From Congeria kusceri (lineage: Eukaryota; Mollusca; Bivalvia; Myida; Dreissenidae), in assembly GCA_027627225.1 (NCBI GenBank), contig CM051028.1, positions 19,592,701-19,656,700 on the forward strand: a stretch of 64,000 nt of DNA. The letters run 5' to 3'. Each line of letters begins with the position of its first letter. The first letter of the stretch is position 1. This document shows, in pieces, positions 1 to 64,000 of this stretch. The position numbers and the translations under genes were made by a program. Below the pieces are notes generated by a model that saw nothing but the letters and a program-made list of their open reading frames with translations, made no database searches and was not told the origin of the DNA.

Positions 1-1213
1 GGAACTTCACACCATCCAGTTAGCCCAGCGTTGGTTAATTTTGAATCAGGTTCACTAATTACTCATATATATATGAGGTCGATATACACCGTTCTCATAT
101 CAGAAGTGTCATTTTCCCTCAGCATCGTTCTGACATGTCGGAAGCTTACAAGCTGCAAATTATTATTTTACCACTGATGATTTACTTAACAATGGTTTAA
201 CATGAAGTAAAAACATTAATTTACCAATTGTGTGCCAAAAAGTCAACATAAAACTTACTTTGAACACTTCATCCTTATCTTGAAACAAATGCACTGTTCA
301 AATTCTATGTAAATTCCTCCATATTGCACTGAGTAATGTGAAACTTGCATACTGCTTGATCGCATATACCTACAGAATAAAATCTTTAGATGAAATATTT
401 TACCATGTGCGCAGTAGAAAGCTTTGTCGGCTATTAATAGATTTCGTCCAAACCAATATTGGTGTATTACAGAAATGTGTTTATGTGAGTGTAGTTTATT
501 TGATAACATTACAAGGTTTTGTGGATAATTGCTAGATTTATGTGTTGTTTTCTTCTACAATATGGATTAATAACATCATTATATTAAAATTATAAGCATG
601 ATACTATTGATATTTTGAAGTTTGAATAGAAAAATCGTAAGTTCATGTGAAATTACTTTGCTACAGGAAATTGGCATAAACTGATTAGATGTAGTGTGGA
701 TTCTGCCCATACAAAAAATAGCTCAGAATCCACCGATTACATCTAATTATTTGGACTAGTTCACTAATATTCTTTTATATAGCATTATAGGCAGGCTTAC
801 AACATTCTGTTGCTCCCAAGTAATAAAATAAGTATTTGGAATTGCCTTATTGGTAAAACCACTCATTTAGATAACATAATTAATATCGCTCATATAATAT
901 GATTGTCAATTGGGAAGTAATGGAGTACTAGTTTTTCTGCAATAACATTCATTAAACCGCTTGTGATTTGCTCTCCTGGTTTCCTTGTGTGCAGCTATGA
1001 AAATAGCGTAATTTCAAGACTGACAACAATACAACATAAGCTCCCATGAGCTCTAAACCATCTGTTGTCATAATTGTATAGGTTTTTTAACTGTTTCTGA
1101 AGTTGAACATGAAAACTGAATATTAATATTATTTGTTTGTCTATGTCTGCTACCGAGGTGAAAAAGTTTTGAAACATAGAAATGTGTGACTTTTCTTTCC
1201 TCTGCTCTTCCAG
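1..1213 (+). other. RPS29: Intron of RPS29 (3' part of it)
   Basis: This AT-rich stretch precedes the acceptor at 1212-1213. I found no exon encoding the S29 N-terminus, so that exon should lie left of the window. The short ORFs here have no recognisable similarity. The only structure seen is the imperfect hairpin repeat at 684-762. Confidence 0.6.
684..762. repeat. Imperfect hairpin repeat (MITE remnant)
   Basis: An inverted repeat pairs TTAGATGTAGTGTGGATTCTG (684-704, one residue trimmed in places) with the reverse of the stretch ending at about 746. A shortened copy in the opposite orientation lies at about 21412-21472. It shares the 'tttttgYatgggcaRaatccacacta' type arm and the 'ggactagttc' end but lacks the middle. 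Two copies make this a dispersed repeat, with family unknown. Confidence 0.45.
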
Positions 1214-1548
1214 CCGTGTGTGCAAGAACACCCATGGTCTGATACGAAAGTATGGCCTGAACATGTGCAGAAGATGCTTCAGAGAATATGCTGCCGATAT
1301 TGGTTTCAGAAAGGTAAACATTGGAAACCGCGATATAATATTGTCTCTATTAAATTAATATTTCCTGTATTATGTACAAAAATGAAAATATTGTTTGTGT
1401 AAAATGAAATTGTTTTGAAATTTAAATTTTGTAATACGTAAGCATTAGTTAATCATGTTGTTATGTCAAAGATTTTATTTGTTACAGTGTTGTTGTTGTT
1501 GAACTCTATGAATCCAAATAAAATATTTTATCGTTTCAGCTTGACTAG
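1214..1548 (+). CDS. RPS29: 40S ribosomal protein S29 (uS14), 3' part: two coding exons
   Basis: S29 is a zinc-binding protein of the small (40S) ribosomal subunit head. Two exons are visible. Exon 1214-1313 follows the acceptor cttccag and ends at AAAG|gtaaac. Exon 1540-1548 follows tcgtttcag and encodes only Leu-Asp-stop. The first exon begins with the last base of a split codon, consistent with TG|C, the first zinc cysteine. It then reads R-V-C, the family signature [16 protein letters not shown] and ends IGFRK. The joined C-terminus is IGFRKLD, against the usual IGFIKLD. The visible Cys-x2-Cys pair and the expected split Cys fit the four-cysteine zinc site. The first roughly 20 residues lie outside the window. 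A tiny last coding exon is normal for this gene family. The gene is tail-to-tail with AVEN. Recognition is from family knowledge; exon borders are read directly. Confidence 0.95.
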
Positions 1549-1623
1549 AGAGAGTACAAGAAAGAAGGCCATTATTTATTTCCCACTGATGAAGCCAGAA
1601 GTATGACTTGTCATGTAGAAGCA

Positions 1624-1629
1624 AATAAA
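1624..1629 (+). terminator. RPS29: AATAAA poly(A) signal of RPS29
   Basis: A canonical AATAAA lies 75 bases after the S29 stop codon. This is the expected short 3' UTR of a ribosomal-protein mRNA, followed by a T/G-rich stretch (ttgtgggcttctgtttctt). Confidence 0.8.
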
Positions 1630-2066
1630 TTGTGGGCTTCTGTTTCTTACATAGTGTTGTGTTTTTCGCGTGATTGTCCCAAAGGTTTCAGTACTTTATT
1701 CTTTAATACTTCATAACTTAAAACATTGATTGCTTTCCTTTATTGAACATAAACATAATTCATGTTATGAAACATATCCAAACAGCTGATGAAAGTTAAA
1801 AATGTTTTGTGGAAGTATTATGGATATCACAGTACCATTTGTTAAGCTCACTCATACATTTGCCCAAATAACCAATGGCTACAAAATGAAACATTTGGCT
1901 AATAAAATTTCTATTTAGCTGAAACTTTTCTTCATAAAACCCTACAAAAACCAATTCTGGTGAGGATTTCAACGCATTTCTGTAAGTTTGGCTATAGAAA
2001 ATGATTAGTCTAGTGCTTTGTAATAAAGTGTCTGCAGACTATGACGCAGCGGTTTTTCTCTATCTG

Positions 2067-2262
2067 GCGCGTCATGAGAAAACCGGTCTTAACGCATGTG
2101 CGTAGTGTCGTCCCGGATTAGCCTGTGCAGCTTTTATGGTATTTTCTGTTTCAAGGAAGTCTCTTCTAAACATAAATCCACTGTATGCGGGAAGTGCCGT
2201 CCTGGATTAGCCTGTGCGTACTCTACGCACATGCATTAAGACCGGTTTTCCCATGACGCACC
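2067..2262. mobile_element. MITE, family M1 (copy 1)
   Basis: This is a 196-bp palindromic element. The left end (GCGTCATGAGAAAACCGGTC, 2069-2088) is matched in inverted orientation by the right end at about 2226-2261. The interior holds GGATTAGCCTGTGCAG and a conserved AT-rich core around 2136-2175 (TTTTATGGTATTTTCTGTTT). The same core and ends recur at 24865-25133. It has no coding capacity, so it is a non-autonomous DNA transposon. Confidence 0.8.
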
Positions 2263-4294
2263 TCGTATAAACTTGGTGCCCTAAAAAGGTACCTTTTACC
2301 TACACATTTTCCCAATTTGAAGATAAAAAATCCGGGAAACCGACCCTAAAAAGATTCACTATATGTATTTAACTTTCATTTAATCTACTGGAAACACAAC
2401 GTCTGCTGAATGTAAAAACTCATGTTAACTGACATTTCATAAATTTTACAGGAGAAGCAAAAAACTTTTATTGAATTCATACATTTATTTTTCAGTATAC
2501 CGAATTTCTGTGTAGGTTTATAGTGATGAGTGAAAATCACAGCAAAACTAAATATTTAAATATCTTTTTTCAAAATATAAATAATACAACAAATAGACAG
2601 TTACCTGAATATTAAAACGCTAGAATAGTTCATGTAAAATTCATGTAAGTGCTCTTAATGTGTTGTGAGACTTAAGATTTCAATTCTTTTGTCATGTAAG
2701 TGCTCTTACTGTAAAACAGGTTATTAGTTGTTTCTTCCGTCCTTCCGTCTGTGACGAGGTTAAGTAGATTTTACCGTTTCGTCTAGCACCAACACCACTT
2801 ACTACAACACTTGGATATTTGAGAATACAGTTAGTTTAAACCTTATTATTTATGGGAATCGCAGGCGAAATGCATTTACGGTCGAAACTGTTGGGACCAA
2901 GATGAGCCACAAGCAATCGATTATATGTTTACCATGCACAATCACACTTTCATTACACAGAGGTTGATATCCAATCTTTACAATGGCATATTTTTTTAGG
3001 TTCAAACATCCAGGTGAATTCCATGTACTGTGCCTTGTTCTTATTTCAACATAACAGTAATTAAAACAGTCAAAAAAGACATCAATACAAGACAACTGTC
3101 AGCATTACGTATATCATCGATTAGGACTATTCAATCAAACAGACCATTGCACTTGATGTATTTTCATTTTAACTGTGTTTCAGGTCTTAATAATGATATT
3201 TAGCTCACTGGTTAACAGCTCAAATACCAAAACTAATTAACCAGTTGCTGAAATTCTATCTGCTCCATCCCAAATGAAGTCTCTATCCTGAACATGGTCC
3301 ATTTTTAGTTCGACTATTCGAAGAATAGGTAAGCTATCCTACTACCCCCGGCGTCGGCGTCCGAATTGGTTAAAGTTGTTATTTATGATTTTATTGAAAG
3401 CTATTGACACACTGATGAAATGGATAATTAACACTTTGAAATGTTGACCATCAAATATAAACATCTTACTAATCACCATAATGGTGTTACAAAACCCTGC
3501 ATAAAAGGATGCATGTACAGGGTATGTGCAAAAGCAAGTCTAGATCAAGCTGATAATAAATTTTGAAACTGTAACAATTTTTTTCTTGTTGTTTTCTTTC
3601 AATTAGTAAAAAAAATACAATAAACCTTTTATGATATTATGAATCAATTTATTTGGTTACTCCTCCACACTGCAGTAAGAACACAAATAAGTTCACTTGT
3701 ATTGGGGAACTGAACTTCAAGTGTTAATACATGAATATTAAACCTCTTAGCAACACATTCCACTGGTAAACCTTTTTCTTTAACCATTTTGTAGTGATCG
3801 GTCATCTCTTGGAGGAAATATGTCGAGCTATATTGCTTTTTGTTTGACGGTTAATGATGCTGTAATAAAATTAGTCTCGATCGTGAACGCACTAACAATT
3901 CATACCGAATAGGTGATAAATAAACTTGTCATATTTTGGAAACACCCTGTACCAAACGGGTTGTCAATTACTTCACATTGAAACATAAACGACTGACATC
4001 AATTCGTGGCAATTGAGAATTTGTCCAAAAATTTAAAACAATACGGGAAAATACTGAGAATAAAAATGGACATAAGAAAATAGTATTTCTCAACTACCTT
4101 CGATTTTTAATACAGTTTTCACTTTCTGATCTCCATATATGCGAATAAAATGATGCAGACGACGAAACTCTGCTCTGTTTACAAAGTGTGCACAAATAAT
4201 GTATCAAATTTCGTTCAACGAGCGGTTAGTACGATATAAACAAAAACGTCTGAAACTCATGTACGTCCGAAACTGATGCCGTGACGATAATCTT
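2263..4294. other. Intergenic, repeat fragments only
   Basis: I see no credible gene. Two fragments are recognisable. At about 2741-2812 is an inverted match to the GTGTTGGTGCTAGACGAAAC unit of the 10.1-10.5 kb repeat. At 3309-3365 is a 'ttcgactattcgaagaatagg...ggcgtcggcgtccg' segment that resembles ends of dispersed bivalve repeats. The rest is AT-rich without structure. Confidence 0.4.
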
Positions 4295-4957
4295 GAAATA
4301 AAATATCAATGAAGATCGGATAAAAACTGTTGGACATGGGAAGCGGAAACTGCTCAAAAGGCCAATTTAAGATAAATCAAGGGCCATAACTCGGCAGTTC
4401 CTGGGGCAATTTGGTCGACCATCAAACTTGGCTAAGATATTATAACTGGGACAATTTGGATGATTATCGAACTTGACCGAGATATTAAGCCCAAAAAGAT
4501 TTTCACAAAGTTTGGTGAAGATCGGATGAAAATTGTTGGACTTGAACGGAAATGACTTAAAAGGTCTATTTGAGATAATTCAATGGCAATAACTCCACTA
4601 TACCTGAAGCGATTTGGCTGATTATCGAACTTAGCCGAGATGTTATGCCTACAAACATTTTCATCAACCTTGGCGAAGATCGTATGAAAACTGTAGGATT
4701 GACTTAGAGAGTGGAAACGACTAATAAGGTTTATTTTCGAAAATTCAAGAGCAATAACTCCAGAATGCTGAGGGCGATTTGGCTGATCATCAAACTTGGC
4801 CAAGATATTATGCCCACAATCATTTTCATGAAGTTCTGTGAAGATCGGATGAAACTGTTGGACTTGGGAGAGTGGAAACAAAAGTGGTCTACCGACAGAC
4901 CCCCCGACCAACATTAGCAAACCAATATACCCCGCAATCTTCGATGGGGGGCATAAT
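4295..4957 (+). mobile_element. Satellite-core element with TTCGA hairpin end (truncated copy)
   Basis: About four degenerate units of roughly 165 bp repeat here. Anchors are GAAGATCGGAT-type words near 4312, 4508, 4674 and 4838, each followed by CTGTtGGACTT. The right end is the short palindromic terminus ATACCCC...TTCGATGGGGGGCATAATAA (about 4927-4958). The reverse of this terminus begins the larger element at 31838. The left terminus is missing. Architecture resembles non-autonomous Helitron-like or 'pearl'-type mollusc elements with a satellite core; that class is inference. Confidence 0.6.
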
Positions 4958-5457
4958 AACGACAATGATAAGTTATAATTTATGTTGTGCACCATAATGC
5001 ATATAGAAAACGATCAATAGAAAAAGTTTCAATTCTAAAAAATGTTCTCCATAGTTCAATTAGAAGTGAAGTAATCAATATAAATTTAACAAATTGATGA
5101 TCAGTTAAAGCCAGTCAACACAAAATACAGTGTAACAAGGCAAACGTACAGTAACACGATTATGCCCGGTACTTTAAATCATGATATGGCATATCATAAG
5201 GCAACATAGACATTAAGGACTACATTGTAGTCTTAAAATATTTACTGGTATTTCTGAAAAAGAGGCATTCTCAAGAGTCGCGCATTGTTCAAGTTACAAA
5301 GTTCTCTGTATTGGCAGGACATCTTGAGATGCATGGGAGAGGGTAATAAAGTTAGTAAAACAGAAATTTTTGATCATCCCATGCATAATGGCATTTCACA
5401 ATCAGTCGTCTAGAAACAGGACTTCTTGATCATGCCTTATCTGATTGCATCATATGA

Positions 5458-8400
5458 TCAGTCGTCTAGAAAATCATCAAGCCAATCTTCCAAATTCTTG
5501 CTGGGTTCTGGAATTTGGGCTGAAAGAAATACAGGGAGAGGTAATACATCAATTTCAATGTCTGGTTCTAATTTTAGATTGCATCTTGAAAACAGAATTA
5601 AGTTTTCACAAATTTTAACCAAGTAGATCAAGCAGAATGACTAGTATTATGAACAAGAAATCAGTTTTTTGTAAAAAAAAAAACAACAACAAGAGGGCTA
5701 TGAAGGCCCAAAGGGCTCACCTGAGTATTGGCAAAGCTGAAAGCCTTACTGCTGTGATAGGCTTGTTGGAATGTACACCATAATGTCCTTAAAATAATTT
5801 GTCTAGCTGATTTACTCTCATACATAGAACAAGTAAGGACCCGGATATATTTTCTCAACCATGGTATCCAACTTTTCGTAGGCAATTTAGGAGTAATAGT
5901 GTTAATGCTGCAGTTCTTAAATATACTGGCGATCACTATGCAAAGGTCATGTCATGCTTGCCGGCTTGTTTCAAAGAGTAGAGTGTATTGCCATTTACCC
6001 GTCCTATATTGAAATTTTAGGGTAAAAGACAAATTGTGCAAGTTTGGTCCAGAAGGGTTGAAAATGAAGTCCACGTCTTGCAACAAATTCATTTTTGCCT
6101 CATTTGCTACATGTGTTGAGATCTTATGGCCATACAAAACATGTGTTTTAAATCAAGATTGAATGAAAAATGAGATATTGATGCATGAATAAGGCAACTT
6201 TTGCATTTTTTTCACTAACAAAGGGGCCATAACTCTGAAGTTTGTTGCCCAATCTGACCCATTGTTTGCTTCTGCTGCAGTCGTATGATCACATACAAAC
6301 TGTGGAAGTTTGGTCAAGACTGGAAGAAAAATAAAGTCTCTAATGAACAAAAAAGGCAATTTTTGCATTTGTTTTCCACATACAAGGGGACATAACTCCG
6401 GAGTCTGCGGTCTAACCTTACCCATTTTTGGCTCCTGCTGAAATCTTTTGGTCACACACAAACTGTGGAAGTTTGGTCAAGATTGGAAGAAAAATGATAT
6501 CTTAATCAAGGTAAAATAGCAATTTTTGCCTATTTTTCAACAAAAAAAGGGGGCATAACTCTGGTGTTTGTGGCCCAATCTTGACTTCTACTGTGAACTT
6601 TTGATAATACACAAACTGTGAAAGTTTAGTAAAGATTGGTAGCAAAATGAAGTCTCTATGAACGCAACAGGCAATTTTTCCCACAAACAAGGAGCCATAA
6701 CTCTAAGGTTTCTGGTCCAATTTGGCCCATTATCACTACCAACCGAGATGTTATGGTCATGCACAAACTGTGCAAGTAAGGTCAAGATTGAATAAAAACA
6801 TGTAGTCTTTATCGTGAAAACGGTCTAAATTGTTGACGGCATATGGACCACGCTGGAGAGGTCCCCTATACCAATAGCTCACCAAGCACTTCGTGCTCAG
6901 GTGAGGTAAAAAAAAAAATTATTTAATTTAAAGCTCTTACAGTGAAAAACCTGTGTATGAGCTGTCGAACACATATTTTGTAACTGGCACAACATACTGA
7001 AAATGGTACATTTGCCCGTAAACAAGCTAAATAATATTTATTTTGTAACTATACCATTAATTATGCAGCTAATATTTTCAGTAATTTAGCAATATTTCAG
7101 CTGACGACAAAATAGCATAAAACGGGTATAAGGTGTTTCAATATTTTAGCAAATACCAATATTGTTTGCAGAACATGCCAGAGGGTGTAAAGAGGTTTCA
7201 CATTACAGAAAATCGCATGAAACACACAAAAATAAAATCATGGTGTACATTTACATACATTTTTTTAATTTCTGCATCCACATGAAAATGAAAATCAGAC
7301 CCATACATGTTATCCGACTGTTAAAGTGTGTATGTACGATCTTTCATATCAATTATTTACAAAATAAGCAGATGAAAGTGGCAATAAAACTTAACAGCAA
7401 ACAGAAAAATATACACATGACGAAAGAAACACTTCAATATAGAATAAATCATCAAGTTCTAGTTTCGGCTTTCGCATTGTTTATTAGTGTTGTGTAACCT
7501 AAACCAACTGTCAAGTCAATGTATATACATGTATATACTTGAGTTTCCGTCTGTATTTGGAGATGAAAAACTAGCTTATTGCGCGTTTAAAAGCAATATT
7601 TGTTCTTAACATTTATTACATTTTAAATAGAAATAGATGTTAATTAACTTTATTTTGTTAATTGTATTTATGCCACAATATCTGTTGTAAAATCGTACAT
7701 ACACACTTTAAAGATGTGGATGTGTTGAAATTCATTATTTGTTATCTTCTACATTGTTTTATGTGACCATATTTCATGTGTTCATACTTTTAATCTCATC
7801 CATTTCTGACTACCAGTATTACATTCCAATTGAAAGTACATTTACTCCCATATAGTTTCGACTGAACGAACATTTACCCCCTAGTCTAATAAATGAGACG
7901 TTTAACGCGAATTTAGTGCTACTTCTTTATTGGGCTAAATCTGCCAATATTGTCCATATAGAAAGGGCCATCGTAAGATACCCTCGGCTGCTGATTACAC
8001 TTCTCTCATCTACTGGATTCTAAGCTCGGATAATGTTTGGGTTTTAAAGAAGTTAAACAAAAGGCGCATTTTCTATCATTTTGTGTGCGGGCAGCCATTT
8101 ATATTTTTTTTTCTACCTCCAGAACTGAGAGTATCGGAAACGTAAACATCATTTTCATTGGCTAATATGAATTCAGTCTTGACGCTTCAAAACGGCTCTA
8201 TGCTAGTGAAATGTCCCACGGTCTAGGAATGGAGCGTAACGTAATGAATGTATCGTGGGTGTCCGACGATGGCATAGGTCCTAACTTGTTATGTTAATTT
8301 ACTCCCATACATTCTTGATTGAGTGTACATTTATCCTCTACACAAAATCATCTGGAGCTCTGCATTATCTGAATGTTTCCCGACCTTAATGTTGACCAGT

Positions 8401-11400
8401 ACTGCTATGAACACAGGTAACCATTTGGCAGAATATATCTCACATATACAAGTATGCTCTATATTTTTATAAATATATCATTGAAATGTTAATGATAAAT
8501 ATTTGTGAATCACTGAATGAAACTGCATACTCTTTTTGTGTTAAAGAAATTTTTAAGATGATATAAATACTCTCGTCATAATACATAATTATTTTTTTTG
8601 CTGAAAAAGCATCAGAAAAAAGCCATTGAAAATTAAGCCTTTTTTTACAAAATGCAGCATTAATACCTGTTTTCTGTGATGAGGATGTCTGGCTCTTAGG
8701 TACCGAAGATTTCACAGCAGCTACCTCTGATCCTGTACTTTTTATCTCAGTATTAATTGTTTTAACAGTTTTAGAGGTTTCATCTTCATTTAGTAAGGCA
8801 TCTATGTCTTGCTCCAAATCTAAAATTTCTTTTGATTTCTTACTTATATCATTGTTATTCAGTGCAGAGACCGCATCACCACTCTTTGTATCATTCAAAT
8901 GCAAAACTGCTTCATGCTGTTGTATTGATGATGGTTGTTCGTTGGCAGATTTTTTCTCTGTAACTGAATTTATTTTGGGAACATTGGAATGTTCCATACA
9001 TTTATCATATTTTTCTTTGGAGATTTTGGCACAGGATTTCATTTCATCCACTTGTTCATCCTGCAAAATTATCATAAATACATGCATTTTTTACTTCAAG
9101 GTAAGCGTAGAAAAAATACCAAAAAGATGTTATTTCTTGGCATTTTATCAATTTTACGGGCAGAATCATAATACAGTTCTCTGCTACAATAAACGTAATA
9201 GAATATGACATTCTGTATATACCGGTACATGTAATGCATACCCTTAATATTTATGTAAATGTATGTAATATAAATATTTGTAACGATTGTAATGTACGCA
9301 AAAGCAGACATATTGATTAGAATGTTTTGAAATCAAACTATGCATTTTTCCTTCTAATGACACTATAAACTAGAATGTAGATACAAGCATTTACTCGTGG
9401 TTGTAAATGGTATTTTCATTGATTAATGAACACATTAATTTTTATATTGCATACAATACATGTATTATACAATGCCCACATTTTGAAAAGCAATCATGAG
9501 AAATGAAACCATGATCAAATGTTGTTTAAATAATCTATTGTGTAAATCTGTCACAGATTTAATCCAGAATATAAGTAAACAATCGAGCAATAGAACAACA
9601 AGGAGAATCTAAAACAAATTGATCTTATATGTACAACACTTGGTTGGCATTAAAAAAAATTGAATTTGAGCAAAAATTTTGATTTTGCACAGCATCTTGT
9701 TATTTAGATATATTTTCCTGAGAATGTGTAAAAATATGCTTCATTTTCAAATATTTCTAGAAATTGTATTAACCAATTAGAAATTTTAGTAGCCAAAGGC
9801 TATTATGGCTACTGGAAGCCCTAGCATAGGAATAACAAAACACCAATCTACCGCAAACAAATCCTGATTGAGACCGAGTCTCTCTTGCAGCGGAACACAG
9901 TCCAACGCCTGTGCCAGGTCCTGAAGGTCGAGCGCTATCATGTTCCCAGTTGCTTCCCCTTCAACACTCGCCCAGTCTTCCTCGTCTTTAAACCGGAACT
10001 GAGCCGCTGACCCACCTGCGTGTATCAAAATGTGAATATTCAATTATTGTATGGCCTGAGCATAAATTAACATTATAGGCTCTATTTTAAAGCAAAACAA
10101 GATTCTGTGTTTGATAAACACACATGCCCCCAGTTGGTGCTGGGTAGTCCATTTCTGAGTCCAAATTAGGTCAAGGTCAAGGTGAGATTGGGTGATATGG
10201 GTGGATTGGGAAAGGTCATAAGTAACAACTGTGTAATATCCAAGTGTTGTAGTAAGCGGTGTTGGTGCTAGACGAAACGGTAAAATCTAGTTAACCAACA
10301 AATGGTACTTTTGAATTATTCGAAGTACAAATTAGGTCAAGGTCAAAGTGAGGTTGGGTGATATGGGTGGATAGGGAATGGTCATAAGCAACAACTGTGT
10401 AAGTATCAAGGTGTTGTAGTAAGCGGTGTTGGTGCTAGACGAAACAGTAAAATCTACTTAACCTTGTAACGGACAGAAGGACGGAAAGACCGAAGGATGG
10501 ACAGGCCGATCACTATATGCCTCCCGAATCAAGATGCCCCCAGCATAAAAACAAACAAATAAACAACAACAAAAAACAATTTTCAATTATTAGCAAGACA
10601 GGATACCACAAATCGATGGTTCAGCGCAACCCTGTTCTAACTCAATTTTTTTACAAAAATTACATTTTTGAATTTTTGTAACTGGTTTGAATAGATACAC
10701 AGTATTAATAATTTATTTCAACAAATTTCTTAAATTTGGGGCCAAAAAGGGCCAGTTGGCATTTTGTTCTAGCTCAGTTAGTATGCTTTGATCTGCGCAA
10801 CACTGTTCTAACTAGAGTTGGAACAGTGTTGCACACACAAAAAATGACAAGGATCACTAATACCTTCAGTGCAACACTGTCCTAGATTTAATAATTACAG
10901 TAAAAATTGAGTAAAGATGACATCATACTATAACTATGATGTCATTATTTTATGCAGTACACACTAATATTCATAGACAAATGTTTACAGCTGATTACTC
11001 TTTGTTTACCCTTATATGGAGAATTTTTATATGGTTATCCGAGTACAATCACAATATTGATTTACTTTTGAAGCAAGAAATATAAATGTAAATAATAATA
11101 ATAATAATAAGAATTATTCATAAAAATGATTTAAACAGAGCAACAGTTAAGGTGTGTATTTGCAAAAATGTGCAATTCCTAAATGCCCCATATACAATTA
11201 TTAAAACTTTGATGAAGAATCTTTAGATTTACAAAACACAATTCAGACCGCAAACATAATAATGAAAACCCTGATATTAAGAATAGGCACAAGTAATATG
11301 CATTTGTTCAGAATATCAAGTATTTCGTAGTATCGCATCTTTAGGGAAGTATGATAGTAAGTAATCTCCTTATGTTAAGTATTAATTTGTGACACGTAGC

Positions 11401-14400
11401 ATTTTCGTCATTTAGCACACTTATTCATTTTATACTAATTGCATTGACAGGACACTGCACTTTGCTTTTGCACAGACAAGCAAAAACAGATAAAATCCAT
11501 GCACAATAATCGATTTGCAATTACTAGTAAACACAAAATGTATTAAGTCAAAAGCAAATAATTCTGTATCATTTCAAGAGGTTAATTATGATCCCTCAAA
11601 AATGTACAGGGAGCATATAGTTGCCGCCTTGTCTTTCTGTCCTTCTGTCCAGTCTTCTTGTCGAGGCTATTTCTAATTAACTACTGGCTTGAATTCAAAG
11701 AAACTTTATGGGATGCTTCATTACCAAGAGGAATGTGCATTGAACCAGGACTTTCGACTTGAATGATTTTTTTTGGAGATATGTGTCTTTGAAGATTTCT
11801 GAAGTTAGTAACTATACTGGCGCAGTGCATAAATCCGCCACATTTCGGGGGTATTTTTACGATATTTGCAAAAGATGTTTACCGATTGACATAAAAATTC
11901 ACATAAATCAAGTTAGGTTTAATGTGCATTTACTGGCGTGTTTTGGTTACATTAAAAATACTTGGCAAATGAAAAATATTTATTGAAATTGAAGGCCTAA
12001 ACAGTGTAAAAAAAATGAGCGTCGGAGTGCCGAAATCCGCCACCCCTCTTTAAAATGTTCAAATTACTCGAAAATAATATTCTTTTATGAATTATGTTTT
12101 CAAAGCAACTTCTATTGACAAAACTCCTACTTTTGTTTCTTTAAGGTTCTTTTTCTAGTATGTAAAATAAACACGGTGATCCGAAGTTGCTTGGTGAAAA
12201 TCGTAGATCAGAAACTGTGACATGCTTATTTCACATTTGACTATTGTTCTTATTTAATTTTCCAATTATTTAATTATTTAATTTAATTTTCCATATTAAG
12301 CAGCTCGTTGTATTTCTAAAAATAGCTCTGAAACTGAGGCCCTGCGTGCACGTGGGACAAATAATTAGGGCTTTGGATAGCGAGACATTTGCACTCTTAA
12401 TATGCAGTTCTTTCCGCATTTTATTGTATGTAATGCGAATGAATAATGGTTATTTTTATGCTGCACATGCTCCCATTGACATAATATTAAAACACGATAA
12501 TTTAATTTTATCATGGACACCATGCGGAGCCTCAACATTGCTCATGCGCAGTATGAAATAGATTCCCCGCATGCAGCTTGGTTGCATTTAGGGGTTATGT
12601 ACAAAATAATTGGATAAAATATTCATTTATGCACAAATCGAAATGAAAACTCGTCAGCGTTGTTAAGGGAAAGTATCTGATTTTTAGGCAAGTAGCGGAT
12701 TTAGGCACTGCGCCAGTTTAGTGCACAATTCTTGTCCGGGCTATTTATCTGCAACAACTTGCCTGATTTAAATTACACTAGATGGAAAGCTTCAGACCAA
12801 GAGGTGTGCCAGTACCGGGATGTTATGCATCAAACGTTTTTCTTGAACTTAAGACAACACTGGTGGCACCATGAACATCCTGAACAATCCATGACAATCT
12901 GAGATGAACCCGGATAATCTGGCTAAAAGCTCCGGATGTTTTAAAATGTTCAACAAAACTGGGAGTCACCGGGATATAAATCAATAACCCCCACAATCCA
13001 TGTAATCCCGGGCCAATGCCGGTACATTCTGGGGATCGTCCGGGTCTCCACCCTCTCTCTACCGATATAAACCACAGCGTTCCAGTGCGATGAGGATATA
13101 GCATGACACCAGCACCCAACCGTGGTATCAAGGGACAGTCCCGGTACTCATCGGGACACCAAACGGTGCCAACCTGGGTAAATACCTGGAATTAACCCAG
13201 CTTCTCCAGGGCCAAACTGACTTCTAGATCAATGATACACCAGGGCACCCTTGCTAATGTGACAATGCAATTTATGTTTTTTTTTAGGAAAATGTCCAGG
13301 TTCATCACTGGGCGGAACCAGGACCAGTGTCATGACAGTGAGAATGGGACTAAGACTTTGATTTGCTATAGTAGTTATTGTAGGTACAAAATGTATTAAA
13401 GTTATCAATGCACGAGTTAAAGATGTTTTACTGTAAATACACAACATAAATCTAAATGTATAAATAAATGATAAATACAAAAGTAGTATAAAGTTAAAAA
13501 AACAACAACAATAAATTAATAACTTAATAGAAGCATTTAATTTTAAGCCAAAAAAGTTGCATGCTTCAATACATTACATCAAGTCGACCATTTGCAGTTT
13601 AGTAGCCATAACAAAGAAATATACTTGTACAATGGAAAGATTCTTCTAGGCCCACATTCTGTTGCCCAATTCGGTGTTTTTTTTATGGGAATATTGAATA
13701 TCATCATTATTCACTTACTTTTACAAACGTTAGTAGTATTTTAATAACATAACTTAAAATTATTATATGACAGCCAAAACTATTGGTTTATTAAGTAACT
13801 TAAACTATTATATTTTGAATATATTCAATTTCTAATTTCAGCACTGCATGTTAAAATAGACCTCTCCCTTTTTGTTTAATACATTTGTACATAAAGGTAT
13901 AACTATTGTGATTAATCATAATATAAAGCAGTGTCATTAAAATAGATTGTTATAAAATTGCATTATTTAAGTTATGTAAATTGTTCAAAGTATGCACATT
14001 TCACCATAATTTGGCATAGTGTTTGGACTTCTGAATTGGCGTTGATATTTTTATTATGCATATTCATAAACAATGTTTGTTAAGTTGTTTCTTTATATAA
14101 AGAAAAGTATTCAACATTATTAAGAAGCAGTGTTGCACTGAAATGTTATTACCAAACAGCATATTTTGTAGTTGGAATACTGTTCTAACTTGAGTTAGAA
14201 CAGTGTTGAACCAAAATCAAATAACTTATCCATACAATTTATAGTGGGAAAACTCCAATAATGATTAAAATCTCTTTTATAATTTATCATATGTTTTCAT
14301 CAACATTATATAATATAATGTATTGAAATATTGTAGTAATATAAAACAAAAAATGTGTTAAATCTCAAAGAGTAACCTTAACACACAGTTTTTTTCACTT

Positions 14401-17400
14401 CCTGAAAACTTTTGTGAAATAGAGTTAGAACAGTGTTGCGCTGAACCCTCGAAATATTCATTGTTAAAAACATTTATTTTTAATCCTTGATTTCAATCTG
14501 CGCTTATTATTATATTGCCATATTTGGGAAAATTACCATAAACATCCTGCGATAGGCACTACAGCCTTATACTATGCTCAATGACAAAGGCATGAAAACG
14601 TCAGGTTATAGACTAATCAGACTGAAAAAGTAGGTTTAAACAAAAGCAAATACCTGATTGAGCAAAGATTTTGTTGAAGTCCTCTCCTCTTTGGGTGGGT
14701 ACCTCCTCTTCATCGGACAATATCTCATCGTACCTGCTCCAATTACTCTCAATCTTCCTGCGACTGAACTTTCTAGTTTCGTCTTCACTTTTGCTTTCTT
14801 CTTCACTTTGGGACGCTTTTGGTTCCTGAAATTACCAGTACATACCTGTAATATCCCTTATTTTTAAAACGGTACTATCCATCTTAAAACTGTGACCAGT
14901 GTTTTTTTTTCACCTTTGGGGGAAAGGTGGTGGGGCCCTTCAGATGGGAAATTTTACGGCAAAAGGGGAATTATTTTTGTAGAAAAGCATTATTACATGT
15001 TTATGTTCTACTTGTTTTAAAAGAATAATTAATTGCTTTCCTACAAATGATCTAAACTTAGATTATGCAATATCTTGGTTTGATGAAAAATTGCTGGCAT
15101 TGTTTATGAAAATGCCTACATCTTAGTCAATTTTTGTCCGATTTTGGAAGTTTTTTTTTCAAAATAAAGCTTACATTTTGAGGGGAAATTTAAGGTAAAT
15201 ATAGGAGAAAAATATATACTTTTTAAGCAGGGGAACATTGCAGAATTTCGGCCTCAAATTGGCCCTAACAATGCAATACAATATAAGCATGTGGGAAAGT
15301 TTTGCAGATAAAAAGGTACTATCCATCTTAAAACTGTGACTTACAAACGCAATACAATATAAGCATGTTGGAAAGTTTTGCTGATGAAAATTAACATAAA
15401 TGTTTTTAACTGTGCCACAACAACTACTAGTAACCTTAAAAGCCACCAAAGATTTTCAAACATAAACTGAAATGATAATAACATACATGTACTGCTCAAA
15501 GATGTGCACCAGCCTTACTGCTCAAAGATGTGCACCAGCCTTACATGATTTCATAACTTTCCTAAGTAAATGAATGCTATGAAGACAAGGAACATTAATT
15601 TGCATAATCTGAAGCTAATGTTCTGTAACGTCTCTAAGTATCACTAAAAGACCACTTTAAAATTTAAAGTTTCATAAATTCTGTTTAAGAAGCAGTCCAG
15701 AAATATGGAATAAAAATATAACTTTGCAGAAATCGTTTCTAATGGACATCTTACCCATAAAAAAAAAAAAAAAAAAAAAATGCACTGAAATTTCGAATTG
15801 CCAGGAATTTAACCCACTGGTCTCCCATATAATTTTCCAGCAATAGGCATGTCAGATTCTGTGCTTTGCATCCACATGGCCGTGAAAGTGTAACCATATG
15901 TCAAAACTGACTGACCACAGTAATGTCTACTTAAGACACCATTAAAGGGACTTGTTCACAGATTTTCACATTTTTTGGAGTATGCCATTAAATGTCTTAA
16001 CTTGACCGATTTAAGCATCGGATCTAAAAAGCTCAAGTATAAAAACAAGACAAGCTTGTTTTTTTTTAAAGAAAAGAAAAATTTGGTCCCACCGGGGTTC
16101 GAACCCAGGACCCCCGGATTAAAAGGCTATAAAATTAACTACTCGGCCATTCCAACTTCTACATTTCACGCTGCATTATTTACTTCATGTAAGTGTTTCA
16201 CGTGTTGTCACCAATTTAAACAAAAATAACTGAAACACTCCAAATTAATCCATTGTTTAGCGTTACAAATGCTTTATAGTTTTATCAATTTCAACTGTCG
16301 ATTACTCATAAATGAAACAGTTTTTACAGTTTATTTCTAGGTCCGTAGTGTTATGTTGCTCCCTTTGTATACAGTGTTCTTTTAGTTTTGGAATCAATTA
16401 TAAAAAGTTGAAAAACATTAAAAACTTCAAGGAAGTCCAGAAACAAACCCAGTAAAAGTCTAAGCGGGCCTTGAACAGGTATGTGAACAACATGGTTGCA
16501 CCTGAAACCGACACAAACCCGCAAAAGTTGTACTCCTTTATCAACAGCAAAAGATGCGACATTATTGGGGGATCTCTCTTGAAGCTGGATGGTCTCTCCT
16601 ACAGTGATGCTGAAACCAAGGCCACCCTTTTGAACAACCAGTTCAGCGATGCCTTCACCAAAGAAGACCTGTCAACCTTGCCCTCCATGCCTGGCAATCC
16701 GTTGCCAAAGATGAGTGCATTCACTATCAGTCGAAATGGTGTTCTGAAGTTGCTTCGAGACCTCAACCCACACAACACCCATGGCCCAGATGCTATCTCA
16801 TCACGTCTTCTTAAGGAATGTGCAGTGGAGATATCCCCAGTGCTAACGCTTGTATTCCAGGCCTCCTTGCAACAGGGTACAGTCCCAGATGAGTGGAAAC
16901 AGGCCCTGGTCACACCCATCTTCAAGAAAGGTGACAAGGCCTGGTCACACCCATCTTCAAGAAAGGTGACAAGAGCTCCCCGGCAGTGTTTTTTTTTCAC
17001 CTTTGGGGGAAAGGTGGCGGGGCCTTCAGATGGGGAATTTTATGGCAAAAGGGGAATTATTTGTTAGAAAAGCATTATTACATGTTTATATTCTACTTCA
17101 TTAGAAAACATTAATCAATTGCTTTGCTACAAATGATAAATTAAATTATGCACTAAATTGCTTTGATGAAAAATTGCTGGGTTCTTTACGAAAATGCCTC
17201 TATCTTAGTCAATTTTTGTCCAATTTTGGTCTTTTTGTTTTCAAAATACAGTTAACATTCTGAGGGGAATTTTAAGGTAAATATAGGGAAAAATATATAC
17301 TTTTTTAGCAGGGGAATGGGGCCGAATTTCAGCCCAAAATTGGCCCTAAAAACAACCACTGCCCGGCCAAATATAGGCCCATATCACTTACATCTGTATG

Positions 17401-20400
17401 CTGCAAAGTGACGGAGCACATCATCCACAGCCAGGTCATGCAGCACCTAGAAGCACGCAACATACTGTATGACAGCCAACATGGTTTCTCGAAGAAGAGG
17501 TCATGTGATAGCCAGCTCATCCTTACCATCCAGGATCTTGCCTCTGGACATGAAGAAGGAGAGCAAATAGATGCAATTCTCCTGGACTTCTCTAAAGCCT
17601 TCGACAAGGTCCAACACCAGAGACTCTTGCTGAACCTCAACCACTATGGCATCAACGGTAATACCTTCAAGTGGATACAGAGTTTCCTCTCAAATCGTAG
17701 CCAAAAGATCCTTGTCGAGGGTCACTCCTCATCGTCTGCACCAGTGACTTCCGGTGTTCCACAAGGCACAGTCCTTGGCCCTCTGCTATTCCCGTTATAC
17801 ATAAACGACTTACCACAGAAAGTGTTCTCAACGTCCCGCCTCTTTGCAGATGACAGTCTCCTATACAGGAAAATTCACTCACAGCAAGATGCTGTAGCAC
17901 CACAGGATGACTTAGACTGTCTGCAGCAGTGGGAGAAGAATTGGCAGATGGCATTCAACCCCTCCAAGTGTGAAGTCATAAGGATCACCAGAAGGCGAAA
18001 CCCAACTAAAGCCAAATACTCCATCCATGGCCTAGACTTAGCAGTAGTTACATCTGGCAAATACCTTGGTGTGACACTCACAATCAAACTAACCTGGAAC
18101 GCACACGTCGACGACAAGACTAAGAAGGCCAACAACACTCTTGGCTTTCTCCGACGGAACGTAGCCAGATGCCCCAGAGATACAAAGGCTCACTGCTACA
18201 CCAGCTTGGTCAGACCCATCATTGAATACGCCTCAACCGCATGGGTACCCCAGACCAGCAGAAACATCCAGCGGCTGGAAGTGGTCCAGCGAAGAGCAGC
18301 CAGGTTCTTAGTGGGAGACTACAAGACCACCAGCAGTACCAGTCAGATGATAGCCAACCTAGGCTGGGACTCAGCAGAGACAAACCAACAACAGACTGGC
18401 AATGATGTCAATCTACACCCTAATTTTTTCAAAGCACTAGCCAGTTCGGGCAAGCTTGTTAGCAAAACCACTTGCCCGAAATCTGTTTAACTTGTCAGAA
18501 CTTCAAATGCTACTTTACAGCAATATAAGAAAATGACATGGTCTATAATTTTATTTATTCATATTTCATTTCCATAGTCATGTCTGTCATCTTGTTTTTG
18601 TTGTTCTCCCTCAAAATGGGAAATGCATAAGGTTCATCATATTTTGTATGTCATGTGTCAAATGTGATTTAAAAGATAAACAAGGAAATATATAATTCCA
18701 AAAGGTATGTGGCTCTGCTTAAAAGGAGAGGGGTGGACAGCTGGACCAATTTGTTGATATTCTCTAATAACTCGATAACTCACTTAAAGGGACTTGTTCA
18801 CAGATTGGGACATTTTTTGAAGTGTGTAATTAAATGCCTTAAATTGTTAGATTTAAACATCGGAACTCTAGAGCTCCATTATAATAACAAGAATAGAATT
18901 AAAAAAGAGAAATTAAAAGAAAAAAGTTTGTCCCTATCGGGGCTCGAACCAGTGCCCTTTGGATTAAAAGGTTATCGCCGTAACCACTCGGCCATCCGGA
19001 CTGTTATAAGAAGCCTGCGTTTAATACTTGATATAAGTGATCCACGTGTTGTTACAAAATTTAACGGAAACAACAGAAACATTCCAAATTATTCAATCGT
19101 TTGGCGTTTGTAACGCTTTATAATTTTATCAATTTCAAATGATCACTATTCATAAACGAAACTGTATTTTCATAATGAGTCTACGCCATTAGTGTCATTT
19201 CGCTCCCTGGTGTACAGTGTTCTTTTATTTTATGGATATACTTTGTATAAAAACCTTAATTAGAAGCATTTAAAGGGACTTGTTCACAGATTGTCAAAAT
19301 GACATTTTCCCAACTTTTTGTCACAGATGGATAATCATATTTGCACAAATATGTTGTATTTCAAAAGATATATATTCAACATTTCTCTGTGAACCAACTC
19401 AGAGGGGCAGCAGAGCGAAACTAAACAAGGAGCAGGGTGAAGCAACCCGCTATTTCACTCTTATTAAACTGCAAGCTACATTTGACAAAAGTAGTTCCAA
19501 AATAGTTCCTACCAAAGAAAAGTATTTAAATCCAGTCTTACTTTCAAACAACATGCACTTGTGCAATTAATTTCATATTCAAAATAAAATACTTATTTAT
19601 ATATTTGTTAATTACTGCAAACAATGCAAGTATGTGTGCACTTCAATTTCAGCCAAACTAGCATGTACTTCAACTCAACTAAGGTAGTCTGCATCTTAAG
19701 CTTTTGAACGGAGAAGCGTTAACTCGACTACGATCACAAGTCTATATATTTCAATAAGCGTCTACACAACAATGAAGACCGCACAGCATGATGACGTCAT
19801 ATGTTTATGTGTAAATACTTTATGTGCCAATAAAACAACGGGTTTTATAAATATTTTTTTCGAAGAAACAATCTTGAATGTTATTTTTAATGCATTTCTG
19901 TTTCCACATAATATATACAGCCTCTGAAAACACTTGCCCGATCTGGCAAGCATCCAGCATTTTCTGCTAGCCCGAAATCAAATCTACTTGTCCCGGGCAT
20001 CGGGCAACCCAGTTACGACGAAGACTGGATGATGTACAGGATCATCCATGGCCTCAATGACATCCCAAGTGAGCAGTTCCTGCATCCAACGACAATCTCC
20101 ACCTGTGGCAGCACCATGAAGTACTTGTTGCCATTTTGCTCGACTGTGGGATATAAAAACACTTCTTTTTCCCTGCTGGTATTCGCCTGTGGAACCAGCT
20201 GCCGGAACATATCATCACAACCCAGACCTTGGACACCTTCAAGGCTGGGCTTGCCGCCCACCACAACTACAGCCATACAGGGCTTTTATAATATTTTAAT
20301 GCTTTTATCTGTGCTTTGTGTTAATCACGACGTTGTAAATAGTTTTTATATGCAACGATGCCCCAGAGTGGGCCCTGCATATAACTGGAAGAAGAAGAAA

Positions 20401-20943
20401 TTGTCAATTCGTCAATCTGTGAAAAGGTCCATTTAAATTGACAAAACCTTGAGCATTTGTGGGGGATTTAACAAGGGTTCAGACCTCAGTGTGGTACACT
20501 TACTGTGTCGATAAAATGCTAGCCCAACAGCTAGGGCATGGAATTAACTTATTATAATATATAATAGACTTGTACTGCAGGCAAATCTCTAAAATGATAA
20601 TGCCGTAATGGTCTTTCAGTAGTTACACTTGTCAGACAAATATTGCCAGTATAAAAAAAGGAAATCAATACTTTCACATGGCTTAACAAGTTATGCTCTG
20701 AACTGAGCATATAATCAGTATAAATGAAATCTTGTATAGAATATCCGAATAAATTATCCGAAATATATAACATCTCACATTTTTCGGTTTTGTGTCATTC
20801 GTTGATTCTCTAATTGCCTCTGCAACATGAATAGATTGTTTTTCACTTAATGAAGCTTTCTTTTTATCGGTGACATCCTTCTTTATGTTGTGCTTCTTCT
20901 TATAAAGATCATTTTTACGTTTCTTGTGTTCGTCTGGTCGCAT
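5458..20943 (-). CDS. AVEN: Cell death regulator Aven, complete, five coding exons
   Basis: Coding exons (minus strand): 20943-20779, 14825-14654, 10015-9852, 9060-8667 and 5519-5458. Total is 957 nt, 318 residues plus stop. Every junction has AG acceptor and GT donor and the phases match (0, 1, 0, 1). Start is ATG at 20943 (MRPDEHKKRKND); the upstream TTG is not needed. Residues 1-55 are lysine-rich. Residues 75-90 carry FSRRKIESNWSRYDEI and 100-105 QRGEDF. Residues 117-127 are AQFRFKDEEDW, the most conserved part of Aven. Acidic LEQDIDALL lies at about 249-257, and the end is NLEDWLDD-FLDD. Aven in vertebrates binds Bcl-xL and Apaf-1, restrains caspase-9 activation and promotes ATM signalling. 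Vertebrate Aven has an RG-rich N-terminus; here it is a short Lys-rich segment. The donor after exon 3 (GCG|GTAGAT) is weak. Introns are loaded with transposons. Divergent neighbour: the ASB-like gene. Confidence 0.9.
5690..6907 (-). mobile_element. Satellite-core element E1 (CAAGAGGGC / CTCACCTGAG ends)
   Basis: The element lies inside AVEN intron 4. One end is CAAGAGGGCTATGAAGGCCC (5690-5709) followed by GGCTCACCTGAG. The other end reads CACTTCGTGCTCAGGTGAGG (about 6887-6906). Between them lie about six degenerate units of roughly 150-170 bp, marked by 'ggggccataactctg' and 'cacaaactgtgRaagtttggtcaagattgg'. The same termini bound E2 at 34333-36804 in the opposite orientation, but around an unrelated core. 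Short ORFs reported here by frame only reflect the repeat. Confidence 0.75.
6908..8666. other. AVEN intron 4 remainder with a dispersed repeat copy
   Basis: The stretch holds the 7320-7740 dispersed repeat listed separately and otherwise AT-rich intron. The word ACATTTACTCCCATA recurs at about 7839 and 8295 (the latter as 'aatttactcccatacatt'). No other gene was seen. Confidence 0.4.
7320..7740 (+). repeat. Dispersed repeat R7, uninterrupted copy
   Basis: Clear homology to 29679-30590: both contain GTTAAAGTGTGTATG, CTTTCATATCAAT, 'tttattagtgttgtRtaacctaaa' and TTAATTAACTTTAT in order. The copy at 29.7 kb has a 496-bp TIR element inserted; this copy preserves the empty site near 7403. Nature of the repeat is unknown. 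Confidence 0.6.
10110..10540. repeat. Two-unit tandem duplication in AVEN intron 2
   Basis: Two units of about 175 bp each contain AAATTAGGTCAAGGTCAA, GGTGATATGGGTGGAT, GTTGTAGTAAGCGGTGTTGG and the following GCTAGACGAAAC. They are flanked by CATGCCCCCAG near 10123 and GATGCCCCCAGC near 10530. An inverted single fragment lies at about 2741-2812, so this is a dispersed satellite-core element with short CCCC-bearing ends. Confidence 0.6.
11816..12717. mobile_element. 0.9-kb TIR element
   Basis: The 23-bp TIRs match at 22 positions. They start ACTGGCGCAGTGC and continue with aTAAATCCGC on the left (11816-11838) and cTAAATCCGC on the right (12695-12717). An internal partial copy (GAGTGCCGAAATCCGCCAC) lies at about 12025-12043. 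No transposase ORF is present. No convincing target duplication was found. Nested inside the 3.8-kb TIR element. Confidence 0.65.
12780..13260. other. GC-richer CCGG-laden stretch, probably a MITE
   Basis: Base composition changes abruptly, with many CCCGG/CCGGG words (for example TACCGGGATG near 12812 and CAGTCCCGGTACTC near 13136). It looks like a foreign insert within the AT-rich intron. I could not define paired ends. Confidence 0.3.
14448..14653. other. Short AVEN intron 2 remnant
   Basis: This is AT-rich intron between the TIR element and AVEN exon 2. Nothing else was seen. Confidence 0.4.
14897..15287 (+). mobile_element. CAGTG-ended element, copy 1 (3' end eroded)
   Basis: It begins CAGTG then a T run and CACCTTTGGGGGAAAGGTGG, and continues through GGGAATTATTT to TTGGCCCTAA. 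It is homologous along its length to the insert at 16984-17361 and, reversed, to 53063-53414. The expected CACTG end is lost. The host bases before it (GGTACTATCCATCTTAAAAC, 14871-14890) are repeated at 15315-15334, so a local duplication accompanies this copy. Confidence 0.7.
15288..15943. other. AVEN intron 1: local duplications and a poly(A) tract
   Basis: The roughly 77-bp direct repeat starting GCAATACAATATAAGCATG occurs at 15273 and 15350. A 25-bp word ending GATGTGCACCAGCCTTAC is repeated around 15495-15545. A run of about 20 A lies near 15760. The minus strand of 15790-15890 has weak A-box/B-box-like words and could be an old SINE. Confidence 0.4.
15944..16392 (-). mobile_element. tRNA-derived SINE, copy 1
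   Basis: It reads on the minus strand. A tRNA-Ser/Leu-like module at 16086-16154 contains an A-box-like TGGCCGAGTAGTTAA and a perfect B box GGGTTCGAACCC. The 3' part ends in the complement of AAAGGGACTTGTTCACAGAT (15944-15963). A 5' module of about 240 bp precedes the tRNA-like part. A second copy at 18785-19236 matches along the whole length. It is a repeat, not a tRNA gene: the cloverleaf is imperfect and embedded. Confidence 0.8.
16440..18410 (+). pseudogene. LINE reverse transcriptase (jockey/CR1-like), broken
   Basis: This is the RT region of a 5'-truncated non-LTR retrotransposon lying antisense inside AVEN intron 1. The first block (from about 16471) has GPDAISSRLLKE, VPDEWKQALVTPIFKKGDK. 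The second (from 17364) has YRPISLTS, HGFSKKRSCDSQL, LLDFSKAFD, SGVPQGTVLGPLLF and the catalytic box FADDSLLY. Thumb-type residues follow (LVRPIIEYASTAW, QRRAARF). There are three lesions. A 35-bp tandem duplication at 16905-16974 shifts the frame. A 378-bp element is inserted at 16984-17361. A frame change follows near 18372 before the sequence breaks off. No endonuclease domain is present in the window. Clade call is approximate. Confidence 0.85.
16984..17361 (+). mobile_element. CAGTG...CACTG element inserted in the LINE, copy 2
   Basis: A 378-bp insert has ends CAGTG/CACTG and a flanking 5-bp duplication CCCGG (16979-16983 and 17362-17366). Removing the insert and one CCCGG restores an in-frame RT text (G-D-K-S-S-P-A-K-Y-R-P). 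This proves the insertion and its borders. No ORF is present. Short CAGTG ends and a 5-bp duplication could fit an hAT-type MITE; superfamily is inference. Confidence 0.9.
18430..20005. mobile_element. Composite insertion separating two LINE parts
   Basis: The segment between the LINE blocks has related, directly repeated ends. Near 18451-18495 there is GGGCAAGC...CTTGCCCGAAATC. Near 19945-20005 there is TGGCAAGC...CTAGCCCGAAATC and CGGGCATCGGGCAA. Inside sit SINE copy 2 (18785-19236), a fragment of its end (19271-19290), and AT-rich DNA with no gene. Exact borders are uncertain. Confidence 0.5.
18785..19236 (-). mobile_element. tRNA-derived SINE, copy 2
   Basis: Same family and orientation as 15944-16392. 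The tRNA-like module is at 18930-19003, with A box GGCCGAGTGGTTA and B-box variant GGTTCGAGCCC. Its end is the complement of AAAGGGACTTGTTCACAGAT. The lone end fragment AAAGGGACTTGTTCACAGAT recurs at 19272. Confidence 0.8.
20010..20290 (+). pseudogene. LINE C-terminal remnant
   Basis: The stretch reads MMYRIIHGLNDIP, then CGSTMKYLLP, and (after a frame change) a match to the family's FF-P-IRLWNQLP and TLDTFKAGL motifs. These are the C-terminal end of jockey/CR1-like polyproteins. It probably belongs to the LINE at 16440-18410. However, both pieces contain a version of AGACTGG..ATGATGT (18394 and 20022), so they overlap slightly and may be two copies. Confidence 0.65.
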
Positions 20944-21147
20944 TTTTACCAACTCGTTTTATTTCACACACACCGGTTTTATTTGCAGGTTACATAAAAT
21001 TAGTGTATTGTAACCTTCTTAATCGTTTGTTTTTGTCACGTGACCAGAAAAATGGACAGAAAGTAGGTTACCCGTTTAGCAGGGAGTATGTGACAGAATT
21101 TTAGTCATGTCATCTTCCTTGGTGCATGCACAGCTCATCTTTGCAAG
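20944..21147. promoter_or_regulatory. Shared divergent promoter region of AVEN and the ASB-like gene
   Basis: The two start codons, AVEN ATG at 20943 (-) and ASB-like ATG at 21148 (+), are 204 bp apart and point outwards. The interval must hold both 5' UTRs and core promoters. It contains the GTCACGTGAC palindrome and no obvious TATA box in a suitable place. Bidirectionality is inferred from layout. Confidence 0.6.
21035..21044. promoter_or_regulatory. GTCACGTGAC palindromic E-box (CLEAR/USF-type)
   Basis: This is a perfect 10-bp palindrome at the midpoint of the divergent interval. GTCACGTGAC matches the consensus bound by MiT/TFE factors (CLEAR element) and by USF in animals. Whether it is bound here is unknown. 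Confidence 0.5.
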
Positions 21148-24100
21148 ATGTCTGGGTAAGTTGTTAAACTCCAGTGCTTGTTTATCAATAACTATTTATG
21201 AAATAACATTTTACAGGTTTCTCTTGCAGCATTTGCTTGGTTGGTGTTCTGATAAGTTGGTTAACACTGCAAAAATGACCGACAGCATTTGGAACATTAT
21301 TGATTTGCTGCATGATTTCTTAGAAAATGACCACCCCCACAATCGTTTGCAGACGTATTACTGAAATAGAATTCCATTCATGCAGAAAATCAATTCTAAA
21401 TTGATGCTTATGAGTGTCGAACTAGTCCAAATTCCTAGATATTTTTTGCATGGGCAAAATCCACACTATATACCGACCTTATATATTATAGGAGTAAGTG
21501 TCAAACATAATACTTCCAGCATAGCAAGGCTCCACATAACTTTCTAGGATAATTCTTATTTTACTCCCTTATATAAAACTGAATCCTTAAAAACGGTTTA
21601 TCAAGCTTCGGTGAACCGGTGTTCTCCACCATTTAGATTTTTGTTTACCAATAACAAAGAAGAACGGTCCACGATGTTTGGGCTCAGGACAAGATTGTCA
21701 GACGATCGTGGCCTAAGCTTAATTTACCAGCCTTATAAAACTCATTTTATTAAACTATTTTTCTCATTATATGTTAAATGTATTAGCAGTAATGTACTAC
21801 CACGATATTGACACACATTTTCTTAAACAGTCAGCAAACACTCGACAACATCGAACAAGTGATCGTTAGCCATCTAGACTATCGCCCGTTTGAATTTGGG
21901 CTCTTACTCGAAATAGAAAGTGCTTAAGTGATGTCATGCATAGATAATAAATCACAGTGAATTTTGCTATATGTTTTTTGAGCGCCTAGACTACTCAGTC
22001 CTCATTATTTTCCCAAACTGCTGAAATTGGTTAACATTTTACGCGTGTTCACGAATTTTGAATTATTATTTTCATTTTTTCAATGCGTAACTTTACACAA
22101 TGATTTTAAATCAAAATAGTTTTTTGTTAATTTAAATGCGTATTTAACAATTACGCACGTTATCTGGGGCTTTGAGCATAGAAGTCTTGTAACATTATAA
22201 ATTATACTTTGTTTTTAAGTGTAAGTAAGTACATGCCTTAGAGTGGTAAAATTATTCAAAATAAACTAGTAGGAAGGTTTTCCGCAGAGATTAAATTTGA
22301 GCTGCCCTTACTTTTATGATTAAAATCGATTTTCATATTAAAATATATTTTATTGGCAGGCCATCGGAAAACTTCCAGTCAGGTCATACTATGCTTCTGA
22401 TCAGCACTAACAAAAAATTATTCTTTATTCTGTTGGGCAGTTCTATTATGCATTAAGGCCTAAGTCTTCCTTTTCACATTAATTAGCAATAAATCAAGTT
22501 TGTTTTATTTGCGATATACTCCAGTCCTGTCAGTGTAGAAAGTACAAATATAATAATTGGTGAATCCTTACTTCTCCAACAAATGACCCACTCAAAATAA
22601 GGCACTGTTTTTTAAATATTTGTATGATTTTCTTATAATTGCAGATTGAATGAATCAATTGCTCAGAACGATGTCCGTCATGTAAGGACAATCGTTCGTA
22701 ATGACCAGTGTTCATTTCCGGAACTTGTTGCCGGACTCTTGCAAGCCTGTAACCTTGGTCGTGCTGACTGTGCTGCAGCAATACTTGAATCGGGCATCTC
22801 TCCAAATGTCCAGGACACTGAAGGCACCTACCCTCTGGCTGCAGCTAGCATGAATGGACATGCTTCCATCATAGAGCTGCTACTTTTATGGGACTGTGAT
22901 GTGTCAGTGAAGTATGGCCCAGACCAAAACACTGGTTTACATCTTGCTGCAGAGATTGGCTCGATTGAGTGCACGCGATTGTTGGTGAAAGCAGGAGCGG
23001 ATATCAATGCAAGGAATAGATTGGATGATACTCCTTTGATTCTTGCTTGTATAAATGGGTATATCAGCGTAGTTAAGTATCTTCTAGCCCATCAAGCCGC
23101 AGTTCGAAGGAGGGGCTATCTCGATAGAACAGCTTTACACTGTGCTACGGAGAACGGACATTTGCAAATATGTAAAATTCTAGTCACTGCGAAAGCAGAT
23201 TTTGAGGAGGACGACTCTTTCGGAAATACTCCATTGATATCTGCGGCAGAAAAAGGGTACATAGAGTTGCTGAAACTGTATCTCGCTACAGGATGCGATG
23301 TCAACAGAACTAGCCACAGCGGGTGTACGGCTTTGCATTTCGCTGCACAGCATGGGGACATGGAATGCTGCCGTCTCCTGTTGCAGTCTGGTGCGGAAAT
23401 TGATGCTCAAGAAGTACGAAGATTCACCCCAATAATGATGGCTGCCATGAACGGTCATGTGCAGGTGATTGAGTTGCTAGTTGAAAACAAATGTAATGTC
23501 AACATGGTTGCGTATAACAAGAGAACTGCACTTCATTTAGCCGCAGAAAGGGGTCACAAAGAATGTTGTCAATGCTTGCTACAGGCTGGTTGTTTCATTG
23601 ATGCACAAGATGCTTTGGGTTACACACCAATATATGTTGCGGCATCAAAAGGCCACACGCCACTTATAAAGTTTTTCATTGACAGGAAAGCAGATCTTGA
23701 AAAAGAGCCAACCAATAAGCATTCACTTTTGCACTGTGCAGCAGCCAGTGGGAGTGTACAGTGCAGCATAGAGCTGGTCACTCGAGGATTTGACATTGAT
23801 GCTAAAAATAGAGACAACCTCACACCGTTAATTAGTGCTGTCAAGAGTAAACACTGGAAAACCACTAACTATTTACTGGGCCAAGGATGCGAGGTAAATT
23901 TTCGAGGCTTGCATGGAATGACTGCTCTTAATGAAGCCGTTTTTAATAACTGTCCGCACCTTGTGAAGTTGTTGCTGGAACATAAAGCAAATCCTGACAT
24001 TGAAGATGATGGTGGCACATTGCCTCTCTGGTTTGCTGTGGACACGAATAATTCAGAATCAATACGCCTTCTAACCAATGCTGGATGTCGATTTGATGTG

Positions 24101-24448
24101 CGATCAACGCTGAATGACACATGCAAACCCTGCAATGCTTTAGAACACGCAGTTCATAAGCAGAGAATTGCCGTCATTGAGTACCTTGTAGGCGTGTACT
24201 GTGAAAAGGCTGTCAACAATATAATTTCTCTGAAGAAAAATTTGGATGGTTCTCCGGTACTGTTCACTTCTACGAAGAATTGCTTGCTGTCGCTGACGAA
24301 GGGGCCTGTGTCACTAAAATCGTTGTGCAGGCAGCGGGTGAAAAAGTCACTGAAAACTGTTTGCCTGAGTCCAGATGACCTGCAGTCGCTGAAATTGCCA
24401 AGGTCAATACTAGAGTATTTGTTTTACTTGAATATGGGTCTGGATTAA
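21148..24448 (+). CDS. Ankyrin-repeat and SOCS-box protein (ASB-like), two coding exons
   Basis: Predicted substrate receptor of an ECS (Elongin B/C-Cullin 5) ubiquitin ligase. The main exon, 22645-24448, follows the acceptor TAATTGCAG and is open to TAA. Its first base completes a split codon. A fitting first exon is 21148-21155 (ATG TCT GG|gtaagt). This gives M-S-G-L-N-E-S-I-A and 603 residues, with A at -3. Upstream ATGs at 21107 and 21126 are out of phase. About a dozen ankyrin repeats cover residues 35-500 (TPLILACINGYISVVKYLL, TALHLAAERGHKECCQCLL). A SOCS box lies at about 559-600: BC-box SLKSLCRQRVKKSL, then LKLPRSILEYLFYL as Cul5-box-like end. Size and domain order fit large ASB family members, but I cannot assign a subtype. 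Nearly all coding sequence is in one exon, which is unusual and could reflect a retroposed ancestor. Head-to-head with AVEN. Confidence 0.88.
21156..22644 (+). other. Intron of the ASB-like gene
   Basis: It is bounded by GTAAGT (21156) and TTGCAG (22644). It contains the shortened reverse copy of the 684-762 hairpin repeat at about 21412-21472. A second good acceptor, ctcttgcag near 21229, has no phase-compatible exon that I could find. Confidence 0.5.
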
Positions 24449-24857
24449 TTTTTCGTCAAAATTTGTTGGACATAATTTAGAATTGATGGTTAAATTTAAT
24501 ATATTTAGAATAGAGTATTTTTAAAACAATTTGCTCACAACATAACCTTTTTTTAATGAAAAAAAGAATCAGAGACTCGTTTTGTAACGTAAAAACAATT
24601 ATATATTCATGTATTGCATGTATTTGTCTTAATGTTAAAATGCATGTTTTTACGCTTGATAATGGCATGTTCCTTGCATGTGTTGATTTTTGATTAGCTG
24701 ATTAAGCTCTCAATAATTAAATGGAATGTTTTAAAGTTTAGAACGTAATGGATTGTTACATTGCTTTGCTTCAAACTGTTACATAACAATGGAATTTTGT
24801 TTAGCAATTGGAAAACTTATTACAGAAGAACATCATAGTCTAAATGTTTGTCCAAAC

Positions 24858-24863
24858 AATAAA
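24858..24863 (+). terminator. Possible AATAAA poly(A) signal of the ASB-like gene
   Basis: The AATAAA lies 410 bases after the stop codon and directly before MITE M1 copy 2. It is a plausible 3' end, not proven. Confidence 0.4.
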
Positions 24864-24864
24864 T

Positions 24865-25133
24865 GAGGCGCGTCGTGGGAAAATCGTGCTTAAGATATGT
24901 GTAAAGTGTCATCCCGGATCAGCCTGTGCAGTCCGCACAGGCTAATCCAGGACGGCACTTTCCGCTTTTATGGTATTTTCTGTTTCAAGGAAGTCTCTTC
25001 TTAGCATAAAACCACTGTAGGCGGTAAGTGCCGTCCTGGATTAGCCTGTGCCATCCTGGATTTGCCTGTGCCGTCCTGGATTAGCCTCTGCGGACTGCAC
25101 AGGCTTAAGCCCGGTTTTCCCACGACAAGCCTC
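24865..25133. mobile_element. MITE, family M1 (copy 2)
   Basis: The ends GAGGCGCGTCGTGGGAAAA and the inverted TTTTCCCACGACaaGCCTC pair. The core TTTTATGGTATTTTCTGTTT with AAGGAAGTCTCTTCT is shared with 2067-2262. The interior carries tandem GTGCCGTCCTGGATTAGCCT units (about 25028-25095), one more than in copy 1. Confidence 0.85.
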
Positions 25134-26083
25134 AAATGATTATAATGTGTTTCCTTCTTAAACCATAAGCATTAACTATAATGAAACACCCCATTAAATT
25201 GGAATTACAAACGATTCTATTAGCGATCTTTTACTTTCCCACGCAAAATGCCCGGAAATTGTCCAGGATGATTATGTCAGAATATTTAAACTAACATACA
25301 TTTAAAATAATTATTTCATACATTAAGATAATTATTTGATAATGTAATGTAGTTTTGAAGTGCCAATTTGTTTTTTAAATCCACCCTACTGTGCATGTAT
25401 ACAGTACAGTTGAAGTGAATACTTAATTGGCTGTCAAAGAGTGATGTGCGAGTAATTACTCGGTGAACCAATGCAGAGTGGTAGCTGATGACCACCATTA
25501 AATCACACCGAGTCACTCCGAGTACAATTACAACTGATACTTGATATTGAGTGGCGCGTAGTAATAACAGCGATGTATTGCGCAGCGCACCGGTCTACTC
25601 TGCATCGACTTGCCTATGACTCGATCGCCCAAACTGTGTGAATTGTGAAATATGCATGTTTTGCACAACCTGTTCTGTACCTTCTAGCCTATTTTTTTTT
25701 TTTTGATTACTTGTAGGTCTACAGTAATTGCTACATGAATTTTCCTAAATCAACATTTTATCAATTAATATAAAGAGTGTTTTAACCTATGTAGCCAGAG
25801 CGAGCCCTTTTCTTTTAATAAAAATATATTTTTTCAAATCCAATATATTCAAACCGAAATGAATTGTAACACATTTTTCATACTATCGTCATAGAATTTT
25901 TTACATAGCCATTTTTGGATACATTTTTATTCTGTGTTCTAGATTAAATGTGATGTATTGACAATTTCAGTGGGACCATTTCCTAACAATGCATTTACTT
26001 TTACGTGGCTTTTTATTGTCACCAATTTGACGGTTAGTTAAAGGTGTTTCAGACTTTGCGCTCATTAGGCCAAATTTTTTTTC
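25134..26083. other. Intergenic AT-rich DNA
   Basis: I see no gene. A degenerate inverted pair of CGAGTAATTACTCGG and CGAGTCACTCCGAGT words occurs near 25450-25522. Confidence 0.3.
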
Positions 26084-26290
26084 TGTGTTTCGGGTAATCC
26101 AACCCTTCCTAGCAAAAGACCCCCCGACCCAAAAGTTTTTAGCAATGATTGTTTTCTGTGAAATCCTTTATTCATCAGAATTTAGATAATTTTCAATGTT
26201 TTTATCAAAATGTGTCTTTAAAAAAAATAATACAAAAAAAACTCAATCCCGACCCTACCTAACTTATTTAAGACCATTGCCCGAAACACA
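26084..26290. mobile_element. Small MITE (TGTGTTTCGGG ends)
   Basis: TIRs TGTGTTTCGGGTAAT (26084-26098) and the inverse of ATTGCCCGAAACACA (26276-26290) match at 14 of 15 positions. Interior words 'ccccccgaccc' and 'cccgaccctacctaac' link it to the next element and to 46236-46435 and 57063-57125. Confidence 0.7.
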
Positions 26291-26380
26291 CCATTTATTG
26301 TTTGGGGACTTAGAGAGTAAATGGTAGTTTACGGCACAGGGGTGGCTAATAGAAGACAGAACAGTACTTAGGCGTAAAAA

Positions 26381-26694
26381 AAAAAGTTTGTTTCAGGTAA
26401 CATGCCATAAAAAATTAGGGTAGGTAGGTCGGGATTTTTATATACATATATATATTTATTTTTTGGGTAAATGGTCAACTTTAAGATTCGAAAACTGAAT
26501 AAATATTCAATATATCAGTGATATCCTTTGACATTGTTTATAAGTGGATACTATCAAAACAAACATTCACTTATCCAAAAATACATTTAATTATTGAAAA
26601 GGGTAAATTAAAAATCAATCTGACAAACTCAATAAAATGTTCTAGGGTCGGGGCATTTTTTTAGGGTAGGCCGAGTTACCTGAGACAAAACTTT
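26381..26694. mobile_element. MITE (GTTTCAGGTAAC ends)
   Basis: TIR AAAAAGTTTGTTTCAGGTAA (26381-26400) pairs with the inverse of GTTACCTGAGACAAAACTTT (26674-26693). The interior has GGGTAGGTAGGTCGGGATTT and near the other end TAGGGTCGGGGCATTTTTTT. A half copy lies at 57063-57125. Confidence 0.75.
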
Positions 26695-28472
26695 TTTTTT
26701 AAAGCATTATCTGTACTTGTAATTGTATTATGTATGTAAATCACTTTAGAAATTAACATTAGTATGTTCTTGTTTACATATGATATGTCTGTTAAATATT
26801 TACGCAAACAACAATGTTTACGTACGTTTCCTTAATATAGCTGTATTGTGTCTGTCTGTTTATTTTATATTCAAATAGTAACAAATGTCTTTTATTGTTC
26901 CCTATAGGCTAGATATATATGGCTCTGAACTCATCAAATGACTTCAGACTTAAAATTTTACTACTTTAATGAAGTTAATCTACATTCCTGTCAAGCTCCC
27001 AGTACTGATGTAAATTAAAACTTATGGTAACAAACTGTATGTTGTTTACCTTAAAACACTCACTTGTATGACTTTTTTTTGAAAATTAGATAAATATTTA
27101 TAATTGATAATATTTAAATGTATTATTCACATGTCACATGCCGTGTATGTTTTCTTTGTCTGTTTGTATAACGATAGGCGTGTAATGCTTAAGTTAAATA
27201 AATATTCTGTTCTGTCCTGTAAACATCTATTTATTTTTTTACACAATTTGCCTAAACTTGAGTCAAGAATAATTATCTTTGTTTTAAAAAGAATGATGTC
27301 TTGAACAGAAAAAAAAACAATAATAGTTAATGAATTTTAGTAAAAACGATTTGCAATATGAAATGTTTTTGTAGCAACAATGGTGCAATGCCAACATTGT
27401 TTGTCTTTGTTTCTGAGAGTTTGGTATGTTAATGTAAAATTTCTTTTTGAAAGTTTTTGCAGCAATGTTCCAGCAGTGCACAAGAATGATCAATTTAATT
27501 AATCACAGATTGTAAAGAGATCAAGTAATTGACATTTTTTATGACATATTAAAATAAAACATTTGGCTTGTCGCTTAAAACATATTTCACAGAGAAATCA
27601 TTTTAATTTCATAGGTTGTTGCAACAAAATGTTTTTTTCTGTTTCATATTATGTTTTGCTAGTAGCACAATATCTTACTAACTTTGATTAATATTGACAA
27701 TAAAGTGTTCATTTTATACATTTTTAATGATATTTACTACATCAGAGCAATACGTTCATATTATATACCACTTAAACATAAATCTCACTACAATGTTTTC
27801 ATTTTTCTGTCCCTAGGAATATATTAAACATCTACTTGTATTTTACATTTCTGTTTGTTGTTTAACTCGGCATTGCAGCACATAGTTATTGAATGATTCA
27901 AGTAAACATGTTAATGGGATGTTATTAAGCAGAATTCGACAATCATGTTCATTACAAGTGGGGATGTAGTGTCCAGCTTGACAGTTCACACTGACTGGGG
28001 CGTGTCACTGTCGTCTAGCCTTGTTTCACATGAAACTATCAATAGTGATCCAGTGCATGTTGTTAAGTTGCAGTTTTTATTCTATGTATTTTTATGTTTG
28101 TTGACAAGTTTGTATTTAAAAGGGCTTTTTCATGTGATTTTGTTGTCGTTTAATTTTTTTAATATTTAAAGGTAATAATAAACACACAAAAATTGTTTCT
28201 ATTTTAAATTATAAGAATTTTGTATTATTATGTCTATTTAAATCCTTTGTGAAACAATATTTAATTTCAGTACATGTTAATTTTATCATTTGAGTATTTA
28301 AATTTTATAATTGAATATTTTTCAAATGCAAATTTGTATTTTTGTTCTTAGCAAAGAAGTCATTTTGAAGGTATTAACTGGAATCCTGCATGGCTTATCA
28401 ATCAACTGGATTATTTCTTTTAGACAGATAAATAATATATACACATTTATGAAACACATACCTATCTGTAAT
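26695..28472. other. Intergenic AT-rich DNA
   Basis: I see no gene, RNA or repeat structure that I can support. Short ORFs here are AT-rich and without family motifs. Confidence 0.3.
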
Positions 28473-29229
28473 ACCCCTGTCACACTGTACCGCGTTTCCA
28501 CTGCGTTGGCACCGCGTTGTTTAATTTTCCAGAGCGCTGTAAGATCGCAATAAAAATCTGATATTTTTCAAGAAAATTGAGATGTCACGGTGTCCTCACA
28601 GCGACCAAGGCCGCTGGCGATGCTACAGAACTCCCATGGCGTTCTATCGCGTTCCTACGGAGTTCTTGTTGGCGATTGTCTGCGCTCTCACGGCGCTCAC
28701 ACTGCACTGACGGCGTGTTGAAGATGTTTTTGTCATGCAAATGCCGATGGACACTGTAGAAGCGCCTTGGGATCGCAATGATCGCCGTGACAGCTCTGTA
28801 CAGTCGTTGTAAGAGCGCAGTAAAATAAATGACACTCCGTATAAGCGCCGTAGAGACGCAGTAAATCTCAAAGAACGCCGTTCAATTTTCGTGCCAATGC
28901 CACCGACAACCACAGCGTTTGCACTGAGACCTCTGTGCGTGCCCACGGAGCTTCTGTGGCTTTGTAGGAGACCTTACTGCGCTGCTATGGCGACCTTACG
29001 GCGACCCCACTGCACTCTTATTAGAACGCCGAGTGACTGCATTTGTTTTGTGCATGCTCAAAGTGCGTGCCGTCGCTCGGCGTTCTATGCGATCCCAACG
29101 CGTCTACTGGCAATGCCACTGCGTTGCTGCGGCGATGCTTGCGTTCGTACTGCGCGCACCTAGGTGTTCTGCATTTTTCATGGACGCCCTGGGATCGCCG
29201 TGAGAACGCGGCCCTTGTGTGATGGGGGT
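28473..29229. mobile_element. CCCCTGTCACAC-ended element with CG-rich word interior
   Basis: The left end ACCCCTGTCACACTGTACCG and right end (read inverted) ACCCCCATCACACAAGGGCC form imperfect TIRs. The 757-bp interior is far richer in CG than its surroundings. It is built of degenerate short words such as GGCGTTCT, CGCGTTCC, TACGGCGAC and GATCGCCGTGA on both strands. ORFs in several frames result from the composition. The end sequence is a cousin of the CCCCGGTCACAC elements at 45.0 and 57.7 kb. Confidence 0.7.
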
Positions 29230-29769
29230 TTAACAGCTGCTGTGTGTGTTGAACTTGCAATGAACATATCTGCTTATGAATGTACATGTTGTTATGGTTT
29301 TCAGTTCAATTCAATTGGAATTGAATTATATTTATGCTATACCTACTGACAAAGGCACAGCAATATTTTTAAAAATAGTTAAATTAGTTAGCATTTACAC
29401 TTCACAAATATTAGACATACTAGATTATACATGAATCTGGTTTGCTTATGTTATGTTTAGCATTCATTATACTTTTACTTTCTATTGAAGTAATTAATTT
29501 CCATTAGAAATGATTTTTCTGCTAGTGTAATTGTTTTTCTTGAGGAAAGATTTTTCTTCTAGAGTAATTGTTTTGTCTGCACTTTGAGCTGACATGAGGA
29601 AACATCGTAATGCTACATGAATATGTGGAGGGAAATAGTCTATACGACAATATAAGCCTTAGATAAAATAAAAGTTGATGTTAAAGTGTGTATGCACAAT
29701 CTTTCATATCAATAATTTTCAAAATAAGCATATTCAAGTGACAATATAACTTGAAAGCAGACAGATTAA

Positions 29770-30265
29770 GGGACTATGTCATTAAAAAGGGCCTGAAGGG
29801 GGAAATTTCCTAAAAAAAAGTATAAAATATAGATATTAATACTGGCATATAATAACAGTTAAAACAGGGTTTATATAATGGGAAAAGAGTGTACACATTC
29901 TGAGATAAAAATCAATTTATAATATGGGTTGTGTTTGTTTGGCCCTTTTCCTGTTTACATTTTGACATCATAATTGGAAGCATTTTGTATAACCATAGTT
30001 TACAAACGACTCATTACCAAGCATGATAGCGCAGTGGGTAAAAGTGCTGTCTACTGTCAGTCCTTGGCATGGCTCTTAAGTTGTGAGTTCGATACCCACT
30101 TGGGGTTTTAATTTTTTCAGGCTTTTTTGCTAATTTGTTTTTTTTATCTTATTCTGTATTATATTATTTTTATTTATTTAATGCACTTGTCTTAGTAAAG
30201 CGCATTTCTATCAATAATATTATTTAAAGTGCAATAGGAAGCCAATTTTTCGTTGACATAGTCCC
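29770..30265. mobile_element. GGGACTATGTCA TIR element containing a tRNA-like module
   Basis: Perfect 12-bp TIRs, GGGACTATGTCA and TGACATAGTCCC, are flanked by ATTAA on both sides (29765-29769 and 30266-30270). The homologous repeat at 7.4 kb lacks the insert, which confirms the insertion. TTAA/ATTAA targeting with GGG ends could suggest piggyBac- or Kolobok-type mobilisation, as inference. The interior holds a tRNA-like segment at 30020-30104. Confidence 0.85.
30020..30104 (+). other. tRNA-like module inside a TIR element
   Basis: An A-box-like TAGCGCAGTGGGTAAA and a B-box-like GAGTTCGATACC are spaced as in a tRNA with an extended middle, followed by CCACTTGGGG and T-rich DNA. It could provide an internal RNA polymerase III promoter. 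It is not a credible functional tRNA gene because the cloverleaf does not close cleanly. Confidence 0.55.
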
Positions 30266-30590
30266 ATTAACATAAACATGATGAAGGAAACACTATAATA
30301 TCGAGTAAATCAACAAATACTGTGTAACATTTCGCATCATTTATTAGTGTTGTATAACCTAAAGCAACTGTCAAGGCATTGTATATGCATGTTTTGAGTT
30401 TCCGGCTGTACAGCCAATAACTGGTTTCTGATTAAGAAGTAGCCAAATTATACATTTTTCAAAAATGGTTCTTATTTACTTTTCTTCCAATTTAAATTGA
30501 AGTGTATGGTAATTAACTTTATCGGGTTGTTTAAATTTAGAACGAAATATCTGTTGTAATGTTGTTATGTGAAATTCAGTATTCAGCTTG

Positions 30591-31837
30591 TGGAAAAAGA
30601 TTTTTTAGTGAATACCTAAAATAGCTAAATATACCAATTTAAGGAACTTGGATGTTTGAGAAATTTACTTGAGTTGAGAATTTTATGAATAACTCCCTTT
30701 GAAAATAAGCAACATGATTTGTATAATTTTAAGTTTATAAGTTTATGTATAGTGCAACAGTAAGAGTGCATTTGTTATTGAAATTCTTTATTTCATAAGT
30801 TTTTGAACATTTATTGGTTTTGAACATGTACGTCATTGAGCGTTAGAAGTTTTGAACATTTATTGGTTTTGAACATTATGTCATTGAATGTGTCACGGTT
30901 ATGGCAGTTAGAATGTTTTCCTATACAGCTGGTTTTGGCAGTGGTTAAGTAGAGTCAATGTGAGTCAAAAACTCAGCCACAAATGCCTTTGAGGCCACAT
31001 CTACACAGCTGCTAAGGGAAATCTTAAGTTATCCTCAAGTAAAATTTTCTAATAACATTTTTTATGTGAAAATAAATATTTTAAATTTTAAAAATGTTTC
31101 AATAATAATCATCTGTTAATTTGTGCCAGAATATATTGTTGTTATTTTTGTAAATATTTTTTTTTAATAACACACCCACACAATTAAGAAATTTGACAAT
31201 TTTTAAGAAATTTACCAAAAATTTTACATAGCAACTTTCAGGATTCCAGCCTAAGATCGAGTTAGAAAATAGCTTAACTTTGCTTGGTAAGGTATAGTAG
31301 TGCATTTATATGTCTGCTTATTTGTTTAAATTGTTACACATGTTTATTGGTCACATATATTCAGTATTAGCGTTCACTTTTGCTGCTATAATACTGTTGT
31401 TGTCTGTTCAGATAATTATATATTTTGTTATTGATATTTTATTGTTAGTTTAATATTATATATACTACGTAGCTAGCATTTAGTGTTTGTGTTACTAATA
31501 ACGTGTCTTTGTTGAACAATAAATATTGCTTTATGATTCGTGGAAATAAGTTCGTTTTAACACCAGGTCCATTGCATCAACTACACTGGGGTCACTTTAA
31601 ACCCAATGATGATATTGACCTATGCCAAATGACCTGACGTAAGCCATACTTCCATTGTGGGAAACAAGGAAAGATAACTTGATCTGTTCAGCCCGATCTT
31701 TTGGAGAGTTTTTTGTAAGAGTAGCCTCCCTAGACTTGACAGTTCGTGACTAAACCATACTCACGCTTCTCTACAGTTCAACATATCTACATTTGCTTTG
31801 ATAAAAGGTAAATTTACTTAATTTGGCACATATTATT
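30591..31837. other. Intergenic AT-rich DNA
   Basis: A short local repeat, TTTTGAACATTTATTGGTTT, occurs twice (about 30801 and 30850). Otherwise I see nothing that can be named. Confidence 0.35.
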
Positions 31838-33402
31838 ATGCCCCCCTTCGAAGAAGTGGGGGTATCTTGCTTTGCACCTGTCCGTCGGTCGGTCGGTCGG
31901 TATGTCGGTTGGTCGGTCGGATGGTCGGTCTGTCCGTAGACCATTTCGTTTCCGCACGATATCTAGAGAACGCTTTGACCTACGATCATGAAAGTTGGTT
32001 TGCTGGTTACTTGGGAGGAAAGGAAGACGCCTATCTACTTTGAGGTCAACAGGTCAAAGGTCAAGGTCACCGTTGCTAAAATTAGAAACACGGTTTCCGT
32101 TCAATAACTTGAGAACACATCAAGATATTTAATGAAACTTTATACATAGATACCTTATATCGAGACCTCGCTTGGAATTGCATATAGGGTGGGTGGGGTC
32201 AAGGTCAAGGTCACCGTTACTAAAAATAGAAAAAACTATTTCCGCTCAATAACTTAAGAACGCATCGAGATATTTTAATGAAACTTCATACATATATACC
32301 TTATATCGAGACCTCGTTTGGAATTGCATAAGGGTTGTGTGGGTCAAGGTCACCGTTACTAAAAATAGAAAAAACGATTTCCGCTCAATAACTTAAGAAC
32401 GCATCGAGATATTTAATGAAACTTCATACATATATACCTTATATCGAGACCTCGTTTGGAATTGCATAAGGGTTGTGTGGGTCAAGGTCACCGTTACTAA
32501 AAATAGAAAAACGGTTTCCGCTCAATAACTTTAGAATCCATAAAGATATTTTAATGAAACTTCATACGTAGATACCATATATGGAGACCTCGCTTGGGAT
32601 TGCATATGGGGTGGGTGGGGACAAGATCAAGGTCACCATAACTAAAAATAGAAAAACGGTTTCTGCTCAATAACTTGAGAACACATCAAGATATTTTAAT
32701 GAAAACTTTATACATAGATACCTTATATCGAGACCTTGCTTGAGATTGCATATGGGGTGGGTGTGGTCAACGTCAATGTGACAGTTACTAAAATTAGAAA
32801 ATGGTTTACGCTTAATAACTTGAGAACGCATCAAGATATTTTAATGAAACTTCATACATAGATATCTTATGATAAGACCTCTCTTGGGATTGCATATGTG
32901 GTGGGTTGGGTCAAGGTCAAGGTCACCGTTACTAAAAATACAAAAACGCTTTTCGCTCAATAACTTAACAAGCATTGAGATATGTTAATGAAACTTCATA
33001 CATAGATACATTATATCGAGACCTTGCTTGGAATTGCATATGGGTTGGGTGCGGTCAAGGTCACCGTTGCTAAAAATAGACAAACAGTTTCCGCTCAATA
33101 ACTTGAGAACACATTGAGATATTTTAATGAAACTTCATACATAGATACCTTATATTGAGACCTCTCTTGGGATTTCATATGGGGTGGGTGGGGTCAAGGT
33201 CACCATTACTAAAAATAGAAAAACAGTTTCCGCTCAGTAACTTGAGAACGCATTGAGATATTTTAATGAAACTTCATACATAGATACCATATATCGAGAC
33301 CTCGCTTGGGATTGCATAATGAAAAAAAAAATCTTAACAATTGCACATATTCACAACTTGGCTGCAAGTCAGGGGGCATACATGTTTTACAAACATCTCT
33401 TG
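31838..33402 (-). mobile_element. Satellite-core element E3 (about nine 140-bp units)
   Basis: The left end is the palindromic ATGCCCCCCTTCGAAGAAGT followed by GGGGGTAT. This is the reverse of the end at 4927-4957. Then comes a GGTCGGTCGG microsatellite (about 31881-31925). About nine units follow, anchored by CTAAAAATAGAAAAA, CTCAATAACTT-AGAACGCAT, TTTAATGAAACTT and TATCGAGACCTCG. The right end is TCAGGGGGCATACATGTTTT then ACAAACATCTCTTG. Order (end, microsatellite, satellite core, end) is the architecture described for mollusc pearl/Helitron-like elements; assignment is inference. Confidence 0.75.
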
Positions 33403-33670
33403 TTTATTGTACATTTTGTGAATGGACCCGTGGTCTTGTATAACACAATCTAAATTGAGCCTACGTTAACACAAATATAACAGATTATGAAATGCGTCAG
33501 ACATGTCTGACACAATTTGAAAATGTCGGACAGATCCAAAGCACTTGCCAGATAATTTTTCTGACAGAATTGTTTCAAGTTCTACTCATTTCACCGTGTG
33601 CGTCTGACTTTCAATCTGGTTGTCTGACAAATGCTGAAGGCTGTCAGACAATTTGTCTGCTGAGCACCTC

Positions 33671-33945
33671 TTAAAGGCCTAGTTTAAGGAATGTCTGGCC
33701 TCTCCATGGGGTATTACACTATGTGAATTTGTCCACCATAATTTCTCTTATCATTATCTGCAATCTTTTCTCTCAGCTAACTTAGCAAGGCTGAGTGCAC
33801 TGTTTCAATTGCAGCAGTGCATTGATCTCAGCTGATAAGGGTCGCCACACTGTGACCACAGCAGGATGCCAATACACGGGAGGACACTACCCCAAATTTG
33901 GGGGGGGGGGGGGGCAAATAAAGTAGGATTAAACTAGGCCTTTAA
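33671..33945. mobile_element. TTAA-flanked MITE with perfect 17-bp inverted ends
   Basis: TTAAAGGCCTAGTTTAA (33671-33687) and its exact inverse (33929-33945) bound 275 bp. If TTAA is the target duplication, the TIR is 13 bp starting AGGCCTAG, a piggyBac/Kolobok-like footprint. The interior includes AGCTAACTTAGCAAGGCTGAG and a run of about 16 G at 33899-33914. Confidence 0.85.
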
Positions 33946-34332
33946 GTTTCGCGATGTCTATATCAGCATTTGGGACACGTGTGTCGGGGTCGTCTTCGTG
34001 TTTCAATATCGAACGATCGCCTATATACAACACTGCACAATACGCAGAAAGTACAAACACACCTAGAACGCAAAAAAGCTTAAAATTTGCAGTACTGCTT
34101 GGGACGGTCCATGCAACCCATTGGGATTTTAACAGGGGAGCACCCAACCTAACTCTTGGTCAAGACGTCCAGGGCCTATGTCTACGAAAAGGGCAACTGC
34201 AGTAAAAATCGGAAATTTAAATTAATATTAATATTGGCATAAAATTAAGGTTTAAACAATGTACATATAATGACACAGTTTATGCATCGTGAGAAAAAAC
34301 AGCCATTTGATGCCCACTCTGGGTTTCTTTTT
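33946..34332. other. Short region with a repeat fragment and an exon-like minus-strand ORF
   Basis: On the minus strand, 34093-33949 reads NFKLFCVLGVFVLSAYCAVL followed by an acidic tail, which resembles a signal anchor. Just upstream (plus 34097-34165) is a 'ggacggtccatgcaacccattggg' repeat fragment related to 56945-57010. No start or splice partner was established. Confidence 0.25.
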
Positions 34333-36804
34333 AGCTCACCTGAGCACATAGTGGTCCGTGCGTCCATCCGTTCGTCGTCAACTTTTCATTGAAACAACAT
34401 CTCCTTAACCACTTGGCAGATTTTCACCAGACTTCACAGGAATGATCCTTGGGTGGACCTCTTTCAAAGTTGTTCTTTCCAGGCCGATGCATGTGTAGGT
34501 CACCAGAGCTAAAAATAGATTTATAAAGTGAAAATTTTAAAAATCTTCCCCTATGAAACCGAGAGGCTCATATTTGATATGTGACATTTTTTAGTGGTCC
34601 TCTACAAATAGAGTTCAAATTATGCCCCTGGGGTCAAAACAGGCCACGCGCCAGGGGTCACATTGTTTATATAGAATATATAGCAAAATGACTTGCAAAA
34701 AGTCTTCTCTGAAACCGTTACGCCCAGAAATTTTGTATTTGTTAAGTATCATCCTATAGTGGTCATCTACAAAGATTGTTCAAATTATGCCCCTGGGGTC
34801 AAAACTGGCCATGCCCTGGGGTCACATGGTTTATTTGGAATACATACAAAAACGACTTAAAAAAATCTCTGAAACAGCAAGGCCCAGAGGTTTCATATTT
34901 GATATGTGACATTTTCTAGTGGTCCTCTACAAAGATTGTTGAAATAATGCCCCTGGGGTCAAAACGAGCAACGACCCGGGGATCACATTGTTTATATGGA
35001 ATATATTGCGTTATGACCCGAAAAATCTCTGAAACCGCAAGGCCCAGAGGTTTCATATTTGGTATGTAACATTGTATAGTTGTCCTCTACAAAGATTGTT
35101 CAATTGATTCCCCTGGGATTGTTCAAATTATGCCCCTAGGGTCAAAACTGGCCACGCCCCGGGGGTCACATGGTTTATATAGACTTAAATAGCAAATGAA
35201 ACCACAAGGCTCAGAGGTTTCATATTTCGTATGTAACACTTTATAGTGGTCCTCTACAAAGATTGTTCAAATGATTCCCCTGGGGTCAAAACTGGCCACG
35301 CCCCGGGTATCACATGGTTTATATAGACTTAAATAGAAAAATGACTTTAAAAATCTTCCCCTCTGAAACCGCAAGGGCCAGAGGTTTCATATTTGGTATA
35401 TAACATTGAATAGTGGTCCTCTACAAAGATTGTTCAAATTATACCCATGGGGTCAAAACGGGCCCCGCCCCAGGGATCACATGGTTTATATAGAATATAT
35501 AGCGAAATGACTTTTAAAATCTTCTCCTCTGAAACCGTCAGGCTCTGAGGTTTTGTATTTGGTTGGTAACTTTACATAGTGGCCCTCTACAAATTATTCA
35601 TATTATGCCCCTTGGGTCAAAACTTGCCACGCCCCAGGGTCACATGGTTTATATAGACTTAAATAGCAAAATGACTTTAAAAATCTCCTCCTCTGGAACT
35701 GCAAGGCCCAGAGGTTTCATATTTGGTATGTAACATTGTATAGCGGTACTCTACAAAGAATGTTCAAATGATGCCCCTGCGGTCAAAACTGGCTACAGTT
35801 GTCTATGGTTGATAGACTTAAATAGCAAAATAATAGTAAAAATCTTTTCCTCTGAAACCGCATGACCCAGAGGTGTCATATTTGGTTTGTAACATTGTAT
35901 TGTGGTCCTCTACAAAGATTGTTCAAATGATGCCCCTGGGGTTAAGACTGGCAACACCCTGGGGGTCACATGGTTTATATAGACTTATATAGCAACATGA
36001 CTTTAAAGTTCCATATTTGGTATGTAACATTGTATAGTAGTCCTCTACAAAGATTGTTCAATTGATTCCCCTGGGGTCAAAACTGGCCACGCCCAAGGGG
36101 TCACATGGTTTATATAGACTTAACTAGCAAAATGACTTTAAAAATATTCTCCTGAAACTGCAATGCCCAGAGGTTTCATATTTGGTCTTAATCATTGTAG
36201 AGTTGTCCTCTACAAAGATTGTTCAAATGATGCCCCTGTGGTCAAAACTGGCCACGCCCCGGGCTCACATGGTTTATATAGCTTTAAACAGCAAAATGAC
36301 TTAAAAAATCTTCTCCTCTGGAACCGCAAGGGCCAGAGGTTTCATAATATTTGGTATATAACATTGTATAGTGGTCCTCTACAAAGATTGTTCAAATGAT
36401 GCCCCTGGGGTCAACACTGGCCATGCCCGGGGGGGGGGGGTCACATGGTTTCTATAGACTTAAAAAGCAAAATGACACACCCCATGGTCACATGGTTTCT
36501 ATACACTGATATGGAAAGTGAGCTTTACAAATCTTCTCTGAAACCGCAAGGCTCAGAGGTTTCATATTTGGCTTGAAACATTGTTCACTACAAATATTGT
36601 TCAAATTATGCCCCTGGGGTAGAAAGTGGCCACGCCGTGTGGGTCACATGGTTTATTTAGACTATAAAATTCCTCTCCAGAAACTGCAAGGCCCAGATCT
36701 TTATACTCAGGTAAATGGTTAAGTGCCATTTGGCCCTCTTGTTATAAGCCATTATGATGCCTTTAACTTAGGTGAGCGACCTAGGGCCATCGTGGCCCTC
36801 TTGT
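34333..36804 (+). mobile_element. Satellite-core element E2 (about a dozen 160-bp units)
   Basis: The left end is AGCTCACCTGAGCACATAGT. The right end is GACCTAGGGCCATCGTGGCC followed by CTCTTG. These are the E1 termini in the opposite orientation. The core units contain GAAACCGCAAGGCCCAGAGG, TTTCATATTTGGTATGTAAC, GGTCCTCTACAAAGATTG and CCCCTGGGGTCAAAACTGGC. They are unrelated to the E1 core. ORFs here are repeat by-products. Confidence 0.8.
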
Positions 36805-36928
36805 TTTCAGGAATTTTCGTTTATTTCATTACTTCAATAGTCTCCAAATTTAGTAAATAATTCGTTATTTATTGTAAACGCCTTTGTATTACTAATATCT
36901 ATAACATTAGATAGAGGATATTTTTTGA

Positions 36929-37024
36929 TTTCGGTGTAAGATCGTATTTTATTTCACGAGTGTTCATAGAAAATATCTATTTTCTATGATCACGAGTGAG
37001 ATAAAAGACGATTTTACGCCGAAA
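36929..37024. repeat. 96-bp near-perfect palindrome
   Basis: TTTCGGTGTAAGATCGTATT (36929-36948) pairs with the inverse strand of the stretch ending at 37024. The centre is ATAGAAAATA-TCT-ATTTTCTAT. It would form a long hairpin and is probably part of the adjacent MITE. Confidence 0.7.
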
Positions 37025-37040
37025 TGAACAAATTTCCTTT

Positions 37041-37440
37041 TTATTATATGCTTTTGGACAATAAATAAATAAAATTGCGCGAGATAAGCGAAAACGTCAC
37101 AAATTCGTGTATTCTGTCGTCATAAAAATGACGTCATAAATGATTCCAAAACTGTCACTCGTTAGTATGGTGGGAAAAAAGTACCATATTTTGTGAGTCG
37201 TCGCTAAATTATAATTTTGTTGAATGTTATAATATGTTTTATGTCAACACATGCATGTACATTCTGTATATGTATATAAATTTGCCAAGGGTTGTAAACC
37301 ATTACTTGTAGATCGATGATATTTGTGGAAATACTGCAGTGAAAATATAAAATGTTATATTTTCACTGCTCGAACAGTGAAAATATAAAAGTTTATTCCA
37401 CCAATAAAATTCGATATTTCACTGAAAAGCATATAATAAA
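37041..37440. mobile_element. 400-bp MITE (TTATTATATGCTTTT ends)
   Basis: Perfect 15-bp inverted ends lie at 37041-37055 and 37426-37440. The interior has a second hairpin, CAGTGAAAATATAAAATG...TTATATTTTCACTG, near 37340-37372, and CpG words absent from the flanks. Confidence 0.75.
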
Positions 37441-37963
37441 ATATTATAATTACAACTAATCATAACTTTTTGCATTTTTACGTAAACGCTGCATTCTGAT
37501 TGGATAATCCGCCCACGTGACCTGTCATTCATATTCCGATGAACCGGGTGGATATGCAAATTACCTCGTTATTATTCATGACCGTACTAATTTTTTATTC
37601 TCTATTTGCAAAATGACGTCAATGATTTGCGCGAACCTTTACGATATGCCTTCTTTCAGTCGCTATTTGCGAAATGACGTCATTGTTTTGCGCGAACGTT
37701 TAAAACATAATGACTGATTTATCGGTTGCTCGTGTTGCAAGTTGGAAGTTTAACGCACATTGGGAAATTTGAATTGTTTTTACCGAAAAGTCCACTCCAA
37801 AATGGTCCACAGCGATTTGAAATGTCTGACGAGATATTAGAAATGCCGTTAGACGAAAATGAAACCGAAACTAAAACGGGGATTCTTACGCCGGAGGCTA
37901 CACGTCAGTTGAGGCCCTTAGACAGTTAAAAGTAAAGTTAATATCCACTTTTTGTTGTAATTA
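37441..37963. other. Non-repetitive stretch with candidate 5' exon
   Basis: At 37821-37929 a plus-strand ORF begins ATG TCT GAC GAG and reads MSDEILEMPLDENETETKTG before a stop. The preceding 300 bp are unusually rich in CG and contain CCACGTGACC (37512) and ATGCAAAT (37555). This looks promoter-like, but no splice partner or homologue was recognised. Confidence 0.25.
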
Positions 37964-38081
37964 TAAGAATTGAATATTTTACTTCTTTTCATCGTTTCCG
38001 TCGCCGTTTATGCAAATTAGGCGTTATTTTCCCGACAGTTCATACACCGATGAAAAGCAGAAAAATACTATTCAATTCTTA
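37964..38081. mobile_element. 118-bp palindromic MITE
   Basis: TAAGAATTGAATATTTTACT (37964-37983) through TTTTCATCG pairs with the inverse of the segment CGATGAAAAGC...TTCAATTCTTA ending at 38081, with a few mismatches. Confidence 0.7.
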
Positions 38082-38639
38082 AACAATTGCTTTCGTAAAC
38101 ATAGTCCCTTTAATTTTAAGGTTGATGTATAGTTATACAAATTGAAACTAACTTTTCGACGTAAGAGTTAATTACAAATTAATAATATTAACACAATTTG
38201 ACACAAATAATCGTGGAATACCTCTAATTAGATGATATGTCATACACTGGGGTTAATGTCTTCACCTTGGCGCTGTCATGTAAATTTACATTTTTCAATT
38301 AAATTCAATTCATTCCAATTCAATTCAATTTTACAAAGTTGTGGATCCTGTATAACGTTTCCTATGATCGATGATTATTTTAAGAATGTGCTCTCCATAG
38401 AAATACTTAATCTAACTAAATGTCCAGAGTTTTTGTCCCAAGAATCAGAGGTTGATGGACTCAATTAACCTCAATAAGTAATTATAGTTAATTACATTAT
38501 GTTGGTGAAAAGTATACATTCACCCCCTTCCCCTCATCCCATAATACAACTATAAATACATTAGACGTGCAGTTTAACAGGCATATGTAAGGTATTATAA
38601 ATTTATACACGTAGTGTAAAAATACTCATTTTAAATTAC

Positions 38640-39899
38640 ATTGAATATTAGAAAACACGCGTTTTGCTTCTGAGAAATATTAAATGTCAGCACCTTTTTG
38701 CACCATACAAACTATTTCTGTAAACACATAATATACAAGAACTATAGATACTCTGTCTAGATGATTCATCTGGATAATCATTGCAATTACAAATGGGAAT
38801 GGTAAGCGGAAATCTAGAGATTGCCAGCAGTCGTAATGCCAAATGTTATTTAGAGACACTCGTTAAAGATGGCAATAGACCTTTCCACAAATGCCAGTCA
38901 TATGCAACTAAATCTGCAATTGTATCCAATCATTGCAATTGGATATCACGTGTTTAACGGTTAACCTATTATACACAAAAGAGCACTTGGCAAAAGCTTG
39001 TGTGGTGTTTGTAATAGTCGATGAATGAAACTCATTAACAAAAGCTCGGGTGGAGTTTAAATTAATCGAGGCAAAACCTGAACAGTTCTATTACATTGTG
39101 TTGTACGACAATACGCAATTCGAAATCCGTAACTACTCAATGTTAAACAGGGAATAGTCCGATCAGTTTCTCTTTCAGTTTATGAACAAGCGATTGACGC
39201 CTACACTAATGGATTATTAATGCATTCTCATGGCATGCAAGTACATATTGTCATAAACATGGCAGCTTATAATTATAACCATGTTTATGTCTTTACTGAA
39301 TGCACAAATGAACAGATATAAACGAAAAGGGGCTTTTCGAAAGCACTGGAAACAAGATCGAAAATCTTTACAACAGCGCTAAATAAAAAAGTTAATGAAC
39401 ACTATTATGTACAAATGTTTAATTTAAAGAGTTCCATTTATAACTTTCATTATGTATCTCTTAATTCGATGACGCAATGCAAAAGGAAATTTACCCACAT
39501 ATACGTACATGACCGCAATATAAATTCACAATTGTTGAAATGATTGTTTGGTATTCGTGCCACATTTAAAATAGATCATATCCGCCCACAATGATGTCAA
39601 TTTACACAAAAGGCCCCCATTTACTCCAGGAAATGACAAAGCGATATGTTTTTCTATTGTACAATGCATTTTTTGTTCAAATATTATTTTTCTGGACACT
39701 GTCAACCATTGTCATGTGGCATTGGCAGACAATATTTTTAGTTTTAGTTTTTAATGTATGTTCTTTAAGTCATATAGACAGCAATACCACACACTACTAT
39801 TTGAAGAAAGACGCATGTTAGAATACAGGTAAATTCAGATCAGGAATAGGGTCAACGCTTCAAGGACGTGGGAATGGTTTGTCAACAGAACTGAGATAT
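38640..39899. repeat. Segmental duplication, copy A (left flank of the 35-bp array)
   Basis: This is collinear with 61450-61795 and 63110-63880. Shared landmarks are AAATATTAAATGTCAGC, TTTCTGTAAACA, CTCTGTCTAGA, TGGATAATCATTGCA, AACAGGGAATAGTC, GGCACTGTCAACCATTGTCA-type text (without the first G-G in both copies), GAATAGGGTCAA and TGGGAATGGTTTGTCAAC. Copy A lacks most of 61800-63100. Confidence 0.85.
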
Positions 39900-42800
39900 C
39901 CCCATCATCCAGTGTACTGTAGCAGGCGGGAATGGTCCATCATCCAGTGTATTTTAGTAGGCGGGATTGATCCATCATCCAGTGTATTGTAGTAGGCGGG
40001 AATGGTGCATCATCCAGTGTATTGTAGTAGGCGGGAATGGTCCATCATCCAGTGTACTTTAGTAGGCGGGAATGGTCCATCATCAAGTGTACTGTAGTAG
40101 GCGGGAATGGTCCATCATCCAGTGTACTGTAGTAGGCGGGAATGGTCCATCATCCAGTGTACTGTAGTAGGCGGGAATGGTCCATCATCAAGTGTACTGT
40201 AGTAGGCGGGAATGGTCCATCATCCAGTGTACTGTAGTAGGCGGGAATGGTCCATCATCCAGTGTACTGTAGTAGGCGGGAATGGTCCATCATCCAGTGT
40301 ACTGTAGTAGGCGGGAATGGTCCATCATCCACTGTACTGTAGTAGGCGGGAATGGTCCATCATCCAGTGTACTGTAGTGGGCGGGAATGGTCCATCATCC
40401 AGTGTACTGTAGTAGGCGGGAATGGTCCATCATCCAGTGTACTGTAGTAGGCTGGAATGGTCCATCATCAAGGGTACTATACTAGGCAGGGATGGTCCAT
40501 CATCCAGTGTGCTGTTGTAGGCGGGGATGGTCCATCATCCAGTGTATTCTAGTAGGCGGGAATGGTCCATCATCGAGTGTACTGTAGTAGGCGGGAATGG
40601 TCCATGGTCCAGTGTACTGTAGTAGGCGGGAATGGTCCATCATCCAGTGTACTGTAGTAGGCGGGAATGGTCCATCATCCAGTGTACTGTAGTAGGCGGG
40701 GATGGTCCATCATCCAGTGTACTAGAGTAGGCGGGAATGGTCCATCGTCCAGTGTACTGGAGTAGGCGGGAATGGTCCATCATCCAGTGTACTGTAGTAG
40801 GCGGGAATGGTCCATAATCCAGTGTACTGTAGTAGGCGGGAAAGGTCCATCGTCCAGTGTACTGTAGTAGGCGGGAATGGTCCATCATCCAGTGTACTGT
40901 AGTAGGCAGGAATGGTCCATCATCCAGTGTACTGTAGTAGGCGGGAATGGTCCATCATCCAGTGTACTGTAGTAGGCGGGAATGGTCCATCATCCAGTGT
41001 ACTGTAGTAGGCGGGAATGGTGCATCATGCAGTGTACTGTAGTTGGCGGGAATGGTCCATCATCCAGTGTACTGTAGTAGGCGGGAATGGTCCATCATCC
41101 AGTGTACTGTAGCAGGCGGGAATGGTCCATCATCCAGTGTACTGTAGTAGGCGGGAATGGTCCATCATCCAGTGTACTGTAGTAGGCGGGAATGGTCCAT
41201 CATCCAGTGTACTGTAGTAGGCGGGAATGGTCCATCATCCAGTGTACTGTAGTAGGCGGGAAAGGTCCATCATCCAGTGTACTGTAGTAGGCGGGAATGG
41301 TCCATCGTCCAGTGTACTGTAGTAGGCGGGAATGATCCATCATCCAGTGTACTGTAGTAGGTGGGAATGGTGCATCATCCAGTGTACTGTAGTAGGCGGT
41401 AATGGTGCATCATCCAGTGTACTGTAGTAGGCGGGAATGGTCCATCATCCAGTGTACTGTAGTAGGCGGGAATGGTCCATCATCCAGTGTACTGTAGTAG
41501 GCGGGAATGGTCCATCATCCAGTGTACTGTAGTAGGCGGGAATGGTCCATCATCGAGTGTACTGTAGTAGGCGGGAATGGTCCATCATCCAGTGTACTGT
41601 AGTAGGCGGGAATGGTGCATCATCCAGTGTACTGTAGTAGGCGGGAATGGTCCATCATCCAGTGTACTGTAGTAGCCGGAATGGTCCATCATCCAGTGTA
41701 CTGTAGTAGGCGGGAAAGGTCCATCATCCAGTGTACTGTAGTAGGCGGGAATGGTCCATCATCCAGTGTACTGTAGTAGGCGGGAATGGTCCAACATCAA
41801 GTGTACTGTAGTAGGCGGGAATGGTCCATCATCCAGTGTACTGTAGTATGCGGGAATGGTCCATCATCCAGTGTATTGTAGTAGGCGGGAATCGTCCATC
41901 ATCCAGTGTACTGTAGTAGGAGGGAATGGTCCACCATCAAGTGTACTGTAGTAGGCGGGAATGGTCGATCATCCAGTGTACTGTAGTAGGCGGGAATGGT
42001 CCATCATCCAGTGTACTGTAGTAGGCGGGAATGATCCATCATCCAGTGTACTGTTGTAGGCGGGAATGGTCCATCATCATGTGTACTGTAGTAGGCGGGA
42101 ATGGTGCATCATCATGTGTACTGTAGTATGCGGGAATGATCCATCATCCAGTGTACTGTAGTAGGCGGGAATGGTCCATCATCCAGTGTAATGTAGTAGG
42201 CGGGAATGGTCCATCATCCAGTGTACTGTAGAAGAAAGGAATGGTCCATCATCCAGTGTACTGTAGAAGAAGGGAATGGTCCATCATCCAGTGTACTGTA
42301 GTAGGCGGGAATGGTGCATCATCCAGTGTACCGTAGTAGGCGGGAATGGTCCATCATCCAGTATACTGTAGTAGGCGGGAATGGTCCATCATCCAGTGTA
42401 CTGTAGTCGGCGGGAATGGTCCATCATCCGTGTACTGTAGTGGGCGGGAATGGTCCATCATCCAGTGTACTGTAGTAGGCGGGAATGGTCCATCATCCAG
42501 TGTACTGTAGTAGGCGGGAACGGTCCATCATCCAGTGTACTGTAGTAGGCGGGAATGGTCCATCATCAAGGGTACTATACTAGTCGGGGATGGTCCATCA
42601 TCCAGTGTGCTGTAGTAGGCGGGGATGGTCCATCATCCAGTGTATTCTAGTAGGCGGGAATGGTCCATCATCGAGTGTACTGTAGTAGGCGGGAATGGTC
42701 CGTGGTCCAGTGTACTGTTGTGGGCGGGAATGGTCCATCATCCAGTGTACTGTAGTTGGCGGGAATGGTCCATCATCCAGTGTACTGTAGTAGGCGGGAA

Positions 42801-44477
42801 TGGTCCATCATCCAGTGTACTGTAGTAGGCGGGAATGGTCCATCGTCCAGTTTACTGTAGTAGGCGGGAATGATCCATCATCCCGTGTACTGTAGTAGGC
42901 CGGAATGGTGCATCATCCAGTGAACTGTAGTAGGCGGTAATGGTGCATCATCCAGTTTACTGTAGTAAGCGGGAATGGTCCATCATCCAGTGTACTGTAG
43001 TAGGCGGGAATGGTCCATCATCCAGTGTACTGTAGTAGGCGGGAATGGTCCATCATCGAGTGTACTGTAGTAGGCGGGAATGGTCCATCATCCAGTGTAC
43101 TGTAGTAGGCGGGAATGGTCCGTCATCCAGTGTACTGTAGAAGGCGGGAATGGTCCATCATCCAGTGTACTGTAGTAGGCGGGAATGGTGCATCATCCAG
43201 TGTACTGAAGTAGGCGGGAATGGTCCATCATCCAGTGTACTGTAGTAGGCGGGAATGGTCCATAATCCAGTGTACTGTAGTAGGCGGGAATGGTCCATCA
43301 TCCAGTGTACTGTAGTAGGCGGGAATGGTCCATCATCTAGTGTACTGTACTAGGCGGGAATGGTCCATCATCCAGTGTATTGTAGTAAGCGGGAATGGTC
43401 CACCATCCAGTGTACTGTAGTAGGCGGGAATGTTCCATCATCAAGTGTACTATAGTAGGCGTAAATGGTCCACCATCCAGTGTACTGTAGTAGGCGGGAA
43501 TGGTCCATCATCAAGTGTACTGTAGTAGGCGGGAATGGTCCATCATCCAGTGTACTGTACTAGGCTGGAATGGTCCATCATCAAGTGTACTGTAGTAGGC
43601 GGGAATGGTCCATCATCCAGTGTACTGTAGTAGGCGGGAATGGTCCATCATCCAGTGTACTCTAGTAGGCGGGAATGGTCCATCATCCAGTGTACTGTAG
43701 TAGGCGGGAATGGTCCATCATCCAGTTTACTGTAGTAGTCGGGAATGGTCCATCATCCAGTGTACTGTAATAGGCGGGAATGGTCCATCATCCAGTGTAC
43801 TGTAGTCGGCGGGAATGGTCCGTAATCAAGTGTACTGTAATCGGCTGGAATGGTCCATCATCAAGTGTATTGTAGTAGGCGGGACTGGTCCATCATCCAG
43901 TGTACTGTAGTGGGCGGGAATGATCCATCATCCAGTGTACAGTAGTAGGCGGGAATGATCCATCATCCAGTGTACTGTAGTAGGCGGGAATGTTCCATCA
44001 TCCAGTGTACTGTAGTAGGCGGGAATGGTCCATGGTCCAGTGTACTGTAGTAGGCGGGAATATTCCGTCATCCAATGTACTGTAGTAGGCGGGAATGGTC
44101 CATCATCCAGTGTACTGTAGTAGGCTGGCATGGTCCATCATCCAGTGTACTGTAGTAGGCGGGAATGGTCCATCATCAAGTGTACTGTAGTAGGCGGGAA
44201 TGTTCCATGGTCCAGTGTACTGTAGTAGGCGGGAATGGTCCATCATTCAGTTTACTGTAGTAGAAGGGAATGTTCCATGATCCAGTGTACTGAAGTAGGC
44301 GGGAATGGTCCACCACCCAGTGTACTGTGGTACTCGGGGATGGTCCATCATCCAGTGTACTGTAGTAGGCGGGAATGGTCAATCATCCAATGTACTGTAG
44401 TAGGCGGAGTGTTCCATCATCCAGTGTACTGAAGTAGGCGGGAATGGTCCATCATCTTGTGTACCGTAATAGCGGGG
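39900..44477 (+). repeat. Minisatellite array, 35-bp unit, about 130 copies
   Basis: The unit reads GGTCCATCATCCAGTGTACT then GTAGTAGGCGGGAAT. Total 4578 bp divided by 35 gives about 131 copies. Units are mostly identical, with recurring variants (atcaag, atggtgcatc, atgatcc, gaagaa). Blocks of variants recur at offsets of 2098 bp and 1538 bp (60 and 44 units, each with two 1-bp deletions). Because 35 is not a multiple of 3, and the consensus has a stop in one of the minus-strand frames passed through, the ORFs over the array are not genes. Confidence 0.97.
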
Positions 44478-45015
44478 ATGTTGTTTTGTTGACAGGCATT
44501 ATACCAATAAAGCGTGTAAATATTTTCATAAATTTAAGTAAATAATAATAGTCATCAATGAACGAACTCAAGATATGGACTATAATATATCGTGTAGTTC
44601 TCACTCTATAAGTAATTAATCTTTTAATTAATACAAACTTGGGTATCTGATTAAACTATTAATGCTCCTATTGACAAAAAAGTACATAATTGTTTGCCAC
44701 GAGACACCAAATGGGAACCAAACGTTTATATTTGATATCTCAAGGTCCATTGTACATCCCTGCATACTAAATTATGTTATCGCATCGGATATGTAGTTAT
44801 ATCACTTAATCAAAACATCTTAGTATGAAATACCGCGTTTAACTACAATGGATATGAATCAAGCATATGGCAAGCAATACAATGCGGCATTGCACACTAA
44901 ATACGGATCTAAAAGTGCAGCTTTTCAGTTCAAACTGGTAAATTAAACTCAAATGCTCGACTAAGATTGTTTTAAACTATTTCTCAAGTGATTGTAGTGT
45001 TCAAATAACTGGGCG
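44478..45015. repeat. Right flank of the array and unique DNA
   Basis: The first bases (GATGTTGTTTTGTTGACA, 44477-44494) match 63905-63921, closing the segmental duplication. The match fades by about 44560. The rest is AT-rich without features. Confidence 0.6.
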
Positions 45016-45725
45016 TAAAGCCCCGGTAACACTGTTACGATTTGTGCTACGATTGGCCACGATTTACAAAATGTTGGTGAAGCGTGGAAAAGCAACTGTG
45101 TGAATCTTGAACAATCTGGGGGATCCTTGTCGATCGGGAAGCGCTACGACAGTTTTGAACATGTTTAAAACATTCGTGGATCATCGTAGTGCCGCCACGA
45201 TTTTTCCAAAACGTAGGACAATCCTAGCGCCATCCTATCTCAATCTGGCTTATTCTTACAGCCATCGTAGATGCATTCGTGGCCTTTGTGTTTAATCGTG
45301 ATTAATCGTGACCGATTTTATGACATATGTATTACAAGTCTGAAGTACGTTATGATACGTTTTGCCACGTGTATGTTACGGATTTCTACGCTTGCCCTAC
45401 GGTTTAGTTACTATTCCAGTACGATCTTTAGCGACAACTATCACGACTACTCACGAATATACACGATGGACCACGACAACGCGACGATAGGGTCGCGTTG
45501 CCTGTACGGTTTATTGCGATGTTACTACGCACTCTCTACGTTTGCCTACGTTGGTGTCACGATTATGCACGATGCTTCGTGAGGTCCAAATCGCCTTGAA
45601 GCGTAGTGAAGCGTGACAATTATTGGCTGCTCGTAGATTTATCGTGATGAATCATACTACAATCTTAGGAGAAACGTTAACAATCGCTTTTAATCGTCTG
45701 TTACCGTAGCTCATACCTACCCACA
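45016..45725 (+). mobile_element. CCCCGGTCACAC-type element, copy 1
   Basis: It starts TAAAGCCCCGGTAACACTGT (45016). It is collinear with 57776-58500 over CACGATTTACAAAA, TGTCGATCGGGAAGCG, CTCAATCTGGCTTATTCTTA, CGTGATTAATCGTGACCG and AGGAGAAACGTTAACAATCG. The right CCGGGGC end is missing here. The interior is a field of degenerate CGTGA/ACGAT words. Confidence 0.8.
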
Positions 45726-46140
45726 CGAAAAAAACAGGGTAACAATAGACTATAACAAACAACTAATCCTATACTGTATATCGTTAGTATATAATTAGTA
45801 AAAAAATGACATGCAAATGAGGTTAATACTATTCTAACAAACTACTCATACTATACTGTTATCAAACAACTAAAATATACTGTATATCGTTAGTATATAA
45901 CAGGTAAAAAAATGACATGCAAATGAGGTTATTACTATACTAACAAACTACTAATACTATACTGTTATTAAACTACTAACAATATACTCTTTCAGAATGC
46001 TATACCAATAATGTACTAATCCTATACTAACAATTAAGTGTATATAGTATGCTGCCAGTATACTTATAGTATACTAACATTATACCGTCAACTGTATATT
46101 AACTAAGCAGTATACTTTCAATTGTAAACTAAGCATATAC
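45726..46140 (+). repeat. ACTATAC-rich repeat adjoining the CCCCGG element
   Basis: It starts with ACGAAAAAAAC and continues with many copies of CTATACT / ACTAATA / TATATCGTTAGTATATAA, including two 110-bp units around AAAAAATGACATGCAAATGAGG (about 45802 and 45907). A reverse-orientation relative lies at 57310-57735, again directly beside a CCCCGG element. Confidence 0.6.
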
Positions 46141-46235
46141 CATAAAGAATTGGAACACGAAAATTTAAAGCCCTATAGCTCATTATTGCCCGAAATTCAC
46201 AAAAAGAATATGATAATTAAGGTTGACCTTAAACA

Positions 46236-46435
46236 ATTTTTTGTTTGGAATTACCCGACCCAGAATTTTGTAGGTATGTATGTAGGTAGGAAGTTAGGTA
46301 AGGATTTTATTTTTTTAAATACACTCATATTGTACATTGAGGGGTTTTGATGAAAAAAAGACTCCTGAAAGACCGAAAAAAAATTGAGTCGCTGGGATTT
46401 TCGTGAGTAGGTCTGGTAACTCCAAACAAAAAACT
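46236..46435. mobile_element. MITE (TTTTTTGTTTGGA ends)
   Basis: AATTTTTTGTTTGGAATTAC (46235-46254) followed by CCGACC pairs inversely with GGTCTGGTAACTCCAAACAA (46410-46429) and AAAACTT. The interior resembles the GGTAGG family of 26.1-26.7 kb. Confidence 0.6.
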
Positions 46436-49400
46436 TTTCATGCAGCCTAACCAGTGTGTAAAATGCCGATCTTATAAATACTCAGTAGAATATAATAGAA
46501 TATAAAAGAATCATATTTATATCCAGTCATTCCAATTGCTGGCATATTAATCACATAATACTGGTTTATCAAATAAAGATTATAACAAAACTAAGTAAGC
46601 CTTCATTCTTGTTATTGTGCACAATGAAATTAAAATACAAATGTAAATAACATTTAAATAATTAAATGCAAACATAAATAACAATCTGTGATTTTTTCTA
46701 ACCAATTTGGGGCCGAAATAGGGCCACATCCACAAAGCAAAAAAAAAACAAAACCTTTTTCACTTTTTTAAAATCCAAAGTTCACAATTGCTAGCAAGTT
46801 TACGTTTACCTTTTTGTCTACTTTATTTTTATTCCATGCAAAGATCTTCTACTAGACTGCATAACAAATTTACATCAAAAGGCATATAATATGTTGAAAT
46901 TCAATTACAGATGTGTAATTTAACCATTATAGAATAATTTCAAACTTAAAAGGTTGAAATATTATTTTCACAAAATATGGTATTACGGCGCTTATTTTCA
47001 CAATTCAAAGGGCCCAGGCCCCATTCACACAGACAGGAAAAACACTGAACGATATTAACTGTAATATATCTATCCAATTAACCAAGGGCGTAGCGCCCTA
47101 TACACACAATATGAACGTGCGTAATACAGCAATGCAGGATGAGAAATAAAATTAAGTATTTGCTTCAATGGTGAGAACAGAATGGCAAGTCGAATATGTG
47201 TATTAATTTTCTTATACAAGTGACCTGTTCATTGCTCATTATGGGAGTCACAACGATGTCATTTACAGTTGGATGTCATCAGTAACATAATTATGAGTTT
47301 AACGATGAAGCTACGAGCAATTGGTTGCGGACCATTATCATTATCTGAGCCCAGATTTCTAGTTCATCGTGGTAATTTAAGCTCTGTCGCATATTAAAAA
47401 TATCTGTATGTGCGTTGTCTAGACATATATCGCATCTGTTTGGCTGAAATAGTTTGCAGTGAAGGACAATCTATCCATAAATGTAATGCATTATTCTGCA
47501 CCAATATCGAATTTTCTTTGACGCCAAGCATTGAAATTAAATCTTGTCGGAATATGTATACTGTTTAACAACGGTGTTTCAAAATTCATCTCGTAGTAAT
47601 CACCGAAATTTTAAAATTTTATAAGCACATTTTGTTGTAAGTTACTGCATACAACGCACGGAACCGCCTTTCAAACCGTCACTACATGGGCAACCGTCGA
47701 ATCTGCATTTAACTCGAGCTCTCGGCAACCAATTTTGGAAAGTATTAATTGTTCACCTTCCAAATCAAACCCGTCTGAAGCCGACAAATTTAGTCTTCGA
47801 CACCGTAGTTTCATGTTGAAAGGACCGACGGTGCGCATGACGGTATAATTTCTATATCTTTGCAAACACCAGTCGTGATTAATTTGCATGTTTTGATTAT
47901 TGTTCATAATAATAGGTTCCATAGTTTTGTTTTACATATCGTAGATTAAATTGTTGTGATTCTGTCGATAAAAATCCATGTATATTACAAGATGAAATTA
48001 AGTTTCTATACTAGAGAAAATAATTACTTCAAACGTAGGAAGGGTGCCTGAAAATGCTCGAGAATGCACCATTCCATCCCTTATTTTATTTTTTTCCCGT
48101 GAGAGGAGGGGAGACGATCCCCTTTCCCGAATCGCCACCTGCGGGATGGACATACCCCTCTCACGCCTCCCCCATCATGAATGTTCTTGTGTGCGTATAC
48201 ATTTTATAACTCTGCCTACGCCCCAGCAATTAACACGTTACACATGTACATAATATGCATACTTTGCGAGTGAACGCGCGCACCTGCAATTACAACACGT
48301 CATTCAAAGACCAGCTATCAGTGGCGTTAAAGATGGCGTCGGAGAGACAACTCGAGTCGCAATCAAAAGGTCTGTTAGATTTAGACGCTAAAATTCATGC
48401 TGAAACAACTAAAAATGAAACGTCCACAACAACTACTAACTTCTAAATTCATGTCTGTTTTATGATGAATTTATTCTCAAGAACATAAAGACTGAAAAAT
48501 TCACAGCATGAATGTTCTTAAAAAAATGTTTATCAAATGTCCATCCATCCATCCTTCCACGTCCCAACTTCCAATAATATTGATATCTTTTTTTTTCTAT
48601 TGTGGAGAATAGGCCGATGGTGATGACCGTTTCAACCTAGCTGTTACTGTTTGGTATCGGTTTGAGGCGGCGGAAGTAGTTTTCAGTTTCCGGTTCCATA
48701 TTGTACAATTGCGAGGTCAACTCTGCCTTTGGGTGCTCCTATTCCATCTCTACTATTGAGCCTGTCTCCAGTCCTGATCAACGTCAATTAGATACTGAAG
48801 GTACGTTATTCGCATTAAGTACAACACTATTTAAATATTAAATACCGTGACTCAACAGATGAATTTAGCCTTTGGTTTAAACATTTTTGTTCAAGCAAAT
48901 GTGTTCCATCAAGAGTTATGAGTTTACATGATATTGCTAAAGGTTTAACGTTTCAGTAAGAAATGTCCAGAGTTCTGCTGCACGAATACATATTTTTAAC
49001 TTCATAGCTTAAAGTTTAACCAACAACAAAAAATGCGAGGACTCGAGCCAAAATTTTATCTGTCAGTTTTGGAATAAAGCAATAAATCAAGGAAAACTCA
49101 CTAACCGTCTATGCTCTGAAATAAACATAGATCATGTAAAGAAATAAATCCGTGCAATATTCGACAAAACAACAGCACAGAAAATGTCCATTTCTCCACG
49201 TTTATTTTCTCTGCTAAACAATTCAAGCTTTTCGAAAAATCGAGAAATCAATGACGTCATACAGATCTAACATAACGTAACGAATCTACACCGGGAGCGA
49301 TGCTTTTTACTATAAAGCGACTGGTAAGTTGTGTTTGTTTCGGCTCGGTTTTGCGATTGAAGTCTCGATTACCTCTACGAAATATCATAAACTATACGTT

Positions 49401-49729
49401 AAAATATACAGCAAGAAAATCTCTACAAGCTTATACAAGTTTGAATGGTATATATGTTAAGCTGTTAATAGAACTGCTTACTTTCGCTCCAACAACATGT
49501 AGATTTGCGTTTAAATCGCAATATTTGGTATATTTCATAAATTGAACAACAACAAAAATGTCATAGTTATATGCGCATTTAGTTTCTGGTTAATCTGATG
49601 AAAATTTCATTCAAATTGCCCCATTGGTTGCGGAGAAACTTGAGTTAAACCGCTTGCGAAGAAACGTTGCTTTATCTTGAAGGATGAGAAATATTAAATG
49701 ACGTCATGATTGTGCACCGTTAACGGTAT
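46436..49729. other. Gene-poor stretch with two exon-like ORFs
   Basis: A minus-strand ORF, 47922-47671, encodes 83 residues starting MEPIIMNNNQNMQINHDWCL and ending in HVVTV, with no recognised domain. On the plus strand, ATG GCG TCG GAG at 48334 in a strong context (AAGATGG) reads MASERQLESQSK and then meets a possible donor AAAG|gtctgt at 48370. A GAAG|gtacgt donor-like site is near 48801. None forms a gene model. Confidence 0.25.
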
Positions 49730-50923
49730 CCGGACATCGGTTCCTACGGACATTGGTTCCTATGCTATATTTGATATAGGCGGACATTGGTTCCTACATG
49801 ATTATGACACCCCGGACACTCGTTCCTACATTATTTTGATAGCCCGGACAATCGTTCCTACACTATTTTGACAGCCCGGACATTCGTTCTTACATTATTT
49901 TGTCACCCCGCATGTTCGTTCCTCATTACAGACGTCAGTGTAAGACAGTTTATATAATGTTTAAATTAAAGGCTATAGTAGAAGACAAAGGTTACAGTAG
50001 AAGATGAAAAAGTACTTTATCTAAAAATGCTGTTATGGTATTATTATACATAGAAAACTTGTGCACTATATTAATTTTAGCAATAAAGTCTGCAATAAAA
50101 ATAAGATAATGTCAAACACTATGTTTATATAAAAATGTAAAAATGCGAATAGTACCAATCAATAATTGTTAGTTCCTTTAATTTTAATTTTTAGTATCTT
50201 GAAATGTTAGCCTCCGTTGAACAAAAAAGCCGTTAAAAACACTCTGCGTTAATAATGACACCTCTTAAAACTACTGAGTGAAACAGTGTGACAGCCAATT
50301 ATATTTGATGTGACGCCGATCTGAGAGCGTGAAATACGCTTAGCACATGGTCGTTGTCAAAGCATGAATTGATACTTAGTCTAGTGATACAACTTAATAA
50401 AAGTATAGAATAATTTATATATTTTTTCCCGAAAAATTATGTTTTCATATAGTATATTTTCAATGCATCGTTCAAAAGTAAAAATGTGTCAAAACGCCTT
50501 CGTTTATGTTATTTCTTGATTTCAGATCACACATGTGAACAGTGCCAAGCCTCATTGCCATAAAGCAGACCCCTTCATGATAAAGGCGAAGAAGCTCCGC
50601 TCCGAAATCATGGATGCTACGCACGCGAACAGGGGTCAGCCCGGGCAGATACTAGCGGATAAGGTGGTTCACTACCCTGTACAGGTAATTGTGAAATCGT
50701 GCAAAAAGAGCGACATAAAATTATAATTGTTTGATTAATAAAATAAAACAGATTTTTTTTGCAATTTGGAAAATGACCTAACTTTAAAATAAATCTCTTA
50801 CCTGGTTGAGATTCACAAAAATGGTGGTTGGGGGAGATCAATGACATAATGAATAACTTTTATTCTTGCGTAAACCGGACACGGGTTCTACATAACTTGT
50901 GATTAACTTGTAATTTGGATTTG

Positions 50924-50954
<31 letters not shown>

Positions 50955-52297
50955 ACACGGTCATCAGTCCCAGTATTCAGATACAGGGCTGTTTTTATAA
51001 TCTGACACATGCGACCTGGCGTCATATACAGGCCGAATGACTCGCCACCACATACAAGGAGTACTACGACATCCGCCACGTCTGTGGCATGTTGGACGGC
51101 CTCGCGTTCCTGCCAGCGGGGGACTTCGTGAGCGGGATGGCATACCTGAGGGAGACTGCACCAGAGGTACTCACGCCATTGGTGGATTATTTTGACGCTA
51201 CATACGCGTCCGGTGCGTTTCGGACTGTCAGCGCCAACGGTCGGATACGCTTCAGAAGGACGCCGCCCAGATTCCAGCCAGAATTGTGGAACGTCCACAC
51301 AGCGACCATCAGCTATGGGGCTCGCACCAACAACGTCTGCGAGAGCTGGAATAACGGTTTCCACATCTCGTAGGCCATGACAACCATTCACTGTGGATTT
51401 TGATCGGTTGTCTGCAGAAGGACAATGTCATGGTGGAAACAGACGTGTACAGAATGGACAGGGGCGAGCCGCTAACGAATAGAATGAGAAAGAAGACGGT
51501 GAGCCACCAACAAACACTGAAGAAGTTGTGCGAGCAGTACGTGAACGGCACCAAGTCGATGGTGCAGTTCCTGCATAGTGCTGGTCACCACATTCGCATT
51601 GGACACTCGGGTGTTATTAGCAAAGGGCTGTTACAAATGTGTGCTTAATATATTAATCTGATTAGCCTAATATAGAAAATGTAGCTATATATACACCATG
51701 TATGATTAATTATCTTCGATACGATTACATGTAGATATAAATTTGCTTGTTGGTGCGCGGGTGTTCCTTGTGTGTGTGTTTATGCATGTTATATATAGAT
51801 AACATTTTATAATAATGATGAAATAAATACATATCGACTGCATACTCTGTTTTTATGTTTATTTTTATTCCAATATCTGCATAATGGCTTAATATCGGCG
51901 ATAATTTTATATAAATGACCGTTGACTCATATTAATTATTATATAGGAGCGAATGTCCGGGAAGACAAAATAATGTAGGAACGAATGTCCGGGCTGTCAA
52001 AATAGTGTAGGAACGATTGTCCGGGCTATCAAAATAATGTAGGAACGAGTGTCCGGGGTGTCAAAATCATGTAGGGACCTTTGACTCATATTAATTATTA
52101 TATAGGAGCGAATGTCCGGGAAGACAAAATAATGTAGGAACGAATGTCCGGGCTGTCAAAATAGTGTAGGAACGATTGTCCGGGCTATCAAAATAATGTA
52201 GGAACGAGTGTCCGGGGTATCAAAATCATGTAGGAACCAATGTCCGCCTATATAAAAAATAGCGTATAAACCAATGTCCGTAGGAACCGATGTCCGG
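49730..52297 (+). mobile_element. Mutator-like (MULE) transposon with long TIRs
   Basis: This 2568-bp element has TIRs at 49730-49926 and 51944-52297. Each is made of tandem units of about 33 bp: CCCGGACAnTCGTTCCTAC plus ATTATTTTGATAG. The outer ends are CCGGACATCGGTTCCTACGG on the left and its inverse on the right. The right TIR carries an extra 159-bp tandem duplication (51924 and 52083). The broken transposase lies between. Long TIRs with internal tandem repeats plus a MULE-type protein define the class. No 9-bp target duplication was found (taacggtat vs gattcaccc), so one end may have been altered. Confidence 0.85.
50526..51648 (+). pseudogene. MULE transposase, internally deleted
   Basis: Part 1 (50535-50696) encodes HCHKADPFMIKAKKLRSEIM plus a following HANRGQPGQIL, matching the region after the FLYWCH zinc finger of MULE proteins. 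Part 2 (about 50950-51375) encodes IQIQGCFYNLTHATWRHIQ, a TGA stop, then YDIRHVCGMLDGLAFLPAGD and RTNNVCESWNNGF. These are the segment after the third catalytic acidic residue and the conserved C-terminal tail. Part 3 (51400-51648), after a frame change, ends in KSMVQFLHSAGHHIR. The catalytic core between the parts is absent, replaced by non-coding DNA and an (AT)n run at 50926-50950. The transposase cannot be active as it stands. Confidence 0.75.
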
Positions 52298-53062
52298 GAT
52301 TCACCCATAAGAAAGGGTCATATTGTTTGCGACTTATGAAAATCGGGTTTCTTGCGATATTGTGTTCGGCCCGTATCATTTAAGGGTTGTACAACACAGG
52401 ATTACAAGAAAATGATACAAAGATCTACTGCAGTATACTAAACACCCCCTGTACGTCGGTAAATCAATTTGCAGATGATAAATCAAATTTCAGAGAAAAC
52501 ATGTCGGACAATTTACTTATTACAGTAATTTATTTACAAATACTCAAATCTTTATGGTAAGTTTCAACATTTAAAATATCGCACAAGATACAATGATAAT
52601 TTGTACGTATAATGCGCTGTTACAAACGATTCCTAATGGTAATTATTTGGCCAAATTAGTATGAATTTGGTTAAGAATGTACACAAATGAGTAAAGTTGG
52701 CACTATTTTATGTAAAAACGTACTGATCAACTAATGTTTTTGCAATTATTAATGTATGGCCTTATGTATCTGCCATTCTTCTTTATATATCTGCTTCATG
52801 CGTTGTTTAAATGCACCAAATACGCGTTATATTGTTATTTTCGTGGGACAATATAATGTAAAATTGATAAAGCCCTAACTTTTAGGTGATAAAGTTCAAA
52901 CTATTTTTTAAAACTGAATGGATAATAACCAAACTCGTACAAGAGTGCTTTATGTAAATGCTATTAACGTATGCATTTAAACCATTTTGAGCGAGATTTT
53001 AACATTGTTGACCACAAAAGTTAATTAAAGCATTGTGCAACAATTTTATGAAAGTAAACATT

Positions 53063-53414
53063 CAGTGTTTTTTTAGGGCCAATTTGGGGCTGAAATTCGG
53101 CCCCATTGCCCTGCTAAAAACGTATATAAATATTCCCCTATATTTGCCTTAAAATTCATCTCAGAATGTAAGCTTTATTGTGAAAAAAATTGAGCAAAAT
53201 CAGAAAAAAATGACTAAGATAGAGGCTTTTTCGTAAAAAATCACAGCAATCTTTCATCAAACCAATTTAGTGCATATTCTAAGTTATCATTTCTAGCAAA
53301 ACAGTTGATTCATGTTTTATAACAAAGTAGAATATAAGTATGTAATAATGCTTTTCTAAAAAAAAAAAAATCCCCTTTTGCCGTGAAAGTCCCAATCTGA
53401 AGGGCCCCGCCATC
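53063..53414 (-). mobile_element. CAGTG-ended element, copy 3
   Basis: It is in reverse orientation relative to 14897 and 16984. It begins CAGTGTTTTTTTAGGGCCAA and runs through TGAAATTCGGCCCCATTGCC to CCCCTTTTGCCGTGAAAGTC and GGGCCCCGCC. The far end is eroded. Confidence 0.75.
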
Positions 53415-53429
53415 TTATCACAGTAATAC

Positions 53430-54145
53430 TTAACTGCTGGAGAATTATTCAAGGGACTGCCAATATAAAAATTGGAAAAAGTGCGGGACCAGATCTGATC
53501 TTAAATGAATCTATAATAAATGCACAGATGAACTTCCTCCGTATTTGCTTAAATTGTTTAACAACACATTATGTCTTGGATATTTTCCAGATAAATGGAC
53601 CGAATGTTTTATTGTACCTATACATAAAAAAAGAAATTTAAATGACACAAATAATTTAAGAGTGATAACTGTGTTAAGTGTCATAGGTAAATTGTTCACA
53701 AATTTGATTAAAAGTAGGCAAACTGGGCTGAAAGTACCATGTATTGCTGGAAGCACAAGCTGAATGTCGAGCGAAAATGGGAACAACAGATAACGTATTT
53801 GCCCTTCACCGTCTGCATACACGAGTAGGAAGCATGTTAACATGCCTATATCAATACCACTTGCCCCTTTTGAGCACAATATATCCTCCATGTCATTGAT
53901 ATACAAAGAAAAACGAATCGGGAACAAAACACTCGCGTTGTCTTAGACCTAAATGATTCTCAAATGCAGTTTCGATATCATTATGATGTCTTACTTTTGT
54001 GTACACATGAGTATACATTGCTTTGATAGCTGTAAAACGTAGTCCTCGAATACCGAGTCTGTATATTCTGTACCGAGGATATCCATTACAATGCAATCAA
54101 ATGCCTTTGTAATGTCAATAAAACAACAATTAAATTGCTTATTTG
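53430..54145. pseudogene. LINE reverse-transcriptase fragment with an internal inversion
   Basis: Plus strand, 53455-53812: KIGKSAGPDLI, NTLCLGYFPDKWTECFIVPI, KLFTNLI and KMGTTDNVFALH, the early RT motifs. Minus strand, 54140-53805: CCFIDITKAFD, GIRGLRFTAIKAMY, LGLRQRE, FSLYINDMED and LLVYAD, the following motifs up to the catalytic YAD. Flipping the second block restores the normal motif order with a small gap. The join is at about 53808-53815. Frameshifts and stops are present; not functional. Confidence 0.75.
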
Positions 54146-54829
54146 AATGTAAAATATGTTATTAAATGCTGAAGGACAAATAGGTGTCAAAATCAGCACA
54201 TATAATGACTTTATATAATCGGAGACAGGGATATTTGACTTTTTTTTAACTATGAGTAAATTGAATGTAATAAAGTACTGGTTTAAGGTGATCTGTTCTC
54301 CAGAACATAAATTCATTAAAATGATATATAAAATTATGCTGGACGATATTGAAAGTAATCCCATAAAAACCAACTGAGCAAGTCAAGTGAAATGTATTCT
54401 AAGTTCATTGGGATTCTATCATGTCTGCTTGGCACAAGATGTTGGTGATCTCAATGTTTTTTTTCTGTGTTTAAGCAAAGAATTACTGACACTTTTGTCC
54501 AAGGCGTCGAAGGACGCATAAATGGCTATTCAAAGGCATTTTTTGTAGAAGTATCTTCTGTTTTGAACTTCAATTTTACCTTAAATGGGTTAACATCCAG
54601 AAGGTAAGGAGGAATAATACCGATATTAGTAATATAGTGTTTGCCCAGTTTGCCCTGTTCTCGAAGATGAATATCATCTTATTTTTTAATGTAACATCTA
54701 CTCACAAACAAGACAAAAATACAATCTGTATATCAGTATATTAAATACGTAACCCAAGCTCGTTAAAAGCCACATAGTTATTTTCCTCACAGAATCCAAA
54801 TACTATTAAGTTACTAGCTGTTTATTCAT

Positions 54830-55280
54830 GTAGAGCTTTTGAAATTACAAATACTTTCAGTACATGATGATTAATGCTATTTTATTAAGTTACATGCAGT
54901 ACATATCACGTTCATGAATACAGTGCATATTAGTTTAATGTTTAACTTAGATATACATTATTTTGGCAAAGCATAATAATTAAGTACCGACAACTTTCAC
55001 GTATTACTTAAATATAAATTATTTTTGTAAAGCATGAGAATACAGTACAGATCACTGTCATGTATTACTAAGATAACAATTATTTGTGTAAAGCATGATA
55101 ATACATTAGAGATCACTTTTATGTATTACTAAGATATCACAGATTACTTTTGTATATTACATAGATACAAATAATTTTTGTAAAGCACGAGAATACAGTA
55201 CAGAATACTTTTATATAGTACGCGCAGATAAATATAAATAAATGTATTTCTCTTTCTTAAAGCAAGATAATAATTATTTG
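54830..55280 (+). repeat. Tandem repeat, unit about 63 bp, about six copies
   Basis: Units contain TTTTTGTAAAGCATGAGAAT and ACAGTACAGATCACTTT-like text followed by TATTACTAAGATA. Copies start near 54890, 54960, 55020, 55085, 55150 and 55195 and diverge outward. It is followed at 55305 by GACGATCATGGGCCATGTTG, reminiscent of the GGGCCATCGTGGCCC end of E2. Confidence 0.6.
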
Positions 55281-55980
55281 TTCCTATTTGAATAATTGTT
55301 ATTCGGGACGATCATGGGCCATGTTGGCCTTATTCGTTTTTTATATGCTACATTGTACAATTTTTGAATAAACTTTAGTTTTCTTCTATAAAATATAATA
55401 AACATATGTATATCTAATGAAACTATGTAATGAAAACTAGCACAAAACAAACCTTCCTTTGCAAAAAAATAATCATTTTATTGCGCAGTTTGAGATTGAT
55501 CCAGTTTAAGTTTGGACTTTATGTACACTTTTTTTTCAAACAGTTCGGCTTTTATCCATAAATGAGCATACCATTCCAAGATATAATTGATTTTAACCCA
55601 GAAACCACTACGGTATCAACTAACAAACGTTTGAATGCCCTTCTAGATATATTATATCACTACTCTGTAACGGTTTAGATCACTAATTTGTCGATTTAGA
55701 TGCCAAAATTAAATAAATACGTAAATTTTTTGAATATTTTGTATTTCCCCCAGACAATTTATCTATTTTTTCTTAGAAAAACGTACATTTCTGGCAATAC
55801 ACTTAATACATAATGGCGTTGGACATTACTTTATACACGAGTACAATAATTTTGTATATATACTGGCTTTAATCGCCGAAAAATTCAAAATAGGTACCTA
55901 CCTGTCAATTGCGGACGATATGTTTTCTCTGAAATTTTGATTTATCATCTGCAAATTAGTTTACCGACGTACAGGGGGTG

Positions 55981-57062
55981 CTATCATGTATCTTATGACT
56001 ATTAACACGGCCTAAAAGTTTGAGTCTTGTATCTGGAACAGTTTCAGAATGTTCAATTCATAAAAACCTAATTTTAACCACATTTAATAAGTTCAAAAGG
56101 GACAACAATTCTGGAATTATGTAAGCCAGGGTTATGGGACGTGTCACAGGCATGCATCTTAAGAAAAAAACGTGTGAAGGTTTAAAAATGATAGATTTGA
56201 TGATCATGTGTTTTGTCTTAAATGATGAAATTGTACAATGAACATACATGTACAATTTATATAGCATTACTAAGAACAGTTCAACTGTACTAATGCTAAC
56301 AGCATGCTATTGTATTATAGTTCAGCTTTGTTTGCATCATAAACTGCATCATAAAATGCATCTTTAGTTTAAAATATGTTGAATAAAAAAAAAATAAAGC
56401 TGTTTGTAAAAATTAAATTCAACCTGCCACTTTGAACTGTAGTAGTAGCTTTCATTCCATAATATATTTCATTAAAGATATTGAACAACATTTAAATTTG
56501 AGTTCAAGATTGTCATTAAGATAAAGGTTGCATTATTGATATGTGAATCATTGGTGTAAATTAAGAAGGCATCGAAACATAATGAAGTTATAGCAAATAT
56601 AAACAAATGAGAAATTGTAGAGGAAGACAAGGAAAATATGGTCGCAAACATAAAACATATTGCACCAAGGAGTTGATTTTAGCCCCAATGGTCTGCAAAC
56701 AACTTACAAAAACTACATTGGGTTAGTAGAGGACCGAATTTGTTTCGTTTATTTATATTGGCAATGCTATTTTAAATATAAACAAAGCAAAACTCCAGTT
56801 GCGACAGCAGGAGGGAACTCTTATTAACAGCCCGAGGTCTTTTATTCATGGCAAGTGACCAATTGCCAAAAACAATACACAGGACATCACAAAAACACAT
56901 AACAAACACAAAACACACATGAATAAAACTGGGGTCACCGCCTTGGAACGGTCAATGCAAAGCATTGGGGGTTTAAACCGGTTTTTGTGCGCACGAACCT
57001 CACACTTGGACCAAAATTATTCACAAAACATGTAAGTGTAAATAAAAATGAAGGCGTGAAAA
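55981..57062. other. Intergenic AT-rich DNA with a repeat fragment
   Basis: At 56934-57010 is a GGGGTCACCGCCTTGGAACG fragment ending AACCTCACACTTGG. It is related to 34097-34165. Nothing else is recognised. Confidence 0.35.
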
Positions 57063-57735
57063 TATGTTTGTTTCAGGTGACCCACCATAAAAATTGCCCC
57101 GACCCTAGAACATTTTATTGAGCTCGGAATTATGTTTTCTTTTTTTGGGTCATATTTTCTTTAAAATTATATTCTTTTTGGTTATAAGCATTTTCTTGTG
57201 GTTAATTTTTTATTTATGAGGATCTAGCATAAATACCATATTAACCCCGTATTGAAGATAGACTCTTCAAGCTGCTCATTCTCTAACACACAAACAAGTA
57301 TACCGAACCACCGACCCTGTTTTACCATGTTATCAGAAACACGTTTACCACTCACAAACAGAGTTAAATGCTATACTAATGACACACCGACAAATGCTCT
57401 TATAAATAGGTTAAGTTCAATGCTATACTAAGAGTAAACTGTGAATAGTACTCAAAGCGGACTAAGTACAATGCTATACTTACAACGCATGGATGGACGG
57501 TTTCGAAGTTAAATGATATACATACTAATGACGAACTGCAGTTGAGAATAAAGTTTAATGCTATACTGTAGATGGACTCGGGTCAATTACTCATGCTAAT
57601 GCTATATTAAGAATATATCCCAATGCAGTACGCGATTGCGATACTAACTCTATCCTGCAATAGTGTACTAAACAGTATATAATTAGTGCATTGTTGGTAT
57701 ATCGTTAGTAGTTTGTTTCATTAATTTTTTTCGTA
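57063..57735 (-). repeat. Half MITE and reverse ACTATAC-rich repeat
   Basis: 57063-57125 matches one end of the 26381-26694 MITE (GTTTGTTTCAGGTGACCCAC). 57310-57735 is rich in GCTATACTAA words and ends TTTTTTTCGTACGGG, the inverse of the start of the 45726 repeat. Confidence 0.5.
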
Positions 57736-57738
57736 CGG

Positions 57739-58853
57739 GTAAAGCCCCGGTCGCACTGTCACGATTTTCGTATGGGTAAAGCCCCGGTCACACTGTCACG
57801 ATGTTTGCTACGATTGCCATGATTTACAAAACCTTGGCGAAGCGTGGTAAAGCGTGAACACATACGTACTGGCATCTGTGTGAATCTTGAAGAATCTTGC
57901 GGGATCCTTGTCGATCGGGAAGCGCTTCGACAGTTTTGAACATGTTCAAAACATTCGTGGCGTATCTTAGCGCCGCCACGATTTTCAAAAACGTAGAACG
58001 ATTCTAGTGCGTTCGTATCTCAATCTGGCTTATTCTTAAGGCATCATAGAGGCATTCGTGGCCTTTCGTGTTTAATCGTGATTAATAGTGACCGATTTAA
58101 TGCCATATATATTACAAGACTGCAGTACGTTATGGTACGTTTTGCTACTTATATGGTACGGATTTCTACGCTTTGCGCTAGGGTTCAGTTACGATTCCAG
58201 AAGAATCTTTAGCGACAGCTATCATGGCTACTCACGAATATACACGATGGACAACGACAATGCGACGATTGGGTCGCGTTGCTTGTAGGGTTTATCGAGA
58301 TGTTACTACGCACTCACTAAGTTTGCCTACGTTGGTGTCACGATTATGCACGAGGCATCGTGATGTCCAAACCGCCTTGAATCGTGAGAATTATTGGCTG
58401 CTCGTCGGTTTATCGTGATGAATCTTAATACAATCTTAGGAGAAACGTTAACAATCGCCTGTAATCGTCTTTTACCGTAGCGTATACCTGACGCAAGCGT
58501 ATTACAATCGTAATAGATCGCATCATATCTTGGTAAAACCGTGGCGATTCGGCTGCAAAAACCTACACGTGTCGTTGATATTCGTAGCCAAAATCGTGAC
58601 AGTGTGACCGGGGCTTAACGCTAGCGTATTACAACCGTAATAGATCGCATCATATCTTGGTAAAACCGTGGTGAATCGGTTGTAGAAACCTACAAGTGTT
58701 ATTGATATTCGTAGTCTCGTCCTACAACAACCGTAGGTATACGAAGGAAGACACAATCGCGACACTGTGCATCCCGACTAATCACTATTAACACGTCCAA
58801 GATCAATCGTGGGTTATCGTAGCCAAAATCGTGACAGTGTGACCGGGGCTTAA
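57739..58853 (+). mobile_element. CCCCGGTCACAC-type element, copy 2 (with doubled ends)
   Basis: The left ends AAGCCCCGGTCgCACTGTCA (57743) and AAGCCCCGGTCACACTGTCA (57780) are both present. The inverted right end GACAGTGTGACCGGGGCTTA occurs twice, at 58597-58616 and 58832-58851. TIRs are therefore about 25 bp with GTGACAGTGTGACCGGGGCT. Doubled ends show a nested or tandem second copy, partly a rearranged repeat of 58490-58616. The interior is full of CGTGA/ACGAT words and has no transposase. Confidence 0.85.
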
Positions 58854-61449
58854 GCAATTCCATAACTGATGGTACAGTGTCATTCAAAGGCACCTTTCCC
58901 ATAACAGCGGCGTTGCTATTAAACAAAGGGATCAATTTGATGTGTTTGAACGTAAATTGGTTAATTATGTTCCAGGCCCAACGCCTACGCAAGCATGTCC
59001 TACATGTCATCTTGCTTTACCTCTGGAATAATTACGTAAGGGAAACTTAGGCGATTCTAATAAAATATTTTTAAAAAGCCAACGCAGCTAAGTTTAATTG
59101 TTTCAAAACAGTCATTTAAATGAAGAACTCAATCTATTTTGTCCTTATTTATTGTTTCGTTTCAATGGAATTCAATGACACACGGGTACATAAGAGATAC
59201 TCACTGACAAGTTGATTAAAACCGTAGGCAGTGATTTTACGCTGCGCATTGTTCGCCAGAATAAATTAACATTTTATTGTTTAAGTTGGAAAAGGTAAGA
59301 TCGTAATTGTAGATGGATGAATAGTTTACTGCATAAGAAATGAATCGACAATTCAGAAAACAGTTCCAAATGGCATGGTGTGGAAAACAATTATGATTGG
59401 AATATTGAGCTCTTTTTACTATAAGAGTTCTGTTATAACAACTACGTTGCTGGTAAATGCATGAACTCGAACATAGATGATTATTCACATTTTACGATTT
59501 TTTCCCATGTCATTGCACTTCGATGCAGGTAGAACCGTAAAGTATAGACATTAACTTATATGTGGCTTAATTGCAATAATTGGCATAGCAAAAAAACAAT
59601 GCAAAAACATTAACATATCGAGCACTGACTAGAACGCTCGTGTTTTAGCAACTGCTATATTTATAAAACAATGTATCATACTAGAGTTTTTTAAGTATAT
59701 TCAAATTCATTATAAATGACGGTTGGAAATGTGTCTTCATTGTTATTATGGTTTTGAAATGCACGAATAAATGCGCAAATAAGGATATGGTATCACTAAA
59801 CACTGAAAGTAAAACAAACATAATAGTGCATACAATATAATACATTTCCCGTCAGGTTGACATGAACTTCAGTATACAATGTATGGGGTCATATACAAAA
59901 CTCCTCAGGAAAATCTTAACTTAAGTCAAATTTAAGTAAAACAAATCAAATGCAACTTTGCTTATGAAAGACTTTATATTTGAAATATGGTATAATAAAA
60001 GGCGTCTGTAAAGTCTTTACCTCATTAAAACCGGCCTTAGATTAAAGAAATTTGATGATTTTAATAAATTTACTTATTTTTTCATTAAGGAGCGTTGTGG
60101 ATACGGGCCCAGGTCCAGGTCTTATTACGCAGGAAAACCGAATTCCACAGAAATCATTATGTTATTGCTTATTGTAACGTTAAATTTGAACCTCCTGCGT
60201 TGATGGGGGACGACGATACTAAATCATGTAAGGCTGTAATAACAAATCAAGTATTCTCCCACAATGACGTCTATCTGTGACCTTGTAAGGTCGGCGCAGT
60301 GGTCTGAACTCAAAACAAGTTCTACAGATCATTATAAATTTCGAAGTATAACACGGGTATTTAATAAAACGTTTAGTGACCATTTCACAATAGTTGTGTC
60401 TGATAACATCTTATTAAAATTCACTGCAATATGTTTATATCGTTTCTTTCAAACCGTAACAAGCAAGTAATTTATTCAAGATATTCGTCGTTGCCACAGT
60501 TATTTGTATAAGCACTTTAGCTTCTTTATATTACAAACGACACATTTAAATATTCGGGATAACTGAACTCTTTTCAAATTTGCTTTCAATATTTAGGCCA
60601 AATGTTGCCATTAGTAACTATGAGAAACAACAACAACAACTCCAAATTACAACTAGTAAAATTAGCTTCGAAGAACAAATTATTGCGTACAATTAATTAT
60701 TATTTCCTTGATTCATGTATCTGCGAGTAGGTGCTTGTCGCAAACAGATATAGGGTATCACAGTTCGTCAAGGGATAGTAGGCAAACATAATGACATTAA
60801 AAAGGGGCGTTTATAAACATGGGTACGTTAATAATTTAATATACATAGAACAACTCTCGTTTAAACTTAAAAGTGCGTTTTTAATATCATTGGACGTATG
60901 AACTGCGATAAAATGGTCAAGATCAATCGTCGAATATTCTTACATTCTCAATTGGCAAGATGTAAATGACCACTGTAGATGCATAAAAGCTTTATATGCA
61001 GACGTCCATATATGGGTGTGCGCTTTCGACGTGTCGGTCACCTGTACTAAGTTATAATTAGAGCAGATGACTATCTGAATATATGCCAGAGGAAAAACAG
61101 TTTGGCTTAACCTATGTGAACTAATTTATCAGTCGTCGAATCATCCAACAACATTATACTATCCGAACAAAGCATATTTAGCCTCCGGAAATACCACAAA
61201 GTTATTGTTCTACTGTACATAATGCACTTTTCAGAGTAATACCCGATCACTTTAAAAATTATGACTGGCAAAGACAGGAAATATTGGTACTTAATGTAAA
61301 AAAGCGAACGTATTGTCATCGGAATAAGATCGTGGAAATGGGTTGTCTACAGTATTACAATATATCAATATAATCCGGTGGATAGTAGGCGGTAATATAT
61401 GTATTTTACGTATGTTTTATAAACAAAGTGTGTTGAAAAAACTCAATTT
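58854..61449. other. Gene-poor stretch
   Basis: A minus-strand ORF just right of the CCCCGG element (59010-58860) reads LFNSNAAVMGKVPLNDTVPS; I do not recognise it. A plus-strand ORF at 60095-60280 is likewise unrecognised. The rest is AT-rich without repeat structure. Confidence 0.25.
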
Positions 61450-64000
61450 TATATTGAATTAGAAAAACAGTGTTTTGCTTTTGTAAAATATTAAATGTCA
61501 GCTACAGTAAGTACTTTTTGCACCATAAAATAATTTCTGTAAACAAATATGTACAAGATTTAGATGCTCTGTCTAGAGAATTCCTCTGGATAATCATTGC
61601 ACAACAGTGTTGCCTCTAAGAAAGAAGTCCCTTCCTACTATAATTGTTGCAGACAATGAGGCTAGAGAAACATCTTAGGTGCAAATTTGTAATTGTAGTT
61701 ACAAACGGGAATGGGGAGCGGAAAATCTAGGCATTGCCTTTGGTCTTAATGCCAACTGCTATTTTGCAACACTCGTTAAAGATTGTGGTTCTGTAATATG
61801 ATAAGCATCCTAGTGCAATAACTGACATCGGTAACGACCGCATTCTGCGTTGAGAGCGGAACAAGAGATGGTTCGCAATACAGGGCCCATATTCACCAAC
61901 CCATTCGTAGACTTAAAAAAAAGCACACACTTAGACTCAAGACAAAATACGTCTGAATTTGCAAATTTGCATGGTAGTAATGTTGCTTGCGTCATTACCG
62001 AATCCATCTTAATAAAGAATGTCGTGGATGAATACCCAAATTTACCGCGCTCTTGTTTGAAGAATATACTTTATTCTGAGTCTAAAGTCGAAGACTATGT
62101 TGGTGGATACAGGTCCATGTTGGAAAGCTCAAAGGACAGACAGAAACCCCTTCAGTATAAAACATTCGCAATCTACTCAAATATGTCAGTCGATGCTTTG
62201 TTAATCGTTTTACAAAACTTTCGGGTTTATCGTTCAATGGTCCTTAATTCAGAACAATTAAAATGTGTTGTACAACAATACGCAATACAAAACCTGACAG
62301 GGGTCTCGATCAAATTCGGCATCATTGCCCCAACGAAAAAGTATATATTATTCTCCCATTTCAGACCAAAATTGCCCCTAAAAGAACTGCCATTGAATGT
62401 GTTTTCGTTTTGTTTATGGGAGTCATTTTCGGGGATCAAATTTACTTAAGCACCGTTACAAACGGTTAACGATAAAATCCGAAGAACACCACGTGGTCAT
62501 GTTAAATGACCATTTTGACTTGTCTGTTCCCGATTATTTGTGCTTTCATAATAAAACTTCATTTATATACAGTTTACTGCTAGCTTATTTGCCGGGATCC
62601 GTAATTTCTGTTTTGGAAAAATGGCTTCTGCTCAAAAGTTATCAAAACAGGTGAAGCAAAAAGGCACAAATACCGTGTCTTACAGTCGAAAACACAGTTT
62701 ATTACTGTATAAGAATTAGTATAAGTAGTTTAACAAAATTAAATAAGGTTAAAAATTGAAAGTTAAGAAACGATTAAAAAAATCGGAACTGAAAAACTAT
62801 TAAATTGCATGAAAAATTATCTCTTGCACTGCTCCACCTGATAATGGTCAAGTGGTAGACTGTAAATGGTTAACATTTGACTAGTTAATATAATATTCAA
62901 TGTATTGATACTTTTCATGAATAAAGTTGTCAGGTAAAGAGTTAGACTAAATAAAGTGATTTGAAAAATATATTTAATAGTTTTTGTTTTTGACTCGTTT
63001 GCTAAGTCGAAATTTCCCCTTCTGTGTAAAACGACGCTAAAATTCCTCCGCCTGAGGGTACAGGTACTTTTCCCCCAAACCAGAGAGAGACCCCTGCTGA
63101 CCTAATTGTTACGGAATTTATGTTCAACAGGGAATAGTCTGTGACAAGTATCCCTTTTTGTGCTATTTCAGTTGATGAACAAACGATTGGCGCCTACACT
63201 AATTGATTGCTCATGCCTTTTGAGGACATTTCGGGTACATATCATATGGTTATTAACATGATAGCCTATATTAACATGTTTACCTGAATTTGCCGGGCGA
63301 TTGAATAACGAAATGTGACATTCTTAAAAGCACCGGACCCAACAGTTATTGTAAAATAGTTAGGAAACCAAGAACGGAAATATTTACAACAATGTTTAGT
63401 CATTAAGTCAACGAACACCGAAATGTACAAATTTTTACTTAAAAGAGCTCCATTTATAAGTTCTAGTATTTGTTTCTTGATTCTATGATCAATGCACATG
63501 AAAATGGGTCCACATATACATGACCCCGATATCAAGTATATGTGACCCGTTTCAAATAGATCATACCCACCCACAATGATTTAAATTTGAACAAAAGGAC
63601 TATTTATTCCAGGAAGTGACACAGCGATGTTTTTCGAATATATCATGCATAATTGTTCAAACTTATTTTTCTTTACACTGTCAACCATTGTCATGAATGT
63701 GACATAGGCAGGAAATAAGATTTTAACATATTTTCTTTTAGTCATATAGGCAACACTACCAGGCACTACTCTTTGAAGTAAGACAAATGTTCAAATACAG
63801 GTAAATACAGACCAGGAATAGGGTCAAGATTCAAAGTCGTGGGAATGGTTTGTCAACTGAACTGATACATCACCATAGTCCAAAGCATTGTAGTAGGCGG
63901 AATTGTTGTTTTGTTGACATACTTTATTTATTCCTGTGTTATGTAAATATTTGCATTTATTGTAAAAAATACATCATCACTGAACACATTCCCTGTATGG
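61450..64000. repeat. Segmental duplication, copy B (single 35-bp-like unit)
   Basis: It is homologous to 38640-39900 and 44478-44530, with divergence and indels. It contains 61800-63100, mostly absent from copy A. At the place of the 4.6-kb array (about 63870-63905) there is a single related unit, ATCACCATAGTCCAAAGCAT then TGTAGTAGGCGGA, followed by the shared ATTGTTGTTTTGTTGACA. Confidence 0.85.
61850..62449 (+). CDS. Unidentified 199-residue ORF
   Basis: I do not recognise this ORF. It is the longest unexplained open frame outside repeats and RT, in AT-rich DNA where such length is uncommon. The first in-frame start is at 61850 (non-ATG is possible; an ATG at 61868 gives MVRNTGPIFTNP). 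Composition looks protein-like in the middle (NVVDEYPNLPRSCLKNILYS), with no signal peptide, membrane segment or known motif. It lies in the part of duplication copy B that copy A largely lacks. A short match at the right (ATGTGTTGTACAACAATACG, 62261; compare 39096) shows that this DNA predates the duplication. It could be an exon of an old gene, a decayed transposon protein, or chance. Confidence 0.2.
   Translation: MRAEQEMVRNTGPIFTNPFVDLKKSTHLDSRQNTSEFANLHGSNVACVITESILIKNVVDEYPNLPRSCLKNILYSESKVEDYVGGYRSMLESSKDRQKPLQYKTFAIYSNMSVDALLIVLQNFRVYRSMVLNSEQLKCVVQQYAIQNLTGVSIKFGIIAPTKKYILFSHFRPKLPLKELPLNVFSFCLWESFSGIKFT

Follow-up and report, generated by a model that had tools for sequence, protein, structure and literature searches.

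A 35-bp minisatellite of Congeria kusceri that probably arose in one copy of a duplicated locus, with single-unit relatives kept nearby

The start of a minisatellite is seldom seen, because the prior state is usually gone or is sought in other species. Haber and Louis (1998, as cited in PMC4232551 and PMC3389668) described minisatellites as born at flanking direct repeats of 5-10 bp. A 33-bp segment of the human TRIB3 promoter is single in great apes and other mammals and tandem in one lineage, with alleles of 1-5 units and reported promoter activity (PMC7425993). The large minisatellite linked to FOXF1 at 16q24.1 has a 33-bp unit, extends over kilobases and differs in size between species and between people (PMC4411736). 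Yeast CUP1 arrays have known single-copy relatives and junction repeats of three bp or less, and change size through unequal exchange (PMC4232551). Transposon-derived repeats have also been surveyed (PMC3389668). The locus of the bivalve Congeria kusceri described here resembles the TRIB3 repeat, since one segment became tandem in one lineage and the prior state is known from relatives, but the outgroups of TRIB3 are species, whereas here they are paralogs on the same chromosome and the array has 131 units (PMC7425993). In unit size and length it is close to the FOXF1-linked minisatellite (PMC4411736), although our array is known from one assembly. As in the model of Haber and Louis, a non-repeated segment became a tandem array, but the array lacks a flanking direct repeat. 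The CUP1 arrays differ in having a gene-sized unit and a copy number tied to copper resistance (PMC4232551). Minisatellite birth is thus already known, and this case is ordinary in kind; what lifts it above the average is its built-in outgroups, which make it a test bed.

Coordinates are positions in the window, the whole stretch of 64,000 nucleotides analysed (adding 19592700 gives contig coordinates). Beyond the window, 70 kb of sequence on its left and 99.8 kb on its right were also read, and the assembly searched comprises 1.549 Gb in 1071 contigs, with a host contig of 94.2 Mb; all evidence comes from this one assembly. Tandem Repeats Finder placed the array on the plus strand at 39902-44480, with a period of 35, 130.9 copies and 92% matches. 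Our own segmentation gave 131 units, in agreement with the roughly 130 copies counted in the initial annotation; 39 of the 131 are identical to the consensus, CCATCATCCAGTGTACTGTAGTAGGCGGGAATGGT, and the mean is 1.46 differences per unit. Nine 13-unit blocks had 0.7 to 1.8 differences per unit, units 118-130 had 2.4, and the last unit had 6. The mean pairwise divergence among units is 8.1%, a figure that, given homogenisation, dates the last turnover and not the birth of the array. The G+C content is about 51% in the array compared to 33-34% in the adjoining 2-kb windows (those with array edges set aside). Head-to-tail units of 35 bp, within the range of roughly 10-100 bp, make this a minisatellite. 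Satellite DNA is abundant and forms many or very long arrays; a 175-bp piece of this array found one candidate stretch in the whole assembly, and all 37 of its matches lay inside the array, in a search that skips very common words, so that at the sensitivity used the repeat occupies one place. The exact 35-mer unit had no match in the viral_contigs or genome_contigs databases. The array does not look like a coding repeat either, as its longest listed stop-free frame has 104 residues and 35 is not a multiple of three.

The order of variant units carries a record of how the array grew. By alignment of unit types, units 14-21 (40357-40636, plus strand) recur as units 73-81 (42421-42734), about 60 units or 2.1 kb away, with a local score of 35.0 compared to a maximum of 17.4 in 60 shuffles. 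The lag-60 score was matched by any lag in 0.7% of 2000 shuffles. The neighbour effect at lag 1 was about equally strong (0.95%), and lags other than these two had no significance in the unit-order shuffles. Units 40-49 and 84-92, a pair chosen by eye first and tested afterwards, scored 11.6, and none of 300 shuffles did as well. This non-random order shows that the growth of the array involved the copying of many units at once together with copying between neighbours. It also bears on whether the array length is an assembly artefact. Long arrays are difficult to assemble, but the units differ from one another, the variant blocks are ordered, and the flanks are joined on both sides within a contig of 94 Mb, so that we regard an artefact as highly improbable.

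The initial annotation had proposed that the flanks of the array (copy A) recur near 63.9 kb (copy B) with one related unit between them, and pairwise alignment confirmed both points. The left flanks are homologous over 0.8 kb and the right flanks over 0.36 kb, at about 70% identity, on the plus strand. The nearest block of the left flank of A (38602-39901) aligns 39140-39900 with 63120-63871 (69.6% over 805 columns, E 6e-109), and further blocks align 38602-38785 with 61416-61601 (77%) and 38780-38870 with 61692-61783 (80%). The right flank of A, 44481-44844, aligns with 63906-64273 (70.6% over 381 columns, E 2e-50); in B it runs from 63906 to the last position of the window, 64000, and the homology continues beyond it to 64273. 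The left-flank word GTGGGAATGGTTTGTCAAC is found at 39868-39886 and 63839-63857, and the right-flank word GTTGTTTTGTTGACA at 44480-44494 and 63905-63919; in B the two words bound a single-unit site of 63839-63919, and the homology extends far past them. Between the flanks of B lies a single unit, 63873-63907 (plus strand), which is identical to the array consensus at 26 of 35 positions; with the arrays masked, no other stretch of 37-100 kb matches the consensus better without gaps. When the flanks of A were joined through one unit, they aligned with B as a single alignment (73% over 434 columns, E 9e-72). A 204-codon stop-free frame (61835-62446), without a Pfam match at E 0.01, lies in the sequence that distinguishes B from A.

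A short dispersed repeat might have produced the flank similarity, a possibility that the initial annotation had wanted checked. The homology survived this check: 63100-64000 matched only itself and A in the whole assembly, and only 38874-39092 in the left flank of A is dispersed (at least 47 matches in the assembly, with the best 40 of 2972 candidates scored) and is missing at the corresponding place in B. Bivalve mobile elements with tandem-repeat cores exist, and together with this dispersed piece they could suggest that the array is part of a mobile element with an internal tandem repeat. A repeat carried by a transposon would have its flanks at unlinked places, but apart from the dispersed part of the left flank of A this is not what was found. 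The B flank and two neighbouring modules matched this locus only, assembly-wide, and the copies all lie on one strand in one cluster, which makes a mobile origin extremely improbable.

A and B are not alone. A profile of the site core was searched in 234 kb and returned eight sites, all on the plus strand and within 50 kb: A (39850 and 44481, with the array between), C (61315), B (63822), D (66643), E (74331), F (79705), G (80590) and H (89224). The profile was built from all eight copies, which inflates their own E-values; the next-best match in the 234 kb had an E of 1. Five of the eight sites, D-H, lie beyond the end of the window. Copy C (61315-61438, plus strand) has a single unit according to the profile, the alignment and a bridging match. 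By alignment, B, C and D each have one unit, E and G each have one diverged unit, F has part of a unit and H has none; a second unit was seen in none of the seven copies other than A. The flanks of A joined through one unit also crossed the junction in G (E 5e-12), E (1e-11), D (4e-11) and C (7e-7). F and H gave no junction bridge by BLAST at E 1e-4; H was bridged by nhmmer (E 3e-7), and F only reached into the unit. Since seven of the eight copies have one unit, part of one or none, the array at A is most likely the derived state.

A midpoint-rooted tree of the left flanks grouped A with B (99/99) and then F, and C with D (98/96) with G beside them (83/84), and left E and H without resolution. 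Parsimony on this tree gives one gain on the branch of A, compared to at least three losses if the array was present at the root. A root on A's own branch would need just one loss, but the shortness of that branch (0.089) makes such a root unlikely; sequence exchange among the paralogs may blur the tree. The initial annotation had raised contraction in B as an alternative. Extended to the whole family, contraction means that the common ancestor had a long array and that all copies but A lost units until one or none was left. Reduction of an array to a single copy does occur in nature, as reported for CUP1 (PMC4232551), and the unit and the flanks of B have diverged from A to the same extent, which agrees equally well with expansion. 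Against contraction, each of the three or more losses would have to end at one unit or less, and the units of A coalesce well after the split of A and B (8.1% compared to a flank divergence of about 30%; ratio of corrected distances 0.22), although homogenisation could produce the same. With six further paralogs also having one unit, part of one or none, contraction is now quite unlikely. The claim that B represents the locus before expansion held for its structure and not for its identity: B, with a divergence of about 30% from A, is an old paralog and thus keeps the ancestral structure without being the ancestor itself.

Collectively, these results make it likely that the minisatellite was born in copy A from a single segment that is still kept in paralogs of a duplicated cluster. 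One element of the duplicated module would have carried a single segment of 33-35 bp with a flank on either side. Once A and B had split, and in A only, this segment would have undergone a head-to-tail duplication, probably near-blunt, at a junction that lacked a long direct repeat. The resulting short array would then have reached 131 units by out-of-register exchange or copying, including the copying of many-unit blocks, while the other copies retained one unit (B, C and D; diverged in E and G), a part (F) or none (H).

The sites belong to a cluster of old tandem duplications, all on the same strand, that spans about 38.6-93 kb and extends about 29 kb past the end of the window. Other parts of the cluster contain modules that align as well as the site core. 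One module, 68431-69176, recurs at 76.9, 81.3, 85.1 and 91.0 kb (63-67%), and another, 71025-71468, recurs at 77.8, 82.9 and 92.0 kb (71-77%). When two cluster modules were searched assembly-wide, all four matches of each fell at this locus. Eight site copies and several copies of neighbouring modules, all on the plus strand, mark the cluster as a tandem (segmental) duplication. No clear codon periodicity of mismatches was seen in 16 pairs from two module families (10 + 6), judged by eye from the rates, and many gaps in these families are not multiples of three. Read from sequence, the cluster is apparently an old non-coding tandem duplication. Rfam at gathering scores found in 104 kb one tRNA (39 bits, minus strand, about 75.8 kb), which falls in the interval from copy E to copy F, outside the site copies.

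Amplification might instead have been driven by a function of the array, such as the clustering of sites that bind a protein. The multiplied segment belongs to a stretch whose alignment still extends across the eight paralogs, and the 33-bp TRIB3 VNTR is a known example (PMC7425993). However, the core is not clearly more conserved than its surroundings (A/B identity of 0.83-0.87 in the core and also 0.80-0.82 elsewhere), and other modules align equally well. On these sequence comparisons a functional cause would be very unlikely, and the array is explicable without any function. The flank words TGTCAAC and GTTGACA were considered as a conserved stem and rejected: the left word is changed in C, D and G without a matching change on the right, so that the alignment gave no sign of conserved pairing between them.

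Three more minisatellites sit within 53 kb downstream of the 35-bp array, beyond the window, each with single-unit homologous sites: a first 24-bp array (56 copies, 69271-70615), a 25-bp array (43 copies, 94010-95083) and a second 24-bp array (46 copies, 95570-96675). Each array was collapsed to one unit between its own flanks and searched with the four arrays masked. The first 24-bp array bridged to 82012-82217 (E 2e-12), and by nhmmer also to 77302-77592 (E 1e-7) and 91623-91815 (E 0.01). The second bridged to 87188-87541 (71%, E 2e-52), 72533-72805 and 84431-84596, and the 25-bp array to -58817..-58490 (71%, E 5e-49), which belongs to a repeat with further matches in the 234 kb. Thus the 35-bp array and both 24-bp arrays have pre-expansion relatives in the same chromosome region, and the relative of the 25-bp array lies in a dispersed repeat. 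When a bridge had to align at least 20 bp past the unit on both sides at E up to 1e-4, all four arrays bridged, compared to 35 of 600 random deletions in the cluster when self matches were excluded (30 of 300 in an earlier control that included them). With a 40-bp criterion, 21 of 600 random deletions passed and the first 24-bp array failed by BLAST. Nine other arrays, eight outside the cluster and one inside, gave one non-self bridge; their own loci were unmasked, and the remaining rows were self matches. Assembly-wide, eight of nine matches of the first 24-bp array lay inside itself (the ninth had an E of 5e-4), as did six of six for the second.

The ends of the long arrays bear on how the first duplications occurred. 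The 35-bp array stops at phase 33 of 35, two short of a whole unit, with no word common to both ends. The first 24-bp array ends one or two over (TA), the 25-bp array one or two short, and the second 24-bp array one or two over (T); these remainders were counted manually and are uncertain by one base, since the arrays contain single-base indels. None of the four long arrays therefore departs from a whole number of units by more than about 2 bp. A duplication between direct repeats of 5-10 bp would leave a partial unit of that length, and the lack of one argues against a direct-repeat seed of the Haber and Louis type. For the 35-bp array, the initial annotation had suggested slippage between copies of GGGAATGG. 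The left flank and the unit junction both contain GGGAATGGT, and the present unit could result if 58 bp were duplicated and 23 bp then deleted, or if the template was switched twice, at the cost of an extra step. However, the array ends without a terminal direct repeat, the distance from the flank word to the first unit word is 58 bp and not 35, and the exact word is missing at the unit end of the other seven copies. Nor is GGGAATGG rare, occurring at 6 places outside the array compared to 1.56 expected in the window. The proposed seed did not stand up to these observations; we rejected it as the main cause and consider slippage between direct repeats an unlikely start. Hairpins formed by the units were also rejected as a driver: for dimers of five arrays on both strands, folded with DNA energies and compared to 300 base shuffles each, 14-78% of shuffles were as good or better, so that the hairpins are nothing distinctive.

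A short fifth array, 67330-67559 (beyond the window), has 5.3 copies of a 43-bp unit, the last of them a partial unit of 15 bp. About 29 of the 43 bp are missing in the relatives of this array near 75.0 and 90.3 kb, and the array fits the direct-repeat model better. Since pre-expansion relatives are kept for several arrays, the junctions of independent births can be compared. The four long arrays argue against a direct-repeat seed and for near-blunt first duplications, in a set small enough that it opens this test and does not settle it. Among the titles and abstract openings listed by searches of an open-access library, none describes a cluster in which several minisatellites have single-unit sites as paralogs.

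Arrays with units of 12-80 bp and at least 40 copies number four in the 58.4-kb cluster and none in 170 kb of flanks, and the corresponding counts are 4 and 1 for at least 20 copies, 4 and 3 for at least 10, 5 and 6 for at least 5, and 7 and 15 for at least 3; this comparison is suggestive only, because the limits of the cluster were set after the arrays had been seen and the first array was the reason for looking. It is conceivable, though we hold it doubtful, that the cluster is a hot spot of minisatellite birth, in which four unrelated segments of 24-35 bp rose to 43-131 copies within 57 kb from single-unit origins with terminal repeats of about 2 bp or less. A local property, such as replication stalling or frequent breaks, and not seed words, would then trigger amplification.

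Several other features were noted in and around the window. Arrays of about 140-bp and 167-bp units lie at 32052-33319 and 34515-36702, and arrays of similar units lie near -39, -35, 143 and 154 kb, on both sides of the window. Two repeat copies, 45015-45718 and 57776-58489, are 85% identical, and the second overlaps a short 37-bp tandem repeat. At 49730-52297, inverted repeats of about 194 bp (93% identical) that hold 32-bp tandem units enclose about 2.2 kb, resembling a foldback or terminal-inverted-repeat transposon. A reverse-transcriptase frame at 17309-18487 (Pfam RVT_1, E 2e-33) derives from a fragment of a retroelement. An ankyrin-repeat frame at 22628-24445 has a weak SOCS-box match below the curated cut-off; its best relative is 70% identical, and among the best named ones are Tegillarca granosa (53%), Babylonia areolata (50%) and Nucella lapillus (49%), besides one at 54%.
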